Below, one piece after another: positions 1 to 64,000 of a DNA stretch of 64,000 nucleotides (position 1 is the first letter of the stretch; every line of letters begins with the position of its first letter). The stretch spans positions 3,038,001-3,102,000 of the forward strand of contig NZ_CP157355.1 of the NCBI RefSeq assembly GCF_040047665.1. The letters are read 5' to 3'. The stretch is from Chitinibacter sp. FCG-7 (GTDB lineage Bacteria; Pseudomonadota; Gammaproteobacteria; Burkholderiales; Chitinibacteraceae). The notes beneath the pieces are model-generated. The model made no database searches, was not told the DNA's origin, and saw nothing but the letters and a program-made list of their open reading frames with translations. The position numbers and the translations under genes were made by a program.

Positions 1-2553
1 CGCCCCTATGTGAAGTGCGCGCGCGTGATTGGTGATGTGCTGGGTAAATACCACCCGCATGGTGACTCGGCGGCTTATGAAGCTTTGGTGCGGATGGCGC
101 AAGATTTTTCGCTGCGTTACACGTTGATTGACGGTCAAGGTAACTTCGGTTCGATTGACGGGGACCGCGCTGCGGCTTATCGGTATACCGAGTGTCGTCT
201 GGAAAAAGTATCGAGCGAGCTGTTGGCTGATATCGACAAGGAAACCGTCGATTTCACGCCGAACTACGACGAGAAAGAACTTGAGCCAACGGTTCTACCA
301 ACCCGAATTCCAAATCTTTTAATTAACGGCTCTTCTGGTATTGCGGTGGGGATGGCGACCAATATTCCGCCGCACAATATCACCGAGGTGATTGACGCGA
401 GCTTAGCGCTGTTGGCCAATCCTGAGCTGAGTATTGATGAACTGATCGACATCATCCCTGCGCCTGATTTTCCTACTGCCGGTATTATTTACGGTGTGCA
501 CGGCGTACGCGAAGGCTACCGCACCGGTCGCGGCCGCGTGGTGATGCGCTCGCGCACCCACATTGAAGACTGCGGTAAAAATGGTGATCGCCAGGCGATT
601 ATTGTTGATGAGCTGCCATATCAAGTGAATAAAGCGCGCCTGCTTGAGCGTATTGCCGAGCTGGTACGTGAGAAAACGCTGGAAGGCATTTCTGATCTGC
701 GCGATGAATCGGATAAATCCGGCATGCGCGTGGTGATTGAGCTTAAACGCGGTGAAATGACCGACGTGGTGCTTAACAACCTGTTTAAACATACGCAATT
801 ACAGGATAGCTTTGGTATCAATATGGTGGCCTTGGTCGATGGCCAGCCACGCCTGTTGAATCTGAAACAAGTTCTTGAATGTTTCCTGAAGCACCGTCGC
901 GAAGTGGTAACGCGCCGTACTGTGTTTGAATTGCGCAAAGCGCGCGAGCGCGGCCATGTACTGGAAGGCTTGGCAGTAGCCTTGTCGAACGTCGATGAGA
1001 TGATCGCGCTGATTAAAGCGGCCGCTACGCCGCCCGAAGCCAAAATTGCACTGATGAGCCGCGAGTGGCGCTCTGAGCTGGTCGAAGACATGCTGTCGCG
1101 CACCGATATTAATGCGTCGCGCCCGGATGGCCTTGGTGAAGAGTTTGGTCTGACGGGAACTGGCTATCGCTTGTCCGATGTGCAAGCGCAAGAAATCTTG
1201 CAAATGCGCCTGCAGCGCCTCACAGGTCTGGAGCAAGACAAGATCGTCGGCGAATACAAAGAAGTCATGGATAAAATCCTCGACTTGCTCGATATCCTGG
1301 CGCGTGCCGAGCGTGTGACCGAAATTATTCACAATGAATTGAGCGAAGTAAAAGCCAACTACGGCGATGTGCGCCGCTCTGAAATCGTCGCGCATGGCGA
1401 AGATATTTGTCTGGAAGATCTGATTACACCGCAAGATATGGTCGTGACGCTGACGCATGGCGGCTATATGAAAACTACGCCAGTGGAAGAATATCGCGCG
1501 CAAAAACGCGGCGGTCGCGGTAAACAAGCTGCGGCGACCAAAGACGATGACTTTATCGACAGTCTGTTTATTGCTAATACCCACGATTACATCCTGTGCT
1601 TTAGCTCGCGTGGTCGAGTTTACTGGCTGAAAGTCTACGAATTGCCACAAGGTGGTCGTACCAGCCGCGGTAAGCCGATTATTAATCTGCTGCCGCTGGA
1701 AGAGGGCGAAAAGATCAACGCCATCTTGCCGATTAAAGACTTTAGCGAAGACAAATACGTCTTTATGGCCACTGCCGATGGTACGGTGAAGAAAACGCCG
1801 CTGACTGATTTCTCTCGCCCGATGAAGCGCGGCATTATCGCGATCAATCTGGAGGAAGGTAATTATCTGGTTGGCGTTGCGCTGACGCGTGGTGCGGGCG
1901 GTGCGGTGCTCGATGATGAGGCCGCCGACGAAGACATCATGATCGATGACGAGAGCGCAGAAGAGGCTGGCGATGCAGTTGGCATCGACGACGATCAAGT
2001 GATGTTGTTCTCTGATGCGGGTAAATCGGTGCGCTTTAGGCAGAGTAAAGTGCGCCCAATGGGTCGTAACTCGAAAGGTGTGCGTGGCATGAAACTGGGC
2101 GAAGATCAGAAAGTGATCTCGCTGCTGGTGGCCAATTCTGATACCCAAATGGTCTTGACTGCCAGCAATGGTGGTTACGGCAAACGTACACCAGTGGGTG
2201 ATTTCCGCCTCTCAGGTCGCGGCACGCAAGGTGTGATCGCGATGGATCTGACTGATAAAACCGGTCTGAAACTGGTTGCGGCGAGCTTGGTTGAAGACAC
2301 CGACGACGTGATGTTGATTACTACTGGCGGCGTGCTGATCCGCACCAAAGTCTCGCAAATCCGCGAAACCGGCCGCTCGGCGCAAGGCGTGCGCTTGATT
2401 AATCTGGACGACGGCGAGCAATTGTCGGGTCTGGAAAAAGTCTGCGAGCCTGATGACGAAGAAGAGGGTATCGACGTAGAGGCCTCAACCAGCGATGCTG
2501 CTGCCACAGATACCCCAGCTGCAGATACCCCAGCTGCTGATGGCGCTGAATAA
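1..2553 (+). CDS. gyrA: DNA gyrase subunit A (5'-truncated by window edge)
   Basis: Catalytic, DNA-cleaving subunit of gyrase; with GyrB it introduces negative supercoils. The reading frame is open from base 1, so the N-terminus lies outside the window. The sequence begins just before the quinolone-resistance region. The motif [17 protein letters not shown] is followed by RYTE, whose Tyr (codon 184-186) is the catalytic residue equivalent to E. coli Tyr122. The Ser equivalent to Ser83 is present (67-69), and the Asp87 position holds Glu (79-81). The C-terminal part carries the beta-pinwheel with the GyrA box-like RGGRGKQ (about 1510-1530). An Asp/Glu-rich insert (about 1905-2000) resembles that of Neisseria GyrA. 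The acidic C-terminal tail ends in a small DTPAA tandem repeat, encoded by a direct repeat near 2511-2540. Confidence 0.97.
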
Positions 2554-2592
2554 ACTTCACAGATGTAAATGATCACGAAAGAGGGATTTGCG

Positions 2593-3057
2593 ATGAATAG
2601 CTTATGGTTACCCGTGGCAAATCCCGATTTTTTTGCCCAAGTCGGGCCGTGGTTTATGGCTTTACCGCACTGCAAAACGCTGGGGCTGGAATTGGTCGCA
2701 GCGGAAAAGGGCAAAGTCACGATCAAACTGCCCTTCAAACCCGAACTCATCGGCAACCCTGAAACCCGTGTATTGCACGGCGGCGTGGTGACTTCATTAA
2801 TCGATACTTCATCGGGCGTGGCGCTGTATACCTTGCTACACGTACCTGAAGCCGCCGCCACACTCGATTTGCGCATCGATTATTTGCGTCCCGCCAAGCC
2901 CGATTTGCCACTGTATTGCACGGCTGAATGCTATCGTTTGACCGATTCAATTGCCTTTACGCGCGCCACTGCATACCAAGAAGATCCAGCCAAGCCTGTG
3001 GCGCATTCCGTTGCAACATTTGCCCGTACGTCTCCAACCGACAAAAGTGAAGCCTAA
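2593..3057 (+). CDS. PaaI-family hotdog thioesterase
   Basis: Single hotdog-fold acyl-CoA thioesterase of the PaaI/YbgC-like group; the substrate cannot be told from sequence. The typical core is present: the helix motif HGGVVTSLIDTSSGVA (residues about 60-75) carries the catalytic-type His-Gly-Gly and Asp. It is followed by the conserved strand LDLRIDYLRPAKP. About 154 aa, normal for the family. I chose the ATG at 2593 because AAAGAGGG lies 8 bases upstream. An in-frame ATG at 2569 would add 8 residues but has no Shine-Dalgarno. The stop overlaps the next hotdog gene by one base (TAATG), so the two are translationally coupled. Confidence 0.85.
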   Translation: MNSLWLPVANPDFFAQVGPWFMALPHCKTLGLELVAAEKGKVTIKLPFKPELIGNPETRVLHGGVVTSLIDTSSGVALYTLLHVPEAAATLDLRIDYLRPAKPDLPLYCTAECYRLTDSIAFTRATAYQEDPAKPVAHSVATFARTSPTDKSEA

Positions 3058-3494
3058 TGGAACAATCTACTTCTGAATTGTGCTCAGGTATATCGTCGTG
3101 TGCCATGCTGGAAAAGGCTTTGGAGCAAATACCCTACGCTAAATTGCTAGGCGTTCAGGTGCGCGAACAAGATGAACAGCCGCTGTTTTTCCTGCCATAT
3201 GCCGAAAAAAATATCGGCAATATTCTATTGCCCGCCATTCATGGTGGCGTGATTGGTGGCTTTCTGGAAAACGCGGCCGTGCTGCACCTGATGTGGGCGC
3301 GCGAATCGGCTGGTATTCCGCGCATTGTTGATTTTTCGATTGATTATCTGCGCTCGGCCCGTGCGCTTGATTTGTACGGACGCTGCGAAATCGTGCGCCA
3401 AGGCAAGCGCGTTGCCAATGTGCTGATGACCGCCTGGCAAGATGATCCGGCCAAACCTGTGGCGATGGCGCGCGCGCATTTTTTACTCGCTTAA
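3057..3494 (+). CDS. second PaaI-family hotdog thioesterase
   Basis: 145-aa hotdog protein, clearly related to the gene in front. It has the same layout of HGGVIGGFLENAAV helix and FSIDYLRSARALD strand, but Glu-Asn replaces the Asp-Thr of the neighbour. The pair may therefore form a hetero-oligomer or have different substrates (inference). Start ATG 3057 overlaps the previous stop. A near-perfect copy of the 49-bp dyad motif (3086-3134) lies within codons 10-26. The N-terminal 20 residues look poorly conserved. Probably co-transcribed with gyrA or from a promoter within its 3' end; no separate promoter is obvious. Confidence 0.8.
   Translation: MEQSTSELCSGISSCAMLEKALEQIPYAKLLGVQVREQDEQPLFFLPYAEKNIGNILLPAIHGGVIGGFLENAAVLHLMWARESAGIPRIVDFSIDYLRSARALDLYGRCEIVRQGKRVANVLMTAWQDDPAKPVAMARAHFLLA
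3086..3134. repeat. 49-bp dyad motif, near-perfect, inside thioesterase gene
   Basis: Starts AGGTAT (one mismatch to GGGTAT) and ends ATACCC at exactly 49 bp. The inner arms do not match the intergenic consensus. Counted as a probable member because the spacing is exact. Confidence 0.4.
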
Positions 3495-3561
3495 ATGCAT
3501 TGATCGTCGCTAGCTACTGGCGGTCGATTGATAAGTACTCACTGTTCAAGAGATTGGCTTT

Positions 3562-4647
3562 ATGACTCAAGTATTTAATTTTTCCTCTGGCCCTGCGGTA
3601 TTGCCTCCCGAAGTTTTGCGCCAAGTGCAGGCTGAATTGCTCGATTGGCATGGCTCGGGCATGAGCGTGATGGAAATGAGCCATCGTGGCCCTGAGTTTG
3701 GTCAGATTCTGGCCGAGGCAGAAGCCGATTTACGTACTTTGCTGGGCATTCCTGCCAATTACAAAGTGCTATTCCTGCAAGGGGGGGCGCATCTGCAATT
3801 TGCCATGTTGCCGTTTAACTTTGCTGCGGCCGAGAGTACCGTTGATTTTGTGAATACCGGCCATTGGTCGAAAGTGGCGATCAAAGAAGTCAGCCGCTAC
3901 GCCAAGGTCAATATCGCTGCGAGCAGTGAAGATAAAAACTTCAGCTATGTGCCCGACGAAGCAACTTGGCAACGTAGCAAAGACGCTGCATTTTTGCACT
4001 ATTGCAGTAATGAAACCATCGGCGGCGTTGAATTTAATTTCATCCCCAAATCGAACGGTGTGCCGCTGATTTGCGATATGTCATCGAATATTTTGTCGCG
4101 CCCAGTCGATGTCAGCCAGTTCGGCATGATTTATGCCGGCGCACAAAAAAATATGGGCCCATCGGGTGTAGCGGTGAGTATTGTCCGCGAAGACTTGCTG
4201 GGCAAGGCGCGCAGCGACACACCCACGATGCTGAACTACAAAACCTTTGCGGATAACGGCTCGATGTACAACACGCCACCGTCGTTCGGTATTTATGTTG
4301 CTGGTCTGGTTTACAAGCATGTGTTGGCGCAAGGCGGCTTGGCGGCGATGGAAGCCAAAAATATCGAAAAAGCCAATGTGCTGTACGCTGCGATTGATGC
4401 ATCGAACGGTTTTTATAACTGCCCAACGGCACTGGCCGATCGCTCGCGGATGAATATTCCATTTACTTTGGCTGATAGCCAACTGGATGCCAAATTCCTT
4501 GCTGGCGCGGAAGAGCGTCATTTATTGCAACTGAAAGGCCACCGCTCAGTCGGTGGGATGCGCGCTTCGATTTACAACGCGATGCCGCTGGCGGGCTGCC
4601 AGGCCTTGGCGGCGTATATGGCTGAGTTTGCACAACAACACGGCTGA
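3562..4647 (+). CDS. serC: phosphoserine aminotransferase
   Basis: PLP enzyme converting 3-phosphohydroxypyruvate and glutamate to O-phosphoserine (serine synthesis), and the analogous step in pyridoxal 5'-phosphate synthesis. 361 aa, the standard length. Starts with FNFSSGPAVLPPEVL, the family N-terminus. It contains FLQGGAHLQFAMLPFN (phosphate-cup loop), HYCSNETIGGVEF, and the PLP lysine in AGAQKNMGPSG (Lys196). The C-terminal GHRSVGGMRASIYNAM carries substrate-binding Arg and His. The ATG at 3562 follows a weak AAGAG. It is followed by a small membrane-protein gene and pheA; serC-pheA-hisC is a classic amino-acid biosynthesis order in beta- and gammaproteobacteria. Confidence 0.98.
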   Translation: MTQVFNFSSGPAVLPPEVLRQVQAELLDWHGSGMSVMEMSHRGPEFGQILAEAEADLRTLLGIPANYKVLFLQGGAHLQFAMLPFNFAAAESTVDFVNTGHWSKVAIKEVSRYAKVNIAASSEDKNFSYVPDEATWQRSKDAAFLHYCSNETIGGVEFNFIPKSNGVPLICDMSSNILSRPVDVSQFGMIYAGAQKNMGPSGVAVSIVREDLLGKARSDTPTMLNYKTFADNGSMYNTPPSFGIYVAGLVYKHVLAQGGLAAMEAKNIEKANVLYAAIDASNGFYNCPTALADRSRMNIPFTLADSQLDAKFLAGAEERHLLQLKGHRSVGGMRASIYNAMPLAGCQALAAYMAEFAQQHG

Positions 4648-4667
4648 TTAAACACAAGGAATCGACC

Positions 4668-4874
4668 ATGGCTGGACAAGGTTCTGGCGGCAACGTGATC
4701 GCCGCACTGTGCAGTTTCTTTATTCCCGGCTTGGGCCAATTGCTGCAAGGGCGCTTGCTGAAAGCAGCGCTGATGTTTGTGCTGGCGGGCGTGTTGTGGG
4801 TGATCTTTATGGGTTGGATTATTCATCTGTGGTCGATTCTGGATGCAGCAAAATTTAATCCGAGTAAGAATTAA
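4668..4874 (+). CDS. small two-helix membrane protein, TM2-like
   Basis: 68-aa protein with a Gly-rich N-terminus followed by two hydrophobic segments (residues about 9-27 and 30-52). The first contains FFIPGLGQLLQGR, the signature seen in small TM2-like/conserved membrane proteins. Function unknown. Start ATG 4668 is preceded by AAGGA. Its stop overlaps the pheA start by one base (TAATG), so it sits in a serC-pheA operon and is co-translated with pheA. Confidence 0.75.
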   Translation: MAGQGSGGNVIAALCSFFIPGLGQLLQGRLLKAALMFVLAGVLWVIFMGWIIHLWSILDAAKFNPSKN

Positions 4875-5956
4875 TGTCTGACAAACAATTGCAATTAATA
4901 CAACAGCATCGCGAAGCCATTGATGCGCTCGACGCGCAAATTTTGCAGCTGATCAACGAGCGAGCCCAGCATGCGCATCAGATTGGTGTGATTAAAGGCA
5001 GTGGTGTGGTGTATCGCCCTGAGCGCGAAGCGCAAGTGCTGACGCGGATTAAAGAAATCAACCAAGGCCCGCTGTCGGGCGAAGCGGTGGCGCGCCTGTT
5101 CCGCGAAATCATGTCGGCGTGTCTGGCGCTGGAAAAACCGCTGACCATCGCGTATCTGGGGCCAGAGGGTACGTTCACGCAAGCTGCGGCGATCAAGCAT
5201 TTTGGCCATGCGGCCAATACTTTGCCTTGTGCGTCGATTGATGAGGTGTTTCGTGTCGTTGAAGCGGGCAGTGCCGATTACGCCGTTGCTCCAGTTGAAA
5301 ACTCAACTGAAGGCGCGGTAGGGCGCACTTTGGATTTGATGGTCGGCAGTTCGCTCAAAATCTGCGGCGAAGTGGTACTGCGCATTCACCATCATTTGCT
5401 GCGCGCGACTGACAGCATTACTGGCATCGAGCGTGTTTATGCTCACGCGCAAGCCTTGGCGCAATGTCACGAATGGCTTAATCAGAATTTGCCCGCGCAC
5501 GTAGAGCGTATTTCGGTCTCAAGCAATGCCGAAGCAGCGCGGATGGCTAGCCTTGACCCAACATGCGCAGCGATTGCGGGTGATGCGGCGGCTGAAAAAT
5601 ACGTACTTAATAAGCTCGCGCAAAACATTGAGGACGAACCGAATAACACCACGCGTTTTCTGGTGTTGGGTGCGCAATCATCGGCGCGTTCAGGTAAAGA
5701 TAAAACCTCACTGGTGATTTCGGCGCCTAATCGCGCGGGTGCATTGCATGCAGTTGCAGAACCGCTGGCGCGCAATGGCGTATCAATGACCAAATTCGAG
5801 TCGCGGCCAAGCCGGACCGGTCTGTGGGAGTATGTGTTCTTTGCCGATGTGGAAGCCTATATCGACGATGAAAATATGCAAACGGCGTTGGCGGAATTGC
5901 AAAAAGTGGCGGCGTTTGTGAAGGTACTCGGCTCCTATCCTCAAGCTGTCATCTAA
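4874..5956 (+). CDS. pheA: bifunctional chorismate mutase / prephenate dehydratase (P-protein)
   Basis: Converts chorismate to prephenate and prephenate to phenylpyruvate (Phe synthesis). 360 aa. Domains: AroQ chorismate mutase (residues about 8-90, with IDALDAQILQLINERA); prephenate dehydratase (about 95-270, with GPEGTFTQAA, VENSTEGAVG and the TRFLVLG motif); C-terminal ACT regulatory domain (about 280-355, with ESRPSRTGLWEYVFF, the ESRP Phe-binding motif). Allosteric feedback by Phe is expected from the ACT domain. The last codons and the stop lie inside the left arm of a 175-bp imperfect palindrome, so the C-terminal tail may be element-derived. Confidence 0.97.
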   Translation: MSDKQLQLIQQHREAIDALDAQILQLINERAQHAHQIGVIKGSGVVYRPEREAQVLTRIKEINQGPLSGEAVARLFREIMSACLALEKPLTIAYLGPEGTFTQAAAIKHFGHAANTLPCASIDEVFRVVEAGSADYAVAPVENSTEGAVGRTLDLMVGSSLKICGEVVLRIHHHLLRATDSITGIERVYAHAQALAQCHEWLNQNLPAHVERISVSSNAEAARMASLDPTCAAIAGDAAAEKYVLNKLAQNIEDEPNNTTRFLVLGAQSSARSGKDKTSLVISAPNRAGALHAVAEPLARNGVSMTKFESRPSRTGLWEYVFFADVEAYIDDENMQTALAELQKVAAFVKVLGSYPQAVI

Positions 5957-6114
5957 CGAATGTATTTTAAAAATGCTGCGCGTCCCGTGATAGCTGATCG
6001 GGCGGTACTCGCAATCCTCATGTACTGCAGTACATTCCGGTTGCTGCGTTCCGGCCTCACAGATCTGACGGGCGCTCGCTATTTTTAAAACACACTCGTG
6101 CGTCATAGCTTGAG
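5940..6114. repeat. 175-bp imperfect palindromic element (P1)
   Basis: Left end CTCAAGCT (5940) and right end AGCTTGAG (6114) are exact complements. A shared TTTTAAAAAT block occurs at corresponding positions in both arms. The exact centre is the 16-bp palindrome ATGTACTGCAGTACAT (6020-6035). Overlaps the pheA stop and fills the gap before the LOG-family gene. No ORF inside. It looks like a non-autonomous palindromic element able to fold into one long hairpin. Confidence 0.75.
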
Positions 6115-6153
6115 TGGCTAATGGTGGGCAATGCCCCAATTCAAAGGAAGCCT

Positions 6154-6726
6154 ATGAAAGCCGTAACCGTATTTTGTGGTGCCCGCATGGGTGCGCGTGA
6201 GATTTATCGTGAAGCCGCGCAAACCTTGGGCAAAGAAATCGCCGAGCGCGGGATGACTTTGGTGTATGGCGGTGGTCATGTGGGGCTGATGGGCGCGGTG
6301 GCCGAAGCGGCGCTGCAAGCCGGGGGTCAAGTGATCGGCGTGATTCCGGAGTTTATGGTTGAGCGCGAATTGGGTTATGGCGCGTGCACGACGTTGGAAG
6401 TCGTCGATTCAATGCATACACGCAAAGCTCGGATGGCTGAGTTGACTGATGGTTTTATCGCGATGCCTGGTGGTTTTGGTACATTTGATGAGCTATTTGA
6501 GATTTTAACCTGGGCGCAAATTGGTTTGCATGCCAAGCCGATTGGGCTCTTGAACGTGAATGATTATTTTGTGCCGCTGCGCGCCATGGTCGCACATGCG
6601 GTGAATGAAGGTTTTGTCGGCGAGCGCGATGCGGCGCGGCTGTTGATGGCCAATGACAGCACTGCATTGCTCGACATTTTGCAGGGCGAACCCAGCCAAA
6701 GCGCAGGTGAATGGTGGAAAACTTAG
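6154..6726 (+). CDS. LOG-family protein (TIGR00730 type, cytokinin riboside 5'-monophosphate phosphoribohydrolase-like)
   Basis: 190-aa Rossmann-fold nucleotide hydrolase of the LOG/lysine-decarboxylase-like family. Family members release the free base from nucleoside 5'-monophosphates; the bacterial physiological role is usually unknown. The two hallmark motifs are visible: GGGHVGLMGAVAEAA (about 37-51) and PGGFGTFDELFE (about 104-115, the PGGxGTxxE catalytic signature). Start ATG 6154 was chosen because AAAGGAAG sits just upstream; an in-frame ATG at 6121 lies at the edge of the palindromic element and lacks a ribosome-binding site. The 3' end overlaps the next gene by 16 bases. Confidence 0.9.
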   Translation: MKAVTVFCGARMGAREIYREAAQTLGKEIAERGMTLVYGGGHVGLMGAVAEAALQAGGQVIGVIPEFMVERELGYGACTTLEVVDSMHTRKARMAELTDGFIAMPGGFGTFDELFEILTWAQIGLHAKPIGLLNVNDYFVPLRAMVAHAVNEGFVGERDAARLLMANDSTALLDILQGEPSQSAGEWWKT

Positions 6727-7322
6727 GTTTAGCAGTACCTGGTGATGCCAAACGGGCGGCGGAGTTGATTTATCAATCCGACGCCCCTTTTTACGACTAC
6801 TGGTTTGCACTGCCGCGCGAGCTGACGCTGATCAATCTGGCGCGGCTGTGGCACGAGCCGAATGGCAGTTACAGTTATCGCAATGCGCAGGTGTTACGCA
6901 ATGCGCAGGAAGAGATTATTGCGCTGGTTTTTCATTACCCTGCCGGGTATGGTGCGCAACTGCAGATTGACGATAGCATAGAGCTACATACCCTGGCACT
7001 TGATCTGGATATATTGCGAACACGCCAACGTGATCTGGATTTTTTGTTCCCGCATGTGCCCAATGACGCCTGGTATTTGCGCACGATTGCCGTGCACGAA
7101 GAGCACCGCAGCCAAGGCCTCGGAGCGCGCATGCTCAGCCAGGTTATTTTTGCTGCGCGCCAAGCGGGGTTTGATCAACTGCACGTCGATGTCGATAGCG
7201 GCAATCCCGGCGCGGTGCAGTTTTATCGCCGCCATGGTTTTGAAGTGCTGGTTGAATCCAAAGTGCGCACCCTGACGCAATTCTCACTGCCTGCCAGCCT
7301 GCGGATGGTGAAGTCGCTGTAA
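6711..7322 (+). CDS. GNAT-family N-acetyltransferase
   Basis: 203-aa acetyltransferase of the GNAT superfamily; substrate not predictable. Acetyl-CoA motif A is visible as EHRSQGLGAR (131-140), followed by motif B-like NPGAVQFYRRHGFEVL (about 168-183). The N-terminal 90 residues are extended relative to minimal GNATs. The start overlaps the preceding LOG-family gene by 16 bases, indicating one transcript. A perfect-ended copy of the 49-bp dyad motif (6945-6993) lies in frame, coding Gly79-Tyr80 at its left end. It is followed by hisC after a 43-bp gap. Confidence 0.85.
   Translation: MVENLGLAVPGDAKRAAELIYQSDAPFYDYWFALPRELTLINLARLWHEPNGSYSYRNAQVLRNAQEEIIALVFHYPAGYGAQLQIDDSIELHTLALDLDILRTRQRDLDFLFPHVPNDAWYLRTIAVHEEHRSQGLGARMLSQVIFAARQAGFDQLHVDVDSGNPGAVQFYRRHGFEVLVESKVRTLTQFSLPASLRMVKSL
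6945..6993. repeat. 49-bp dyad motif, perfect ends, inside GNAT gene
   Basis: GGGTAT at 6945-6950 and ATACCC at 6988-6993, exactly 49 bp end to end. Within a coding sequence; the inner arms have partial dyad symmetry only. Confidence 0.65.
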
Positions 7323-7365
7323 TAGCAAAAATTTGATTGTTTTGAACGTTTGAAAAGGAAAGTCG

Positions 7366-8466
7366 ATGTCACTTGCTTCACTGGCCCCTGAATACATTCG
7401 CGCCATTGCGCCTTATCAACCGGGAAAACCGGTTTCCGAGCTGGCGCGTGAAATGAATCTTGATCCAGCCAAAATCGTCAAACTGGCATCGAATGAAAAC
7501 CCGCTCGGCATGGGGCCCAAAGCGCGTGCGGCGGTGGAGCGCGAACTGGCAGAATTGGCGCGTTACCCCGATGGGAACGGTTTCGATTTAAAAGCCAAAA
7601 TCGCCGAGCGTTTCGCCGTTAATCTCGATCAAATCGTGCTGGGTAATGGCTCAAACGATATTCTGGAACTCATCGCCCATGCGTTTTTGAAAGAGGGCGA
7701 TTCAGCGGTGTTTTCTGAATACGCCTTCGCCGTTTACCCGCTGGCCACGCAAGCCGTCGGTGCGACCAATATCTGTGTGAAAGCAGTCGATTACGGCCAC
7801 GATCTGGACGCAATGCGCGCAGCGATTTGCCCTGATACCAAAATCGTCTGGATCGCCAACCCGAATAATCCCACCGGCACGCTGGCACGCCCCGGTGATC
7901 TGATCGAGTTTCTGGAGCTGTGCCCAAAAAATGTGCTGGTGGTGCTCGATGAAGCCTATACCGAGTTTCTGCCACGCGAAAAACGCAGCGATTCAATTGG
8001 CTGGTTGAAACAATTTGCCAACCTGATCGTCGTGCGCACGTTCAGCAAGGCTTATGGTCTGGCTGGCCTGCGCGTTGGCTTTGCACTCGCAAATCCGGAA
8101 GTGGCGGATATCTTAAATCGCATTCGCCAGCCGTTTAATGTCAACAGCCTTGCGCAAGCGGCCGCCGTGGCCGCGCTGGATGATCTGGAATTCTTGAAAC
8201 AATCGGTTGAAGTGAACGCTGCTGGCATGAAGCAGATTACCGAGGTGCTGCAAGAGCTGGGTTTGAGCTTTATTGAGAGCTACGGCAATTTTGTGACCTT
8301 CCACTGCGGCGATGCAGCGATGCTCAATCAATATATGCTTGAACGCGGCGTGATTGTGCGCCCGCTGGCTGGCTACAAAATGCCAAACAGCCTACGGGTG
8401 TCGATTGGCTTGCCTGAAGAAAATGCACGCTTTATTGCAGTGCTGCGCGAGGCGATGGAGGGCTGA
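7366..8466 (+). CDS. hisC: histidinol-phosphate aminotransferase
   Basis: PLP-dependent class I/II aminotransferase of histidine synthesis (imidazole acetol-phosphate to histidinol phosphate). Genes placed like this near pheA can also act on aromatic 2-oxo acids. 366 aa. Visible: ASNENPLGMGPKA near the N-terminus, NPNNPTGT (about 166-173), and the PLP lysine in TFSKAYGLAGLRVGF (Lys228). C-terminal LRVSIGLPEENARF is typical. Start ATG 7366 has AAAGGAAAG upstream. The stop overlaps the following GNAT gene (TGATG). It stands apart from other his genes. Confidence 0.96.
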   Translation: MSLASLAPEYIRAIAPYQPGKPVSELAREMNLDPAKIVKLASNENPLGMGPKARAAVERELAELARYPDGNGFDLKAKIAERFAVNLDQIVLGNGSNDILELIAHAFLKEGDSAVFSEYAFAVYPLATQAVGATNICVKAVDYGHDLDAMRAAICPDTKIVWIANPNNPTGTLARPGDLIEFLELCPKNVLVVLDEAYTEFLPREKRSDSIGWLKQFANLIVVRTFSKAYGLAGLRVGFALANPEVADILNRIRQPFNVNSLAQAAAVAALDDLEFLKQSVEVNAAGMKQITEVLQELGLSFIESYGNFVTFHCGDAAMLNQYMLERGVIVRPLAGYKMPNSLRVSIGLPEENARFIAVLREAMEG

Positions 8467-8906
8467 TGTGGTCGCTGGCGAGTGTTTGCGAAGCTGATTT
8501 TGAGGAGTTACTCGCCATTCGCATTGCCGCGATGCGTGAAAGTCTGGAGCGTATCGGCCGCTATGATCCCGAGCGCGCGCGTCAACGTCTGCGCGCCAAC
8601 TTTGCGCCTACCGCGAGCCAGAAAATCGTCGTCGCCAATCAAGTGGTCGGCTTTTACGCGTTGCGTGAAGAGGAGCGGGCCTATGCTCTGGATCATTTGT
8701 ATCTGCTGCCGCAGTGGCAAGGGCAGGGCATCGGTAGTGCCGTGCTAACGTACATCCAGCAGCAATGTAGTAGTAGCAGTAAGTCCATCCGGCTGGGCGC
8801 ACTGCGTGGCAGCGACTCGAATCGTTTTTATCTGCGGCATGGTTTTATCGCAGTTGCGGAGTCGGAGTGGGATATTGATTATGTCTATGGGGGTATATTG
8901 CTGTAG
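8466..8906 (+). CDS. GNAT-family N-acetyltransferase
   Basis: 146-aa compact GNAT enzyme, translationally coupled to hisC by a one-base overlap. Acetyl-CoA-binding motif LPQWQGQGIGSAVL spans residues 81-94, followed by a C-terminal SNRFYLRHGFIAV segment. Substrate unknown. The last codons (GGG GGT ATA TTG CTG TAG) fall inside a degenerate 49-bp dyad element. The element's CTGTAG arm supplies the stop codon, so the C-terminus may have been reshaped by it. Confidence 0.85.
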   Translation: MWSLASVCEADFEELLAIRIAAMRESLERIGRYDPERARQRLRANFAPTASQKIVVANQVVGFYALREEERAYALDHLYLLPQWQGQGIGSAVLTYIQQQCSSSSKSIRLGALRGSDSNRFYLRHGFIAVAESEWDIDYVYGGILL

Positions 8907-8939
8907 ACGTTGACTGGCTTTGCCTTTAGGCTGATACAT
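8891..8939. repeat. 49-bp dyad element, degenerate right end
   Basis: Left arm GGGTATATTGCTGTAG closely matches the family consensus. The right end reads GATACAT where others read ATACCC, at the same 49-bp spacing. It spans the 3' end of the GNAT gene and gives it its TAG stop. Confidence 0.5.
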
Positions 8940-9023
8940 GGCGCTGTATTTTGCTAACCCAGATCAGCACACGATCGCTTATAATAGCGGCAATTCACCG
9001 CACTAGATGAAAAGGATATTGAG

Positions 9024-9194
9024 ATGGTAGATCGTAATTACGTATCGGATTACACCAAATTCATGGAAAAATTCTTGCAGGAAAACCCTGAAGTGGCCAA
9101 AGGCCAGGTTGAAGGCCGCGGTTTGCTGTGGGATAAAGAGCCGATCAATCTGGACGAGCGAGCTCGTAACGAGCAGTCTGCTTTGAAAAAATAA
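9024..9194 (+). CDS. DUF3460 family small protein
   Basis: 56-aa protein matching the betaproteobacterial DUF3460 family as I know it: a short N-terminal segment (YVSDYTKFMEKFL), then the hallmark GRGLLWDKEPINLDERAR, then a charged tail. Function unknown; probably cytosolic. Start ATG 9024 has AAAAGGA eight bases upstream. A strong intrinsic terminator follows immediately. It seems to be a single-gene unit: the 117-bp gap before it contains a plausible -10 (TATAAT, about 8981-8986). Confidence 0.85.
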   Translation: MVDRNYVSDYTKFMEKFLQENPEVAKGQVEGRGLLWDKEPINLDERARNEQSALKK

Positions 9195-9204
9195 GTATTA
9201 ACGC

Positions 9205-9248
9205 TCCCATAAAAAAACGCCATCTCGAAGATGGCGTTTTTTTATGGG
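9205..9248. terminator. bidirectional intrinsic terminator
   Basis: Perfect hairpin AACGCCATCT-CGA-AGATGGCGTT with A-run before and T-run after. It ends the DUF3460 gene; its T-rich side overlaps the 3' end of the minus-strand membrane-protein gene. Confidence 0.9.
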
Positions 9249-9727
9249 ACAACATAATCCCAGCGGCGCGTTTCAAAGTGGTAGTAGTGAAATGCATACA
9301 TTTGTTTCGAGTCGAGGTACCACAGCGTAGCTTGGCCGTTTTGTAACTTATACCCGATGCGCGGCTCAGATCTGGCCGCGTCTAGGCCGATTTCTTTAAG
9401 TGAGTCAGGATAGCGCTTCTGCTGCATGTTAAAGGCCGTAATTTTTGCAGCGATGGCGTTAAGTTGCTTTCGATCTTGCTGCCAGCGATATTCATGAATT
9501 GCAAAGATAAGCGCAAAGCTGGCAACCCAGCAGAGTAATCGTATGCGAACTTCATGCCAGTTGTTCTGACCTGTGGCGCATTTGACTAACTCGATGAAAT
9601 AAGCAATCGCCAAAAATGGCAAAATAAACCAAGCGAGCATCAAGGCTTGTCGCTGGTGAGCAAGTGAGATTAAGCTGATGCACCCAATAAAAGGGGCATA
9701 TTTTCGAATCAAAGAGTCAAAACTCAT
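9242..9727 (-). CDS. hypothetical membrane protein
   Basis: 161-aa protein with no family I can name. Hydrophobic segments cover about residues 12-24, 28-46 and 62-80, so it is probably an inner-membrane protein with two or three helices. A soluble C-terminal half of about 75 residues follows. That half (KITAFNMQQKRYPDSLKEIG) resembles the periplasmic part of pseudopilin-like or GspG-like folds, but without the prepilin leader; this is only an impression. The stop lies within the shared terminator. It is flanked by the substrate-binding lipoprotein genes on the same strand, separated from them by a terminator. Confidence 0.65.
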   Translation of the reverse strand: MSFDSLIRKYAPFIGCISLISLAHQRQALMLAWFILPFLAIAYFIELVKCATGQNNWHEVRIRLLCWVASFALIFAIHEYRWQQDRKQLNAIAAKITAFNMQQKRYPDSLKEIGLDAARSEPRIGYKLQNGQATLWYLDSKQMYAFHYYHFETRRWDYVVP

Positions 9728-9742
9728 TTTGCGCTCAGCAGT

Positions 9743-9769
9743 AAAAAAGGAGGCCGAAGCCTCCTTTTT
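9743..9769. terminator. bidirectional intrinsic terminator
   Basis: AAAGGAGGC-CGAA-GCCTCCTTT hairpin flanked by A-run and T-run. It ends the minus-strand binding-protein gene. Confidence 0.85.
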
Positions 9770-9801
9770 GGATCAGTCATGAATCTGATTGTTTCGGTGG
9801 A

Positions 9802-11010
9802 TTATTTAGGTGCTACGCCGCCCACCACTTCCAGCGTTTCCCACTTGCCACCTTTTACTGTGTAAAGCGCGATGGCACCGTTTTTGATGTCGCCTTTCTC
9901 ATCGAAAGTGATTGCGCCGGTTGCGCCTTGGTAGTCGGTTTTCGCCAGTTCAGGGATGTATTTGGCTGGGTCAGAAGAGCCCGCTTTTTGCATTGCCGCG
10001 ACCATTACTTTGACTGCGTCGTAGCAATAGGGTGCGTAAAGCTGAACTTCAGTTCCAAATTTGGCTTTGAATTTATCCAGGAAAGCCTGACCGCCGGCCA
10101 TTTTGTCTTTTGGCATGCCTGGTGATGAAGAAATCATGCCTTCAGCGTCGCTACCCGCCAGTTTGATAAATTCTGGCGTTTGCGTGCCGTCACCGCCCAT
10201 CACTTTGGCGTTGATGCCCAGTTTCTTGGCTTGTTTTTTCAACGGTGCAGCTTGTGCATCCATACCGCCGTAGAAAATCAGATCAGGCTTGCTGCCTTTG
10301 ATGGTGGTCAGAATGGCGTTAAAGTCAGTTTCCTGATTGGTCGTAAATTCGCGGCGAACCACTTCAGCGCCAGCGGCTTTAGCGGCTTTTTCAAACTCAT
10401 CCGCCAGGCCTTGGCCGTAAGCGGTACGGTCGTCGATGATCGCGACTTTTTTCGCGCCCAGTTTCACGGCATATTCGCCCAATACTTTACCTTGCTGCGC
10501 ATCGTTAGCCATCACGCGGAAAGCAGTTTTAAAGCCTTGTGCAGTGTACGTTACGGCAGTGGCTGATGGAGAAATCTGTGCGATGCCTGCATCAGAGTAG
10601 ATTTTAGACGCTGGAATTGTGGTGCCAGAATTGAGGTGACCAATCACGCCAGCCACTTTCTGATCGACAAAACGCTGTGCAACCGTAGTAGCGGTTTTCG
10701 GATCGGCTTGATCGTCTTCCGACACCATTTCCAGTTTCATTTTTTTGCCGCCGATATCAACGCCACCGGCTTCGTTGATTTCGTCGATGGCCATTTTTAC
10801 GCCATTTTCATTGTCTTTACCCAGGTGGGCGATATTGCCAGTCAGCGGAGCTGCGTGGCCGATTTTAATTACATCACCAGCGGGTGCCGCATCTACCGCA
10901 GCGGCAGGCGCAGCACTAGCTTGTTCGGTTGTGGCAGCGGGTTCTTGTTTGCCACAAGCAGTCATGGCCAGAATGGCCGCAGCGATCAGGCTGTAACGAG
11001 CGATAGTCAT
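9802..11010 (-). CDS. branched-chain amino acid ABC transporter substrate-binding lipoprotein (LivJ/LivK-like)
   Basis: 402-aa periplasmic binding protein of the Leu/Ile/Val (Peripla_BP_6) family, probably lipid-anchored. The N-terminus MTIARYSLIAAAILAMTAC ends in a lipobox with the modified Cys at about residue 19. An Ala/Pro-rich linker follows, then the binding fold beginning IKIGHAAPLTGNIAHLGKD. The start at 11010 has GGGGAA upstream; the frame stays open to 11334, but that extension has no signal features. It is highly similar to the neighbour at 11426-12619, implying a tandem duplication. No permease or ATPase genes (livHMGF) are in the window, so the partner transporter is elsewhere. 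Confidence 0.93.
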   Translation of the reverse strand: MTIARYSLIAAAILAMTACGKQEPAATTEQASAAPAAAVDAAPAGDVIKIGHAAPLTGNIAHLGKDNENGVKMAIDEINEAGGVDIGGKKMKLEMVSEDDQADPKTATTVAQRFVDQKVAGVIGHLNSGTTIPASKIYSDAGIAQISPSATAVTYTAQGFKTAFRVMANDAQQGKVLGEYAVKLGAKKVAIIDDRTAYGQGLADEFEKAAKAAGAEVVRREFTTNQETDFNAILTTIKGSKPDLIFYGGMDAQAAPLKKQAKKLGINAKVMGGDGTQTPEFIKLAGSDAEGMISSSPGMPKDKMAGGQAFLDKFKAKFGTEVQLYAPYCYDAVKVMVAAMQKAGSSDPAKYIPELAKTDYQGATGAITFDEKGDIKNGAIALYTVKGGKWETLEVVGGVAPK

Positions 11011-11425
11011 TCGATATTTCCCCAGTGTGTATTTAAATAGTGGTGAGGCGTTTTTGTTTGAAACGGCAACTTCCAATGAGCGGCGTTCAAGCAGCTGTTT
11101 CATTAGAAGTGACAAATATCCGCTCTGCAATGTGGGCTGATGAATAAGGATTATCCTGTAGCTGCACCGCAACAGTTTTATGCTTTTTGAAGGGTGACAG
11201 TTGGCCGGGTGTGGTAATTGGCAGGCCAGAGCGCATTCTGCCTGTGTTGTTGCGCTGCAAAAGAGGGTTTGAGTGACGCTGGTCATCCTCTGGCGGGAGT
11301 GGCCTGCACCGCCGGAGAACTGTGCAAATTGCACAACACATCAGCGATATCAGCAAAGGTAGATATTAAAAAAGGGAGCCTGCGGCTCCCTTTGGTGGTT
11401 CATGCTTGGATCAGAATCGACTGGC
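11011..11425. other. intergenic region between the two binding-protein genes (415 bp)
   Basis: Leader/promoter region of the downstream minus-strand gene. It holds the terminator of the upstream paralogue (11368-11393). It also holds a 24-bp segment (11137-11160: CTGATGAATA, then TATCCTGTA) that recurs upstream of the second paralogue (12716-12741). No ORF with good coding character was found. Confidence 0.5.
11368..11393 (-). terminator. intrinsic terminator of second binding-protein gene
   Basis: On the minus strand AAAGGGAGCC-GCA-GGCTCCCTTT is followed by a T-run, about 30 bases after the stop at 11426. Confidence 0.9.
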
Positions 11426-12619
11426 TTATTTGGCGCCGCCGACCATTTCCGCCAGTTCCCACTGGCCATTTTTCACGGTGTAAACGCCTACTGCCGCGTT
11501 TTTCACATCGCCTTTGTCGTCAAAAGCGATCGGGCCGGTCAGGCCTTGGTGTTCGATTTTAGCCAGCACGGGCAGGTATTTGGCCGGGTCAGCCGAGCCA
11601 GCCTGTTTCATGGCTGCCAGCATCAGCTTGGTGGCATCGTAGCTGTACGGTGCATAGACTTGGACTTCTACGCCGAATTTGGCTTTGAACTTGTCTTTGA
11701 ATTCCTTGCCGCCTGGCATTTGATCAACCGACTGGCCTGCAGACGAGCCAAAAGTGCCTTCCGCATCAGTGCCAGCTAGCTTGAGGAATTCGGGTGATTT
11801 TGTACCATCAGCGCCCATCACAATGGCAGTGAGACCGAGTTTTTTGCTTTGTTTTTTCAATGGTGCCGATTGTGCATCCATGCCGCCGTAGAAAATCAGA
11901 TCGGGTTTCACGCTCTTGATATTGGTCAGGATGGCGTTGAAGTCGGTTTCCTGATTGGTGGTAAATTCGCGTTTTACGATTTCAGCGCCTGCAGCTTTGG
12001 CGGCTTTTTCAAACTCATCGGCCAAACCTTGGCCGTAGGCGGTACGGTCATCCACAATGGCGACTTTTTTCGCGTTCAATTTGCCCACGGCGTACTGCGC
12101 CAGCACCAGACCTTGCTGACCATCATTGGCGGTCAGGCGGAATGTGGTTTTAAAGCCCTGTGCGGTGTAGGCCAGTGCGGTGGCAGAAGGAGAAATCTGC
12201 GGAATACCTGCGTCGGAGTAGATTTTTGACGCCGGAATGCTGGTGCCTGAAGTCAAATGGCCAATGACACCGGCGATTTTCTGATCCACAAAGCGCTGGG
12301 CAACCGTCGTGGCATTTTTCGGGTCGGCTTGGTCATCTTCCGATACCAGCGCTACTTTCTTTTTCGCGCCATCTACGTCCAGACCGCCTTCGGCATTGAT
12401 TTCTTCAATCGCCATTTGTGCGCCGTATTCAACATCCTTGCCCAAATGCGCGATATTGCCGGTCAATGGCGCAGCCAGACCGATTTTAACCGTGTCGCCG
12501 CTGGCGCTGGCCGTTTCTGCGGCCGGAGCGCTGGCTTCAGTGCCGGCAGGAGCTTGTTGTTTACACGCAGACAGGCCAACAATAGCCGCTGCAATCAGGG
12601 TGTACGATGCCAATTTCAT
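11426..12619 (-). CDS. branched-chain amino acid ABC transporter substrate-binding lipoprotein, paralogue
   Basis: 397-aa Peripla_BP_6 protein. Lipoprotein signal MKLASYTLIAAAIVGLSAC with the lipobox Cys at about residue 19, then a Thr/Ala/Pro linker, then the binding fold from VKIGLAAPLTGNIAHLGKD. Long blocks are identical with the 9802-11010 protein (for example VSEDDQADPK, ATTVAQRFVDQK and TAYGQGLADEFEKAAKAAG). Divergence is concentrated around the ligand-cleft loops and the C-terminus. Each copy has its own terminator and a similar upstream element, so the two may be expressed separately and bind different ligands (inference). Confidence 0.93.
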   Translation of the reverse strand: MKLASYTLIAAAIVGLSACKQQAPAGTEASAPAAETASASGDTVKIGLAAPLTGNIAHLGKDVEYGAQMAIEEINAEGGLDVDGAKKKVALVSEDDQADPKNATTVAQRFVDQKIAGVIGHLTSGTSIPASKIYSDAGIPQISPSATALAYTAQGFKTTFRLTANDGQQGLVLAQYAVGKLNAKKVAIVDDRTAYGQGLADEFEKAAKAAGAEIVKREFTTNQETDFNAILTNIKSVKPDLIFYGGMDAQSAPLKKQSKKLGLTAIVMGADGTKSPEFLKLAGTDAEGTFGSSAGQSVDQMPGGKEFKDKFKAKFGVEVQVYAPYSYDATKLMLAAMKQAGSADPAKYLPVLAKIEHQGLTGPIAFDDKGDVKNAAVGVYTVKNGQWELAEMVGGAK

Positions 12620-12793
12620 GATGTGCGTTTCCGAAGAATGATCAGGAGGAAAAAGCCGACAATCAGGCGCAAACCGACACCTGACGCGTGCTTGTCATCT
12701 TGAAGCAGGGCATGCCTGATGAATACTGGGGCTATCCTGTATCGGTCGGAAAATGGGCAAACTGTACTGCTTGGCGTTCAGCGATTGAGGTGT

Positions 12794-13786
12794 TCAGACG
12801 CTCAGATCAAGCTGCTGTACGCTGCCCACCCGGCCATTTTCATGCAGATAGACGCCCGAGCTGCGAATCTGGCCGTAATTCTGGTTTTGGCTATTGTTGA
12901 GGTCAAAATCGCCGCGCGCATAGCCCAAGTAAATGGCGCCGATTTTCATCTCCAGCAGCGTTTTGAGTTGATCCTGCCCGCTGGCGTCTTTTAGCCACAG
13001 TTTCAGGTCGGCGTAGACCGGGTCGGCTTCATCTATCCAGCCGTTAGTGTCTTGATCGTACTGCGCCAGGTCGGCAAAGCCATTGCCGCTTTGTGCGCCA
13101 AACAGCTCTTTGCCGTGGTTGATTTTGCCGTCGCGATTGTGATCCAGTGCGAGGTAAGCGCTGCCACGGTTGAGCTGGTGGATTTGCTCGCTTTTGCCAT
13201 CCGAATCAATATCAAAGCTGAAGGTTTTATCCGATAGCGTGACCACTGGTGCGTCGTAGTTGAGCACTAGCGGGTCTTTTTTCGGGCGTGCGGCGCTGCC
13301 GGTGGCGATGCTTAGATCAACATTCTGGCTAAAACTGCGGCTGAGGCTCAATTCGGCCTCAAAGCTGATCTCGCGCCCGTCGGCGGTTTTGATGGTGCCA
13401 CTGGTGGCAAAGCGGGTTTGCTCGCTTTCATACTCACTGGCGTGGTATTCGATTTGCCAGCCATCCTCCAATTGAACTGGCTGGGTACTTGCCTGGGTAT
13501 TGCTCTGTGAAGATTGCTCTGATTGATCTGTACGCTGATACCCTAGTTTTATTTCGCGTCCCAGCATGGCTTCGATCAGGCTTTTGATTAGTTTGATTCT
13601 GGGGTCGTTCTCGATTGCTTCCTGCTGCTCGTCCAGCATGCGGGCGGCGCTGGATATTTCTACCGATTCGTCTGCCGCCGGTGGAATCGGGCGCGGGGCT
13701 TCATAGCGTACCGACAGGCTTTCGGTCTGTTCGCGGCGAAAATTGCGCTGGGCGCTCAGGGTGAGATCAGATTCGCTAATACGCAT
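12794..13786 (-). CDS. EF-hand / calcium-loop protein of unknown function
   Basis: 330-aa protein with no signal peptide. The N-terminal third is charged and low-complexity (Gln/Ser-rich near residues 85-105). A middle beta-rich domain follows, and then three Asp-rich loops in the C-terminal third. These are DIDSDGKSEQ, the near-canonical EF-hand loop DHNRDGKINHGKE, and DQDTNGWIDEADP, which suggests calcium binding. Function unknown; similar proteins occur next to surface or flagellar genes in proteobacteria. Start 13786 (MRISESDLTLSA) has GAGGTG upstream; the frame extends to 13834 without support. A perfect-ended 49-bp dyad element (13495-13543) lies inside, encoding the Gln/Ser-rich stretch. 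It is therefore likely that the insertion created that linker. Confidence 0.75.
   Translation of the reverse strand: MRISESDLTLSAQRNFRREQTESLSVRYEAPRPIPPAADESVEISSAARMLDEQQEAIENDPRIKLIKSLIEAMLGREIKLGYQRTDQSEQSSQSNTQASTQPVQLEDGWQIEYHASEYESEQTRFATSGTIKTADGREISFEAELSLSRSFSQNVDLSIATGSAARPKKDPLVLNYDAPVVTLSDKTFSFDIDSDGKSEQIHQLNRGSAYLALDHNRDGKINHGKELFGAQSGNGFADLAQYDQDTNGWIDEADPVYADLKLWLKDASGQDQLKTLLEMKIGAIYLGYARGDFDLNNSQNQNYGQIRSSGVYLHENGRVGSVQQLDLSV
13495..13543. repeat. 49-bp dyad element, perfect ends, inside EF-hand gene
   Basis: GGGTATTGCTCTGTGA on the left matches the intergenic consensus arm closely; the right arm ends GATACCC. Exactly 49 bp. It encodes the low-complexity Gln/Ser linker of the minus-strand protein. 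Confidence 0.85.
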
Positions 13787-13868
13787 GATGCACCTCGGCT
13801 GGTGGGCATGCGACGGCGGCGCTCGCGCATGCAAAGCATGCTGAACTTATCGGCGTGAATGACCGCTT

Positions 13869-14543
13869 TTACAGGTGCCCCAGCTCGGCCAGCGATACGA
13901 CCTGATGGGCGGCAACGATAAAATGGTCGAGCAATTTAATATCGAGTAACTCCAGCCCGTGTTGCAGCTGGCGGGTCAGCAAAATATCGGCGCTGGAGGG
14001 CTCGGCGCTGCCGCTGGGGTGATTGTGCGCGACGATAATGGCGGCGGCATTGTGCGCAATCGCGTGTTTGGCTAGCTCGCGCGGGTAAACGCGCGTCTCG
14101 TTTAACGTGCCTTTGAATAAGGTTTCGGCGGCGATCAACCGGTAGCCGGTGTCGAGATACAGCGCGTGAAATTCTTCATGGCGAATGCCGCGCAAACGCA
14201 AGCGCAAGAAATCCCGCACCGCGGTGGGGTTTTCAAATGAATCGCGTGCTTTCAGTTGCTCGGCCAGCGCGCGGCGGCTCATTTCCAGTACCGCTTGTAG
14301 CTGCGCATATTTGGCCGCGCCTATGCCGCTAATGGCGTCAAAATCGCGCAGGTTGGCGGCAAATAGTGCTTCGAGCGAGCCGAAATGCCCGAGCAATTCA
14401 CGCGCCAGATCGACTGCCGATTTGCCGGGCAGACCAACACGCAGAAAAATTGCCAGCAATTCGGCATCCGAGAGCGACACTGCGCCATGGGCGAGTAATT
14501 TCTCGCGCGGGCGCTCGTCGGCAGGCCAATCAGTAATCGACAT
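13869..14543 (-). CDS. radC: RadC-family JAB-domain protein
   Basis: 224-aa protein of the RadC/YicR family. It has an N-terminal helix-hairpin-helix-like part (about 1-90, with [22 protein letters not shown] and [10 protein letters not shown]) and a C-terminal JAB/MPN metalloprotease-like domain. The metal motif [14 protein letters not shown] (H-x-H-x7-S-x2-D) is intact. The historical link to DNA repair is uncertain for the family. The upstream edge is unusual: a 268-bp palindromic element begins 4 bases before the start codon (14543). Its natural leader has therefore been displaced, and the ribosome-binding site must lie in the element. It sits back to back with coaBC, as in many proteobacteria. 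Confidence 0.93.
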
Positions 14544-14546
14544 ATA

Positions 14547-14814
14547 AGGTTCTGTTAACGTTAGTTTTACGAATCGCGTTTGTGCTGGTTTTGGCCTGAA
14601 ACAAGGCGTGAAACCTGACGCATAGCCATTCTATGTGAAGGTTTTGCAACGCAGTTTCAGGCCAAAAACAGCCAAACCCGGAGGGCTGGGCGCTTTTTGT
14701 GACGACTCTGCGTTATTGACTGCTTACATAGAATGACTATGCAGCGCAGTCAATGCCTTGATTCGTCAAAAAAATCGCTCCAGCGCGACCGTAAAACTAA
14801 CGTCAACAGAACCT
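14547..14814. mobile_element. 268-bp palindromic MITE-like element (P2)
   Basis: 25-bp terminal inverted repeats (14547-14571 and 14790-14814) match at 24 of 25 positions, starting AGGTTCTGTTAACG. Inside are two further hairpins. One spans 14585-14671 (stem around TTTTGGCCTGAAAC). The other spans 14699-14769 (arms GACGACTCTG and its partner around GACTGC). The loops share the CATTCTATG / CATAGAATG sequence. No ORF. It fills almost the whole radC-coaBC gap. A composite palindrome with terminal repeats suggests a non-autonomous mobile element. Confidence 0.75.
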
Positions 14815-14866
14815 AGTTCTTTTTCTGTAAACTACGGCCATTCTTTCTAGCAGAGGCGCGCAAGCT

Positions 14867-16066
14867 GTGAGCGCAATTAATCAGAAAAAAATCGTGCTGG
14901 GCATTACCGGCGGTGTGGCGGCGTATAAATCGGCCGAATTAACCCGGCTGCTGGTCAAGGCCGGTTACGACGTGCATGTGGTGATGAGCGAGGCGGCGAC
15001 ACATTTTGTCGGCACGGTGACGTTTCAGGCGCTGAGCGGCAATATCGTTTACACCGATCAGTGGGATGCGCGGCGGCCCAATAATATGCCGCATATCGAT
15101 TTAACACGCGGCGCGGCCGCGGTGCTGGTGGCGCCCGCATCGGCCGATTTTCTGGCCAAAGTGGCACATGGGCAGTGCGATGATCTGCTCTCGACGCTGG
15201 TGGCGGCGCGCGATTGCCCGCTGTATGTAGCGCCAGCAATGAATCGCCAGATGTGGGAAAACCCGCCCAATCAGCGCAATATCGCGCAATTGCAAGCCGA
15301 TGGCGTGAGCATTTTTGGCCCCGGCAATGGCGAGCAGGCCTGTGGTGAAGTGGGCGATGGGCGCATGCTCGAAGCGGCAGACATTTTCGATCACCTTGAA
15401 GCAGCTTTGCAGCCCAAGGTATTGAAAGGCCGTCGCGTGCTGATTACGGCAGGCCCGACTTTCGAGCGTATCGACGCGGTGCGCGGGATTACCAATACCA
15501 GCAGCGGCAAAATGGGCTACGCGATTGCACGCGCGGCGTATGAAGCCGGTGCCGAGGTGGTGTTGGTGTCGGGCGAAACCGCCTTGCCGACGCCGATTGG
15601 CGCGCGCCGCATCAATGTGCAATCAGCGCAGCAAATGCTGGCGGCGGTTGAAGCCGAAGTGGCTGCCAGCGATATTTTCATCGGCGTGGCGGCGGTGGCT
15701 GATTACTATGTGCTTAATCCATCTGAGCAGAAAATCAAAAAAGACGCGCATATTCTGACGCTGGAATTAGCGCCCAACCCCGATATTCTGGCTGGCGTAT
15801 CATCGCGCCCGAATCCGCCATTCTGTGTCGGCTTTGCTGCCGAGTCGGAGAACCTGCTCGAATACGCCGAAGCCAAACGCCTGCGCAAAAAGCTGCCGCT
15901 GCTGGTGGCCAATCTGGTGCAAAACGCCTTTGGCGCGGACACCAATGAAGTGGTGCTGCTTGACGATCACGGCGAAACGCGGCTGCACAGCGCGCCGAAA
16001 ATCGATATTGCGCGCAAACTGATGGCGCATATTGCCCGGCTTTATCCTAGCGTGAAGAAAGATTGA
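14867..16066 (+). CDS. coaBC: bifunctional phosphopantothenoylcysteine decarboxylase / phosphopantothenate-cysteine ligase
   Basis: Coenzyme A synthesis: CoaB couples cysteine to 4'-phosphopantothenate and CoaC (flavoprotein) decarboxylates the product. 399 aa. CoaC domain about 1-190: [17 protein letters not shown], catalytic His in [23 protein letters not shown], and the substrate-lid Cys in [13 protein letters not shown]. CoaB domain about 190-399, starting [19 protein letters not shown], with [15 protein letters not shown] start at 14867 with AGAGG ten bases upstream. Only 52 bp separate it from the palindromic element. Followed by dut, as commonly found (dfp-dut). Confidence 0.97.
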
Positions 16067-16082
16067 TGGCGTGATAGCTAAG

Positions 16083-16131
16083 GGGTATTGCCCTGAAAGG
16101 CAGTCCCGATATTACCTACAGAGATATACCC
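16083..16131. repeat. 49-bp dyad element, intergenic, perfect ends
   Basis: GGGTATTGCCCTGAAA left arm and CTACAGAGATATACCC right arm, exactly 49 bp, in the coaBC-dut gap directly upstream of the dut ribosome-binding site. Confidence 0.9.
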
Positions 16132-16145
16132 ATAAAGGAAATGAT

Positions 16146-16601
16146 ATGAGCAAGAAAACCATGGATGTAAAAATCCTCGATGCCCGCCTGAAAGATAATC
16201 TGCCAGCCTATGCCACGCCCGGTGCGGCGGGGCTGGACTTGCGTGCGTGTCTGGATGCGCCAATCGAGCTGGCACCCGGTGCCACGACGCTGGTGCCCAC
16301 CGGCATGGCGATTCATCTGGAAGATCCGACACTGGCGGCGATGATCCTGCCGCGCTCGGGTCTGGGCCACAAGCACGGCATCGTACTGGGTAACCTGGTT
16401 GGCCTGATCGATTCGGATTATCAGGGCCAGCTGTTTGTGTCGGTATGGAATCGCGGCAATGCCAGCTTTACGATTCAACCGCTGGAACGCATTGCACAAC
16501 TGGTGATCGTGCCGGTGGTGCAGGTGGCGTTTAATATTGTGGATGAATTTGCCGAGTCGGATCGCGGCGAAGGCGGTTTTGGTAGCACCGGCAAGCACTA
16601 A
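16146..16601 (+). CDS. dut: dUTP diphosphatase
   Basis: Trimeric dUTPase: dUTP to dUMP and PPi, keeping uracil out of DNA and feeding dTMP synthesis. 151 aa, standard length. All five motifs are visible: [11 protein letters not shown] (1), [11 protein letters not shown] (2), [19 protein letters not shown] (3, with the catalytic-water Asp), [11 protein letters not shown] (4), [12 protein letters not shown] (5, C-terminal arm). Start ATG 16146 with AAAGGAAATG upstream; the open frame continues upstream to 16071 through the 49-bp element, but that is not coding-like. A terminator follows. Confidence 0.98.
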
Positions 16602-16605
16602 GCTG

Positions 16606-16629
16606 CAAAGGGGCTGTTTAGCCCCTTTG
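16606..16629. terminator. bidirectional intrinsic terminator (dut / ugpQ)
   Basis: CAAAGGGGCTGTTTAGCCCCTTTG hairpin between the convergent genes; the T-run is short on either side. Confidence 0.75.
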
Positions 16630-16632
16630 AAC

Positions 16633-17310
16633 TTAAGCTGTTCTGGCTTTCAGCCCCGGCACATGTTCGGGGTGATCGCAAATCAGCCCCGCCAGCGGCC
16701 AGGTCAGTGCGGTGGCATATTCGTCGGCGTGCTGCAGGCCGTACACCCAGCACGGCACTTGTTGGCGCGTCAGCTCAGCAATTTGCTCGCCCGAGGCGAT
16801 CTCGTAATCAAACACCAGACCCACCCCGACCGGGCGCGGTACGGTGGCCAGCATGGTGTACAGATTGATTGTGCGCACCGGTGAGTTGGCCAGTAGCAAC
16901 GCGCAGGGCAGCTGGGTATCGCGTGCGATAGTCAAAATCAGCTGATGATGGAAGGAGCTGATCAGCCCTTTAAATGGCTGTGCTTGCGCTTCCAGTACCG
17001 CGCGGGTCGCATCCAAGCAGTCCGCCGATTTGAGTTCCAGATTCCAGAATGCTGTGGGAAAGGCCGCCAGTGCTTCGCTTAGCGTCGGAACCGGATAGCC
17101 TTGTATGTCGCACAGCTGGGCGTGCGTTAGTGCTTTGACCAATTGTCCATCGGCCGCACAACGATCGTGAAACAGAATGGCCACGCCATCACGATCACAA
17201 CGGATATCGGTTTCAAAACCCACCATCCCTGCGGCCCAGGCCTCGCCAAAAGCTGCAAGTGTGTTTTCGGGGTGATTGCGGGTCCAGCCGCGGTGTGCAA
17301 TGTAATGCAT
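16633..17310 (-). CDS. ugpQ: glycerophosphodiester phosphodiesterase
   Basis: 225-aa GDPD-family TIM-barrel enzyme that hydrolyses glycerophosphodiesters to sn-glycerol 3-phosphate and an alcohol; cytosolic UgpQ type, no signal peptide. Motifs: IAHRGWTRNHPENTLAAF at the N-terminus (catalytic His and Arg), ETDIRCDRDGVAILFHD (metal-binding Glu/Asp and second His), and LELK (about 123-126). Convergent with dut and divergent from the patatin-like gene. No ugpABCE genes nearby, so a scavenging role for phospholipid breakdown products is inferred. Confidence 0.92.
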   Translation of the reverse strand: MHYIAHRGWTRNHPENTLAAFGEAWAAGMVGFETDIRCDRDGVAILFHDRCAADGQLVKALTHAQLCDIQGYPVPTLSEALAAFPTAFWNLELKSADCLDATRAVLEAQAQPFKGLISSFHHQLILTIARDTQLPCALLLANSPVRTINLYTMLATVPRPVGVGLVFDYEIASGEQIAELTRQQVPCWVYGLQHADEYATALTWPLAGLICDHPEHVPGLKARTA

Positions 17311-17386
17311 GTTGGGTACACTCGAATTCGATGGCGCATTGCCAGATTAAACTTGTTATTAACTGCCTTGAGCAGGAATCAAATTG

Positions 17387-19633
17387 ATGATCACTCGCCA
17401 AATTATGGTGTCTTTCCTATTGAGCCTGAGCGTGCTGGGCGCCAGTGTAGCATCGTCTGCCGCTGTGCAGACGTCTGCATCGTCGGCCGCTGCCACAGTG
17501 GCGGCGCGCCCGGCAGGCGATCAAGCCCGGCCACGCATCGGGCTGGTGCTGGGTGGGGGCGGGGCACGTGGCTTTGCCCATATCGGCGTGCTCAAGGTGT
17601 TGGAAGAAAACCGGATTCCTGTCGATTGCGTTGTGGGCACTAGTATTGGCTCGCTGGTGGGGGCGGCTTATGCCGCGGGGCGTAGCAGTGAAGAGATGAC
17701 GCAGCGGATTCAGGCCGCCAACTGGGACGATCTGCTCTCATCCAGCCTGCCGCGCCAGATTAATTCCTACCGCAAAAAAAATGACGATGCACTGGGCCTG
17801 ATCGGTCTGGAGCTTGGCCTGGGTGATGATTTGAGTATCAAGCTGCCCAATGCGGCAATCAGCACGCAGAAAATCGAATTTTTCCTGCGTGAGCTGACTT
17901 ATGCGGGGACAGTCCGGCATTTTGACGATCTGCCAGTGCAGTACCGTGCCGTGGCGACCGATCTGGTGACAGGCCAGATGGTGGTGTTTGAGGATGGCGA
18001 TATTGTGACCGCCATGCGCGCCAGTATGGCAGTGCCTGGCGTATTTCCGGCGGTGAATAGCAAGGATTACGTCCTGGTTGATGGTGGCCTGGTGCGCAAT
18101 ATGCCGATTGATGTGGCGCGGCAAACCTGCGCAGACGTGGTGATTGCGATTGATGTGGGTGCCGAGCCGCTCAAGCGTGAGGAGCTAAATAGTATTTTCT
18201 CGGTGGCCGATCAGTACACCCGGCTGATGATGGTGCAAAACGTCAAACCGCAGCTTGATTCGCTGACGGCCGATGATGTACTGATTTCGCCGCAGCTGGG
18301 CTCCATGTCGTCCAGTGATTTCAAAAAATCGGCCGAAATGATCAAGGCCGGCGAGCTGGCCGCGCTGGTCGCTTTGCCGCAGCTGCAGCGTTACGCAGTG
18401 TCTGCCGGGCAGTTTGCCAGCTGGTCACAAAACCGGCTTGGGCGGCATCTGCAAAGCCGCGCGATTGCCAGTGTAGAAGTGAAAAACCCGAATCAGGTGA
18501 ACCCGGCGGTGCTTGAAAATGCGCTGGAAGTCAAAACCGGCGAGCCGCTGGATTTGCCCGAGTTTCATAAAAATCTGGCCACGGTGTATGCGCGCGGGGA
18601 CTTTAGCCAGCTCGATTACGAGCTGCACCGCAAAGGAGGAGATGATGAGCTGCATATCCTGCCGATTGAGAAATCCTGGGGGCCCAATTATCTGAATTTC
18701 GGCATCGGAGTGGGTACCGATTTTCGCGGCTCAACGCCATGGACGATTAGCGCAATGTACCGGCGCACCTGGATCAATTCGCTGGGCGCGGAATGGAAAA
18801 CGCTGGCGCGGGTAGGGACGACCGAAGAAATCCGCAGCGAGTTTTACCAGCCCTTGCATCTGGATGGGCTGGCTTTTATTGCGCCGTATGTTAGCTACAA
18901 AACCGAGCCTTTGTCGCTGTGGCTGGATGGCAAGCAATTTGGTGATTATGAATACCGGCGACTTACGGCGGGGGTTGATTTAGGTTCGACGCTGACCAAG
19001 TATGGTGAGGCACGTCTGGGGCCGGTGCTCAATTTGTACAAGCTTAAGGAAAATATCGGCATTCCGCTATTTGATGGTGGTTCGGCCAGAGATCTGGGCG
19101 TACATGCCAGCCTGTTTTATGACCAGCTGGATAATTATTTCTTTCCTAGCGATGGCGAGTATCTCAATCTGAATGCCTATCTGTCGGTGAAAAACGGCAG
19201 CGACATCAATCATTATTTCCGCCTCGGCGGCGAATTCAGAACCGCACGCAAGCTGGCCTCGGGGGCTGGCGTTCTCACTGTGCGTGCGCAGGAACAAGTC
19301 GGCGAGGCACCCGATTTTGTCGATATTCGCTGGCTGGGTGGCTTTCTGAATATGTCGAGCTACCGCTATCAGGAGCTGCTGGCCAACCGTTTTCTGTATG
19401 CCTCCTTGCAGTATTACCAGCCAACCAGCCTGTTGCCCAAAAGCTACTGGGGGCTGGCGCTGGAAGGCGCGCACCTGTTTGAGCAGCTCAATGCCTACGA
19501 CGAAAAGCGCTGGCGCTCATCCGCCGCGGCCTATCTGGCATACGATAGCTTTCTGGGGCCGATTTATCTGGGTATGGCCTATGGCGATAACGCGATGTGG
19601 AGCGCCTACTTTATGCTGGGTAAGCAGTTTTAA
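17387..19633 (+). CDS. patatin-like phospholipase with C-terminal beta-barrel (PlpD-type, type Vd)
   Basis: 748-aa exported protein. Signal peptide at residues 1-27 (ITRQIMVSFLLSLSVLGAS). Patatin phospholipase domain about 45-340: oxyanion loop GGGGARGFAH, nucleophile Ser86 in GTSIG, catalytic Asp232 in DGGLVRN. Then a POTRA-like segment (about 360-430, ASVEVKNPNQVNPAVLENA) and a roughly 300-residue 16-strand Omp85-like barrel with alternating aromatic strands, ending in Phe (FMLGKQF). This is the architecture of Pseudomonas PlpD. By analogy it would be an outer-membrane phospholipase A. ATG 17387 was chosen with AGCAGGA upstream; a TTG lies one codon before. Confidence 0.93.
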   Translation: MITRQIMVSFLLSLSVLGASVASSAAVQTSASSAAATVAARPAGDQARPRIGLVLGGGGARGFAHIGVLKVLEENRIPVDCVVGTSIGSLVGAAYAAGRSSEEMTQRIQAANWDDLLSSSLPRQINSYRKKNDDALGLIGLELGLGDDLSIKLPNAAISTQKIEFFLRELTYAGTVRHFDDLPVQYRAVATDLVTGQMVVFEDGDIVTAMRASMAVPGVFPAVNSKDYVLVDGGLVRNMPIDVARQTCADVVIAIDVGAEPLKREELNSIFSVADQYTRLMMVQNVKPQLDSLTADDVLISPQLGSMSSSDFKKSAEMIKAGELAALVALPQLQRYAVSAGQFASWSQNRLGRHLQSRAIASVEVKNPNQVNPAVLENALEVKTGEPLDLPEFHKNLATVYARGDFSQLDYELHRKGGDDELHILPIEKSWGPNYLNFGIGVGTDFRGSTPWTISAMYRRTWINSLGAEWKTLARVGTTEEIRSEFYQPLHLDGLAFIAPYVSYKTEPLSLWLDGKQFGDYEYRRLTAGVDLGSTLTKYGEARLGPVLNLYKLKENIGIPLFDGGSARDLGVHASLFYDQLDNYFFPSDGEYLNLNAYLSVKNGSDINHYFRLGGEFRTARKLASGAGVLTVRAQEQVGEAPDFVDIRWLGGFLNMSSYRYQELLANRFLYASLQYYQPTSLLPKSYWGLALEGAHLFEQLNAYDEKRWRSSAAAYLAYDSFLGPIYLGMAYGDNAMWSAYFMLGKQF

Positions 19634-19758
19634 GGCGTGAGAAGATCAATGCATAGATTGCATTTTTGCCACTTGCCCCCATATGGCAGGACATTAATGC
19701 AAAGCTGTAGCGCGTTACCTGGCTGATAGGGTCGCCGCACAGTCAACGAAGTGATCAT

Positions 19759-20916
19759 ATGAAATTATTCGACCGATTGCTGGGGCGAGCGCCTGCAGCA
19801 GCAAGCACAGGAAACGAGACCGTGAGTGAGACCCAATTGGATGCCATCCGCCAGACACTGGCTACTTTGATCGATCCGGATACGGGCAAGGATTATCTGT
19901 CGAGCAAAAACATCAAAAATTTGCGCCAGGAGCAGGGGCGGGTCGAGCTTGATCTGGTGCTGGGTTATCCCGCGCAAAGCCAGTTTGCCGCCCGCGAGCA
20001 GCAGCTGGTGCAAGCGCTGCAGGTGCTTGATGGCGTTGAAGAAGTGAAGGTCAATGTCAGTAGCCAGATTGTGGCGCACTCGGTCGCCCGTGGTATGCCG
20101 CTGCAAAAGGGCATCAAGAATATTATTGCCGTTGCGTCGGGCAAGGGCGGGGTGGGCAAGTCAACTACATCAGCCAATCTGGCGCTGGCGCTGGCCGCTG
20201 AAGGTGCAAAAGTCGGTTTGCTCGATGCCGATATTTACGGCCCTAGCCAGCCGACGATGATGGGAGTGGCGGATGAGCGCCCCGAGTCCATCGACAATAA
20301 ATACATTAAACCGATTGAAAAATACGGTGTGCTCAATATGTCGATCGGCTTTCTGATCGACCCGGAACAGCCCATGGTCTGGCGCGGCCCGATGGTGACG
20401 CAAGCTTTGACCCAGTTGCTGAACGATACGCTGTGGGGCGAGCTCGATTATCTGGTGATCGATCTGCCGCCGGGTACGGGCGACATCCAGCTCACTTTGT
20501 CACAGAAAGTGCCCGTCACCGGCGCGGTGATTGTGACGACGCCACAGGATATTGCTTTGCTTGACGCGCGCAAAGGACTGAAAATGTTTGAAAAGGTTGG
20601 CGTGCCGATTTTGGGAATTGTCGAAAACATGAGCATGCATGTCTGCAGTAATTGCGGTCATATCGAGCCGATTTTTGGCGAAGGTGGCGGCGAGAAAATG
20701 GGCGCTGAATATGGCACCGAGCTGATCGGCAAGCTGCCGCTGGATTTGTCGATCCGGCTAAATGCGGATGCTGGCCAGCCGAGTGTGGTTGCCGAGCCCG
20801 ATGGCGAAATTGCCGCCATTTACAAGGCGATAGCGCGCAAGGTAGCGGTGAAAGTGGCGGCCAAATCGCAGGATTTCAGCAATAAATTCCCGAAAATCGT
20901 CATTCAGAATACATAA
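19759..20916 (+). CDS. apbC: Mrp/ApbC-family iron-sulfur cluster carrier ATPase
   Basis: 385-aa Mrp/NBP35 P-loop protein that binds and transfers Fe-S clusters. N-terminal DUF59/MIP18-like domain (about 25-105, ETQLDAIRQTLATLIDP). Deviant Walker A GKGGVGKST (128-136). Then DADIYGPSQPTMMG and DLPPGTGDIQLTL. A CSNCGH pair (about 295-300) provides the cluster-bridging CxxC. The first 20 residues (MKLFDRLLGR and a short Ala/Ser linker) precede the usual start (VSETQLDAI, GTG 19822) and are unusual; the ATG at 19759 is the only ATG, so I kept it with moderate confidence. Confidence 0.93.
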   Translation: MKLFDRLLGRAPAAASTGNETVSETQLDAIRQTLATLIDPDTGKDYLSSKNIKNLRQEQGRVELDLVLGYPAQSQFAAREQQLVQALQVLDGVEEVKVNVSSQIVAHSVARGMPLQKGIKNIIAVASGKGGVGKSTTSANLALALAAEGAKVGLLDADIYGPSQPTMMGVADERPESIDNKYIKPIEKYGVLNMSIGFLIDPEQPMVWRGPMVTQALTQLLNDTLWGELDYLVIDLPPGTGDIQLTLSQKVPVTGAVIVTTPQDIALLDARKGLKMFEKVGVPILGIVENMSMHVCSNCGHIEPIFGEGGGEKMGAEYGTELIGKLPLDLSIRLNADAGQPSVVAEPDGEIAAIYKAIARKVAVKVAAKSQDFSNKFPKIVIQNT

Positions 20917-21054
20917 TTTCTGCTCCAGTAAGGCGCTCGGTGGGCAACAAGGCCCGCAAGTCTGGTATCCTTGTGGGGAGCGCCTTGGGTAGCAAGGCCG
21001 TAAAAGAACAACTCAAGCTGCATTGAGTCATAAGACGAGTAGAGATTAAACACG

Positions 21055-22347
21055 ATGACCGACACGCAACTAGGTGCGCTAATCATCGCCGGCGCATTTG
21101 TTGGCGCGGTATTTGCCTACAACCAGTGGCAGGAATACCGGTACAAAAAACAGGCCAATAAAGCCTTCGCGAACAATCGGCGCAATCAGGACGATGTGCT
21201 GATCAATACCCCGAAAAATCTGGTTCGCAAGGGTGATCCGCAACGACTGGAGCCGGTGCTCGATACGCCAGCCCTGCCGCAGGACGAGCGTGAAGCCGAG
21301 CCGCTCCAGCCGCCAGTTCTGAGCGAGCCCGAATACGATGTACCGAAGTACACCCCCACACCCGTGCGCTATGACGAAGACATGCCGGACGATGTGCCGG
21401 ATTTGCCGCCATCATACCGCCCAACGTATGTGTCACCAGCCCAGTCAGTAGAAGCACCTGCGGCTTATACCCCTGAGGTGGCTGCGCCAGTGAGCGACTT
21501 TACTGCCGCCCCAGCCAGTGCGCCTGTGCGCAGCTTTGATGATGCCGAAGAAGATGTGCTGGTCACCAGCCTGATCGACCCGGCGCTGGATTTTATTGCC
21601 GAAGTTCACGCCGGTCAGGCCATCGCTGCTGCCGATGTGCCGCCGTTTCCGGCGACCAAACGCGTGCAGATAATTGGTTTGAATCAGCTCGATCAATGGG
21701 AAACCGTTAATTCAACCAGCCGCAATCGCTATCTGGAGCTGCGGGTGGGCATGCAGCTGGCTGATCGCCAGGGCGCGCTAACGCAGGAGTCGCTCAACGC
21801 CTTCTGTATGGGGGTGCAGCAATTTGCCGATGAGCACGAAGCGGTTGTTACATTCCCGCAACGCTCGGCCAAGCTGGCTGCTGCACGCGAGCTTGATGAT
21901 TTCTGTGCCTCGGTCGATGTGCTGATTGGCTTGAATATTCCGGCGGGGGCGCGGCCGATTCCGATGGAAAAAGTGCGCCTGCACGCCGAAAACGCCGGTA
22001 TGGTGCGCGCCAATGATGGCACTTTCCAGTATCGCAGCGATTCGGGTAAAACCCTGTTTGTGCTGGCCAATCAGGATCAAACGCCACTGATGGCCACCTC
22101 GAAAGGCCTGACCTTGCTATTTGACGTGCCGCGCGTGGCGGGCGGGATTGCCGTCTTTGATTACCTGACCGAATTTGCCCAAAGTCTGTCGCAAGCGCTG
22201 GCGCTGGAGCTGGTTGATGACAATGGCAAGCCGCTGAACGCCAAAAGCCTGGCCAATATCCGTCGTCAGCTGGCCGAGCTGTACGCCAGCATGGACGATC
22301 GCGGTATTGCGCCCGGTTCAGTGGCCGCGCTGCGCTTGTTTGCCTGA
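21055..22347 (+). CDS. zipA: cell division protein ZipA homologue
   Basis: 430-aa inner-membrane divisome protein that tethers FtsZ to the membrane. N-terminal transmembrane anchor about 5-23 (TQLGALIIAGAFVGAVFAY) followed by a basic stretch. A long Pro/Glu/Asp-rich linker of about 170 residues comes next. The C-terminal ZipA FtsZ-binding domain (about 260-400) includes GLTLLFDVPRVAGG and an FDYLTEFAQSLSQALALELVD stretch typical of ZipA. Position directly before ligA is the conserved zipA-ligA arrangement. The linker is acidic and longer than in E. coli ZipA (328 aa total). Confidence 0.88.
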   Translation: MTDTQLGALIIAGAFVGAVFAYNQWQEYRYKKQANKAFANNRRNQDDVLINTPKNLVRKGDPQRLEPVLDTPALPQDEREAEPLQPPVLSEPEYDVPKYTPTPVRYDEDMPDDVPDLPPSYRPTYVSPAQSVEAPAAYTPEVAAPVSDFTAAPASAPVRSFDDAEEDVLVTSLIDPALDFIAEVHAGQAIAAADVPPFPATKRVQIIGLNQLDQWETVNSTSRNRYLELRVGMQLADRQGALTQESLNAFCMGVQQFADEHEAVVTFPQRSAKLAAARELDDFCASVDVLIGLNIPAGARPIPMEKVRLHAENAGMVRANDGTFQYRSDSGKTLFVLANQDQTPLMATSKGLTLLFDVPRVAGGIAVFDYLTEFAQSLSQALALELVDDNGKPLNAKSLANIRRQLAELYASMDDRGIAPGSVAALRLFA

Positions 22348-22377
22348 TTGGAGCAACGATAGTTACGGGTGTTTAAC

Positions 22378-24919
<2,542 letters not shown>

Positions 24920-25009
24920 GGCCATTTGGTGCTTGCTGTGGTCTGTGCTGTGAGCTTGGTCACGGCGATCATTTGCACGAGTAACCATGGTGGCTAGATT
25001 TATTGGAGT

Positions 25010-25058
25010 GGGTATAGGTCTGTAGCTGTTTTTTCACTTGCTTTGCAGGGATATACCT
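25010..25058. repeat. 49-bp dyad element, intergenic, right end ATACCT
   Basis: Left arm GGGTATAGGTCTGTAG and right arm TTGCAGGGATATACCT; same 49-bp length as the perfect copies. In the ligA-galU gap. Confidence 0.8.
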
Positions 25059-25103
25059 TGCCAAGTATGTCGGAGTTTTGTTTGTCTAGATAAGGCTTTG
25101 GGG

Positions 25104-25170
25104 TTGTTTAAAATTTTAAACAATTAAATTATATTTTTGCGATTGACTTGTGTGTCCAATTAATTGAACA
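25104..25170 (+). promoter_or_regulatory. promoter/operator region of the HTH-galU reading frame
   Basis: A perfect 20-bp palindrome, TTGTTTAAAATTTTAAACAA, spans 25104-25123. It overlaps a possible -35 TTTAAA (25107-25112), which is 17 bp from a -10 TATATT (25130-25135). A second near-perfect 18-bp palindrome, TGTCCAATTAATTGAACA, covers 25153-25170, at the first codons of the HTH frame. Two palindromes around a promoter suggest repressor operators, plausibly for the HTH protein itself (inference). Confidence 0.5.
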
Positions 25171-25178
25171 TGCTGCGT

Positions 25179-25364
25179 ATGCAAAAATCTGAAGCACTGC
25201 GTCTTTTTGGTAGCCAAACCCGCCTAGCCGATGCGCTTGGGTTGGGGCGTTCTGCCGTTTCCCAATGGCCCGAGATACTCAACCTCAAACAGGCCGATCA
25301 GGTAATGGGCGCAGCCTTGCGTCTGGGTTTACTCGACAATACCCTCTCTCTTCAAGGAAATACC
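25179..25364 (+). CDS. P22-Cro-like helix-turn-helix segment, in frame with galU (no stop between)
   Basis: 62 codons from ATG 25179 (alternative ATG 25170) encode a Cro-family [23 protein letters not shown], then the recognition helix [13 protein letters not shown]. This is the layout of P22 Cro-type repressors (about 60 aa). There is no stop codon: the frame continues through a six-residue linker straight into Met1 of GalU. Either an HTH-GalU fusion of 354 aa is made, or GalU is made separately from its own ATG (25365), which has a good Shine-Dalgarno, or both. No clear ribosome-binding site precedes the HTH start. The family assignment is fairly firm; the fusion is unresolved. Confidence 0.55.
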
Positions 25365-26240
25365 ATGCAAAAAATCCGTAAAGCCGTGTTCCCCGTTGCA
25401 GGGATGGGAACGCGTTTTCTGCCCGCGACCAAAGCCAGCCCGAAAGAAATGATGTCCGTGGTGGACAAGCCGCTGATCCAGTACGCCGTTGAAGAAGCGC
25501 TGGCGGCGGGCATTACCGAGATGATTTTTATCACTGGCCGCCATAAGCGCAGCATTGAAGATCACTTTGATAAGGCCGGCGAGCTGGAGGCCGATCTGGA
25601 AGCCAAGCAGAAAACCAAGCTACTGGAGGTCTTGCGCGGCATTATTCCCAAATCGGTGACCTGCATTTACATCCGCCAGCCCGAAGCGCTGGGTCTGGGT
25701 CATGCGGTGCTGTGCGCCAAGCCTGTGGTGGGCGATGAGCCATTTGCGGTCATTCTGGCCGATGACCTGATCGACGGCGATGGTGTGTCGGAAATGAAGC
25801 GCATGGTTGACGTGTTTGGCGACACACACTGCTCGGTACTGGGGGTAGAAGAAGTCGCCCATGAAGAAACCGGCAGCTATGGTATTGTAGAAGTGAGTGA
25901 AAACGCGGGCCGCCTGCGCGTGGGTAATATTGTCGAGAAACCAAAGCCGGAGGAAGCCCCATCCAATCTGGCCGTGGTCGGTCGCTACATCCTGACGCCA
26001 CGCGTTTTCCATCACCTGCAAAACGTCCAGCCGGGTAAAGGCGGCGAGATTCAGCTGACCGATGGCATTTTTGCCCTGATGCAAGAACAACACATTTTGG
26101 CGCACAAGCTGCAAGGCACGCGCTACGACTGCGGTAGCAAAATCGGCTTTCTGAAAGCCACCGTCGAGCTGGGCCTGAAACACCACGAAGTCGGCCCGGA
26201 TTTCACCGCCTACATGAAAGAGTTTTGCAAGGCATTCTAA
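25365..26240 (+). CDS. galU: UTP-glucose-1-phosphate uridylyltransferase
   Basis: Makes UDP-glucose from UTP and glucose 1-phosphate for LPS core, capsule and trehalose-type pathways. 291 aa from ATG 25365, the normal GalU length; AAGGAAA lies 6 bases upstream. The N-terminal nucleotidyltransferase motif [18 protein letters not shown] is complete. It is followed by [39 protein letters not shown] and [10 protein letters not shown]. Upstream, the same frame holds a Cro-like HTH without a stop codon. A bidirectional terminator separates it from the convergent thiC. Confidence 0.96.
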
Positions 26241-26248
26241 TGAAATGA

Positions 26249-26275
26249 AAAAAGACCACCGAAAGATGGTCTTTT
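26249..26275. terminator. bidirectional intrinsic terminator (galU / thiC)
   Basis: AAAAGACCA...TGGTCTTTT hairpin between the convergent genes. Confidence 0.85.
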
Positions 26276-26298
26276 GTTTGGGTGTGACTTGGATTTGA

Positions 26299-28420
<2,122 letters not shown>

Positions 28421-28519
28421 GATATGAATGAATGTGAAATTAAAAGAGTTGTGGGATAATTGCAAGATATATTCGATTAACACAGGCCAAGAACGGCCAA
28501 GCTTTGAGGTGACGCAAAC

Positions 28520-29158
28520 ATGGATTGGGAAAAAGCACGTTATTTACTGGTAGAACAACAAATCCGCCCATGGAATGTATTGGACTCCAAAGTTCTTGAG
28601 CGCGTTCTCAATACCCGCCGTGAAGACTTTGTACCTGCCGACAAAAAAGAGTTGGCTTTTGTTGATGTAGAGTTGCCGCTGGGTAATGGTCAATTGATGC
28701 TGGCTCCGAAAGTGGAAGCTCGTTTGCTGCAGGAAGTGGCACTGAAAGAAACTGATAAAGTGCTGATCGTTGGTGCTGGCACTGCTTACCTGACTGCACT
28801 GGCGGCTGGCCTCTGTGCGCAGGTAGTTGTCATCGAGGCAGACACCAAGCAAGCCGAGTTGACCAATGCCGCGCTCAAGGCTGCAGGGATCAAAAATGTA
28901 AGCATCGAAGTAGGGGCAACCCTGACTAGCAAGCAGGGCCCATTTGATGTAATTATTGCTGCGGCTTCATTTGAAGAAGTGCCTGCAGATCTGATGCAGC
29001 AATTGTCGGCTGAAGGCCGCCTGATCGCCATTTTGGGGCAAGAACCAATAATGCATGCCACGGTATTTGTCCAGGGTAAAACTGCAGTCAATCCCAAGCA
29101 GGTTTTTGATTACAATCTACCCCGTTTCAGTGTGAGCACACTGCAATTTGCCTTTTAA
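28520..29158 (+). CDS. protein-L-isoaspartate O-methyltransferase family protein
   Basis: 212-aa SAM-dependent methyltransferase-fold protein of the PCMT family. The N-terminal part MDWEKARYLLVEQQIRPWNVL matches the betaproteobacterial PCMT-like group. SAM motif I reads VLIVGAGTAYLTALAA (Gly-x-Gly-Thr-Ala instead of the usual GTGSGY), and motif post-I has VVVIEAD. Given the altered motif I, true isoaspartate repair activity is uncertain. ATG 28520 follows GAGGTGACG. It is divergent from thiC and has its own strong terminator, so it is monocistronic. Confidence 0.85.
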   Translation: MDWEKARYLLVEQQIRPWNVLDSKVLERVLNTRREDFVPADKKELAFVDVELPLGNGQLMLAPKVEARLLQEVALKETDKVLIVGAGTAYLTALAAGLCAQVVVIEADTKQAELTNAALKAAGIKNVSIEVGATLTSKQGPFDVIIAAASFEEVPADLMQQLSAEGRLIAILGQEPIMHATVFVQGKTAVNPKQVFDYNLPRFSVSTLQFAF

Positions 29159-29216
29159 TTGCTCACTCTTTGAGCATGCTCGTGGCATTATCAGGCAGAC
29201 TTGATGTTTATCATCC

Positions 29217-29241
29217 AAAACCCGCGCTTTTGCGGGTTTTT
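29217..29241 (+). terminator. intrinsic terminator
   Basis: AAAACCCGC-GCTTTT-GCGGGTTTTT hairpin with T-run, 59 bases after the methyltransferase stop. Confidence 0.92.
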
Positions 29242-29415
29242 GCCTTTAATCGAGTATGAATTTGATACAGATTAGGTAGAATGTGCGGCTTGTATTTGCG
29301 ATATGTAAGTTAATTATCAAGCTGCATCTTGTTTGAGCTGTCGGGCTTGAAATGATTTGAGAATTTGAATTGGGCTGTGTTGTCCGCATGAGGTTATCGC
29401 CGTCAAAATTTAGCT

Positions 29416-29461
29416 GCTCTTGTGCGTAATGCAAGAGCGGGCTCCACGGTGAAGTAGCGTA
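29416..29461 (+). promoter_or_regulatory. JUMPstart/ops-like leader of the glycan operon
   Basis: Perfect 7-bp hairpin GCTCTTG...CAAGAGC (29416-29438), followed by GTGAAGTAGCGT (29450-29461). In enterobacterial JUMPstart leaders a hairpin is followed by the ops sequence ending GGTAGCGT, where RfaH loads on paused polymerase. The order, spacing and GTAGCGT core agree, but the left half of ops does not. It lies about 40 bases upstream of rmlB. Confidence 0.35.
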
Positions 29462-29501
29462 GCGGATTTGCATGGTTACATATTGATTGGATGCGTTATA
29501 A

Positions 29502-30563
29502 ATGACAATTTTAGTTACAGGCGGCGCTGGATTTATCGGCGGCAATTTTGTGTTGGACTGGCTGGCGGGTACGGATGAAGCCGTGGTCAATGTCGATAAA
29601 CTGACGTATGCCGGTAACCTCGATACCCTGCAAGGGCTGCAGGGCGATACCCGGCATGTTTTTGTGCGTGCCGATATTGGTGATCGCGACGTGATGGGCC
29701 GTTTGCTGGCTGAGCACAAACCACGCGCGGTGATCAATTTTGCGGCCGAATCGCATGTCGATCGCTCGATTCATGGCCCCGGTGATTTTATCCAGACTAA
29801 TGTGGTCGGTACTTTCAATCTACTCGAAAGCGTGCGCGCTTATTGGAATGAGCTGCCAGCCGATGACAAAGCAGCTTTCCGCTTTTTGCACGTGTCTACC
29901 GATGAAGTGTACGGCACGTTGGAGGCCGATGACCCGCCGTTTTCTGAAACCAACACCTACGAGCCCAATAGCCCGTATTCGGCATCGAAAGCGGCTTCAG
30001 ATCACCTCGTCCGCGCCTGGCACCATACCTACGGCCTGCCAGTATTGACAACCAATTGCTCAAATAACTACGGCCCATATCATTTTCCCGAGAAGCTGAT
30101 TCCGCTAGTGATTTTGAATGCGCTCAATGGCAAGCCATTGCCAATTTATGGCGACGGCCAGCAGATTCGTGATTGGCTGTATGTGAAAGACCATTGCTCG
30201 GCAATCCGCCGCGTATTGGAAGCGGGCAAAGTAGGTGAAACGTATAACGTCGGTGGCTGGAATGAAAAAGCCAATCTGGACGTGGTGAAGACCATTTGCA
30301 GCCTGCTCGATCAATTGCAGCCGCGCACTGATGGCCAAGGCTACGCTGAGCAAATTACTTATGTAACCGATCGCCCGGGCCATGATCGCCGCTACGCGAT
30401 TGATGCGCGCAAGCTTGAACGGGAATTGGGCTGGAAACCGGCCGAAACCTTCGAATCGGGCATCCGTAAAACGGTGGAATGGTATTTGGCCAATCAAGGC
30501 TGGGTGCAAAACGTCACCAGCGGTGCATACCGTGAGTGGGTATCAACCCAGTACGGAGTCTAA
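29502..30563 (+). CDS. rmlB: dTDP-glucose 4,6-dehydratase
   Basis: Second step of dTDP-L-rhamnose synthesis. 353-aa extended SDR. NAD-binding [14 protein letters not shown] at the N-terminus, [13 protein letters not shown], the catalytic STDEVYG, and Tyr159/Lys163 in [20 protein letters not shown]. Start ATG 29502 is preceded by only a weak GGA. First gene of rmlBDAC. The last residues (VSTQYGV) and the stop fall inside a perfect-ended 49-bp dyad motif that continues into rmlD. Confidence 0.98.
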
Positions 30564-30586
30564 TCATGGCCTCTCAGGCAATACCC
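30538..30586. repeat. 49-bp dyad motif, perfect ends, spanning rmlB stop and rmlD start
   Basis: GGGTAT at 30538-30543 and ATACCC at 30581-30586. It contains the rmlB stop, the rmlD ribosome-binding site and the rmlD ATG. The first rmlD residues ASQAIP appear to be extra relative to typical RmlD N-termini. Confidence 0.65.
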
Positions 30587-31480
30587 AAGATATTGGTGAC
30601 GGGTAAAAATGGGCAAGTTGGGTTTGAATTGCAACGCAGCCTTGCGGTACTGGGCGAGGTGATTGCGGTTGATCGCGAAGAATGTGATCTGAGTAATCCA
30701 GAGGCCATTCGTGAGCTCGTGCAGCGCGTTCGCCCCGACATCATTGTTAACCCTGCCGCGCATACTGCGGTCGATAAAGCCGAATCCGAAGTTGAGCTCG
30801 CCACGGCGCTGAACGCGACTGCACCACTGGTGTTCGCCGAAGAAGCAGCTAAAATCGGCGCTTTGCTGGTTCATTATTCGACGGATTATGTGTTTGATGG
30901 TTGCAAAGACGGCTGGTACAGCGAAACCGACACGCCCAATCCGCAGTCGGTCTACGGCAAAACCAAGCTGGCTGGCGAGCTGGCAGTTGCGGCCGCCAAC
31001 CCGCGCCATCTGATTTTCCGTACCAGCTGGGTCTTTGGCGCGCATGGCAGCAATTTTCTGAAAACCATGCTGCGGCTGATGCAACAGCGTAACGCACTCA
31101 ACGTGGTGGCCGATCAGTTTGGCGCGCCAACCTCAGCCAGCCTGCTGGCCGATGTGACGGCGCAAATTATTGCGCAGTATCTACGTTGTGCCAACCAAGC
31201 CGGATTTGCCTACGGCACTTACCACCTGGTTGCCGGCGGAGAAACCAGCTGGCATGGGTATGCTTCGCTAGTTAATGATATAGCTGCCCTGCAGGGCTAT
31301 ACCCTCAAGATCGCTCGTCATGATATTAAAGCGATTCCGAGTAGCGACTACCCAGTACCCGCGCCACGCCCTGCTAATTCGCGCTTAGATACGCAAAAAA
31401 TCCAGACGGCATTTGGCTTGAGCTTGCCGATGTGGCAAGCAGGCGTGCATCAGGTGATGACCTTGCTCAAGCAAGGATAA
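30566..31480 (+). CDS. rmlD: dTDP-4-dehydrorhamnose reductase
   Basis: Final step of dTDP-L-rhamnose synthesis (NAD(P)H reduction at C4). 304 aa. N-terminal ILVTGKNGQVGFELQ, DYVFDG, and catalytic YGKTKLAGE. C-terminal RPANSRLDTQKIQ is typical. ATG 30566, two bases after the rmlB stop, with CGGAG upstream. The frame also opens at 30536, but that start lies within rmlB. A second perfect-ended 49-bp motif (31256-31304) covers SWHGYASLVND to QGYTL in the conserved substrate-binding region. Confidence 0.97.
   Translation: MASQAIPKILVTGKNGQVGFELQRSLAVLGEVIAVDREECDLSNPEAIRELVQRVRPDIIVNPAAHTAVDKAESEVELATALNATAPLVFAEEAAKIGALLVHYSTDYVFDGCKDGWYSETDTPNPQSVYGKTKLAGELAVAAANPRHLIFRTSWVFGAHGSNFLKTMLRLMQQRNALNVVADQFGAPTSASLLADVTAQIIAQYLRCANQAGFAYGTYHLVAGGETSWHGYASLVNDIAALQGYTLKIARHDIKAIPSSDYPVPAPRPANSRLDTQKIQTAFGLSLPMWQAGVHQVMTLLKQG
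31256..31304. repeat. 49-bp dyad motif, perfect ends, inside rmlD
   Basis: GGGTAT at 31256-31261; right arm CTGCAGGGCTATACCC (ending 31304) matches the intergenic right-arm consensus well, the left inner arm less so. Confidence 0.65.
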
Positions 31481-31516
31481 ATGCGCTGCCGCAACTTCAA
31501 TTTCAGGACACACACA

Positions 31517-32401
31517 ATGGCCAATCGTAAAGGCATTATTCTCGCGGGTGGATCGGGCACACGCCTATACCCCGCTACGATCGCAGTTTCGAAACAACTC
31601 CTGCCGATCTACGACAAACCGATGATCTACTACCCGCTGAGCACCCTGCTGCTCGCGGGGATTCGCGATATCCTGATCATCTCAACTCCGCAAGACACGC
31701 CGCGTTTCGAGCAATTGCTCGGCGACGGCAGCCAGTGGGGGATCAAGCTGCAATACGCCGTGCAACCGAGCCCGGATGGCCTGGCGCAGGCATTTATCAT
31801 CGGCGAAGACTTCATCGGTCAGGACAATGTAGCGCTGGTGCTGGGGGATAATATTTTCTACGGGCATGAATTTGCCGGATTGCTCAAAGAAGCCGCTGCC
31901 AAAGAGCAGGGGGCCAGCGTATTTGCCTACCATGTGCATGATCCTGAGCGCTATGGTGTGGTTGACTTTGATGCGAGTGGCAAAGCTTTGTCGATCGAAG
32001 AAAAACCGCTTAAACCCAAATCGAATTATGCTGTGACCGGCCTGTATTTCTACGACAACAGCGTCGTTCAGATTGCTAAAAATATCAAACCATCACCGCG
32101 TGGCGAGCTGGAAATCACCGATGTGAACGGTGTGTATCTCGCCCAGGGGCAGCTGGATGTACAAACCATGGGCCGTGGCTATGCCTGGCTCGATACCGGC
32201 ACTCATGAATCCATGCTGGAAGCCAGCCAGTTTATCCAGACGATTGAAGCGCGCCAAGGGCTGAAAGTCTGCTGTCCGGAAGAAATTGCCTATCGCCAGG
32301 GCTGGATTGGCGCTGCGCAAGTAGAGCAATTGGCGCAACCGCTGAAGAAAAATGCCTACGGCCAATATTTGCTGCGCATGATTCAGGAAAAGGTGTTTTA
32401 A
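31517..32401 (+). CDS. rmlA: glucose-1-phosphate thymidylyltransferase
   Basis: First step of dTDP-L-rhamnose synthesis: dTTP and glucose 1-phosphate to dTDP-glucose. 294 aa. Signature [20 protein letters not shown], then [57 protein letters not shown] and [20 protein letters not shown] 31517 was chosen (AGGA eight bases upstream). An in-frame ATG at 31481, immediately after the rmlD stop, would add 12 atypical residues. The family is feedback-inhibited by dTDP-rhamnose. Confidence 0.98.
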
Positions 32402-32403
32402 GA

Positions 32404-32952
32404 ATGAATGTGATTGATACCGCCATCCCCGACGTAAAAATCATCGAGCCTAAAGTGTTTGGCGATGAACGTGGCTTTTTTTACGAGAGTTTTAACCACG
32501 CCAAGTTTGAAGAAGCGATTGGTCGTAAAGTTGAATTTGTACAAGACAACCACAGCAAATCGGTCAAAGGTGTTTTGCGCGGCCTGCACTATCAGATCCA
32601 ACACCCGCAAGGCAAACTGGTGCGCTGTACGCGCGGCGAAGTATTCGATGTAGCGGTGGATTTGCGCAAGTCTTCAGCCACATTTGGCCAGTGGGTGGGG
32701 GTGACGCTCAGTGAGGAAAACAAACGCCAGCTCTGGGTTCCGGAAGGGTTTGCACATGGCTTTGTTGTGGTGAGCGAAGTAGCCGAATTTCTGTATAAAA
32801 CGACAGATTACTGGTTTCCGGAGCATGAACGCAGTCTGCTGTGGAATGACCAGGATCTGGCTATTGCCTGGCCTGAGCTAGCTGCAGCGCCTAGCTTGTC
32901 AGCCAAAGACCAGGTTGGTGTTGCATTTAAATCGGCCGATACCTTTGAGTAG
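32404..32952 (+). CDS. rmlC: dTDP-4-dehydrorhamnose 3,5-epimerase
   Basis: Third step of dTDP-L-rhamnose synthesis, double epimerisation at C3 and C5. 182-aa cupin. Motifs: GDERGFFYESFN, QDNHSKSVKGVLRGLHYQ (catalytic His), LVRCTRGEVFDVAVDLRKSS, WVPEGFAHGFVV, and KTTDYWFPEHERSLLWND. ATG 32404 sits two bases after the rmlA stop, so it is tightly operonic. The sequence after it is noticeably AT-richer, marking the edge between the rhamnose genes and the variable glycan genes. Confidence 0.97.
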   Translation: MNVIDTAIPDVKIIEPKVFGDERGFFYESFNHAKFEEAIGRKVEFVQDNHSKSVKGVLRGLHYQIQHPQGKLVRCTRGEVFDVAVDLRKSSATFGQWVGVTLSEENKRQLWVPEGFAHGFVVVSEVAEFLYKTTDYWFPEHERSLLWNDQDLAIAWPELAAAPSLSAKDQVGVAFKSADTFE

Positions 32953-33037
32953 AACCATGAGCATGATGTCTTGCGGGCAGACCGATTGCTGCGGCTGCTA
33001 ATATGCTTTTCGCTGATTATGGTGTAAGGAGTTTGGC

Positions 33038-33928
33038 TTGAATACGTGTCGTGTCGCAGTGTTGATGGCGACGTGTAATGGCATAACCTATGTCAAAGCC
33101 CAGATTGACTCGATTTTGCAGCAGGAGCATCTGTCCGTTACCTTATTCATCAGTGATGATGAATCAACCGATGGTACTTGGGAATATTTACAGTCCTGCA
33201 ACCATGAGCAGATTGTTGTCTTGAGCCGCACAGGTGGATTTGGCACCGCTGCGGCTAATTTCTTTCGTTTGATCCGCGATGTGCCGTTGGCCGGTTTTGA
33301 CTATGTCGCCCTGGCTGATCAGGATGATCTTTGGTTCCCCGGCAAACTAAAGCGCGCCACTGCCACGCTAGAGCGTCTTGGTGCCGATATCTATTCAGGT
33401 AATGTCGTGGCATTTTGGCCCGATGGGCGAAAAATGCTGATCAACAAGGCGCAGCCTCAAAGACAGTGGGACCATCTGTTTGAGGCTGCCGGACCTGGTT
33501 GCACCTATGTGCTGCAGATCAAAGTAGCATGTCAGTTGCAGGCTTTTTTGCACGTCGAGCAAGTAGCTTCGACAAATATTGTCTTGCATGACTGGCTGAT
33601 TTACGCCTGGGCTCGCAATCTGGGTTTGTTGTGGCATATCGATCAAGAACCCATGATGCACTATCGTCAGCATGCCAATAATGTCGTCGGAATTAATCAG
33701 GGAATTCGTGCCGCGATCAAGCGAATAGGCAAGTTGCGCGATGGCTGGTATCTGAGGCAAATTCGATGTATTGCCGATATGATCGGGTTAGCTGGCGCGC
33801 CACCTGTTCATTGGCTTAATCAGATTGGTTTTTTCAATAAGTTACGGCTAATCATGGCCGTTACCGATTGCCGACGGCGCTTTCGGGATAGACTCGGGTT
33901 TATTTTATTTATCGTGCTACTTCGCTGA
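33038..33928 (+). CDS. family 2 glycosyltransferase, probable rhamnosyltransferase
   Basis: 296-aa GT-A glycosyltransferase without a signal peptide. Starts VAVLMATCNGITYVKAQIDS, with ISDDESTDGT for the nucleotide-binding Asp and LADQDDLWFPGKL carrying the metal-binding DxD-like site. The N-terminal pattern resembles rhamnosyltransferases of O-antigen clusters. With rmlBDAC directly upstream, transfer of L-rhamnose from dTDP-rhamnose is the natural guess. The start is TTG 33038, supported by TAAGGAG six bases upstream. It ends one base before the next gene. It is the only sugar-adding transferase in the cluster besides the initiating enzyme. Confidence 0.85.
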   Translation: MNTCRVAVLMATCNGITYVKAQIDSILQQEHLSVTLFISDDESTDGTWEYLQSCNHEQIVVLSRTGGFGTAAANFFRLIRDVPLAGFDYVALADQDDLWFPGKLKRATATLERLGADIYSGNVVAFWPDGRKMLINKAQPQRQWDHLFEAAGPGCTYVLQIKVACQLQAFLHVEQVASTNIVLHDWLIYAWARNLGLLWHIDQEPMMHYRQHANNVVGINQGIRAAIKRIGKLRDGWYLRQIRCIADMIGLAGAPPVHWLNQIGFFNKLRLIMAVTDCRRRFRDRLGFILFIVLLR

Positions 33929-33929
33929 T

Positions 33930-34871
33930 ATGTCAGATAAATTTTTAGTGACCGGTGCGACCGGATTTGTCGGTCAGGGCCTTATTGCCATGCTCAAACG
34001 CCAGGGCGCGCCATATTGTGCTGTTGCAAGGCGAACTGCCGCTGATACTGCCATTATCCCTTCCATCGATGGGAAAACCGACTGGCAAGCATTGCTGCCG
34101 GGGATTGGCATCGTTGTTCATACTGCTGCGCGTGTTCATCTGCTTGCTGATGACACTGCAAATCCACTGGCCGAGTTTAGAAAAGTGAATGTTGAAGGGA
34201 CTTTGAATCTGGCTCGACAAGCGGCACAGGCTGGAGTACGTCGCTTTATCTTTATCAGCTCGATCAAGGTACATGGCGAAAAAAATCACCATGGTCTACC
34301 GTTTAGCGCCGATGACCAGCCCAGACCAGAAGATGCTTATGCCATTTCAAAATATGAAGCAGAGCAAGGTTTGCTTGAATTGGCCAGAACAAGCGGAATG
34401 CAGGTGGTGATCATTCGCCCGCCGCTCGTCTATGGTATTGGAGTTAAGGCCAATTTTGATCTGTTAATGAAGGCGATTATCCGTGGTATACCGCTGCCAC
34501 TGGGCGCTATCAGCAACCGACGCAGTTTTGTCGCGCTGGACAATCTGCTTGATTTGATTTGGACCTGCGCGCATCATCCTGCGGCAGCAAATCAGGTTTT
34601 TCTGGTCAGTGATGGCGATGATCTCTCTACGCCAGAATTGATCAGCCGTCTGGCATTTGCTTTGAAAGTGCCTGCCCGATTGATTTCTGTGCCAGTGAGT
34701 TTATTCAGGAGCCTGGCTTATTTGCTGGGCAAAAAGAAGATGTCCAGCCGTTTGTGCGACTCTCTGCTGCTTGATATCGATAAAACTTGCCGGATATTGC
34801 AGTGGTATCCTCCGGTTACGATGGCGCAGGCGTTGGAAGAAACAGCCAAATTTTATCAATCACAGCGGTGA
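33930..34871 (+). CDS. NAD-dependent epimerase/reductase of glycan synthesis (WbpV/WreQ-like)
   Basis: 313-aa extended SDR: FLVTGATGFVGQGLIAML, FISSIKVHGE, YAISKYEAEQGLLE (Tyr-x3-Lys), IIRPPLVYGIGVKANF. It resembles the proteins encoded beside small initiating sugar transferases, such as WbpV/WreQ, which act on the 4-keto sugar made by WbpM-type dehydratases. With the two following genes this suggests UDP-N-acetylquinovosamine synthesis and use (inference). ATG 33930 is one base after the glycosyltransferase stop. AT-richer than the rml genes. Confidence 0.8.
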   Translation: MSDKFLVTGATGFVGQGLIAMLKRQGAPYCAVARRTAADTAIIPSIDGKTDWQALLPGIGIVVHTAARVHLLADDTANPLAEFRKVNVEGTLNLARQAAQAGVRRFIFISSIKVHGEKNHHGLPFSADDQPRPEDAYAISKYEAEQGLLELARTSGMQVVIIRPPLVYGIGVKANFDLLMKAIIRGIPLPLGAISNRRSFVALDNLLDLIWTCAHHPAAANQVFLVSDGDDLSTPELISRLAFALKVPARLISVPVSLFRSLAYLLGKKKMSSRLCDSLLLDIDKTCRILQWYPPVTMAQALEETAKFYQSQR

Positions 34872-34902
34872 GTGGCGGCATGAACACCATTTGGATTACA
34901 CA

Positions 34903-35463
34903 ATGAAGCGCTTACTGGACATTGCGTTTGCAACCGTTTTACTCGCCCTGTTTGTACTGCCGATCATTGTGATTGCCATCTGGGTAAAAGCCAGCTCCTC
35001 GGGCCCGGTATTGTATTGGTCAGATCGTGTTGGTATGGGAAATCGTCTTTTTCGGATGCCCAAGTTTCGGACCATGCTCACTGATACCCCTGTTCTGGCC
35101 ACCCATCTGCTCGATAATCCGGATCGTTATCTGACGCCAATTGGTAACTTTTTGCGCAAATCTAGTCTGGATGAATTACCGCAATTATGGTGCATATTAA
35201 TTGGGCAGATGAGTTTTGTTGGCCCCAGACCGGCATTATTCAATCAAATCGATCTGATTGAGTTGCGAACATCATCGGGCGTTCATCAACTTTTGCCAGG
35301 TTTGACCGGATGGGCACAGATTAATGGCCGTGATGAGTTGCCAATCCCTAAGAAAGTCCAATTCGATGTAGAATACCTGCAAAGAAAGTCGCTCTGGTTT
35401 GATATTAAAATTCTGTTTATGACCCTGTTTAAAGTGCTTCGGCGGGAAGGCGTTTCACACTGA
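34903..35463 (+). CDS. initiating sugar-1-phosphate transferase (monotopic PglC/WreU-like)
   Basis: 186-aa polyprenyl-phosphate phosphoglycosyl transferase of the short PglC-like class, starting the glycan on undecaprenyl phosphate at the inner membrane. One N-terminal hydrophobic re-entrant helix (about 5-27). The bacterial-transferase core follows: PVLYWSDRVG, MPKFRTM, RKSSLDELPQLW (catalytic Asp-Glu dyad), SFVGPRPAL, PGLTGWAQINGRD. ATG 34903 gives the typical start MKRLLDIAFA; the frame opens earlier inside the upstream gene but without family features. No good Shine-Dalgarno. Confidence 0.9.
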   Translation: MKRLLDIAFATVLLALFVLPIIVIAIWVKASSSGPVLYWSDRVGMGNRLFRMPKFRTMLTDTPVLATHLLDNPDRYLTPIGNFLRKSSLDELPQLWCILIGQMSFVGPRPALFNQIDLIELRTSSGVHQLLPGLTGWAQINGRDELPIPKKVQFDVEYLQRKSLWFDIKILFMTLFKVLRREGVSH

Positions 35464-35591
35464 TTTTATGTGCTGCAGGAAATTGCCGCTTTTGCTCGAT
35501 TTCATTGCTTTAGCAGAGTCACCTTGTTGTTATTGCAAAAGTTTTTTGATCAATTTGCCCTGTGTAATTGCCGGACTAATACTGGATTAAC

Positions 35592-37496
35592 GTGTTTGAT
35601 ATGTTAATGAAAGCAGTAGCATTGCCCCGCATCATCAAAAGCCTGATTATTCTCGCTGCAGACTTTGTACTTTTACCTTTGGCATTATGGGCTGCCATCT
35701 CCTTGCGCTTGGACAATTGGGCTTATCCACTGCAGTATGACTGGTGGGTATTTTTGCTCCCTTCAATTATTGCAGCGCCACTTTTTATCCGTTTTGGCCT
35801 GTATCGCGCAGTGATCCGCTATATCGAGGATCGGGCTGTGATCACGATTCTGACTGCAGTCACCTTGGCGACGCTGTTTTTTGTCGCCGCGTTGCAGCTA
35901 TTTCAGATTACCGGCGTGCCGCGTGGCTCATTGCTCATTTACTGGCTGCTGGCTCTGATCATTATCATTTCTAGCCGCTTTGCTGCCCGCTCCATTTTGC
36001 GCAAATTCGCGCCCTTTGCTTCCGAACGAAAGCGGGTTTTGATTTATGGTGCTGGCAATGCAGGCCGTCAGCTTGCCGTGGCTTTACGTGCAGGGCATGA
36101 ATACGAGCCGATAGGTTTTGTTGACGATGCGGTTGAGCAGCAAGGCTTGCAAATTGGCGGCTTGAAAGTGTTTAGCAATGAGCAAATGCTGCAACAAATC
36201 GAGTACCAGGAGGTATCACAGGTTTTGCTGGCGATTCCCTCTGCGTCGCGTTCGCGACAAATCGAGTTGGTTAATCAGCTGGAACCACTCGCGGTAGAGG
36301 TGCGGATATTGCCGAGTATGGCTGATCTGGTGAATACCGAAATCCGGCCGATCGAAGCCCGGCAGGTGGGAGTGGACGAGCTCTTGGGTAGAGAGCCGGT
36401 GCCGCCTAATAAAGAGTTGTTGCGTCGAAATATTAGCGGCAAAGTGGTGATGGTCACTGGTGCAGGTGGCTCGATTGGTGCCGAGTTGTGTCGGCAGATC
36501 ATTAAAAATCAGCCCAGTGCGCTGGTACTGTACGAATTGTCCGAATTTGCACTGTATTCAATTGAGCAGGAATTAATTCACACCATACGTGACCAGGGTT
36601 TGGACATTTCGCTGCATCCGGTACTGGGCTCGGTACAGAACGAGATGCGTTTAACGGCGATTATGTCGCGCTATGAGGTGAATTCGGTTTATCACGCCGC
36701 AGCCTACAAACACGTTCCACTGGTTGAATTTAATGTCACCGAAGGCATTTTGAATAACACTTTTGGCACTTATGCGGCTGCAGCCGCAGCGATCGAGGCC
36801 GGCGTTGAATTGTTTGTACTGATTTCCACCGACAAAGCCGTGCGGCCGACCAATGTCATGGGGGCGAGCAAGCGGATGTCAGAGCTGATTTTGCAAGCCT
36901 TTGCCTTGATGCAAAAGTCCTCAACCCGCTTCTGTATGGTCAGATTTGGCAATGTGCTTGGCTCCAGTGGCTCGGTGGTGCCGGTGTTTCGCAAGCAGAT
37001 TGCGGCAGGTGGCCCGGTGAAAGTGACTCATCCAGAAATCAACCGCTTTTTTATGACCATTCCGGAAGCTTCGCAGCTGGTGATTCAGGCGGGGGCGATG
37101 GGTGGTAATGGCGAGGTGTTTGTGCTGGATATGGGCAAACCCGTGCGCATTGTCGATTTGGCGCGCCGCATGATTCACCTGAGCGGTTTTAAGGTCAAAG
37201 ATGATACGACGCCGCATGGCGATATCGCCATCGAGTTTTCCGGCCTGCGTCCCGGTGAGAAGCTCTATGAAGAATTGCTGATTGGCGACAATGTCAGCGG
37301 CACCGAGCATCCGCGGATTATGAAAGCCAATGAAGGCTGTTTAAGTCCGGATGAACTGGCTCAGGTGATGGCCGATCTGGGCGCGGCCTGTGCGGCGAAT
37401 GATTCGCGGCGGATTATCGAAATCCTGCAAGAGTGCGTTGCGGGCTTTAAGCCTGATCAGGATGTGCGTGATCATTTGTATGAATTTGAGGATTAA
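35592..37496 (+). CDS. membrane-bound UDP-GlcNAc 4,6-dehydratase (WbpM/CapD/PglF-like)
   Basis: 634 aa from GTG 35592 (ATG 35601 is a possible alternative). Four N-terminal transmembrane helices (about 15-150), a CoA-binding-like Rossmann domain (about 155-260), then the SDR dehydratase starting VMVTGAGGSIGAELCRQI. The active-site pattern NVMGASKRMSE has Met423 with Lys427 where most SDRs have Tyr-x3-Lys. This Ser-Met-Lys type is characteristic of WbpM. Product expected: UDP-4-keto-6-deoxy-GlcNAc, precursor of QuiNAc/FucNAc. Last gene of the cluster; a 49-bp dyad element lies just after the stop, between it and the convergent rng. Confidence 0.93.
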   Translation: MFDMLMKAVALPRIIKSLIILAADFVLLPLALWAAISLRLDNWAYPLQYDWWVFLLPSIIAAPLFIRFGLYRAVIRYIEDRAVITILTAVTLATLFFVAALQLFQITGVPRGSLLIYWLLALIIIISSRFAARSILRKFAPFASERKRVLIYGAGNAGRQLAVALRAGHEYEPIGFVDDAVEQQGLQIGGLKVFSNEQMLQQIEYQEVSQVLLAIPSASRSRQIELVNQLEPLAVEVRILPSMADLVNTEIRPIEARQVGVDELLGREPVPPNKELLRRNISGKVVMVTGAGGSIGAELCRQIIKNQPSALVLYELSEFALYSIEQELIHTIRDQGLDISLHPVLGSVQNEMRLTAIMSRYEVNSVYHAAAYKHVPLVEFNVTEGILNNTFGTYAAAAAAIEAGVELFVLISTDKAVRPTNVMGASKRMSELILQAFALMQKSSTRFCMVRFGNVLGSSGSVVPVFRKQIAAGGPVKVTHPEINRFFMTIPEASQLVIQAGAMGGNGEVFVLDMGKPVRIVDLARRMIHLSGFKVKDDTTPHGDIAIEFSGLRPGEKLYEELLIGDNVSGTEHPRIMKANEGCLSPDELAQVMADLGAACAANDSRRIIEILQECVAGFKPDQDVRDHLYEFED

Positions 37497-37504
37497 TGTT
37501 TGGT

Positions 37505-37553
37505 GGGTATTGCTCTGTAGAGCAATTGCAGTATGACCTACAGGGTAATACCC
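37505..37553. repeat. 49-bp dyad element, intergenic, perfect ends
   Basis: GGGTATTGCTCTGTAG and CTACAGGGTAATACCC: the most symmetrical copy, with 14 of 16 arm positions complementary. Between convergent wbpM-like gene and rng, where it may also act as a terminator-like hairpin. Confidence 0.95.
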
Positions 37554-37578
37554 ATTCTCGTTTTATAATCTGCACAGA

Positions 37579-39030
37579 TTAAACCAGTACCACATCAAAC
37601 TGCTCTTGCGAGTACGCGCTTTCCACCTGCAGATAAATCGGTTTGCCGATGAAATCAACCAACTGCGCCAGATTGGCCGATTCTTCGTCCAAGAACATAT
37701 CAATCACGGCTTGTGAGGCCAGAATGCGGTACTGGCTGGCGTTAAACTGCTTCGCTTCGCGTAATATCTCGCGCAAAATTTCATAGCAAATCGTTTGCGG
37801 GGTTTTCACTTCGCCGCGTCCCTGGCAAGTGGGGCAGGGCTCGCACAGGATGTGCGCCAGTGATTCGCGCGTGCGTTTGCGCGTAATTTCAATCAGCCCC
37901 AGGCTGGTGAAGCCGCTGACGGTGATTTTGGTGCGATCACGTGCCAGTGCTTTTTTCAGCTCGGTAATCACGGCGTTTTTGTGTTCTTCATTATCCATGT
38001 CGATAAAATCAACAATGATAATGCCGCCCAGATTGCGCAGGCGCAGCTGACGCGCGATTACCTGCGTCGCTTCCAGATTGGTTTTGAAAATCGTGTCGTC
38101 AAACGAGCGCGTGCCAACAAAGCCACCGGTGTTGACATCCACCGTCGTCATCGCTTCGGTCTGATCGATAATCAGATAGCCGCCAAACTTGAGGTTGACA
38201 CGTCGGCTCAGCGCGCGCTCGATCTCGGCTTCAACACCATACAGCTCGAACAGCGGCCGCTCGCCCGCGTAATGCTGGATTTTAGGCAGCACGTCGGCGA
38301 CAAAGCGTGCGGCGAATTCGCTCATGCGACCAAAATTTTCCCGGCTATCGACGTGGACGGTTTCGATTTCTTCGGTGACCATATCGCGCAGGACGCGCAA
38401 TTGCAGCGATAAATCCTGAAATAGCAGCGATTTGGCCGGCTTGGTTTGTGCGCTTTGTTTGATATCGGCCCAGATCAAATTGAGGTAATCAATATCGGCG
38501 CGCAGCTCGTCATCGGACGCATGATCTGCATTGGTGCGAATAATGTAGCCGCAATGATCCCCGGGCAAGAGCGTTTCCATGCGTTTACGCAGTTGATCGC
38601 GCTCGGCGTCGTCACCGATGCGTTGCGAAATGCCGATGTGATTGTCTTGCGGCAAAAAGACCAGAAAACGGCCCGCGATGCTGATCTGGGTCGACAGGCG
38701 CGCGCCTTTGGTGCCGATCGGATCTTTGATGACTTGCACCATCACCGCCTGACCTTCGTGCAGAATGCGCTCGATCCGCTGCACTTCATTTGGATTTTGC
38801 CGCTGTTGGATAACGTCGGCAATATGCAGAAAAGCCGCGCGCTCCAGCCCGATTTCGATAAAGGCGCTTTGCATGCCGGGCAAGACGCGCTTGACCATGC
38901 CCAGATAGATATTGCCGACCAGGCCCCGGTGTGCGGTGCGCTCAATATGGATGTCCTGCACCACGGCGTCTTCAATCGTTGCGACGCGGGTTTCTTGCGG
39001 GGTGATATTGACGAGAATCTGTTCTTTCAT
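37579..39030 (-). CDS. rng: ribonuclease G
   Basis: 483-aa RNase E/G-family endoribonuclease, which matures 16S rRNA 5' ends and decays some mRNAs. The N-terminal S1 domain is interrupted in the usual way (HRGLVGNIYLGMVKRVLPGM, AFIEIGLERAAFLHIADV). The 5'-sensor and catalytic DNase I-like domain include TTVDVNTGGFVG and IIVDFIDMDNEEH with the two metal-binding Asp. The zinc-link is CEPCPTCQGRGEV (CxxC). The C-terminus ends soon after, so this is RNase G and not E. Starts 8 bases downstream of holA, apparently its operon partner. Confidence 0.96.
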   Translation of the reverse strand: MKEQILVNITPQETRVATIEDAVVQDIHIERTAHRGLVGNIYLGMVKRVLPGMQSAFIEIGLERAAFLHIADVIQQRQNPNEVQRIERILHEGQAVMVQVIKDPIGTKGARLSTQISIAGRFLVFLPQDNHIGISQRIGDDAERDQLRKRMETLLPGDHCGYIIRTNADHASDDELRADIDYLNLIWADIKQSAQTKPAKSLLFQDLSLQLRVLRDMVTEEIETVHVDSRENFGRMSEFAARFVADVLPKIQHYAGERPLFELYGVEAEIERALSRRVNLKFGGYLIIDQTEAMTTVDVNTGGFVGTRSFDDTIFKTNLEATQVIARQLRLRNLGGIIIVDFIDMDNEEHKNAVITELKKALARDRTKITVSGFTSLGLIEITRKRTRESLAHILCEPCPTCQGRGEVKTPQTICYEILREILREAKQFNASQYRILASQAVIDMFLDEESANLAQLVDFIGKPIYLQVESAYSQEQFDVVLV

Positions 39031-39038
39031 AGGGCTTG

Positions 39039-40058
39039 TTAAATCCGCTGCGTACCGGGGTTGATCAGAAGTAAAGCCAGGTCGGTGAATTCGTTCCAGA
39101 CATCGCCATCGCCAATGCCCTTGATCAGGCCATCGATCCGGCGGGCGAGCTGCAGGGCGGCTTTCAGGCGTTTGGCATTGACGCGGCTGGCCGCCGCTTC
39201 GATAAAGCGCTGCTTATTGCCCCAGATGCGCAAATCTTTGGTCAGCTGCGCTGCGGCAACGCCGCGCGAGCGCCCCTGGGCAAATTTGTACAGTGTTCGT
39301 GTTTCTTCGGCGAGCGCCCAGAGCACCAGCACTGGCGATTCGCCCTCGGCGCGCAGCCCGGCCAGCATATGGCAGACGCGGCTGGCGTCGCCGCTGAGCA
39401 CCGCTTCGCCGAGGTTGAAAACGTCGTATCGTGCCACATTGGCCACCGCAGCTTCCAGCTCGGCCAGCGTCAAGACGCCTTTGGGGTGCAGCAGGGCGAG
39501 TTTCTGGATTTCCTGATGTGCCGCGAGCAGATTGCCTTCGACGCGGTCGACCAGCCAGGTCATCGCGTCGTCAGCCAGGCTTTGCCCTTGCAGGCTAAGG
39601 CGCTGATTAATCCATTGTGGTAGGGCGCTGCGCTCGATCAGCTTGGCTTCGATCACTTCGCCCGCTTTCGCCAGCGCCTGCATCCATTTGCTATTGAGTG
39701 CAGTTTTGTCCAGCTTGGGTAGCGTGATAATGGTGAGTATATCGCTGGGAAGGTTGCTGGCAAAGCTCTCCAGCGCTTTACCCCCCTCAGTGCCGGGCTT
39801 GCCATTGGGAATGCGCAATTCCAGCAAGCGCAGTTCGGCAAAAAGCGACATGGTCGCGCCGCTGGCTTGCAGCTGCGACCATTGAAAATGGGCGGCGTTC
39901 TCCACCGTGAGTACTTCGCGTTCGCTATAGCCTGCCTGACGCGCCGCATCGCGGATGTGTTGCGCCGCTTCCAGCGCCAGCAGCGCCTCGTCACCGTGGA
40001 TGACATACAGCGGAGCCAGCCCGCGCTGCAGCGCCCGGGGGAGTTCGTCAGGGCGCAT
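39039..40058 (-). CDS. holA: DNA polymerase III delta subunit
   Basis: Clamp-loader delta subunit that opens the beta clamp. 339 aa, normal length. Recognisable features: LYVIHGDEALLALEAAQHIRDAA at the N-terminus, LRLLELRIPNGKPG, WINQRLSLQGQSLADDAM, and the AAA-lid stretch with YDVFNLGEAVLSGDA and ALAEETRTLYKF. The start is coupled with the lptE stop (the end codons share bases at 40058). The order leuS-lptE-holA is conserved in beta- and gammaproteobacteria. Confidence 0.95.
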   Translation of the reverse strand: MRPDELPRALQRGLAPLYVIHGDEALLALEAAQHIRDAARQAGYSEREVLTVENAAHFQWSQLQASGATMSLFAELRLLELRIPNGKPGTEGGKALESFASNLPSDILTIITLPKLDKTALNSKWMQALAKAGEVIEAKLIERSALPQWINQRLSLQGQSLADDAMTWLVDRVEGNLLAAHQEIQKLALLHPKGVLTLAELEAAVANVARYDVFNLGEAVLSGDASRVCHMLAGLRAEGESPVLVLWALAEETRTLYKFAQGRSRGVAAAQLTKDLRIWGNKQRFIEAAASRVNAKRLKAALQLARRIDGLIKGIGDGDVWNEFTDLALLLINPGTQRI

Positions 40059-40588
40059 TATTGGCCTGTCGCGTTGCTACTGTTTGCTGCAGACGCGTTG
40101 CCCGCATTTTTGGCCGCAGCATTAATCCGGCGGATAATCTGCCCGGCTGCATCGCGCTGCATTTCGCGAATCAGGCTTGCTTCTTCGGCTTCCTTGGACA
40201 ATACGCTGTTCTCATCCCAGGAAATATTGCGCTGTAAGGAGATTGCGTTGTCGTCGATCAGCGTTTCGCCCACTTTGCTGGCGCTAAAGTGCAGGCGGTA
40301 ATACAACCGATATTCGGCGACCTGACCGCTGCTATTGACGCTCAGTACCTGCTTATCCATGCCTTCGGACAGGATCTGGATGGTGATTTCAGGCGTTGGC
40401 GAATTCAGGTCGATTTTCATTAAACCGAGCTGGCGGCTTAAATCCTGAAAGGCGCCGCCATTACCGATCAGCTTGGCGCTGGCAAAGGGCAGCGTTGAGT
40501 TTGGACCCTGACCGCGCAGATGAAAGCCGCACGCCATCAGGCTCAGGCTGAGTAGGGCGGCTAGCAGGGTGCGAAGGTGCAAAGGCAT
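40058..40588 (-). CDS. lptE: LPS-assembly lipoprotein LptE
   Basis: 176-aa outer-membrane lipoprotein that plugs LptD and helps insert LPS. Signal peptide with lipobox: LLAALLSLSLMAC, Cys at residue 20, then GFHLRGQ, the family hallmark. The mature part contains QVAEYRLYYRLHFSASK. Start 40588 has AAGGAG upstream. The C-terminus is Asn/Ala-rich. Overlaps holA by one base. Confidence 0.93.
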   Translation of the reverse strand: MPLHLRTLLAALLSLSLMACGFHLRGQGPNSTLPFASAKLIGNGGAFQDLSRQLGLMKIDLNSPTPEITIQILSEGMDKQVLSVNSSGQVAEYRLYYRLHFSASKVGETLIDDNAISLQRNISWDENSVLSKEAEEASLIREMQRDAAGQIIRRINAAAKNAGNASAANSSNATGQ

Positions 40589-40871
40589 GAAAACTCCTTG
40601 TATTTAAACTTGTCGATGACTTGATTGTGTATGCAGTTTTCAATCAAGTCCTGCTGCAATTTTCAAATGCAGTTCTGATCCAATTTCACAGATGCAATGC
40701 CAATACAGTCGCCGGTTTGGGTAAGTGTCTTGCTTTGAAGCTGCCCAGCGGTCAATGTTTCGGCTGGTGTCGCTAAAACCGGCCGCTGGGCGTACGATTT
40801 GCCCGCTGTTGCGCTGCCTGCGGCCGTGCGCGTGAAGCGCCAGACCACAGGTCAACCACGGTACTACCGGT
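40589..40871. other. gap between leuS and lptE (283 bp)
   Basis: The minus strand holds an open frame (40663-40848) of 61 codons from a GTG, ending in a two-cysteine tail (CIGIASVKLDQNC) that looks weakly like the end of a pilin-type or secreted protein. It has no upstream part, ATG or ribosome-binding site. It could be a decayed remnant; I see nothing firm here. Confidence 0.3.
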
Positions 40872-43843
<2,972 letters not shown>

Positions 43844-44482
43844 ATGCTTCATCCCCGGCAAACTGGTTTTACCCTGGTCGAGATGGCTATTGTCTTGGTC
43901 ATTATCGGCCTGATCCTTGGCGCAGCTTTTAAAGGCAAGGATTTGATTGACGGCGCTAAAGTAAAAAATATGGCCGCGCAAGTGAATAAAATGCAGGCCG
44001 CATTCAACGTCTATTACGAAAAATATGGCGCTTATCCGGGTGATGGCTGCGCCGCGCTGGTGACCACGCAAACGCTGTGTACCGGGGCAAAAAATGGCAG
44101 CCTGGGCTTGCTGGAAAATAATAGTGCACCGATCTTGCTGGTCAATACCGGGATTCTGAGTGCAGCCGATATGCAAAGTGTGTTTGGCGTGCCCTGGGTG
44201 ATTACTGAAGGTGCGGCAATCACCAACTATACGACTGCGCATCACTATATGACGCCGGGCACGCAAACCAGTGCCGGTGTCACGACGCAACAGGAAGTGG
44301 ATGTGCGTTTTGTCTGCGCGCTGGATCGGGCGATTGATGATGGCGTGCCGACCACGGGCAATGTGCGCAGCTCGGCGGCCAATGCCGCCACGCAGGCCGG
44401 AGCTGCGGCGTACACCAATGACGGTGGCGATTGCTGGGCGCTGGCTGGGAATGGTTCGGTGGGGATTAGGGTGCTGCCGTGA
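43844..44482 (+). CDS. orphan prepilin-type (pseudopilin) protein
   Basis: 212-aa type IV pilin-like protein. Short leader MLHPRQTG cleaved before FTLVEMAIVLVIIGLILGA (Gly-Phe site, Glu at +5), the type III signal processed by PilD. The mature part begins with the alpha1 spine, then a globular domain with paired Cys (about 66/78) typical of minor pilins or pseudopilins. A C-terminal Gly/Ala-rich part has DDGGDCWALAG-like residues. No other pilus or T2SS genes lie near, so its machine is elsewhere. Strong AGGAGG ribosome-binding site. Confidence 0.85.
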   Translation: MLHPRQTGFTLVEMAIVLVIIGLILGAAFKGKDLIDGAKVKNMAAQVNKMQAAFNVYYEKYGAYPGDGCAALVTTQTLCTGAKNGSLGLLENNSAPILLVNTGILSAADMQSVFGVPWVITEGAAITNYTTAHHYMTPGTQTSAGVTTQQEVDVRFVCALDRAIDDGVPTTGNVRSSAANAATQAGAAAYTNDGGDCWALAGNGSVGIRVLP

Positions 44483-44490
44483 TGGCTGAT

Positions 44491-45159
44491 TTAGCCGGGA
44501 TTTGATTTAAGCGTTTCACGGATCAGGCCCAGCGTTACCGCGCGTTGGCGTGATAACGACGCCGTATTGATTTCTTCCAGCAATTGATAAAGATTGGGTA
44601 GATCGCGACTGGCGTGCTGCAGCAGGTATTCGGCCAGCTCGCGATGTAACTCGAAGCCCAGATGGCGGGCGCGGCGCAACAGCGCGGCGATTTTATCGTC
44701 ATCGGATAATGATTTGAGCTGATAAACCAGCCCCCAGCCTAGCCGGGTGCGCAAATCGTCGCGCAGGGCAAGCAGCATCGGTGGCAGATTGCCGCTGGCC
44801 AGAATCCGCCCGCCGCCTTCGCGCAAGGTGTTGTAGTGGTCAAAAAGTGTAATTTGCTGCTCGGCATCCAGATATTCCACATTGTCGACTAGCAGTGCGG
44901 CATTGCCTTCGATCTGCTGCGGCAGCATGCTCTGGCGCGCGTTGATGTAGTAACTGGGTAGTGCGTCTTCCAGTCTAGCTTCGCTGGCGCTGAGCAGGTG
45001 GCTTTTGCCCGCACCGCTTTCACCCCAGATATATAAGGCCCGCACTTCTCCCTGCGCCCATTCGCCTAGCTGGAAAAGGAGTTCGGCATTATCCCCGCGC
45101 ACAAAATCATCAAAAGTGCGCGGCGCCGGGGGCAGAAAATCTAGGATCAGTTGCTTCAT
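44491..45159 (-). CDS. hda: DnaA regulatory inactivator Hda
   Basis: 222-aa AAA+ protein of the DnaA family lacking the DNA-binding domain. Together with the beta clamp it stimulates ATP hydrolysis by DnaA, preventing re-initiation. The N-terminal clamp-binding motif QLILDF is clear. Walker A WGESGAGKSHLL, Walker B LLVDNVEYLD, Box VII-like region in DLRTRLGWGLVYQLKSLSDD. Start 45159. Divergent from purM with a shared 210-bp intergenic region, a common arrangement. Confidence 0.94.
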   Translation of the reverse strand: MKQLILDFLPPAPRTFDDFVRGDNAELLFQLGEWAQGEVRALYIWGESGAGKSHLLSASEARLEDALPSYYINARQSMLPQQIEGNAALLVDNVEYLDAEQQITLFDHYNTLREGGGRILASGNLPPMLLALRDDLRTRLGWGLVYQLKSLSDDDKIAALLRRARHLGFELHRELAEYLLQHASRDLPNLYQLLEEINTASLSRQRAVTLGLIRETLKSNPG

Positions 45160-45369
45160 TGATGCGTGGGCATATGATTAAAAATGCAGTTCAAGTCTGA
45201 AAGTGCCGTAGAGAGAATACAAGGTGATATTTTAATAAACCTGCATTTTCAGTGTGATAAAAGCTGAAACTGGGGTCAACAGACGCAGCTAAATGCGATA
45301 AAATGCGCACTTTAGCAGATCTGGCGCTGCATTTTAACTCACAGCGCCGCCCACTACGAGACCATTCCC

Positions 45370-46413
45370 ATGAGCCAACACAAGCAAAGTCTAAGTTACC
45401 GTGATGCCGGTGTAGATATCGACGCAGGTGACCAGCTTGTTGAAAATATCAAACCTTTTGCCAAGCGTACAATGCGCCCCGAGGTGCTCGGCGGTATTGG
45501 TGGTTTTGGTGCGCTGGTTGAAATCAGCAAAAAATTCAAAGAGCCCGTGCTGGTTTCCGGCACCGACGGGGTTGGCACCAAGCTGAAACTGGCTTTCGAA
45601 CTCAATCGCCATGATACCGTGGGTATCGACCTGGTGGGCATGAGCGTCAACGATATTCTGGTGCAAGGCGCCGAGCCGCTGTTCTTCCTGGATTACTTTG
45701 CCTGCGGCAAGCTCGATGTGGAAAGCGCCACCGAAGTGATTAAAGGCATTGCTTATGGCTGTGAACAAGCCGGTTGTGCGCTGACTGGCGGCGAAACCGC
45801 TGAAATGCCGGGCATGTATCCGGTTGGCGAATACGATCTGGCTGGTTTTGCAGTGGGCGTGGTGGAAAAATCGAAAGTGATCACGGGCCAGGACATCAAA
45901 GCCGGTGACGTCGTGCTGGGCCTGGCATCGAACGGTGCGCATTCCAATGGTTACTCGCTGATCCGTAAAATCCTGAATCTGGATCACGTTGATTACAATT
46001 CCGAATTCGACGGCGGCCGCTCATTGGCCGATGTGGTCATGGCGCCAACGCGCATCTACGTCAAACCGCTGCTGAAACTGATCGACACCCTGACTGTTAA
46101 AGGCATGGCACACATTACCGGTGGCGGTATTACTGAAAACGTGCCACGCGTTTTGCCGGACAATGTCGTCGCGCAAATCGACGCAGCCAGCTGGACAATG
46201 CCCAAGCTCTTCACCTGGCTGCAAGAGCAAGGCAATGTGGCGCAACAGGAAATGTACAAAACCTTTAACTGCGGCATCGGCATGGTCGTGATTGTGGCCG
46301 CCGAAGACGCTGCAGCCGCGACAGCCTTGCTGACTCAGGAAGGCGAAACCGTGTACCAGCTGGGCGTGGTGCGTGAGCGTGTTGGCGACGAGCACCAGAC
46401 TCAAGTTGTCTGA
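45370..46413 (+). CDS. purM: phosphoribosylformylglycinamidine cyclo-ligase
   Basis: AIR synthetase of de novo purine synthesis. 347 aa. Motifs: [66 protein letters not shown] cut by the family Gly loops, [47 protein letters not shown] 45370; weak AGACC upstream. purN follows after a 316-bp gap filled with repeats, so the two are probably no longer tightly coupled. Confidence 0.98.
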
Positions 46414-46432
46414 TTGATGCTGGTCTGACAAA

Positions 46433-46453
46433 GGCGAGGTCGTTGACCTCGCT
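46433..46453. repeat. 21-bp hairpin, copy 1 of a direct repeat
   Basis: GGCGAGGTC-GTT-GACCTCGCT; identical to 46616-46636. This copy lacks a T-run. Confidence 0.85.
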
Positions 46454-46615
46454 CAGGCTGTTGACAGAAGTGGGAAATAACGATTTTCAAGTCTCGGCAA
46501 AGCCGAACCTAATCAATAGCGGCTTGAATCTGCAGCCTTTATGTTTTATACCCACCCCTCCCGTCCCCTCATTGAGGGGAATCTCGCTTCGCGAGTGGAG
46601 TTGGTCATTCATTCG

Positions 46616-46645
46616 GGCGAGGTCGTTGACCTCGCTTTTTGTTTT
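46616..46645 (+). terminator. intrinsic terminator of purM, copy 2 of the direct repeat
   Basis: GCGAGGTC-GTT-GACCTCGC stem followed by TTTTTGTTTTTA. Probably the functional purM terminator. Confidence 0.8.
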
Positions 46646-46669
46646 TATAATGCAGTAATTGTTTTGTTT

Positions 46670-46718
46670 GGGTATTGCCCTGCAGCTTTTATTTAGATTG
46701 AGCTACAGGCGTATACCT
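46670..46718. repeat. 49-bp dyad element, intergenic, right end ATACCT
   Basis: GGGTATTGCCCTGCAG left arm and CTACAGGCGTATACCT right arm; 49 bp, directly in front of purN. Confidence 0.85.
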
Positions 46719-46729
46719 ATGGATGACGC

Positions 46730-47371
46730 ATGAAAAATCTTGTAATTCTGATTTCTGGTCGTGGTAGCAATATGCAGGCCATTGTGAACGCACAGATTGC
46801 TGGAGCGCATATTGCCGCTGTGATTTCCAATCGCCCTGATGCGGCGGGTCTGGCTTGGGCGGCTGAGCGCGGTATTCAAACTGCCGTGCTCGATCACAAA
46901 CAATTTGCCGACCGGGAGCGCTTTGATCAGGCTTTGGCCGAGTTAATCGATGGCTACGCGCCCGATCTGGTGGTGCTGGCCGGATTTATGCGCATTCTCA
47001 CCGCCGCTTTTGTGCAGCGCTATGAAAACCGGCTGATCAATATGCATCCATCGCTATTGCCTGCCTTTACCGGTTTGCACACGCATCAGCGCGCGATCGA
47101 TGAGGGTGTCAAGCTGGCCGGTTGCACCGTGCATTTTGTCACCGCCGAACTCGATCACGGCCCGATGATTGCGCAGGCCGCGGTGCCGGTGCTGGATAAC
47201 GATAGCGCCGACACGCTGGCGGCCAGAATTCTGGTGCAAGAGCATCAGCTGTACCCGCAGGCGGTGGCCTGGTTTGTGGCCGACCAGCTGCAGGTGGTCG
47301 ATGGCAAAGTGAAAAATGCCGCCGCAGCCAATCCTGAGGTCTTTTTGCGAGCTCCTAGCACCGCATCATGA
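46730..47371 (+). CDS. purN: phosphoribosylglycinamide formyltransferase
   Basis: GAR transformylase using 10-formyltetrahydrofolate. 213 aa. KNLVILISGRGSNMQAI at the N-terminus, SNRPDAAGL, AGFMRILTAAFV, and the catalytic region INMHPSLLPAFTGLHTHQ with Asn/His. GCTVHFVTAELDHGPMIAQ carries the catalytic Asp. ATG 46730 lies 11 bases after the 49-bp element, so the ribosome-binding site must be in or at the edge of the element. Overlaps the next start by 4 bases (ATGA). Confidence 0.97.
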   Translation: MKNLVILISGRGSNMQAIVNAQIAGAHIAAVISNRPDAAGLAWAAERGIQTAVLDHKQFADRERFDQALAELIDGYAPDLVVLAGFMRILTAAFVQRYENRLINMHPSLLPAFTGLHTHQRAIDEGVKLAGCTVHFVTAELDHGPMIAQAAVPVLDNDSADTLAARILVQEHQLYPQAVAWFVADQLQVVDGKVKNAAAANPEVFLRAPSTAS

Positions 47372-48621
47372 ACAAATATGCCTGGTGGGCTCTGGCCTTG
47401 TCGCTGACACTGCATCTGGTTTCGGTGCTGGCCGAGCCGATGCTCAACTGGCTGAGCTATCGCCAGATTGCGGATCCCGTGCTGAAAAAAACGGCGCGAC
47501 AATTGGCTAGCCAGTCGCTGGATCATCTGGATACGCCAGATCCGTTGTCCAAGGTGAAAGCCGTCGAGCAGCAAATGGTTTTGTTGCAGCCCGTCGCCGT
47601 GCGCCAATCTGAGCCTGCCACAACTGATCACACTGCATCAAGGGCCCGGCAGCGCAAGCTGGCGGCCGAAGCGGCTTCGCAAGTTACGCAAGAGAATGCT
47701 TCAGTGAATACGGCGAGTGTAGCGGCGTCCATCGCTTCGTCGGTCACCGCAGAAGGGCTGGCCGCTAGCGAATCTGCAGCTTTGGCGGCGGCTAATATGC
47801 TGCAGTCGGCAGACATGCAAACGACTGCCGCGAGTCAGGCCAGCACCGTGAAGCTTTTGTCTGGTGCAGATAAAGCGTCTGGAGCGCAGCGGGCGTCAGC
47901 GACGCTGGCAAAGCGGGCTGATCCGGGCAAAACAGACCCGATCAAGATCGATCGTGAAGCGGCCAAGCGCTTTCCGCGTGAAGTCAAAATCGAATATCGC
48001 TACCTGGGTTTCCCGGCGTATTTGCACTGGAAACTGGAAGCAGGGCGCTATGATTTGCAGTTGGATGTGCCAATTCCCGGCCATGCTCGCCGTTTTATCA
48101 GCCGTGGCAAAATTGACAAGCATGGCGTGATGCCCGAGCAGTTTGTCGAGTATCGCAAGCAGTTTGCTACGCCCAAATTTGATGTGCGTTTTGACTGGGA
48201 GAAGGCCGAAGTGACGCTCAGTGAAGGCGAAAATCATAAGGTGGAGCCTTTTGCCGCGGGTGATCAGGATCTGATGTCGGCCGCCTTGCATCTGGCTCTG
48301 ATGGGCGGCAGCCAGCCCAAATACGAAATGGCGCTGTTTTCCGGGCGCAAGCGCTATCCCGAGGTGCAGTTTGAACTCAAGGGCGAAGCGCAGCTCACAA
48401 TCGGCGGTAAGGAAATTCCTGCGCTGCTAATGAGCTCACGCACTGGCGAGCGTCAGGTTGATTTCTGGCTCGCGCCCGATTGGCATAATTTGCCGGTGCG
48501 CATGGTGCTCAATTTTGGCAAGGATGGCACTTATGATTTATCCGCCTACAATTTGACACTGGACGGTAAAAAAGTGCTGGAATGGGTCAACCCGAATGCA
48601 CACAGCCAGCGACGGCCTTGA
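47368..48621 (+). CDS. DUF3108 domain-containing protein
   Basis: 417-aa protein. N-terminal signal/anchor (about 5-22, WWALALSLTLHLVSVLA), a long Ala/Ser/Gln-rich spacer (about 70-180), then a DUF3108 beta-rich periplasmic domain (about 195-410). That domain contains EYRYLGFPAYLHWKLEAGRYD, WLAPDWHNLPVRMVL and the tail YDLSAYNLTLDGKKV. Function unknown; DUF3108 proteins are periplasmic and often sit next to purN in betaproteobacteria. Start ATG 47368 overlaps the purN stop. Confidence 0.85.
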   Translation: MNKYAWWALALSLTLHLVSVLAEPMLNWLSYRQIADPVLKKTARQLASQSLDHLDTPDPLSKVKAVEQQMVLLQPVAVRQSEPATTDHTASRARQRKLAAEAASQVTQENASVNTASVAASIASSVTAEGLAASESAALAAANMLQSADMQTTAASQASTVKLLSGADKASGAQRASATLAKRADPGKTDPIKIDREAAKRFPREVKIEYRYLGFPAYLHWKLEAGRYDLQLDVPIPGHARRFISRGKIDKHGVMPEQFVEYRKQFATPKFDVRFDWEKAEVTLSEGENHKVEPFAAGDQDLMSAALHLALMGGSQPKYEMALFSGRKRYPEVQFELKGEAQLTIGGKEIPALLMSSRTGERQVDFWLAPDWHNLPVRMVLNFGKDGTYDLSAYNLTLDGKKVLEWVNPNAHSQRRP

Positions 48622-48729
48622 TGAATAGATTTTAAATAGGGTTTGCATGCAAACCGACCCGAAGCTGCCGGCCATCACGCCGGCGCATGAGCTGCCTACA
48701 GGCGGCCTGATTGAAAAAAGAGAGTATTT

Positions 48730-50067
48730 ATGACACCAAAGCAATTATCTGCCACGCTTGATATTTTGAATTCGGCGCTGGGTTTTAACGCCCCTGCAGA
48801 TGCCGTGGTCTCGCGCCATTTTCGCGAAAACAAGGATTTAGGGCATAAAGATAGGGCTGTCATTGCGGAAACCGTATTTAGCATGCTGCGCCATTTGCCG
48901 CAGCTCGAATGGCTGGCAGGCAGTAGCGAGGCGCGCCTGGCCAGTACGCGTGAATTGCTGCTGGCTTACTTTACCCGGATCAAGCATCTGAATGTGCGCG
49001 AGCTGCCAGCGGTATTTACCGATGAAGACAAAGAGCGTGCCGGTGCGATGAAGGGTATGGCGCTACGTGACGCGCCACTCAACGTGCGTGCGGCTATACC
49101 CCAATGGCTGGTTGATGCTATGCTGGCCGAAGGTCAGACGGAAGAGCAGATTCTGGCTATGGGCCTGGCCATGTTGCAGCCTGCGCCACTGGATGTGCGC
49201 GTCAATAGCATTAAGGCCAAGCGCGAAGCCGTTGCCGCCGAGCTGAAAGCCGCAGGCGATATCAACACCACGCCAACGCCATATTCACCTTGGGGTTTGC
49301 GTGTGGAAGGCAAGCCCGCAATCAACAAATACAAGTGCTTTATCGAAGGCCGTGTTGAAGTGCAGGATGAAGGCAGCCAGCTACTCGGTTTGTTATCGGG
49401 CGTGAAACGTGGCCAGATGGTGACGGATTTCTGCGCCGGTGCTGGCGGTAAGACTTTATTGCTCGGTGCGATGATGCAAAATACTGGCCGTTTGTATGCC
49501 TTTGATGTATCGGAAAAACGGCTGGCCAACTTAAAACCGCGTCTGGCGCGCTCTGGCCTATCGAATGTGAATCCACAGCTGATTGCGTCGGAAACCGATC
49601 AGAAGATCAAGCGTCTGGCTGGCAAAATGGACGTCGTGCTGGTTGATTCGCCGTGTTCCGGCATGGGTACGCTGCGCCGTAATCCAGACCTGAAAATGCG
49701 CCAGTCGGCGAGCAGTGTGGCTGAGTTGAATGAGAAACAGCGCGCTATTCTGAAGTCAGCAGCGCGTCTGGTGAAAAATGGTGGCCGCCTTGTGTATGCT
49801 ACTTGCAGCTTCTTGCACAGTGAAAATCAGGCCATTGTGCGTGAGTTTCTGGCGACGCATCCTGATTTTCAGCTGCTCGACGCACGCGAACTGCTGGCCA
49901 AAGAGCGCGTTGAGATTGCCTTGAGCGATGAGTTCCTGCAATTGACGCCGCAGCAGCATCAGACCGATGCTTTCTTTGCTGCGGTGCTGCAGCGTGTTTC
50001 GGTCGAAAAAGCCAAAGCACAGGAAGAATCGGCCATGTTGTCGGCTGAGGATGAGGTGGCTGAGTAA
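48730..50067 (+). CDS. RsmB/NOP-family rRNA cytosine-5 methyltransferase
   Basis: 445-aa SAM-dependent RNA m5C methyltransferase. N-terminal NusB-like helical part (about 1-140), catalytic domain from about 215: DEGSQLLGLLSGVKRGQMV, SAM motif DFCAGAGGKTLLLGA, motif IV DSPCSGMGTLRRNPD and motif VI TCSFLHSENQA (the two Cys for release and catalysis). Related to RsmB but the N-terminal part is short, so the target (C967 or another site) is uncertain. A perfect-ended 49-bp dyad motif (49053-49101) lies within. A strong terminator follows. Confidence 0.9.
   Translation: MTPKQLSATLDILNSALGFNAPADAVVSRHFRENKDLGHKDRAVIAETVFSMLRHLPQLEWLAGSSEARLASTRELLLAYFTRIKHLNVRELPAVFTDEDKERAGAMKGMALRDAPLNVRAAIPQWLVDAMLAEGQTEEQILAMGLAMLQPAPLDVRVNSIKAKREAVAAELKAAGDINTTPTPYSPWGLRVEGKPAINKYKCFIEGRVEVQDEGSQLLGLLSGVKRGQMVTDFCAGAGGKTLLLGAMMQNTGRLYAFDVSEKRLANLKPRLARSGLSNVNPQLIASETDQKIKRLAGKMDVVLVDSPCSGMGTLRRNPDLKMRQSASSVAELNEKQRAILKSAARLVKNGGRLVYATCSFLHSENQAIVREFLATHPDFQLLDARELLAKERVEIALSDEFLQLTPQQHQTDAFFAAVLQRVSVEKAKAQEESAMLSAEDEVAE
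49053..49101. repeat. 49-bp dyad motif, perfect ends, inside RsmB-type gene
   Basis: GGGTAT at 49053-49058, ATACCC at 49096-49101. The gene's reading frame here is K-GGT-ATG, a different frame from the copies in ligA, rmlD and the GNAT gene. Confidence 0.6.
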
Positions 50068-50086
50068 TACATGCAGATTGGATTAA

Positions 50087-50123
50087 ATAAAAAAAACCCG
50101 CTTTAAGCGGGTTTTTTTTATTG
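50087..50123. terminator. bidirectional intrinsic terminator
   Basis: AAAAAAAACCCGCTT-TAAGCGGGTTTTTTTT hairpin between the methyltransferase gene and convergent sspB. Confidence 0.95.
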
Positions 50124-50150
50124 GTCGATGGTGTCGGCAGAAGGTGATGC

Positions 50151-50576
50151 CTACTTCACAACACGCAGTTGCGGGCGTCCGTTTGGGCGTGGTGGCGGAT
50201 CTTGCGGCGGCTCATCGTGAGGGCTGGATTCCGGTGCTGATTCCGGTTCACCAGCAGCCTCGTTGCCCTCGTATTCAAAGCCCATGCCTTCACCATTTTC
50301 GCGCGAGAAAATTGAAATCACAGCACCCACCGGGATTTCAATATCGCGCGATATGCCATTAAAGCGCGCTGAGAAGCTGATAAAGTCATTGGCAATGGTC
50401 AGATTGCGGCAAGCGTTGTAACTCACATTGAGCACAATCTCACCATTTTTGACGTATTCCATAGGCACTTGCATTTTGCCGCGTACGGCGACAACCAAGT
50501 ATGGCGTGAAACCTTGGTCGGAGCACCATTCATGAATGGCGCGTAGTAAATACGGTTTGGTCGATACAGTGTGCAT
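50151..50576 (-). CDS. sspB: ClpXP protease specificity-enhancing factor SspB
   Basis: 141-aa adaptor delivering ssrA-tagged and other substrates to ClpXP. Folded domain about 1-105 (STKPYLLRAIHEWCSDQGFTPY, MEYVKNGEIVLNVSYNA, SFSARFNG, IPVGAVISIFSRENGEGM). A flexible acidic/Pro-rich tail ends in RPQLRVVK, the XB motif that docks on ClpX. Pairs with sspA just upstream, with an intrinsic hairpin between them. Confidence 0.96.
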   Translation of the reverse strand: MHTVSTKPYLLRAIHEWCSDQGFTPYLVVAVRGKMQVPMEYVKNGEIVLNVSYNACRNLTIANDFISFSARFNGISRDIEIPVGAVISIFSRENGEGMGFEYEGNEAAGEPESAPESSPHDEPPQDPPPRPNGRPQLRVVK

Positions 50577-50653
50577 GGTCGGCCCCGCAAAAGAAGAAAG
50601 TATTTTGCAATTGTAGCAGGCTTACATTGCTTCGGTGTAAATCAAGCATGCAG

Positions 50654-50681
50654 CAAAAAGCCCCGCGTACGGGGCTTTGAA
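50654..50681 (-). terminator. intrinsic terminator after sspA
   Basis: On the minus strand AAAGCCCC-GTACGC-GGGGCTTTTT. It lies between sspA and sspB, so sspB depends on readthrough or its own promoter. Confidence 0.8.
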
Positions 50682-51287
50682 TTATTTGCGCATGGCTTTT
50701 TCGTTGGCGGTCAACGATTCAATAAAGGCTTCGCGGCTAAAAATACGTTCTGCATATTTCATCACTGGTACCAGACCTTTGGTCACTTCAATGCCGTAGT
50801 GCTCAAAACGCCACAGCAATGGGGCAATTGCCACGTCAAGCATCGAGAACTCTTCGCCCAGAATGAATTTCTGCTTGGTGAAGATCGGGGCGATTTGTGT
50901 CAGATTGTCGCGGATTGCCGCACGGGCAGCTTCCAGCTGGGCTTTTTTGGAGCTGCTATCTTCCAGTGTTCTGAGATGGATAAACAACTCGCGCTCCAGA
51001 TTGAACAGCATCAGGCGGGCACGGGCGCGCATGACTGGATCAGCTGGCATCAATTGCGGGTGTGGGAAACGCTCGTCAATATATTCATTGATGATGTTTG
51101 ATTCATACAGTTGCAAATCACGTTCAACCAGTACGGGCACTTCGTTGTACGGATTCATGATCGCCAGATCTTCTGGTTTGCTATGAATATCCACATCGAG
51201 AATTTCAAAGTCCATGCCTTTTTCAAATAGCACAATGCGGCAGCGGTGGCTGAATGGGCAGGAAGTACCAGAGTACAACTTCATCAT
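50682..51287 (-). CDS. sspA: stringent starvation protein A, GST-fold
   Basis: 201-aa glutathione-S-transferase-fold protein that binds RNA polymerase in E. coli and modulates stress transcription. Thioredoxin-like N-terminal domain MKLYSGTSCPFSHRCRIVLFEKG, then NEVPVLVERDLQLYESNIINEYIDE. Helical C-terminal domain with FILGEEFSMLDVAIAPLLWR. Start 51287 or 51284 (two ATGs in tandem); AAAGGACA is upstream. Gene order petABC-sspAB is conserved in betaproteobacteria. Confidence 0.95.
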   Translation of the reverse strand: MMKLYSGTSCPFSHRCRIVLFEKGMDFEILDVDIHSKPEDLAIMNPYNEVPVLVERDLQLYESNIINEYIDERFPHPQLMPADPVMRARARLMLFNLERELFIHLRTLEDSSSKKAQLEAARAAIRDNLTQIAPIFTKQKFILGEEFSMLDVAIAPLLWRFEHYGIEVTKGLVPVMKYAERIFSREAFIESLTANEKAMRK

Positions 51288-51440
51288 GGCGTGTATGTCC
51301 TTTGTGAGTAGCAAGGCGCAATTGTAATGATATTGCGCTGCAATAGCTACGAAAACACCGATAAGCTGATGATTATTAAGTGAAAAGTCGCAAATTTGGC
51401 TCTGTGTGCTTATTACCTGCTTGGATTTGATTTTTGTTGG

Positions 51441-51489
51441 GGGTATTGGCTGGAAAGCCTTGCTGTATATTAATTGAGATGATATACCC
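51441..51489. repeat. 49-bp dyad element, intergenic, perfect ends
   Basis: GGGTATTGGCTGGAAA and TTGAGATGATATACCC, 49 bp, between petC and sspA, next to the petC terminator. Confidence 0.85.
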
Positions 51490-51491
51490 GT

Positions 51492-51519
51492 AAAAAAGGG
51501 CGGAAAATCCGCCCTTTTG
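51492..51519 (-). terminator. intrinsic terminator of the petABC operon
   Basis: Minus strand: AAAAGGGCGGA-TTT-TCCGCCCTTTTTT hairpin with T-run, about 20 bases after the petC stop. Confidence 0.9.
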
Positions 51520-51540
51520 ATTCGTTACTGAAGCTGCAAA

Positions 51541-52299
51541 TTAATGCACATCGCGCCAGTATTCTTTTTTCAGCAAGTAGGTGATTGGGATCAGGAACAA
51601 AATCAGGAACAGCAGCACGCCGTAACCGATCTGCTCGCGCTTCACCTGAGTCGGCTCAGCCATATATGAAAGGTAGTTGACCAGATCACCAATACGTTGA
51701 TCGTATTCGTGATTATCAAACTGACCATTTTCGCCGCCACGGGTTAATGTACCAGGCTTAACCAGTTTCAACGTTTTCTTGGCGTGCTCACCTTCGCCTT
51801 CAACGTGCAGAATCTGCTCGCCTTGCAATTCCCACAGAACGTGCGGCATGCCGACTTTATCAAACACCAGATTGTTCCAGCCAGTAGGGCGGGTCTCATC
51901 ACGGTAGAAAGTGCGCAGATAGGTATAAAGCCAGTCGGTGCCGCGTGAACGGGCGATTAGGCTCAGATCGGGTGGTGTCGCACCAAACCAGTTCTTACCA
52001 TCTTTAGCGGCCATCGCCACTTTCATTTGCTCACCCACTTTGTCAGTGGTGAACATCAGGTTGTTTTTGATCTGATCTTCGGTCAGGCCAATATCCTGCA
52101 AGCGGTTATAGCGCATCACCGCTGCACCGTGGCAAGACAGACAGTAATTCACAAAGGTCTGTGCACCGCGTTGCAGGCTTTCTGCATTGCTTGGGTCGAT
52201 CGGCGCTTTGTCCAGCGGTACACCTGCACCGGCAGCCAGTACATGGGTAGACAATGCCAGACTGGCAACGGTGAGGAGGCTAGCGAGTGTTTTTTTCAT
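51541..52299 (-). CDS. petC: cytochrome c1 of the bc1 complex
   Basis: 252-aa haem c subunit passing electrons from the Rieske protein to soluble cytochrome c. Signal peptide 1-23 (MKKTLASLLTVASLALSTHV). Haem-binding CLSCH at about 53-57 in NYCLSCHGAAVMRYNRL. A Met in LVFDKVGMPHVLWELQG is a candidate axial ligand. The C-terminal membrane anchor (about 227-247, GYGVLLFLILFLIPITYLLK) ends in a short basic tail. Start 52299 with AAGGAGAC upstream, chosen over a longer open frame. Confidence 0.97.
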   Translation of the reverse strand: MKKTLASLLTVASLALSTHVLAAGAGVPLDKAPIDPSNAESLQRGAQTFVNYCLSCHGAAVMRYNRLQDIGLTEDQIKNNLMFTTDKVGEQMKVAMAAKDGKNWFGATPPDLSLIARSRGTDWLYTYLRTFYRDETRPTGWNNLVFDKVGMPHVLWELQGEQILHVEGEGEHAKKTLKLVKPGTLTRGGENGQFDNHEYDQRIGDLVNYLSYMAEPTQVKREQIGYGVLLFLILFLIPITYLLKKEYWRDVH

Positions 52300-52309
52300 G
52301 GCTGTCTCC

Positions 52310-53668
52310 TTAGATGAATGTGCCGAACAGATAAGCGCCAACCACCGCGATGGCGACGTAAACAATGAACATCATCTGCTGTTTGCCGGTCGAGAAAGTC
52401 ACACGCTCAGGTATTGGCGCGCAAGGCTTCTCGTTCTTGGTATAGAACGGCATACCCAGGAAGAAGGCAAAGTAAACAATACTCAATACTTGTGAAACCA
52501 CTGTACGGAAATCCGTTGCTGGTTTCGCACCCAAGATGCCCAGACCGATAAACGAAATCAAGAACAATACCAGCATGACTTTGAAGCTAGTCGGACGGTA
52601 GCGAATTGATTTGATTGGGGAGCGATCGAGCCATGGCAGGAAGGCCAGAATCACTACCCCTGCACCCATGCCCAGTACACCCCAAACTTGCGTACCCAAG
52701 AAAGACGGGATTGCGCGCAAGATGGCGTAGAACGGCGTGAAATACCATACGGGTGCGATATGCGCTGGTGTTTTCAGTGCGTCAGCAGGGTCGAAATTAG
52801 GGTGTTCCAGGAAGAAGCCGCCCATTTCCGGGGCAAAGAACAGTACGCCGCAGAATACTGCCAGGAATACCGCCACGCCAAACACGTCTTTTACCGTGTA
52901 ATAAGGGTGGAACGGGATACCATCGCGCGGAATGTGCGTCACCGGATCTTTGTTTTTCTTGATTTCAACGCCATCAGGGTTGTTCGAACCCACTTCGTGC
53001 AGTGCAACCAAGTGCGCAACCACCAAGGCCAGCAACACCAGCGGCACAGCAATCACATGCAGTGCAAAGAAGCGGTTCAGTGTGGCATCAGAAACCACAA
53101 AGTCACCACGAATCAGTACTGACAGATCCGGGCCGATCACCGGGATTGACGCAAACAGATTCACAATCACCTGCGCACCCCAGAATGACATCTGACCCCA
53201 AGGCAACAGGTAGCCCAGGAATGCTTCAGCCATCAAGATCAGGAAAATAAGTACGCCGAACACCCAAACCAATTCACGCGGTTGCTTGTATGAACCGTAA
53301 ATCAAGCCACGGAACATATGCAGGTAAACGACGACGAAGAACATCGACGCGCCCGTTGAGTGCATGTAACGGATAATCCAGCCACCCGCCACGTCACGCA
53401 TGATGTATTCAACTGATGCAAAGGCCACCGAAATATTGGTGCCCGGGATCAGGTTGCCATCGGGTTTGTAGTTCATCGTCAGGAAAATACCGGTGACGAT
53501 CTGGATCACCAGCACCAACATGGCCAGCGAACCGAAGAAATACCAGAAATTGAAGTTTTTTGGTGCGTAATACTCGGAAACGTGGGCTTTCCAGGTGCTA
53601 GTGAGCGGAAAGCGCTCGTCGACCCAGTTCAATACCTTTTCCGGTACAGCGTTTAATTGAATGCTCAT
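52310..53668 (-). CDS. petB: cytochrome b of the bc1 complex
   Basis: 452-aa inner-membrane subunit with both b haems and the quinone sites. Full-length cytochrome b (fused b6/subunit IV) with about nine hydrophobic helices. Haem-binding His occur in RYMHSTGASMFF and FALHVIAVPL-type segments; the Qo-site motif is PEW-like in TPAHIAPVWYFTPFYAILR. An additional C-terminal helix is present. A near-perfect 49-bp dyad motif (52409-52457) lies within the last transmembrane region. Starts 11 bases downstream of petA. Confidence 0.97.
   Translation of the reverse strand: MSIQLNAVPEKVLNWVDERFPLTSTWKAHVSEYYAPKNFNFWYFFGSLAMLVLVIQIVTGIFLTMNYKPDGNLIPGTNISVAFASVEYIMRDVAGGWIIRYMHSTGASMFFVVVYLHMFRGLIYGSYKQPRELVWVFGVLIFLILMAEAFLGYLLPWGQMSFWGAQVIVNLFASIPVIGPDLSVLIRGDFVVSDATLNRFFALHVIAVPLVLLALVVAHLVALHEVGSNNPDGVEIKKNKDPVTHIPRDGIPFHPYYTVKDVFGVAVFLAVFCGVLFFAPEMGGFFLEHPNFDPADALKTPAHIAPVWYFTPFYAILRAIPSFLGTQVWGVLGMGAGVVILAFLPWLDRSPIKSIRYRPTSFKVMLVLFLISFIGLGILGAKPATDFRTVVSQVLSIVYFAFFLGMPFYTKNEKPCAPIPERVTFSTGKQQMMFIVYVAIAVVGAYLFGTFI
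52409..52457. repeat. 49-bp dyad motif, near-perfect, inside petB
   Basis: AGGTATTGGC at the left (one mismatch, and like the 51441 copy after it) and ATACCC at the right, exactly 49 bp. Confidence 0.5.
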
Positions 53669-53679
53669 GACTTAGCCCC

Positions 53680-54264
53680 TTATTTGTCTTCGCCGACCAG
53701 AATCGTCGTGTCGGAAAGGTATTTATGCGGAGGGATAACCAAGTTGATCGGAGCTGGGACGCCAGAGAAGACGCGGCCAGCCAAGTCAAACTTGGAGCCA
53801 TGACAGGGGCAATAAAAACCGCCAACCCAGTCTGCACCCAGATCGGCCGGGGCCAGATCCGGGCGGAAAGTGGGTGAACAGCCCAGGTGAGTACATACGC
53901 CTGTTGCAACCCAGATTTCCGGTTTGATCGACCGGGTTGCATTGTGGCAATACTCGGGTTGTTCGCTGGCATCCGATTTTGGATCGAGCAGCTTGGGGTC
54001 ATTTTTAGGCAGGTTCTTCAGCATCTCGGGGGTGCGATTGACCACCCACACCGGTTTGCCACGCCATTCGACAGTGATCTTCTGGCCAGGTTCGAGTTTG
54101 CTAACATCGACCTCGACCGGAGCCCCGGCTGCTTTTGCACGCTCGGAAGGAAAAAAGCTGGCGACAAAAGGTATGGCTACCCCTGCCGTCGCAACCGCGC
54201 CCACTGCGCTGGAGGCAATTAATAAAAATCGCCGCTTGCTATTATCTACTTGCTGCTCACTCAT
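53680..54264 (-). CDS. petA: ubiquinol-cytochrome c reductase Rieske iron-sulfur subunit
   Basis: 194-aa Rieske protein. Twin-arginine-type N-terminus (SKRRFLLIASSAVGAVATAG) forming the membrane anchor, linker, then the [2Fe-2S] domain with both ligand boxes: CTHLGC and CPCHGS (Cys/His pairs). PINLVIPPHKYLSD near the C-terminus. First gene of the petABC operon; 130 bp separate it from the lipoprotein gene upstream, room for the operon promoter. Confidence 0.97.
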   Translation of the reverse strand: MSEQQVDNSKRRFLLIASSAVGAVATAGVAIPFVASFFPSERAKAAGAPVEVDVSKLEPGQKITVEWRGKPVWVVNRTPEMLKNLPKNDPKLLDPKSDASEQPEYCHNATRSIKPEIWVATGVCTHLGCSPTFRPDLAPADLGADWVGGFYCPCHGSKFDLAGRVFSGVPAPINLVIPPHKYLSDTTILVGEDK

Positions 54265-54394
54265 AACCCAATCCCTGATTTGTAGGAACGCAATATTCTT
54301 AAACCGCCAAATTCTACCCGAAAGCAGTGCGGAACTTAAAGCTCTCTGATGCGTCTTGGCGGCGCTTTTGCAAAATAAAGTTCAAAACGCGGCT

Positions 54395-54841
54395 TTAATT
54401 GGTCGCGTAGCGCGCCAATTCTTCATTTAATTTGTCCTGCACATGCGCCGTTATTTCTTCGATTTTTTCTTTTTTCGTTCCCGGGTAGCTGATTTGCAGC
54501 ACTTTGGCACTGAGCACCCAGCCTTGTGCGCTGCTGTTCAGTGTGTATTGGATTCGCGCTTCGGTCGGGATATTGGCCTTGCCAATTGCGGAAGAAAATT
54601 CAATATAGGTTGGCGTGCGCACCAGAATCTTCATGCCCTTGCTGCTACGATAGCTGACAATATCTTCGATAATGGCCTTGCTGCTGCGGCCAATGACCAG
54701 CACGCCTACTTTAGGGTTTGGCATTTTGGTCGTCGTGGGCGCAGGTGTGGCGCTGGGCGGCGCTACTTTGCCGGGGGAGGCGCACGCTGCCATCAGTGCG
54801 CAGCAGGTCAGCGCGATACCGTGTTGGAGTTTGATTTTCAT
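54395..54841 (-). CDS. hypothetical lipoprotein
   Basis: 148-aa protein with a lipoprotein signal ([20 protein letters not shown], lipobox LMAAC, Cys about residue 20), a Pro/Thr/Ala-rich linker, then an alpha/beta domain of about 100 residues with no family I recognise. The domain ends in a helix rich in Lys/Glu ([19 protein letters not shown]). The start overlaps the Nif3-family stop by four bases, so it is co-transcribed with that gene. Envelope role only by location. Confidence 0.75.
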
Positions 54842-55584
54842 ACCGGATTGTCCAGGTCAAGATGAAGGTGTTCGAGGCCGAATTCTTCGGCCAGATGCTG
54901 GCCGAGTGCTTTGATGCCGTAGCGTTCAGTTGCATGGTGCCCAGCAGCGATATAGGCCACGCCACTTTCTCTGGCCAGATGGGTGACAAATTCGGATGCT
55001 TCGCCAGTAATAAAGCAGTCAATGTCCAGATTGCTGGCTTCCCGGAAATAGCTTTGCGCGCCGCCAGTGCACCAGGCGATGCGTTGCACGGGCTTGCTGG
55101 CCTCGCCAATCGTCAGCGGCGTGCGATTCAGTTGCAGTACAATATGCTGGCTAAAGGTATCTAGCGACATCGGGACAGGCAGCTCGCCGCGCCATGCCAG
55201 TTCCTGCTCACCAAACCGCCCAGTTGGGATCAACCCCAGTTTTTGCGCCAGCTGGGCGTTATTGCCCAAGGTTTCGTGTGCATCCAGCGGTAAGTGATAG
55301 CCAAACAGATTGATGTCATTGAGCAACAATTTGCTGATTCTCTGCTTTTTGGTGCGGGTAATGATTTGCTCTTCGCCTTTCCAGAAATAGCCGTGATGAA
55401 CCAGAATTGCATCGGCGCCGTGCTCAATGGCTGCTTCAATCAGCGCAAGCGATGCGGTGACGCCGGTCACGATCTTGTGAATCTGGTCTTTGCCCTCAAT
55501 TTGTAAACCATTGGGTGCGTAATCTTTGAATCGTGCCACTGCAAGCAGTTGTCCGATATAATTTTCCAGTTCTTGACGTTGCAT
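54838..55584 (-). CDS. Nif3-like dinuclear metal center hexameric protein (DUF34/YbgI)
   Basis: 248-aa member of the Nif3/YbgI family, which forms toroidal hexamers with a two-metal site; the family has been linked to GTP cyclohydrolase I-like activity but the role is debated. Metal residues are visible: HHGYFWKGE (His-His) and GHHATERYG near the C-terminus (His, Glu). Start 55584; divergent from the DegS-like gene with only 37 bp between. In betaproteobacteria this gene commonly sits between the htrA-type gene and petABC, as here. Confidence 0.92.
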
Positions 55585-55621
55585 TTATTTATTTGAACCT
55601 GCGCATAAAGATAAACGTGAT

Positions 55622-56773
55622 ATGAAAAAACTTTGGCTTATTTTCGCACAAACCACCACGATCGGTCTGGCGGTCTGGTTTTTGCTGACGCTATTAAAGC
55701 CTGAATGGCGCTTTCCGGTGGCTCCACAGACCCCGGTTGTGACGGTAAAAGAGACACTTGCCGCCGCTTCTGCGCCCGCCGAGCTTTCGTATAGCGCCGC
55801 CGCCAAAAAAGCAAAACCCTCGGTGGTGAATATCTTTACCTCGCAGCAAGCCCGCCAGCCGCGCAATCCTTTGCTGAATGATCCTTTGTTCCGGCGCTTT
55901 TTTGGCGAGCGTGGTCTGGGCGACGAAGCCCAACGGCCATCCAGCCTCGGTTCGGGCGTGCTGGTGTCCGAACAGGGCTATATCGTGACCAATAATCACG
56001 TGGTTGAAGCCGCTGATGAAATTGAAGTGGCGCTCTCTGACGGGCGAACGGCCTCAGCCAAGCTGATTGGCAGTGACCCGGATACTGATATTGCGGTGAT
56101 TAAAATTGATTTACCCGATTTGCCTGCCATCAGCTTTGCCGATGCTGACAAAGTGGAAATTGGCGACGTGGTTCTGGCCATCGGTAATCCGTTTGGCGTC
56201 GGTCAGACGGTGACGATGGGGATTGTTTCGGCGCTGGGGCGCTCAGAGCTGGGCATTAATACCTTCGAGAATTTCATCCAGACTGATGCGGCGATTAATC
56301 CGGGCAACTCGGGTGGCGCGCTGATCGATACCCGTGGCGATTTGCTGGGGATCAATACGGCAATTTATTCCAAAACCGGCGGCTCGCTCGGCATTGGCTT
56401 TGCCATTCCAGCTACGACAGTCAAGCAGATTATGGAAGCGCTGATCAAGGATGGCAGTGTGACGCGCGGCTGGCTGGGCGTTGAGGTGCAGGACGTGAGT
56501 GCCGAGCTGGCTTCATCGTTTCGCTTGAAAGACACGCGCGGTGCGCTGATTGCTGGGGTGGTGCGCAATGGCCCGGCGGCGAAGGCTGGTATCAGACCGG
56601 GTGATGTTTTGCTGTCGATTGATGGCAAGGAGGTGGGTGATTCGGCCAGAATGCTCAATATCATTTCTGCGCTCAAGCCCGAGCAGGATGTGCCGCTGGT
56701 GTATGTGCGGCAGGGCGAGACGGTAGAAGCCCGTGTGCTCATCGGCAAGCGACCCAAGTTCAATCGCAACTAA
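55622..56773 (+). CDS. DegS/AlgW-like periplasmic serine protease (S1C), single PDZ
   Basis: 383-aa HtrA-family protease anchored by an N-terminal helix (about 8-24, LIFAQTTTIGLAVWFLL). Trypsin-like domain with His126 (NNHVVE), Asp156 (DTDIAVIKID) and Ser230 (GNSGGALID) intact. One PDZ domain (about 275-375, RGWLGVEVQDVSAEL, GIRPGDVLLSIDGKEV). One PDZ plus an uncleaved anchor is the DegS/AlgW layout, which suggests envelope-stress signalling by cleavage of an anti-sigma factor, not general degradation. A clear terminator follows. Confidence 0.93.
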   Translation: MKKLWLIFAQTTTIGLAVWFLLTLLKPEWRFPVAPQTPVVTVKETLAAASAPAELSYSAAAKKAKPSVVNIFTSQQARQPRNPLLNDPLFRRFFGERGLGDEAQRPSSLGSGVLVSEQGYIVTNNHVVEAADEIEVALSDGRTASAKLIGSDPDTDIAVIKIDLPDLPAISFADADKVEIGDVVLAIGNPFGVGQTVTMGIVSALGRSELGINTFENFIQTDAAINPGNSGGALIDTRGDLLGINTAIYSKTGGSLGIGFAIPATTVKQIMEALIKDGSVTRGWLGVEVQDVSAELASSFRLKDTRGALIAGVVRNGPAAKAGIRPGDVLLSIDGKEVGDSARMLNIISALKPEQDVPLVYVRQGETVEARVLIGKRPKFNRN

Positions 56774-56793
56774 GTGCTTGCTCAAATCGCGAT

Positions 56794-56830
56794 CAGGCCT
56801 GATTGGTTTTAATCATCAGGCCTGTTTTAT
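56794..56830 (+). terminator. intrinsic terminator of the DegS-like gene
   Basis: CAGGCCTGAT...ATCAGGCCTG perfect 10-bp stem (56794-56803 with 56815-56824), followed by TTTTATT. Confidence 0.85.
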
Positions 56831-56853
56831 TGAGGGGCTTTTGTTTTTTGTTA

Positions 56854-56902
56854 GGGTATTGCTCTGTACATCATTCTGCATTTTGCTTGTAGCGATATAC
56901 CC
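56854..56902. repeat. 49-bp dyad element, intergenic, perfect ends
   Basis: GGGTATTGCTCTGTAC and TTGTAGCGATATACCC, 49 bp, between the convergent DegS-like and KefB-like genes. Confidence 0.9.
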
Positions 56903-57013
56903 ACGGTGGTGGTGTGTGCGGCTGCTTATGTCAATTCAGCGTTCAAACCCCTTATGCGCCAGAGTGAGGGCATCGCCATCGGAGTAGTCAATCGACTCGA
57001 AGATCAAGTAGCC

Positions 57014-58987
57014 TTAGCGATTACCTTGAAGCAGCAGTATTTCGGCGGCGGCCAGATTTTCGGGCACACCCAGTAGCACCATCACATCGCCGTTTTGTAG
57101 CTGGAAATCGTTGCTAGGCTCGGTAGAGGCCTGGTTTTTACGCCGGATGCTGCGCACTTCCACATGCAGCTGGTTGAGCGCCAATTCGCCGATGGTGTAA
57201 CCAATCGCATGTGCGCTTTGTGTCAGCTGCACCGTATGCAGGCGGGGCTGGTGGCGATCTGAATCTTCGTTTTCTTCGTTCGAGCCGCGATAAAAGCCGC
57301 GAATCAGCTGGTAGCGCGCTTCCCGCACTTCACGAATCCGGCGCACCACCCGGTTGAGAGGTACACCCAGCAGCATCATCGTATGCGAGGCCAGCATCAG
57401 GCTGCCTTCCATGATTTCGGCGACCACTTCGGCCGCGCCGGCATTTTTAAGCAAATCAATGTCGTTATCATCCTGCGTGCGCACAATCACTGGCAGCTCA
57501 GGGCGGATCTGGTGCACCATTTCCAGTATTTTCATCGCCGAATGCGTATCGGCATACGTCACAATCAAGGCGCGGGCGCGCATCAGCCCTGCGGCAATCA
57601 GCACTTCACGCTTGGCAGCGTCGCCAAACACCACTGACTCGCCCGCTGCACCCGCTTCACGCACTTTTTCCGGGTCCAGATCGAGCGCGAAAAAATGGAT
57701 ATTCTCCGAGTGCAGAATCCGTCCCAAGGATTGACCGCTACGCCCATAGCCGCACAAGATGACATGCCCGGTATTGGCCATGCTGCGCACGGCGATCTGA
57801 TGCAGATTGGCGGCCAGATTCATCCATTCTGAGCTGGCCAGCCGCAGTACCAATTTGTCTGAATGCTCGATCAGAAATGGCGTAATCATCATCGACAGAA
57901 TGATCGCCGCCACCGTGCTTTGCAGTAGTGCGGAGGGCATGAAGTTCTGCCCGGCGGCCAGTGCCAGCAAAACAAATGCAAACTCGCCACCCTGACCCAG
58001 GGCAAACCCCGTGCGCCAGGACGTGCCGGGAGAATGATCAAACAGGCGGGCCAAGCCAGCGATAATCATGATTTTGACCGGGCCGAGCAAGACCACCAGC
58101 GCCAGAATGAGTGGCCACTGCGCCAGCAAAATTGCGAAATCGAGGTTCATTCCGACGGTGACAAAAAAGAGGCCGAGCAATAAATCTCGGAATGGGCGGA
58201 TGTCGTCTTCAACCTGATAGCGATATTCGGTCTCGGCAATCAGCATGCCCGCCAGAAACGCGCCCAGCGCCAGCGAAAGCCCCGCCAGTTCGGTCAGCCA
58301 GGCAATCCCCAAAGTAATCAGCAGGATGTTGAGCATGAACAGCTCGCTCGAATGCTGTTTGGCCACCAGATTGAACCAGGGCCGCATTAGTTTTTGTCCC
58401 AGCCAGAGTAATAATGTAAGTACAACGATGATTTTAAGCGCGGCAAAGCTCAGCGAGGCGGCCAATTGCTCGGTCGGTTGACTTAGAACCGGGATCATGA
58501 TCAGAAAAGGGACCACAGCCAGATCCTGAAACAGCAAAATGCCAAACGCATTCTGCCCGTGCGGCGCGTTCAATTCATTCCGATCTGAGAGTAGTTTGGA
58601 CACCATGGCGGTTGATGACATCGCCATGGCTGCGCCCAAAGCCAGCCCAACCTGCCAGCTCATGCCAAACAGCATGACAATGGCGCCAACCAGCAGCAGA
58701 ATGGATAGCACCTGGCTCAGACCCAGGCCAAATACCGTGCGGCGCATGGCCTTGAGTTTGGCCAGATTAAATTCCAGTCCCAGCGTAAACATCAGAAAAA
58801 CCACACCAAATTCGGCTAGATGGCTGGCTTCTTCACTGGAAGGAATCATCCCCAGTGCATGAGGGCCAATCACCATGCCGATCAGCAGATAGCCCAGCAT
58901 CGGCGGCAGCTTGATTTTGCGGCAGATGACCACCGTTACGACGGCAATCGCCAACAGAAGGAGCAAATTTTGCAAAATGGACGACAT
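57014..58987 (-). CDS. monovalent cation:proton antiporter, CPA2 family (KefB/RosB-like)
   Basis: 657-aa inner-membrane K+/H+-type antiporter. About 12 hydrophobic helices (residues 1-385) start ILQNLLLLLAIAVVTVVICR and include LTELAGLSLALGAFLAGMLI and LGQGGEFAFVLLALAAGQ. Then a TrkA-N/RCK domain with HVILCGYGRSGQSLGRIL (GxGxxG). A C-terminal TrkA-C domain (about 570-655, VQLTQSAHAIGYTIGELAL) follows. No glutathione-regulator gene (kefG) is adjacent, so gating is unknown. Divergent from kdsD. Confidence 0.93.
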   Translation of the reverse strand: MSSILQNLLLLLAIAVVTVVICRKIKLPPMLGYLLIGMVIGPHALGMIPSSEEASHLAEFGVVFLMFTLGLEFNLAKLKAMRRTVFGLGLSQVLSILLLVGAIVMLFGMSWQVGLALGAAMAMSSTAMVSKLLSDRNELNAPHGQNAFGILLFQDLAVVPFLIMIPVLSQPTEQLAASLSFAALKIIVVLTLLLWLGQKLMRPWFNLVAKQHSSELFMLNILLITLGIAWLTELAGLSLALGAFLAGMLIAETEYRYQVEDDIRPFRDLLLGLFFVTVGMNLDFAILLAQWPLILALVVLLGPVKIMIIAGLARLFDHSPGTSWRTGFALGQGGEFAFVLLALAAGQNFMPSALLQSTVAAIILSMMITPFLIEHSDKLVLRLASSEWMNLAANLHQIAVRSMANTGHVILCGYGRSGQSLGRILHSENIHFFALDLDPEKVREAGAAGESVVFGDAAKREVLIAAGLMRARALIVTYADTHSAMKILEMVHQIRPELPVIVRTQDDNDIDLLKNAGAAEVVAEIMEGSLMLASHTMMLLGVPLNRVVRRIREVREARYQLIRGFYRGSNEENEDSDRHQPRLHTVQLTQSAHAIGYTIGELALNQLHVEVRSIRRKNQASTEPSNDFQLQNGDVMVLLGVPENLAAAEILLLQGNR

Positions 58988-59104
58988 GCCGCTGGACGCT
59001 TCTCAGTGAGTCAGGATGAAGGAGGGATCAGCCTGTAAAAGGATTGGAAGGCCGATTTGTTTGATGTAAGTATAACTGAAGAAAATGGTATTTATAGCGT
59101 ATGG

Positions 59105-59134
59105 CTGTCATCAAGTGCCGAGGTCTTTTATAAT
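59105..59134 (+). promoter_or_regulatory. sigma-70-type promoter of the kdsD operon
   Basis: -35 CTGTCA (59105-59110), 18-bp spacer, perfect -10 TATAAT (59129-59134). Predicted transcription start near 59141, which excludes the longer open frame from 59057 as the normal kdsD start. Confidence 0.6.
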
Positions 59135-59155
59135 TCGGGCTCAAAAATTAAGGCC

Positions 59156-60133
59156 ATGGTTGAAGTGATGCAAAATGCTTATCGTTGCGCCCGCCGGGTT
59201 TTGGCGGTGGAAGCTGCGGCAATTGAATCGATTTCCGCGCGGCTGGATGAAGCGTTGTTTAATCGTGCCTGTGAATTAATCCTGTCGATCACAGGGCGAG
59301 TTGTGGTGATGGGGATGGGCAAATCCGGCCATATTGCCCGTAAAATTGCGGCAACGATGGCCAGCACTGGCACGCCAGCAATGTTTGTTCATCCGGCGGA
59401 GGCGGCGCACGGCGATCTGGGCATGATTACCCGGCAAGATCTGGTACTGATCTTGTCCAACTCGGGCGAAAGCGACGAGTTGCTGGCTATTTTGCCCAGT
59501 TTGAAGCGTCTGGCGGTGCCGATTGTCTCGATGACCGGGCAGGCCAAATCGACATTGGCGGTGGAGGCCCAGGTACACCTGGATGTGGCGATTGCCGAGG
59601 AGGCCTGTCCGCACAATCTGGCGCCAACCGCCAGCACGACGACGGCTTTGGCGCTGGGTGATGCGCTGGCGATTGCCTTGCTGGAGGCGCGCGGTTTTCA
59701 GGCTGATGATTTTGCCTTGTCGCATCCGGGCGGCAGTCTGGGCCGTCGCCTGCTGGTGCATGTTCGCGATTTGATGCACGGTGGCGCTGCTTTACCGGTG
59801 GTGCAGGAGAATATGAGCTTGCGCGATGCCTTGCTGGAAATCAGTCGCAAAGGCATGGGCATGACGGCGGTCGTTGACGCTGCTGGCCATTTGCAAGGCA
59901 TCTACACCGATGGCGATTTGCGCCGCACACTGGATCACGACTATGACTTGCGTGCCACGTCGGTTGCGACGGTAATGACGCGCAATCCTGCTACCATAGA
60001 GGCTCAGCGCCTGGCCGCCGAGGCGGCGGCCATTATGGAAGAGCGGCGCATCAACGGTTTGCTCGTTCTGGATGAGGGGCGGCTGGTCGGGGCAATCAAT
60101 ATGCACGACCTATTGCGTGCTCGGGTGGTTTAG
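59156..60133 (+). CDS. kdsD: D-arabinose 5-phosphate isomerase
   Basis: Converts ribulose 5-phosphate to arabinose 5-phosphate, the first KDO precursor. About 325 aa from ATG 59156 (MVEVMQNAYRCARRVL); ATG 59168 is also possible. The open frame extends to 59057, but a good promoter lies inside that extension. SIS domain about 35-190: GKSGHIARKIAATMASTGTP, HPAEAAHGDLGMI, LSNSGESDELLAIL. The SHPGGSLGRRLL hinge leads to two CBS domains (about 205-325). First gene of the kdsD-kdsC-lptCAB-rpoN-hpf block. Confidence 0.95.
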   Translation: MVEVMQNAYRCARRVLAVEAAAIESISARLDEALFNRACELILSITGRVVVMGMGKSGHIARKIAATMASTGTPAMFVHPAEAAHGDLGMITRQDLVLILSNSGESDELLAILPSLKRLAVPIVSMTGQAKSTLAVEAQVHLDVAIAEEACPHNLAPTASTTTALALGDALAIALLEARGFQADDFALSHPGGSLGRRLLVHVRDLMHGGAALPVVQENMSLRDALLEISRKGMGMTAVVDAAGHLQGIYTDGDLRRTLDHDYDLRATSVATVMTRNPATIEAQRLAAEAAAIMEERRINGLLVLDEGRLVGAINMHDLLRARVV

Positions 60134-60135
60134 CG

Positions 60136-60184
60136 GGGTATTGCCCTGTACCGTATTGTTCATAATGCTTTCAATGATATACCC
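60136..60184. repeat. 49-bp dyad element, intergenic within the kds-lpt operon, perfect ends
   Basis: GGGTATTGCCCTGTAC and TTTCAATGATATACCC; begins two bases after the kdsD stop and ends 14 bases before kdsC, so it would be transcribed as a hairpin inside the operon. Confidence 0.9.
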
Positions 60185-60198
60185 TGAGTAAAAGAAAA

Positions 60199-60714
60199 AT
60201 GATCGAGCAAGCCAAGCAAGTAAAATTAATGATTTTTGACGTCGATGGTGTCATGACCGATGGCGGTTTGTATTTCACCGATGCGGGCGAAGAGCTCAAG
60301 GCATTTAATTCGCTCGATGGTCATGGCCTGAAAATGCTGCAAAACAGCGGCGTTAAGCTGGCCATTATTACCGGACGGCAATCGCAGCTGGTCGCGCATC
60401 GCGCACGCAACCTGGGGATTGATTATGTTCATCAGGGGGCGCACGACAAGCTGGCGTCATTTCAGTCCCTGCTGGCCGAAGTGGGCCTTAGCGCGCAGGA
60501 TTGCGGCTATATGGGCGACGACGTGATTGATCTGCCCGTGATGCGCCGTGTGGCATTTGCCGTCTCGGTCCCGGCTGCGCCAGAGCTGGTGCAACAGTAC
60601 GCCCACTATGTAACCGGGCGGCAGGGCGGGCATGGCGCGGTGCGTGAAGTTTGCGAGCTGATCATGCAGAGTCAGAACACTTGGGATGCCGCCATGGCTC
60701 CTTATCTGGAATAA
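60199..60714 (+). CDS. kdsC: 3-deoxy-D-manno-octulosonate 8-phosphate phosphatase
   Basis: HAD-family tetrameric phosphatase releasing KDO from KDO 8-phosphate. 171 aa. Motif I DVDGVMTDGGLYFTDAGEE, motif II IITGRQSQ, motif III region HQGAHDKLASF, motif IV YMGDDVIDLPVM. C-terminal GRQGGHGAVREVCELIM is the active-site-capping tail. ATG 60199. Between kdsD (with a 49-bp element in the gap) and lptC. Confidence 0.97.
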   Translation: MIEQAKQVKLMIFDVDGVMTDGGLYFTDAGEELKAFNSLDGHGLKMLQNSGVKLAIITGRQSQLVAHRARNLGIDYVHQGAHDKLASFQSLLAEVGLSAQDCGYMGDDVIDLPVMRRVAFAVSVPAAPELVQQYAHYVTGRQGGHGAVREVCELIMQSQNTWDAAMAPYLE

Positions 60715-60724
60715 GGCACTCATT

Positions 60725-61324
60725 TTGCGCAGTTTAACCATATGGGCTTTGCCCCTGATGCTGCTGCTGCTGGTTGCGGCACTCATTTGGGGTTTGAGTC
60801 GTGCGGCCATCGACGTTGTCGCGCAAAAAGCGGTGAGCCCAGATTCGCCCGACATGATTACCCAACGTGGCGTACTGGTGCGTTTTGACGAGCAGGGTTT
60901 AAAGCGCTCCGAGTTGATCGCGGCAGAAGTAAGGCATATTCAGCAGCAAGACACCATGTTGTTTGAGCAGCCCAAACTGATTCAGACCGAGCCGGGAAAA
61001 CCAGTAATCACTGTGACTGGCGAGCGTGGTAAAAGTATTTTGAAAGCATCTCAGGTCTGGTTTTATGGTCAGACCCGCTTAGAGCGCGCGCCCTTTAACG
61101 GGCAAGCGGCCTTGCTGATCCGCAGCCGGGATATCTGGCTTGATCAGGCCAGTCAGCAAGCCAGCTCAAATGCCCCGGTAGTTGCCGATATGGGCCCGCA
61201 TCATGCTGAAGCTGTCGGATTTGTCGCTGACAACAATGCACAAACGCTAATTTTAAAATCTAAGGTAAAAATGACTTATGTTCCGACCGCTCGTACTGCC
61301 CTTGTTGGCACTGCTGCTCAGTAA
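60725..61324 (+). CDS. lptC: LPS export protein LptC
   Basis: 199-aa bitopic inner-membrane protein linking the LptB2FG transporter to LptA. N-terminal helix (about 6-24, WALPLMLLLLVAALIWGLS) then a beta-jellyroll periplasmic domain (SPDSPDMITQRGVLVRFDEQG, ELIAAEVRHIQQQDTMLFEQPKL split over two strands). TTG start at 60725 with TAAGG upstream; an ATG at 60686 in the same frame would overlap kdsC and adds an unlikely N-terminus. Its 3' end overlaps lptA by 47 bases. Confidence 0.9.
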   Translation: MRSLTIWALPLMLLLLVAALIWGLSRAAIDVVAQKAVSPDSPDMITQRGVLVRFDEQGLKRSELIAAEVRHIQQQDTMLFEQPKLIQTEPGKPVITVTGERGKSILKASQVWFYGQTRLERAPFNGQAALLIRSRDIWLDQASQQASSNAPVVADMGPHHAEAVGFVADNNAQTLILKSKVKMTYVPTARTALVGTAAQ

Positions 61325-61772
61325 TCTGGCTGTTGCAGAAACGGCTGACCGTGACAAGCCGATGAATATCGTGGCTGATAATTGTGCGCTGGACCAGAAA
61401 ACCCAGCAAAGCGTCTGCACCGGCAATGTGGTCGTCACTCAGGGAACGATGATTATGCGTGCTGACAAACTCACTACCCGTCAGGATGAACAGGGTAATC
61501 AGTACGCCAAAGGTGAGGGGCGTCCGGTACGCTTCAAGCAAAAACTCGACTCGGGTGAAATGCTCGACGCTGAAGCGCTGCGCTTTGACTATGACGGTGC
61601 CAAAGGCCTGATGGTGCTGATGGATAAAGCCTGGATCAAGCGTAATCAGGATATGGTCGTTGGCGACACCATTACCTACGATATGAATACCGAGTATTAC
61701 CAAGCGCTGAGCAAGGCAGGTGGCCGCGTGAACATTACTTTGACTCCGAAAAAGAAAGACGCGTCGCAATGA
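61278..61772 (+). CDS. lptA: LPS transport periplasmic protein LptA
   Basis: 164-aa periplasmic bridge protein. Signal peptide about 1-20 ([20 protein letters not shown]). OstA-type beta-jellyroll: [57 protein letters not shown] and [16 protein letters not shown] 61278 with TAAGG at 61261-61265. Overlaps lptC by 47 bases and lptB by four (ATGA), so the three are made from one message. Confidence 0.95.
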
Positions 61773-62491
61773 GCACATTAAAAGCCCAGCATTTGCAAAA
61801 AACCTATAAAAAACGCACCGTAGTCCGCGATGTATCGCTCGAAGTCAGCCGCGGTGAAGTGGTTGGCCTGCTTGGCCCCAATGGTGCGGGCAAAACCACC
61901 AGCTTTTACATGATTGTCGGGCTGGTCAATATGGATCAGGGCTCGATTGAGCTCGATGGTGTCGATGTCAGCCGCCAGCCCATCCACAAACGTGCTCGCT
62001 TGGGGCTGGGCTATTTGCCGCAGGAAGCGTCGATTTTTCGCAAAATGACCGTGGCCGAAAATATCAAAGCCGTGCTGGAGTTGCACTATGACGACAAAGC
62101 GCAAATTGACGAGCGGCTAGATGAGTTATTGCACGATCTGCACGTCGGACATTTGCGCGACAGTAGCGCGATGAGCTTGTCGGGTGGCGAGCGCCGTCGG
62201 GTTGAAATTGCCCGTGCTCTGGCGTCCAACCCGCAGTTTGTCTTGCTCGATGAGCCCTTTGCCGGCGTTGACCCTATCGCGGTAATCGATATTCAGCGCA
62301 TTATCGGTTTTCTGAAAGAGCGCGGTATCGGTGTGTTGATTACCGATCACAATGTGCGTGAAACCCTAGGGATTTGCGATCGCGCCTATATTATCTCGGA
62401 AGGTGCCGTGATGGCCGCTGGCAAACCGGCCGAGATCGTGAATAATGAAGAAGTCCGCCGCGTGTACCTGGGCGAGCATTTCCGCATGTAG
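61769..62491 (+). CDS. lptB: LPS export ABC transporter ATPase LptB
   Basis: 240-aa ATPase of the LptB2FG extractor. Walker [18 protein letters not shown]-loop region [20 protein letters not shown] signature [15 protein letters not shown], Walker [18 protein letters not shown]-loop [11 protein letters not shown]. Start overlaps the lptA stop. lptF and lptG are not in the window. Confidence 0.98.
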
Positions 62492-62514
62492 TTTTTTATA
62501 TTATCGCTGGATTT

Positions 62515-63909
62515 ATGAAGCAATCACTGCAGCTGCGCATGTCGCAGCAGCTCAATCTCACGCCCCAGTTGCAGCAGTCGATCAAGCTGCTGCAACTGTC
62601 TACGCTCGATTTCAATCAGGAAATCGAACAATACCTCGCAGATAACCCTTTGCTTGAACGTGAAGACACGGCTGATCAGCCTGAAGCAGCCGAGCAGGCA
62701 CCAGATACTGCCGAAACCAGTGCCGAGCAGGGCGATGATCTGGATGGTTTGCGCTGGGACGAAGTCAAAAGCGGGGCTTCTTTTGATGATGACGATGAGC
62801 ATGACCCAACCTTGCGTGTCGCCATCGAGGTGACTTTACGCGACCATTTGCTGCAGCAGGCACGCCTGCTGGGTTTGTCGGCGCGTGATCATGCTTTGCT
62901 CGCTTTGCTCATTGAAGCGCTGGACGAGGATGGTTTGCTGACGCAGCAGCTGGACGAGATCTTTGCGCAATTGCCCGACGAGCTGGTGCAGGAGTTTGAA
63001 CTGGAAGTTGATGAGCTGCGCACCGCCCATCAGTATCTGATGCAGCTGGAGCCACTGGGAATCGGCACGCGTTCTTTGTCCGAATGCCTGCTTTTGCAAT
63101 TGAAGTCCGCACCGCACTTGCCTGAGTATGAATTGGCACGCCAGTTGATTGATGCAGGATTGGAATTGTTGGCGGTGCGTGACTTTGCACGGATTAAAAA
63201 ACAGTTCCATTGTGATGAAGATCAGTTACGGCAGGCACAGCAGATTATTCGCAGCCTTAATCCGCGGCCCGCAGCCAACTGGGGTGCGGATACAACACGT
63301 TATGTGGTGCCGGATGTGCTGGTGCAAAAGTTGCGTGGCCGCTGGACTGTACGCTTGAATCAGGCCGCTCAGCCCAAAATTAAAGTCAATGAAATGTATG
63401 CGCGACTCTTGCAGGGTGAAGCTGGCGAGAGCATGGCTGGCGCTTTGCAGGAAGCTAGGTGGTTGATTAAAAGCATAGAACAGCGTGGCAGTACCATTTT
63501 GCGAGTAGCCCAAGCGATCGTCGCGCGACAGCAAGCTTTCTTCGAGCATGGCGAAGTAGCCATGAAGCCCATGGTCTTGCGTGACATTGCTGACGAGCTG
63601 GAATTACACGAATCGACAATTTCTCGTGTGACAACGCAAAAATTTATGCTGACACCGCGCGGCGTTTTGGAGTACAAATACTTCTTCGGCAGCCATGTTG
63701 AAAACGACAGCGGCGGCGAAAATTCGGCTACATCGATCAAGGCTTTGATCAAACAGCTGGTAGCGCAGGAAAATCCGAAGAAACCCCTATCGGATAGTGC
63801 TATAACTGAAGAACTCGCAAGGCAAGGTGTCGCAGTAGCGCGGCGCACCGTGGCCAAGTATCGGGAGGCGCTGAACATTGCGCCTGCCAGTCAGCGCAAA
63901 AGCCTGTAG
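62515..63909 (+). CDS. rpoN: RNA polymerase sigma-54 factor
   Basis: 464 aa. Region I Gln/Leu-rich activator-contact region (LQLRMSQQLNLTPQLQQSIK, LLQLSTLDFNQEI). Acidic region II about 55-110. Core-binding region III, then the HTH at DIADELELHESTISRVTTQK. The RpoN box is ARRTVAKYREAL near the C-terminus. Start ATG 62515 is 23 bases after lptB. Gene order lptB-rpoN-hpf is the standard proteobacterial one. No sigma-54-type -24/-12 promoter was recognised in the window. Confidence 0.97.
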   Translation: MKQSLQLRMSQQLNLTPQLQQSIKLLQLSTLDFNQEIEQYLADNPLLEREDTADQPEAAEQAPDTAETSAEQGDDLDGLRWDEVKSGASFDDDDEHDPTLRVAIEVTLRDHLLQQARLLGLSARDHALLALLIEALDEDGLLTQQLDEIFAQLPDELVQEFELEVDELRTAHQYLMQLEPLGIGTRSLSECLLLQLKSAPHLPEYELARQLIDAGLELLAVRDFARIKKQFHCDEDQLRQAQQIIRSLNPRPAANWGADTTRYVVPDVLVQKLRGRWTVRLNQAAQPKIKVNEMYARLLQGEAGESMAGALQEARWLIKSIEQRGSTILRVAQAIVARQQAFFEHGEVAMKPMVLRDIADELELHESTISRVTTQKFMLTPRGVLEYKYFFGSHVENDSGGENSATSIKALIKQLVAQENPKKPLSDSAITEELARQGVAVARRTVAKYREALNIAPASQRKSL

Positions 63910-63939
63910 CAGGGCGATATAAATCGAAGGAGCAATAAT

Positions 63940-64000
63940 ATGAACCTCAACATCAGCGGTCATCATCTTGAAGTTACTCCAGCTATCCGTGAGTATGTCA
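63940..64000 (+). CDS. hpf: ribosome hibernation promoting factor, HPF (3'-truncated by window edge)
   Basis: Only the first 20 codons are present: MNLNISGHHLEVTPAIREYV, the HPF/RaiA beta1-alpha1 start. Good Shine-Dalgarno AAGGAG at 63927-63932. Position directly after rpoN is typical for hpf. The product would bind the 30S decoding site in stationary phase. Confidence 0.85.
   Translation, partial: MNLNISGHHLEVTPAIREYV

Follow-up and report, generated by a model that had tools for sequence, protein, structure and literature searches.

The genome of Chitinibacter sp. FCG-7 contains, within the 64,000-nucleotide stretch analysed here (the window), a recurrent 49-bp dyad of fixed length and variable centre, and the question it raises is what kind of sequence this is and what reads it. 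A sequence-only reading had named seven intergenic copies. Their coordinates were right and each is 49 bp long: 16083..16131 (profile score 46.4), 25010..25058 (42.7; downstream of ligA), 37505..37553 (48.4, the top score in the window), 46670..46718 (43.4), 51441..51489 (31.4), 56854..56902 (45.2) and 60136..60184 (37.9). The copies at 25010 and 46670 have the ACCT end that had been reported for two of them, and the others are exact matches to GGGTAT-N37-ATACCC. By eye, 20 plus-strand GGGTAT hexamers had been found in the window; there are 22, and the figure of 11 with ATACCC at exactly N37 is correct. While the seven named copies are intergenic as described (gene positions are those of a simple purpose-made gene caller, and genes are named via Pfam where stated), other copies are not: five of the 11 perfect-ended sites lie wholly in genes (6945..6993, score 23.7; 13495..13543, 37.0; 23204..23252, in ligA, assigned by codon alignment; 31256..31304, 33.6; and 49053..49101, 17.3, in an RsmB/F-type methyltransferase gene (Pfam)), and the one at 30538..30586 (24.7) straddles a gene end. 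Profile scoring also finds degenerate sites in genes, at 4176..4224 (21.8), 21424..21472 (20.5), 29604..29652 (22.3), 39735..39783 (26.9), 41372..41420 (21.9; leuS by Pfam) and 52409..52457 (28.3), together with a site overlapping a gene start whose left end is degenerate (3086..3134, 34.1) and one overlapping a gene end whose right end is degenerate (8891..8939, 31.6).

The element extends far beyond the window. Exact GGGTAT-N37-ATACCC occurs 291 times in the 3.58-Mb genome, compared with 16 occurrences at N36 and N38 and 8 at 28 other spacings summed, which bears out the proposed excess at N37 over neighbouring spacings. Scanning N22–N52 across the whole genome gives 315 matches, against 1 for a reversed-pattern control, and N36–N38 taken together account for 307; among the first 100 matches listed, 93 are N37 and 5 are N38, a minor variant, and along this listed part, which takes up 32% of the genome from its start and holds 100 of the 315, the matches are uniform. 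With the profile, 304 kb of mostly core DNA shows a density of one site per 3.3 kb; for the full 524 kb sampled, where some regions had been picked as site-poor, the figure is one per 4.2 kb. Extrapolation from these densities gives about 850–1,100 sites per genome. The earlier expectation of hundreds of copies was sound, yet the profile puts the number at this level and the density at one per 3.3–4.2 kb rather than per 4–5 kb. Strong genome-wide over-representation, in genes as well as in intergenic DNA, is also a hallmark of the uptake sequences of Neisseriaceae (DUS) and Pasteurellaceae (USS).

Within the element, conservation is concentrated near the ends. GTAT and ATAC carry about 1.7–2 bits per base and are near-invariant, whereas the outer GG/CC and the inner arms, which had been listed alongside them as shared, are much weaker; A15/T35 is the strongest inner position in the window's genome. 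The centre, as noted earlier, is variable: it is not common to copies within the genome and drifts between species. Each site holds about 32 bits of information, whereas 11.7 bits would suffice to locate it. Half-sites on their own show at best a weak excess over a shuffled control (63 against 37 at threshold 10, 23 against 19 at 12 and 11 against 6 at 14; one shuffle each for the half-site and the profile counts). The unit therefore seems to be the 49-bp pair, a hint that its reader is dimeric. The earlier proposal of two fixed half-sites read by a protein would fit the rigid length, the rarity of lone half-sites and the frozen outer boxes. The scores of left and right halves are positively correlated (r 0.28, 91 sites). 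Profiles from one genome each for two genera and two genomes for the third reveal genus dialects, in which the inner segment differs among the three genera and the ends are constant, and these dialects follow phylogeny, as those of DUS and USS do. The inner box reads CTG-N-A in two of the three genera, and the Deefgea profile is without CTG. In the window's genus the inner segment shows an IHF-like ATCAA, which was discarded as a candidate, as the other two genera are without it.

How the copies arose can be followed in ligA, where GGGTAT is present in 15/15 carriers and GCCTAY stands in its place in 11/11 non-carriers examined, and where ATAC is likewise present in all 15 of the former and absent from all 11 of the latter. 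By this codon alignment, the ligA site is evidently a product of substitution in pre-existing codons, overriding the protein sequence. Between two species, length is unchanged in 37/37 aligned sites and none has a gap of at least 40; in the comparison with genome G001, which covered 74 sites, 13 with broken or partial alignment near the site and 19 unaligned to the compared stretches were not judged. These 37 sites and ligA point to an origin by point mutation, again as for DUS and USS. GTAT/ATAC differ at 3/296 positions between the two species, compared with 434/4218 in the flanks. In intergenic copies, A15/T35 and A20/T30 differ at 7/56 positions, much like the flanks, and the inner box is hence hardly conserved outside genes, a point against the uptake reading set out below.

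Carriers form a narrow group. All 15 genomes of Chitinilyticum, Deefgea and Chitinibacter have 109–307 copies (N36–N38), other Chitinibacteraceae have 0–2 in 28 genomes, and in a class-wide scan 31/369 genomes had a match, 291 in the window's genome and 1 or 2 in each of the remaining ones. In an unrooted ligA tree of 23 rows (14 carriers and 9 non-carriers; G008, G011 and G036 left out) the carriers are one branch with support 100/99. Five non-carrier genomes of the family, searched over 100 kb each, gave no count above 5 for any alternative hexamer dyad at spacings of 20–150, where GGGTAT-N37 reaches 9–35 in same-type counts from four carriers, and no 10-mer at DUS density (the most frequent, in G007, reached 29 per 100 kb with both strands counted).

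The placement of sites along the chromosome is also informative. A set of 91 sites divides into 40 within genes, 40 in intergenic DNA and 11 that overlap gene boundaries; many intergenic copies lie just 3' of stop codons or between convergent genes. Spacing is even, with a pooled coefficient of variation of 0.63 against 1.03 ± 0.10 in a class-preserving null (0/2000 as low); the test used the window and stretches at 590–850 kb that were chosen for synteny with G001 and hence lean to core DNA, and in the smallest of its three blocks 4.4% of null values were as low. Newly acquired DNA is poor in sites, as it is for DUS and USS. This was seen in two prophages, chosen by portal gene and measured site to site (that of G005 has 0 sites across 43.6 kb around the portal gene, and that of G024 has 2, both weak, over 48.9 kb), and in three stretches of the window's genome that hold T6SS, integrase/tRNA and flagellin-modification genes. 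As these islands were picked because exact sites are sparse there, their emptiness is descriptive, and in the 850–910 kb region an integrase-family gene is present only in the part close to the tRNAs. A viral contig collection, which may hold few phages of these hosts, yielded 0 matches to a pattern specified at 20 bases.

Taken together, distribution, origin and dialects appear to be those of DNA uptake sequences, and they seem to fit this type better than a chromosome-organising site, although an intracellular site under selection would also account for most of what the distribution shows. As the best reading, to which we give about an even chance, the 49-bp dyad may represent a new uptake or self-DNA signature. 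The best explanation of its form is a recognition sequence in double-stranded DNA with two mirror-image half-sites at fixed length, each half-site probably comprising a GGGTAT box, a second and weaker box roughly one helical turn closer to the centre, and a genus-specific segment. In the proposed model, the most likely role of the site is that of a DNA uptake sequence, marking DNA as ‘self’ for the competence or type IV pilus machinery of the clade: site-bearing DNA would be preferentially bound and imported, homologous recombination would then put site-bearing alleles into recipients, and uptake bias together with mutation would spread sites at even distances through the core genome, as far as coding constraint permits. 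We infer that the uptake machinery is the reader and that the sites persist through biased uptake, not through selection for an intracellular role. The presence of ComEC in 23/23 genomes tested (12 of them carriers) fits the model, and ComP-type pilins (ComP_DUS family) are likewise present in 23/23 genomes, but neither draws a line between carriers and non-carriers. Of 20 loci with best-hit pilins, one gave no pilin frame; the other 19, which are different paralogues, contain no carrier-specific group. No uptake experiment in the Chitinibacter/Deefgea/Chitinilyticum clade was found in the literature. A broader formulation, whose chances we put slightly short of even, is that of a self-DNA code of new architecture, a paired 49-bp dyad with clade-wide outer boxes and a genus-dialect inner segment, which a dimeric reader would use to separate kin from phage or foreign DNA, at uptake or intracellularly, and which would be powerful enough to alter the amino acids that a core replication gene encodes.

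The strongest competitor, already raised in the sequence-only reading and still live although the distribution fits uptake-type sequences better, is a clade-specific dimeric protein that organises the chromosome or loads condensin and would need a site every few kb, the sites being kept by selection for nucleoid structure. We consider it unlikely. It would account for half-sites paired at fixed length, strongly conserved outer boxes, even spacing and about a thousand copies spread uniformly along the listed part of the genome, and the correlation between half scores would follow from a constraint that acts on each site as a whole, although coding context could also cause it. However, site-free stretches of 36–44 kb are tolerated, the information per site far exceeds the need of an intracellular binder, the uniform spread is unlike that of regional Noc, MatP or SlmA-type sites, and no extra ParB-family gene is common to carriers. 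A ParB/Noc-type reader was looked for and rejected: among the 10 carriers tested, 7 show just one ParB_N match, and additional ones occur in G001, G023 and G024.

A self-recognition or recombination signal inside the cell, either Chi-like or a shield from a defence nuclease, so that a site within a few kb means self, is improbable in our estimation. Even spacing, scarcity in prophages and islands and the absence of viral matches speak for it, the last with the reservation already made about the collection; Chi-type signals are short and strand-asymmetric, whereas the 49-bp site is symmetric. The idea that the copies are dispersed mobile repeats of the REP or MITE kind, or what is left of them, the ‘old mobile family’ suggested earlier, draws on high copy number and inverted-repeat ends, but it is refuted for the sites examined and otherwise very improbable, given that every aligned site keeps its length with no insertion gap, that the ligA site replaces existing codons and that the centre is not common to copies. 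Equally improbable is an operator of a very large transcription-factor regulon; dyad symmetry is typical of dimeric regulators, but divergent intergenic regions hold only 4/51 non-coding or overlapping sites, compared with 39/158 of the intergenic gaps of at least 60 bp, and 40/91 sites are in genes. By eye, no obvious DNA-binding gene adjoins the four divergent-context sites. Least credible of all is a conserved stem acting as a terminator or, as had also been suggested, as a transcribed hairpin, a reading consistent with the many copies after stop codons or between convergent genes and with weak partner signals at 11/39 (z 2.7) and 12/38 (z 2.3) in 169 sites pooled from two close species, but not with the negative pair 20/30 (z −2.5), the lack of signal at all remaining pairs, a total complementarity over positions 7–22 of 6.39 against 6.13 ± 0.14 for shuffled halves, or the 40 of 91 sites lying wholly in genes.

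If the dyad serves in uptake, it would constitute a third uptake-sequence system, in environmental chitin degraders of the order to which Neisseriaceae belong. Such a system, which has genus dialects and a symmetric site and probably arose once, would allow direct tests of how uptake specificity and molecular drive originated. Should an intracellular factor read the sites, they would instead form a chromosome-wide, evenly spaced architectural code, for which we know of no match. Absence of the site also flags prophages and islands.

Among known systems, sites such as parS, the Noc sites, matS and the SlmA sites are symmetric and read by dimeric proteins, and they are fewer in copy number, shorter and regionally biased; the 49-bp element resembles them in symmetry and differs in its roughly thousand copies, uniform spread and length. 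REP and MITE families are likewise dispersed, inverted-repeat-like and of high copy number, but here no insertion is seen, there is no common body and a fixed length is combined with a drifting centre. The closest parallels are with uptake sequences, which in the literature found are described only for Neisseriaceae and Pasteurellaceae, and for which an origin by point mutation, low numbers in new segments, even spacing and phylogeny-bound dialects have been reported; how their receptors read them is unresolved in that literature. The modelled Pasteurellaceae USS, of which a single copy suffices, is 31 bp long, and the dyad shares with it a longer motif, point-mutation origin, even spacing and scarcity in new DNA; the USS, with a core and two AT-tracts, is not palindromic and is unrelated in sequence. 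With the DUS of Neisseriaceae, which is read by the minor pilin ComP, the dyad shares hosts in the same order (Neisseriales), numerous copies both within genes and between them, dialects that differ by clade and low numbers in imported islands, and it resembles the DUS of Simonsiella and Kingella, whose overlapping pairs have dyad symmetry. The CTG-N-A inner box of two of the three genera is a further likeness, as four positions of CTG-N-A are invariant across all DUS dialects; such a match is estimated to arise by chance in about 1 in 7 tries and is a lead only. In contrast to DUS, which are at most about 13 nt long and suffice as a single copy, the element, whose uptake role is putative, appears not to be a short single motif active as one copy but seems to need two half-sites, with GGGTAT and ATACCC ends 43 bp apart, and in this obligate 49-bp dyad it is unlike the uptake sequences that we found described.

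The dyad site (GGGTAT-N37-ATACCC, 49 bp, in which two mirror-image half-sites are separated by 37 bases between the hexamers) is present throughout the window, where all seven copies named in the sequence-only reading were recovered in place. That reading had counted 20 plus-strand GGGTAT hexamers; the number is 22, of which 11, as it had reported, have ATACCC at exactly N37. Its expectation of hundreds of copies genome-wide, with N37 above neighbouring spacings, is borne out by 291 copies at N37 in the 3.58 Mb window genome (G000). GGGTAT/ATACCC pairs at N22-N52 number 315 (versus 1 for the reversed pattern), including 307 at N36-N38, of which 16 are at N36 or N38, and 8 over the 28 remaining spacings combined. 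The first 100 of the 315 matches span 32% of the genome, so that the spread is uniform among the matches listed. An iterated symmetric profile, a scored model of the site, finds 91 sites across 304 kb of G000; in related genomes the yield is 52 across 160 kb (G001), 22 across 100 kb (G014, Chitinilyticum) and 27 across 100 kb (G024, Deefgea), with none in one order-2 shuffle of each and none, using the same profiles, in 500 kb from five relatives that are not rich in the site (non-carriers). A minor 50-bp form (N38) occurs at G000:C1:111238, 425625, 526064, 621800 and 1082377, those at 425625 and 621800 also appearing among the matches of other species. Two near-identical sites, noticed on visual inspection of the first 100 exact matches, lie 570 bp apart at G000:C1:969074 and 969644.

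The half-site consensus in G000 is GGGTATngccCTgnAgnncAtnnnn. Most information resides in GTAT, followed by A15, A20 and the outer GG; the distances of GTAT, A15 and A20 to the dyad, about 20.5, 10 and 5 bp, suggest rough helical phasing. The ends are constant across genera and the inner segment is genus-specific (CTgnAg-nncAtn in G000, CTgtAG-CCcTTT in G014 and atntAG-nCaTTA in G024). Lone half-sites are only slightly more frequent than in one shuffle (137 versus 102 at threshold 8, 63 versus 37 at 10, 23 versus 19 at 12, 11 versus 6 at 14 and 5 versus 3 at 16), and those inside full sites fall from 167 to 94 over thresholds 8-16. Because lone half-sites are barely enriched, partner positions covary little (169 sites) and left and right whole half-site scores correlate (r 0.28, n=91), the reader most likely recognizes double-stranded DNA and needs both halves. 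Each site holds about 32 bits, a figure somewhat inflated by thresholding, versus the 11.7 that would suffice at a density of one per 3.3 kb.

The site has a narrow phylogenetic range. Among 149 relatives searched at N36-N38, it is abundant in all five other genomes of the window's genus (189-297 copies) and in two further genera, g10 (162-167 copies in 2/2 genomes) and g11 (109-199 in 7/7); the 28 remaining family genomes have 0-2 matches each, and 0-3 are found in each of 107 genomes drawn from a further 50 families of the order, as defined by the search database. No genome except G000 exceeds two matches in a class-wide draw of 369. Among named records, a stricter pattern retrieves Chitinilyticum aquatile, C. 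piscinae and Deefgea rivuli (four stretches). The Chitinibacteraceae belong to the Neisseriales. In a ligA protein tree (unrooted, 23 rows), the 14 carriers sit together on one side of a branch (support 100/99); a single gain of the site would be consistent with this pattern. A copy within ligA has GGGTAT as its left box in 15/15 carriers and GCCTAT or GCCTAC in 11/11 non-carriers (11 of the 28 were compared), and has ATAC at its right end in 15/15 and 0/11, respectively. The full ATACCC is found in 12/15 carriers, the exceptions being both Chitinilyticum-genus genomes and G015; the exact length is kept in 15/15 carriers, and one codon is missing between the boxes in 7/11 non-carriers. In DNA ligase, the signature is thus accompanied by Gly in place of Ala and by further amino-acid changes. 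The frame encoding LigA spans 710-716 aa in G003-G005 versus 811-841 aa in G000-G002, and a TGA lies inside the ligA matches of G011 and G036.

Of the 91 profile sites in G000, 40 are within genes, 40 are intergenic and 11 straddle a gene boundary; since genes occupy 86-90% of the surveyed blocks, intergenic DNA is favoured. Scores are higher for intergenic (38.5) than for genic sites (26.3). The 51 non-coding or overlapping sites have 32 tandem, 15 convergent and 4 divergent contexts, compared with 94, 25 and 39 for 158 background gaps of at least 60 bp. Spacing is even: the pooled CV is 0.63 versus 1.03 +/- 0.10 in a null that preserves the coding/intergenic class of sites (0/2000 as low), per-block values are 0.62, 0.71 and 0.57 (null equally low in 0, 4.4% and 0.4%), and the widest gap across the 304 kb is 10.1 kb. 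Outside these 304 kb, three regions of G000 (9, 10 and 10 proteins scanned) are nearly empty: a 36-kb T6SS region without sites (G000:C1:223797-259944, L153-L155; TssF, IcmF, DotU, VipB and a ClpV-like AAA protein), a region with 5 sites in 60 kb (G000:C1:850-910 kb, L157-L159) where a gene of the integrase family lies close to a tRNA array, and a nearly site-free region at 386-406 kb that includes genes for flagellin and sugar modification. Prophages, marked by portal genes in 2/13 carriers tested, lie within 43.6 kb with no site in G005 (13.0 expected) and within 48.9 kb with two weak sites in G024 (13.2 expected). Adjoining the former, G005:C1:928833-960001 (L167-L168) is a 31-kb stretch without a site, with G+C down to 0.43. 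Among other repeats, a CRISPR-like array at L039 17919-20000 (G000:C1:767919 onward) has 32 reverse-strand copies of GTTCACTGCCGTACAGGCAG, spaced by 60 bases among those listed, and runs to the stretch end; we take this repeat to resemble type I-F CRISPR repeats. Stretches of G001, a carrier, and G007, a non-carrier, both show an excess of a tandem decamer of the GTGTGAGGTG type.

Between G000 and G001, 37 of 70 sites at 590-850 kb are alignable with 60-bp flanks, the compared G001 stretches covering part of the region; a looser-limit run aligned 42/74, with 13 partial and 19 without alignment. Length is unchanged in 37/37, and in G001 35 score at least 14, one is lost and one is intermediate. 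GTAT/ATAC differs at 0/136 intergenic or overlapping and 3/160 coding positions, outer GG/CC at 4/148, and A15/T35 with A20/T30 at 12/148 (7/56 when intergenic); other site positions differ at 19% (intergenic), 24% (overlapping) and 11% (coding), and flanks at 12%, 10% and 9%. Given the low divergence of GTAT/ATAC and GG/CC relative to flanks, clear constraint between the two species is limited to the outer boxes. Shortly past a conserved site (L037 4969-5017), G001 has about 570 extra bases (L037 5028-5035 versus L047 4829-5402).

The reading that we favour, at an even chance, is that the site acts as a DNA uptake sequence, as suggested by its information content, which suits telling own DNA from an open pool of foreign DNA, and by features in common with published uptake sequences. 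Against it, both carriers and non-carriers have ComEC and ComP-type pilins, and no receptor was singled out among the pilins compared. Half-sites paired with their ends 43 bp apart would also be odd for a pilus-tip receptor, and are what one would expect of a dimer acting inside the cell. The best rival is a binding site for a chromosome-organising protein; a search of the ParB family found no paralogue common to carriers. Among the open-licence papers listed for these genera, the family and the hexamers, none describes the element, as judged by titles and the starts of abstracts, and neither do passages of PMC11316581. According to excerpts of the respective papers, the uptake signal sequence (USS) of Pasteurellaceae has significantly even spacing and intragenic copies, and was judged by the same author less even than compaction would predict (PMC1939737); the DNA uptake sequence (DUS) of Neisseriaceae has dialects that follow whole-genome phylogeny, with lengths up to about 13 nt (PMC12616744), and aberrant DUS content has been used to find islands (PMC7371117). 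Dialects are also described in PMC3630211, where excerpts report 1,294 simDUS/kingDUS occurrences in overlapping dyad symmetry in Simonsiella, a possible sign, per its authors, of dimer-based recognition. DUS and USS are short single motifs, unlike the dyad site, which we therefore keep apart from either class as a putative uptake sequence with an equally putative receptor.
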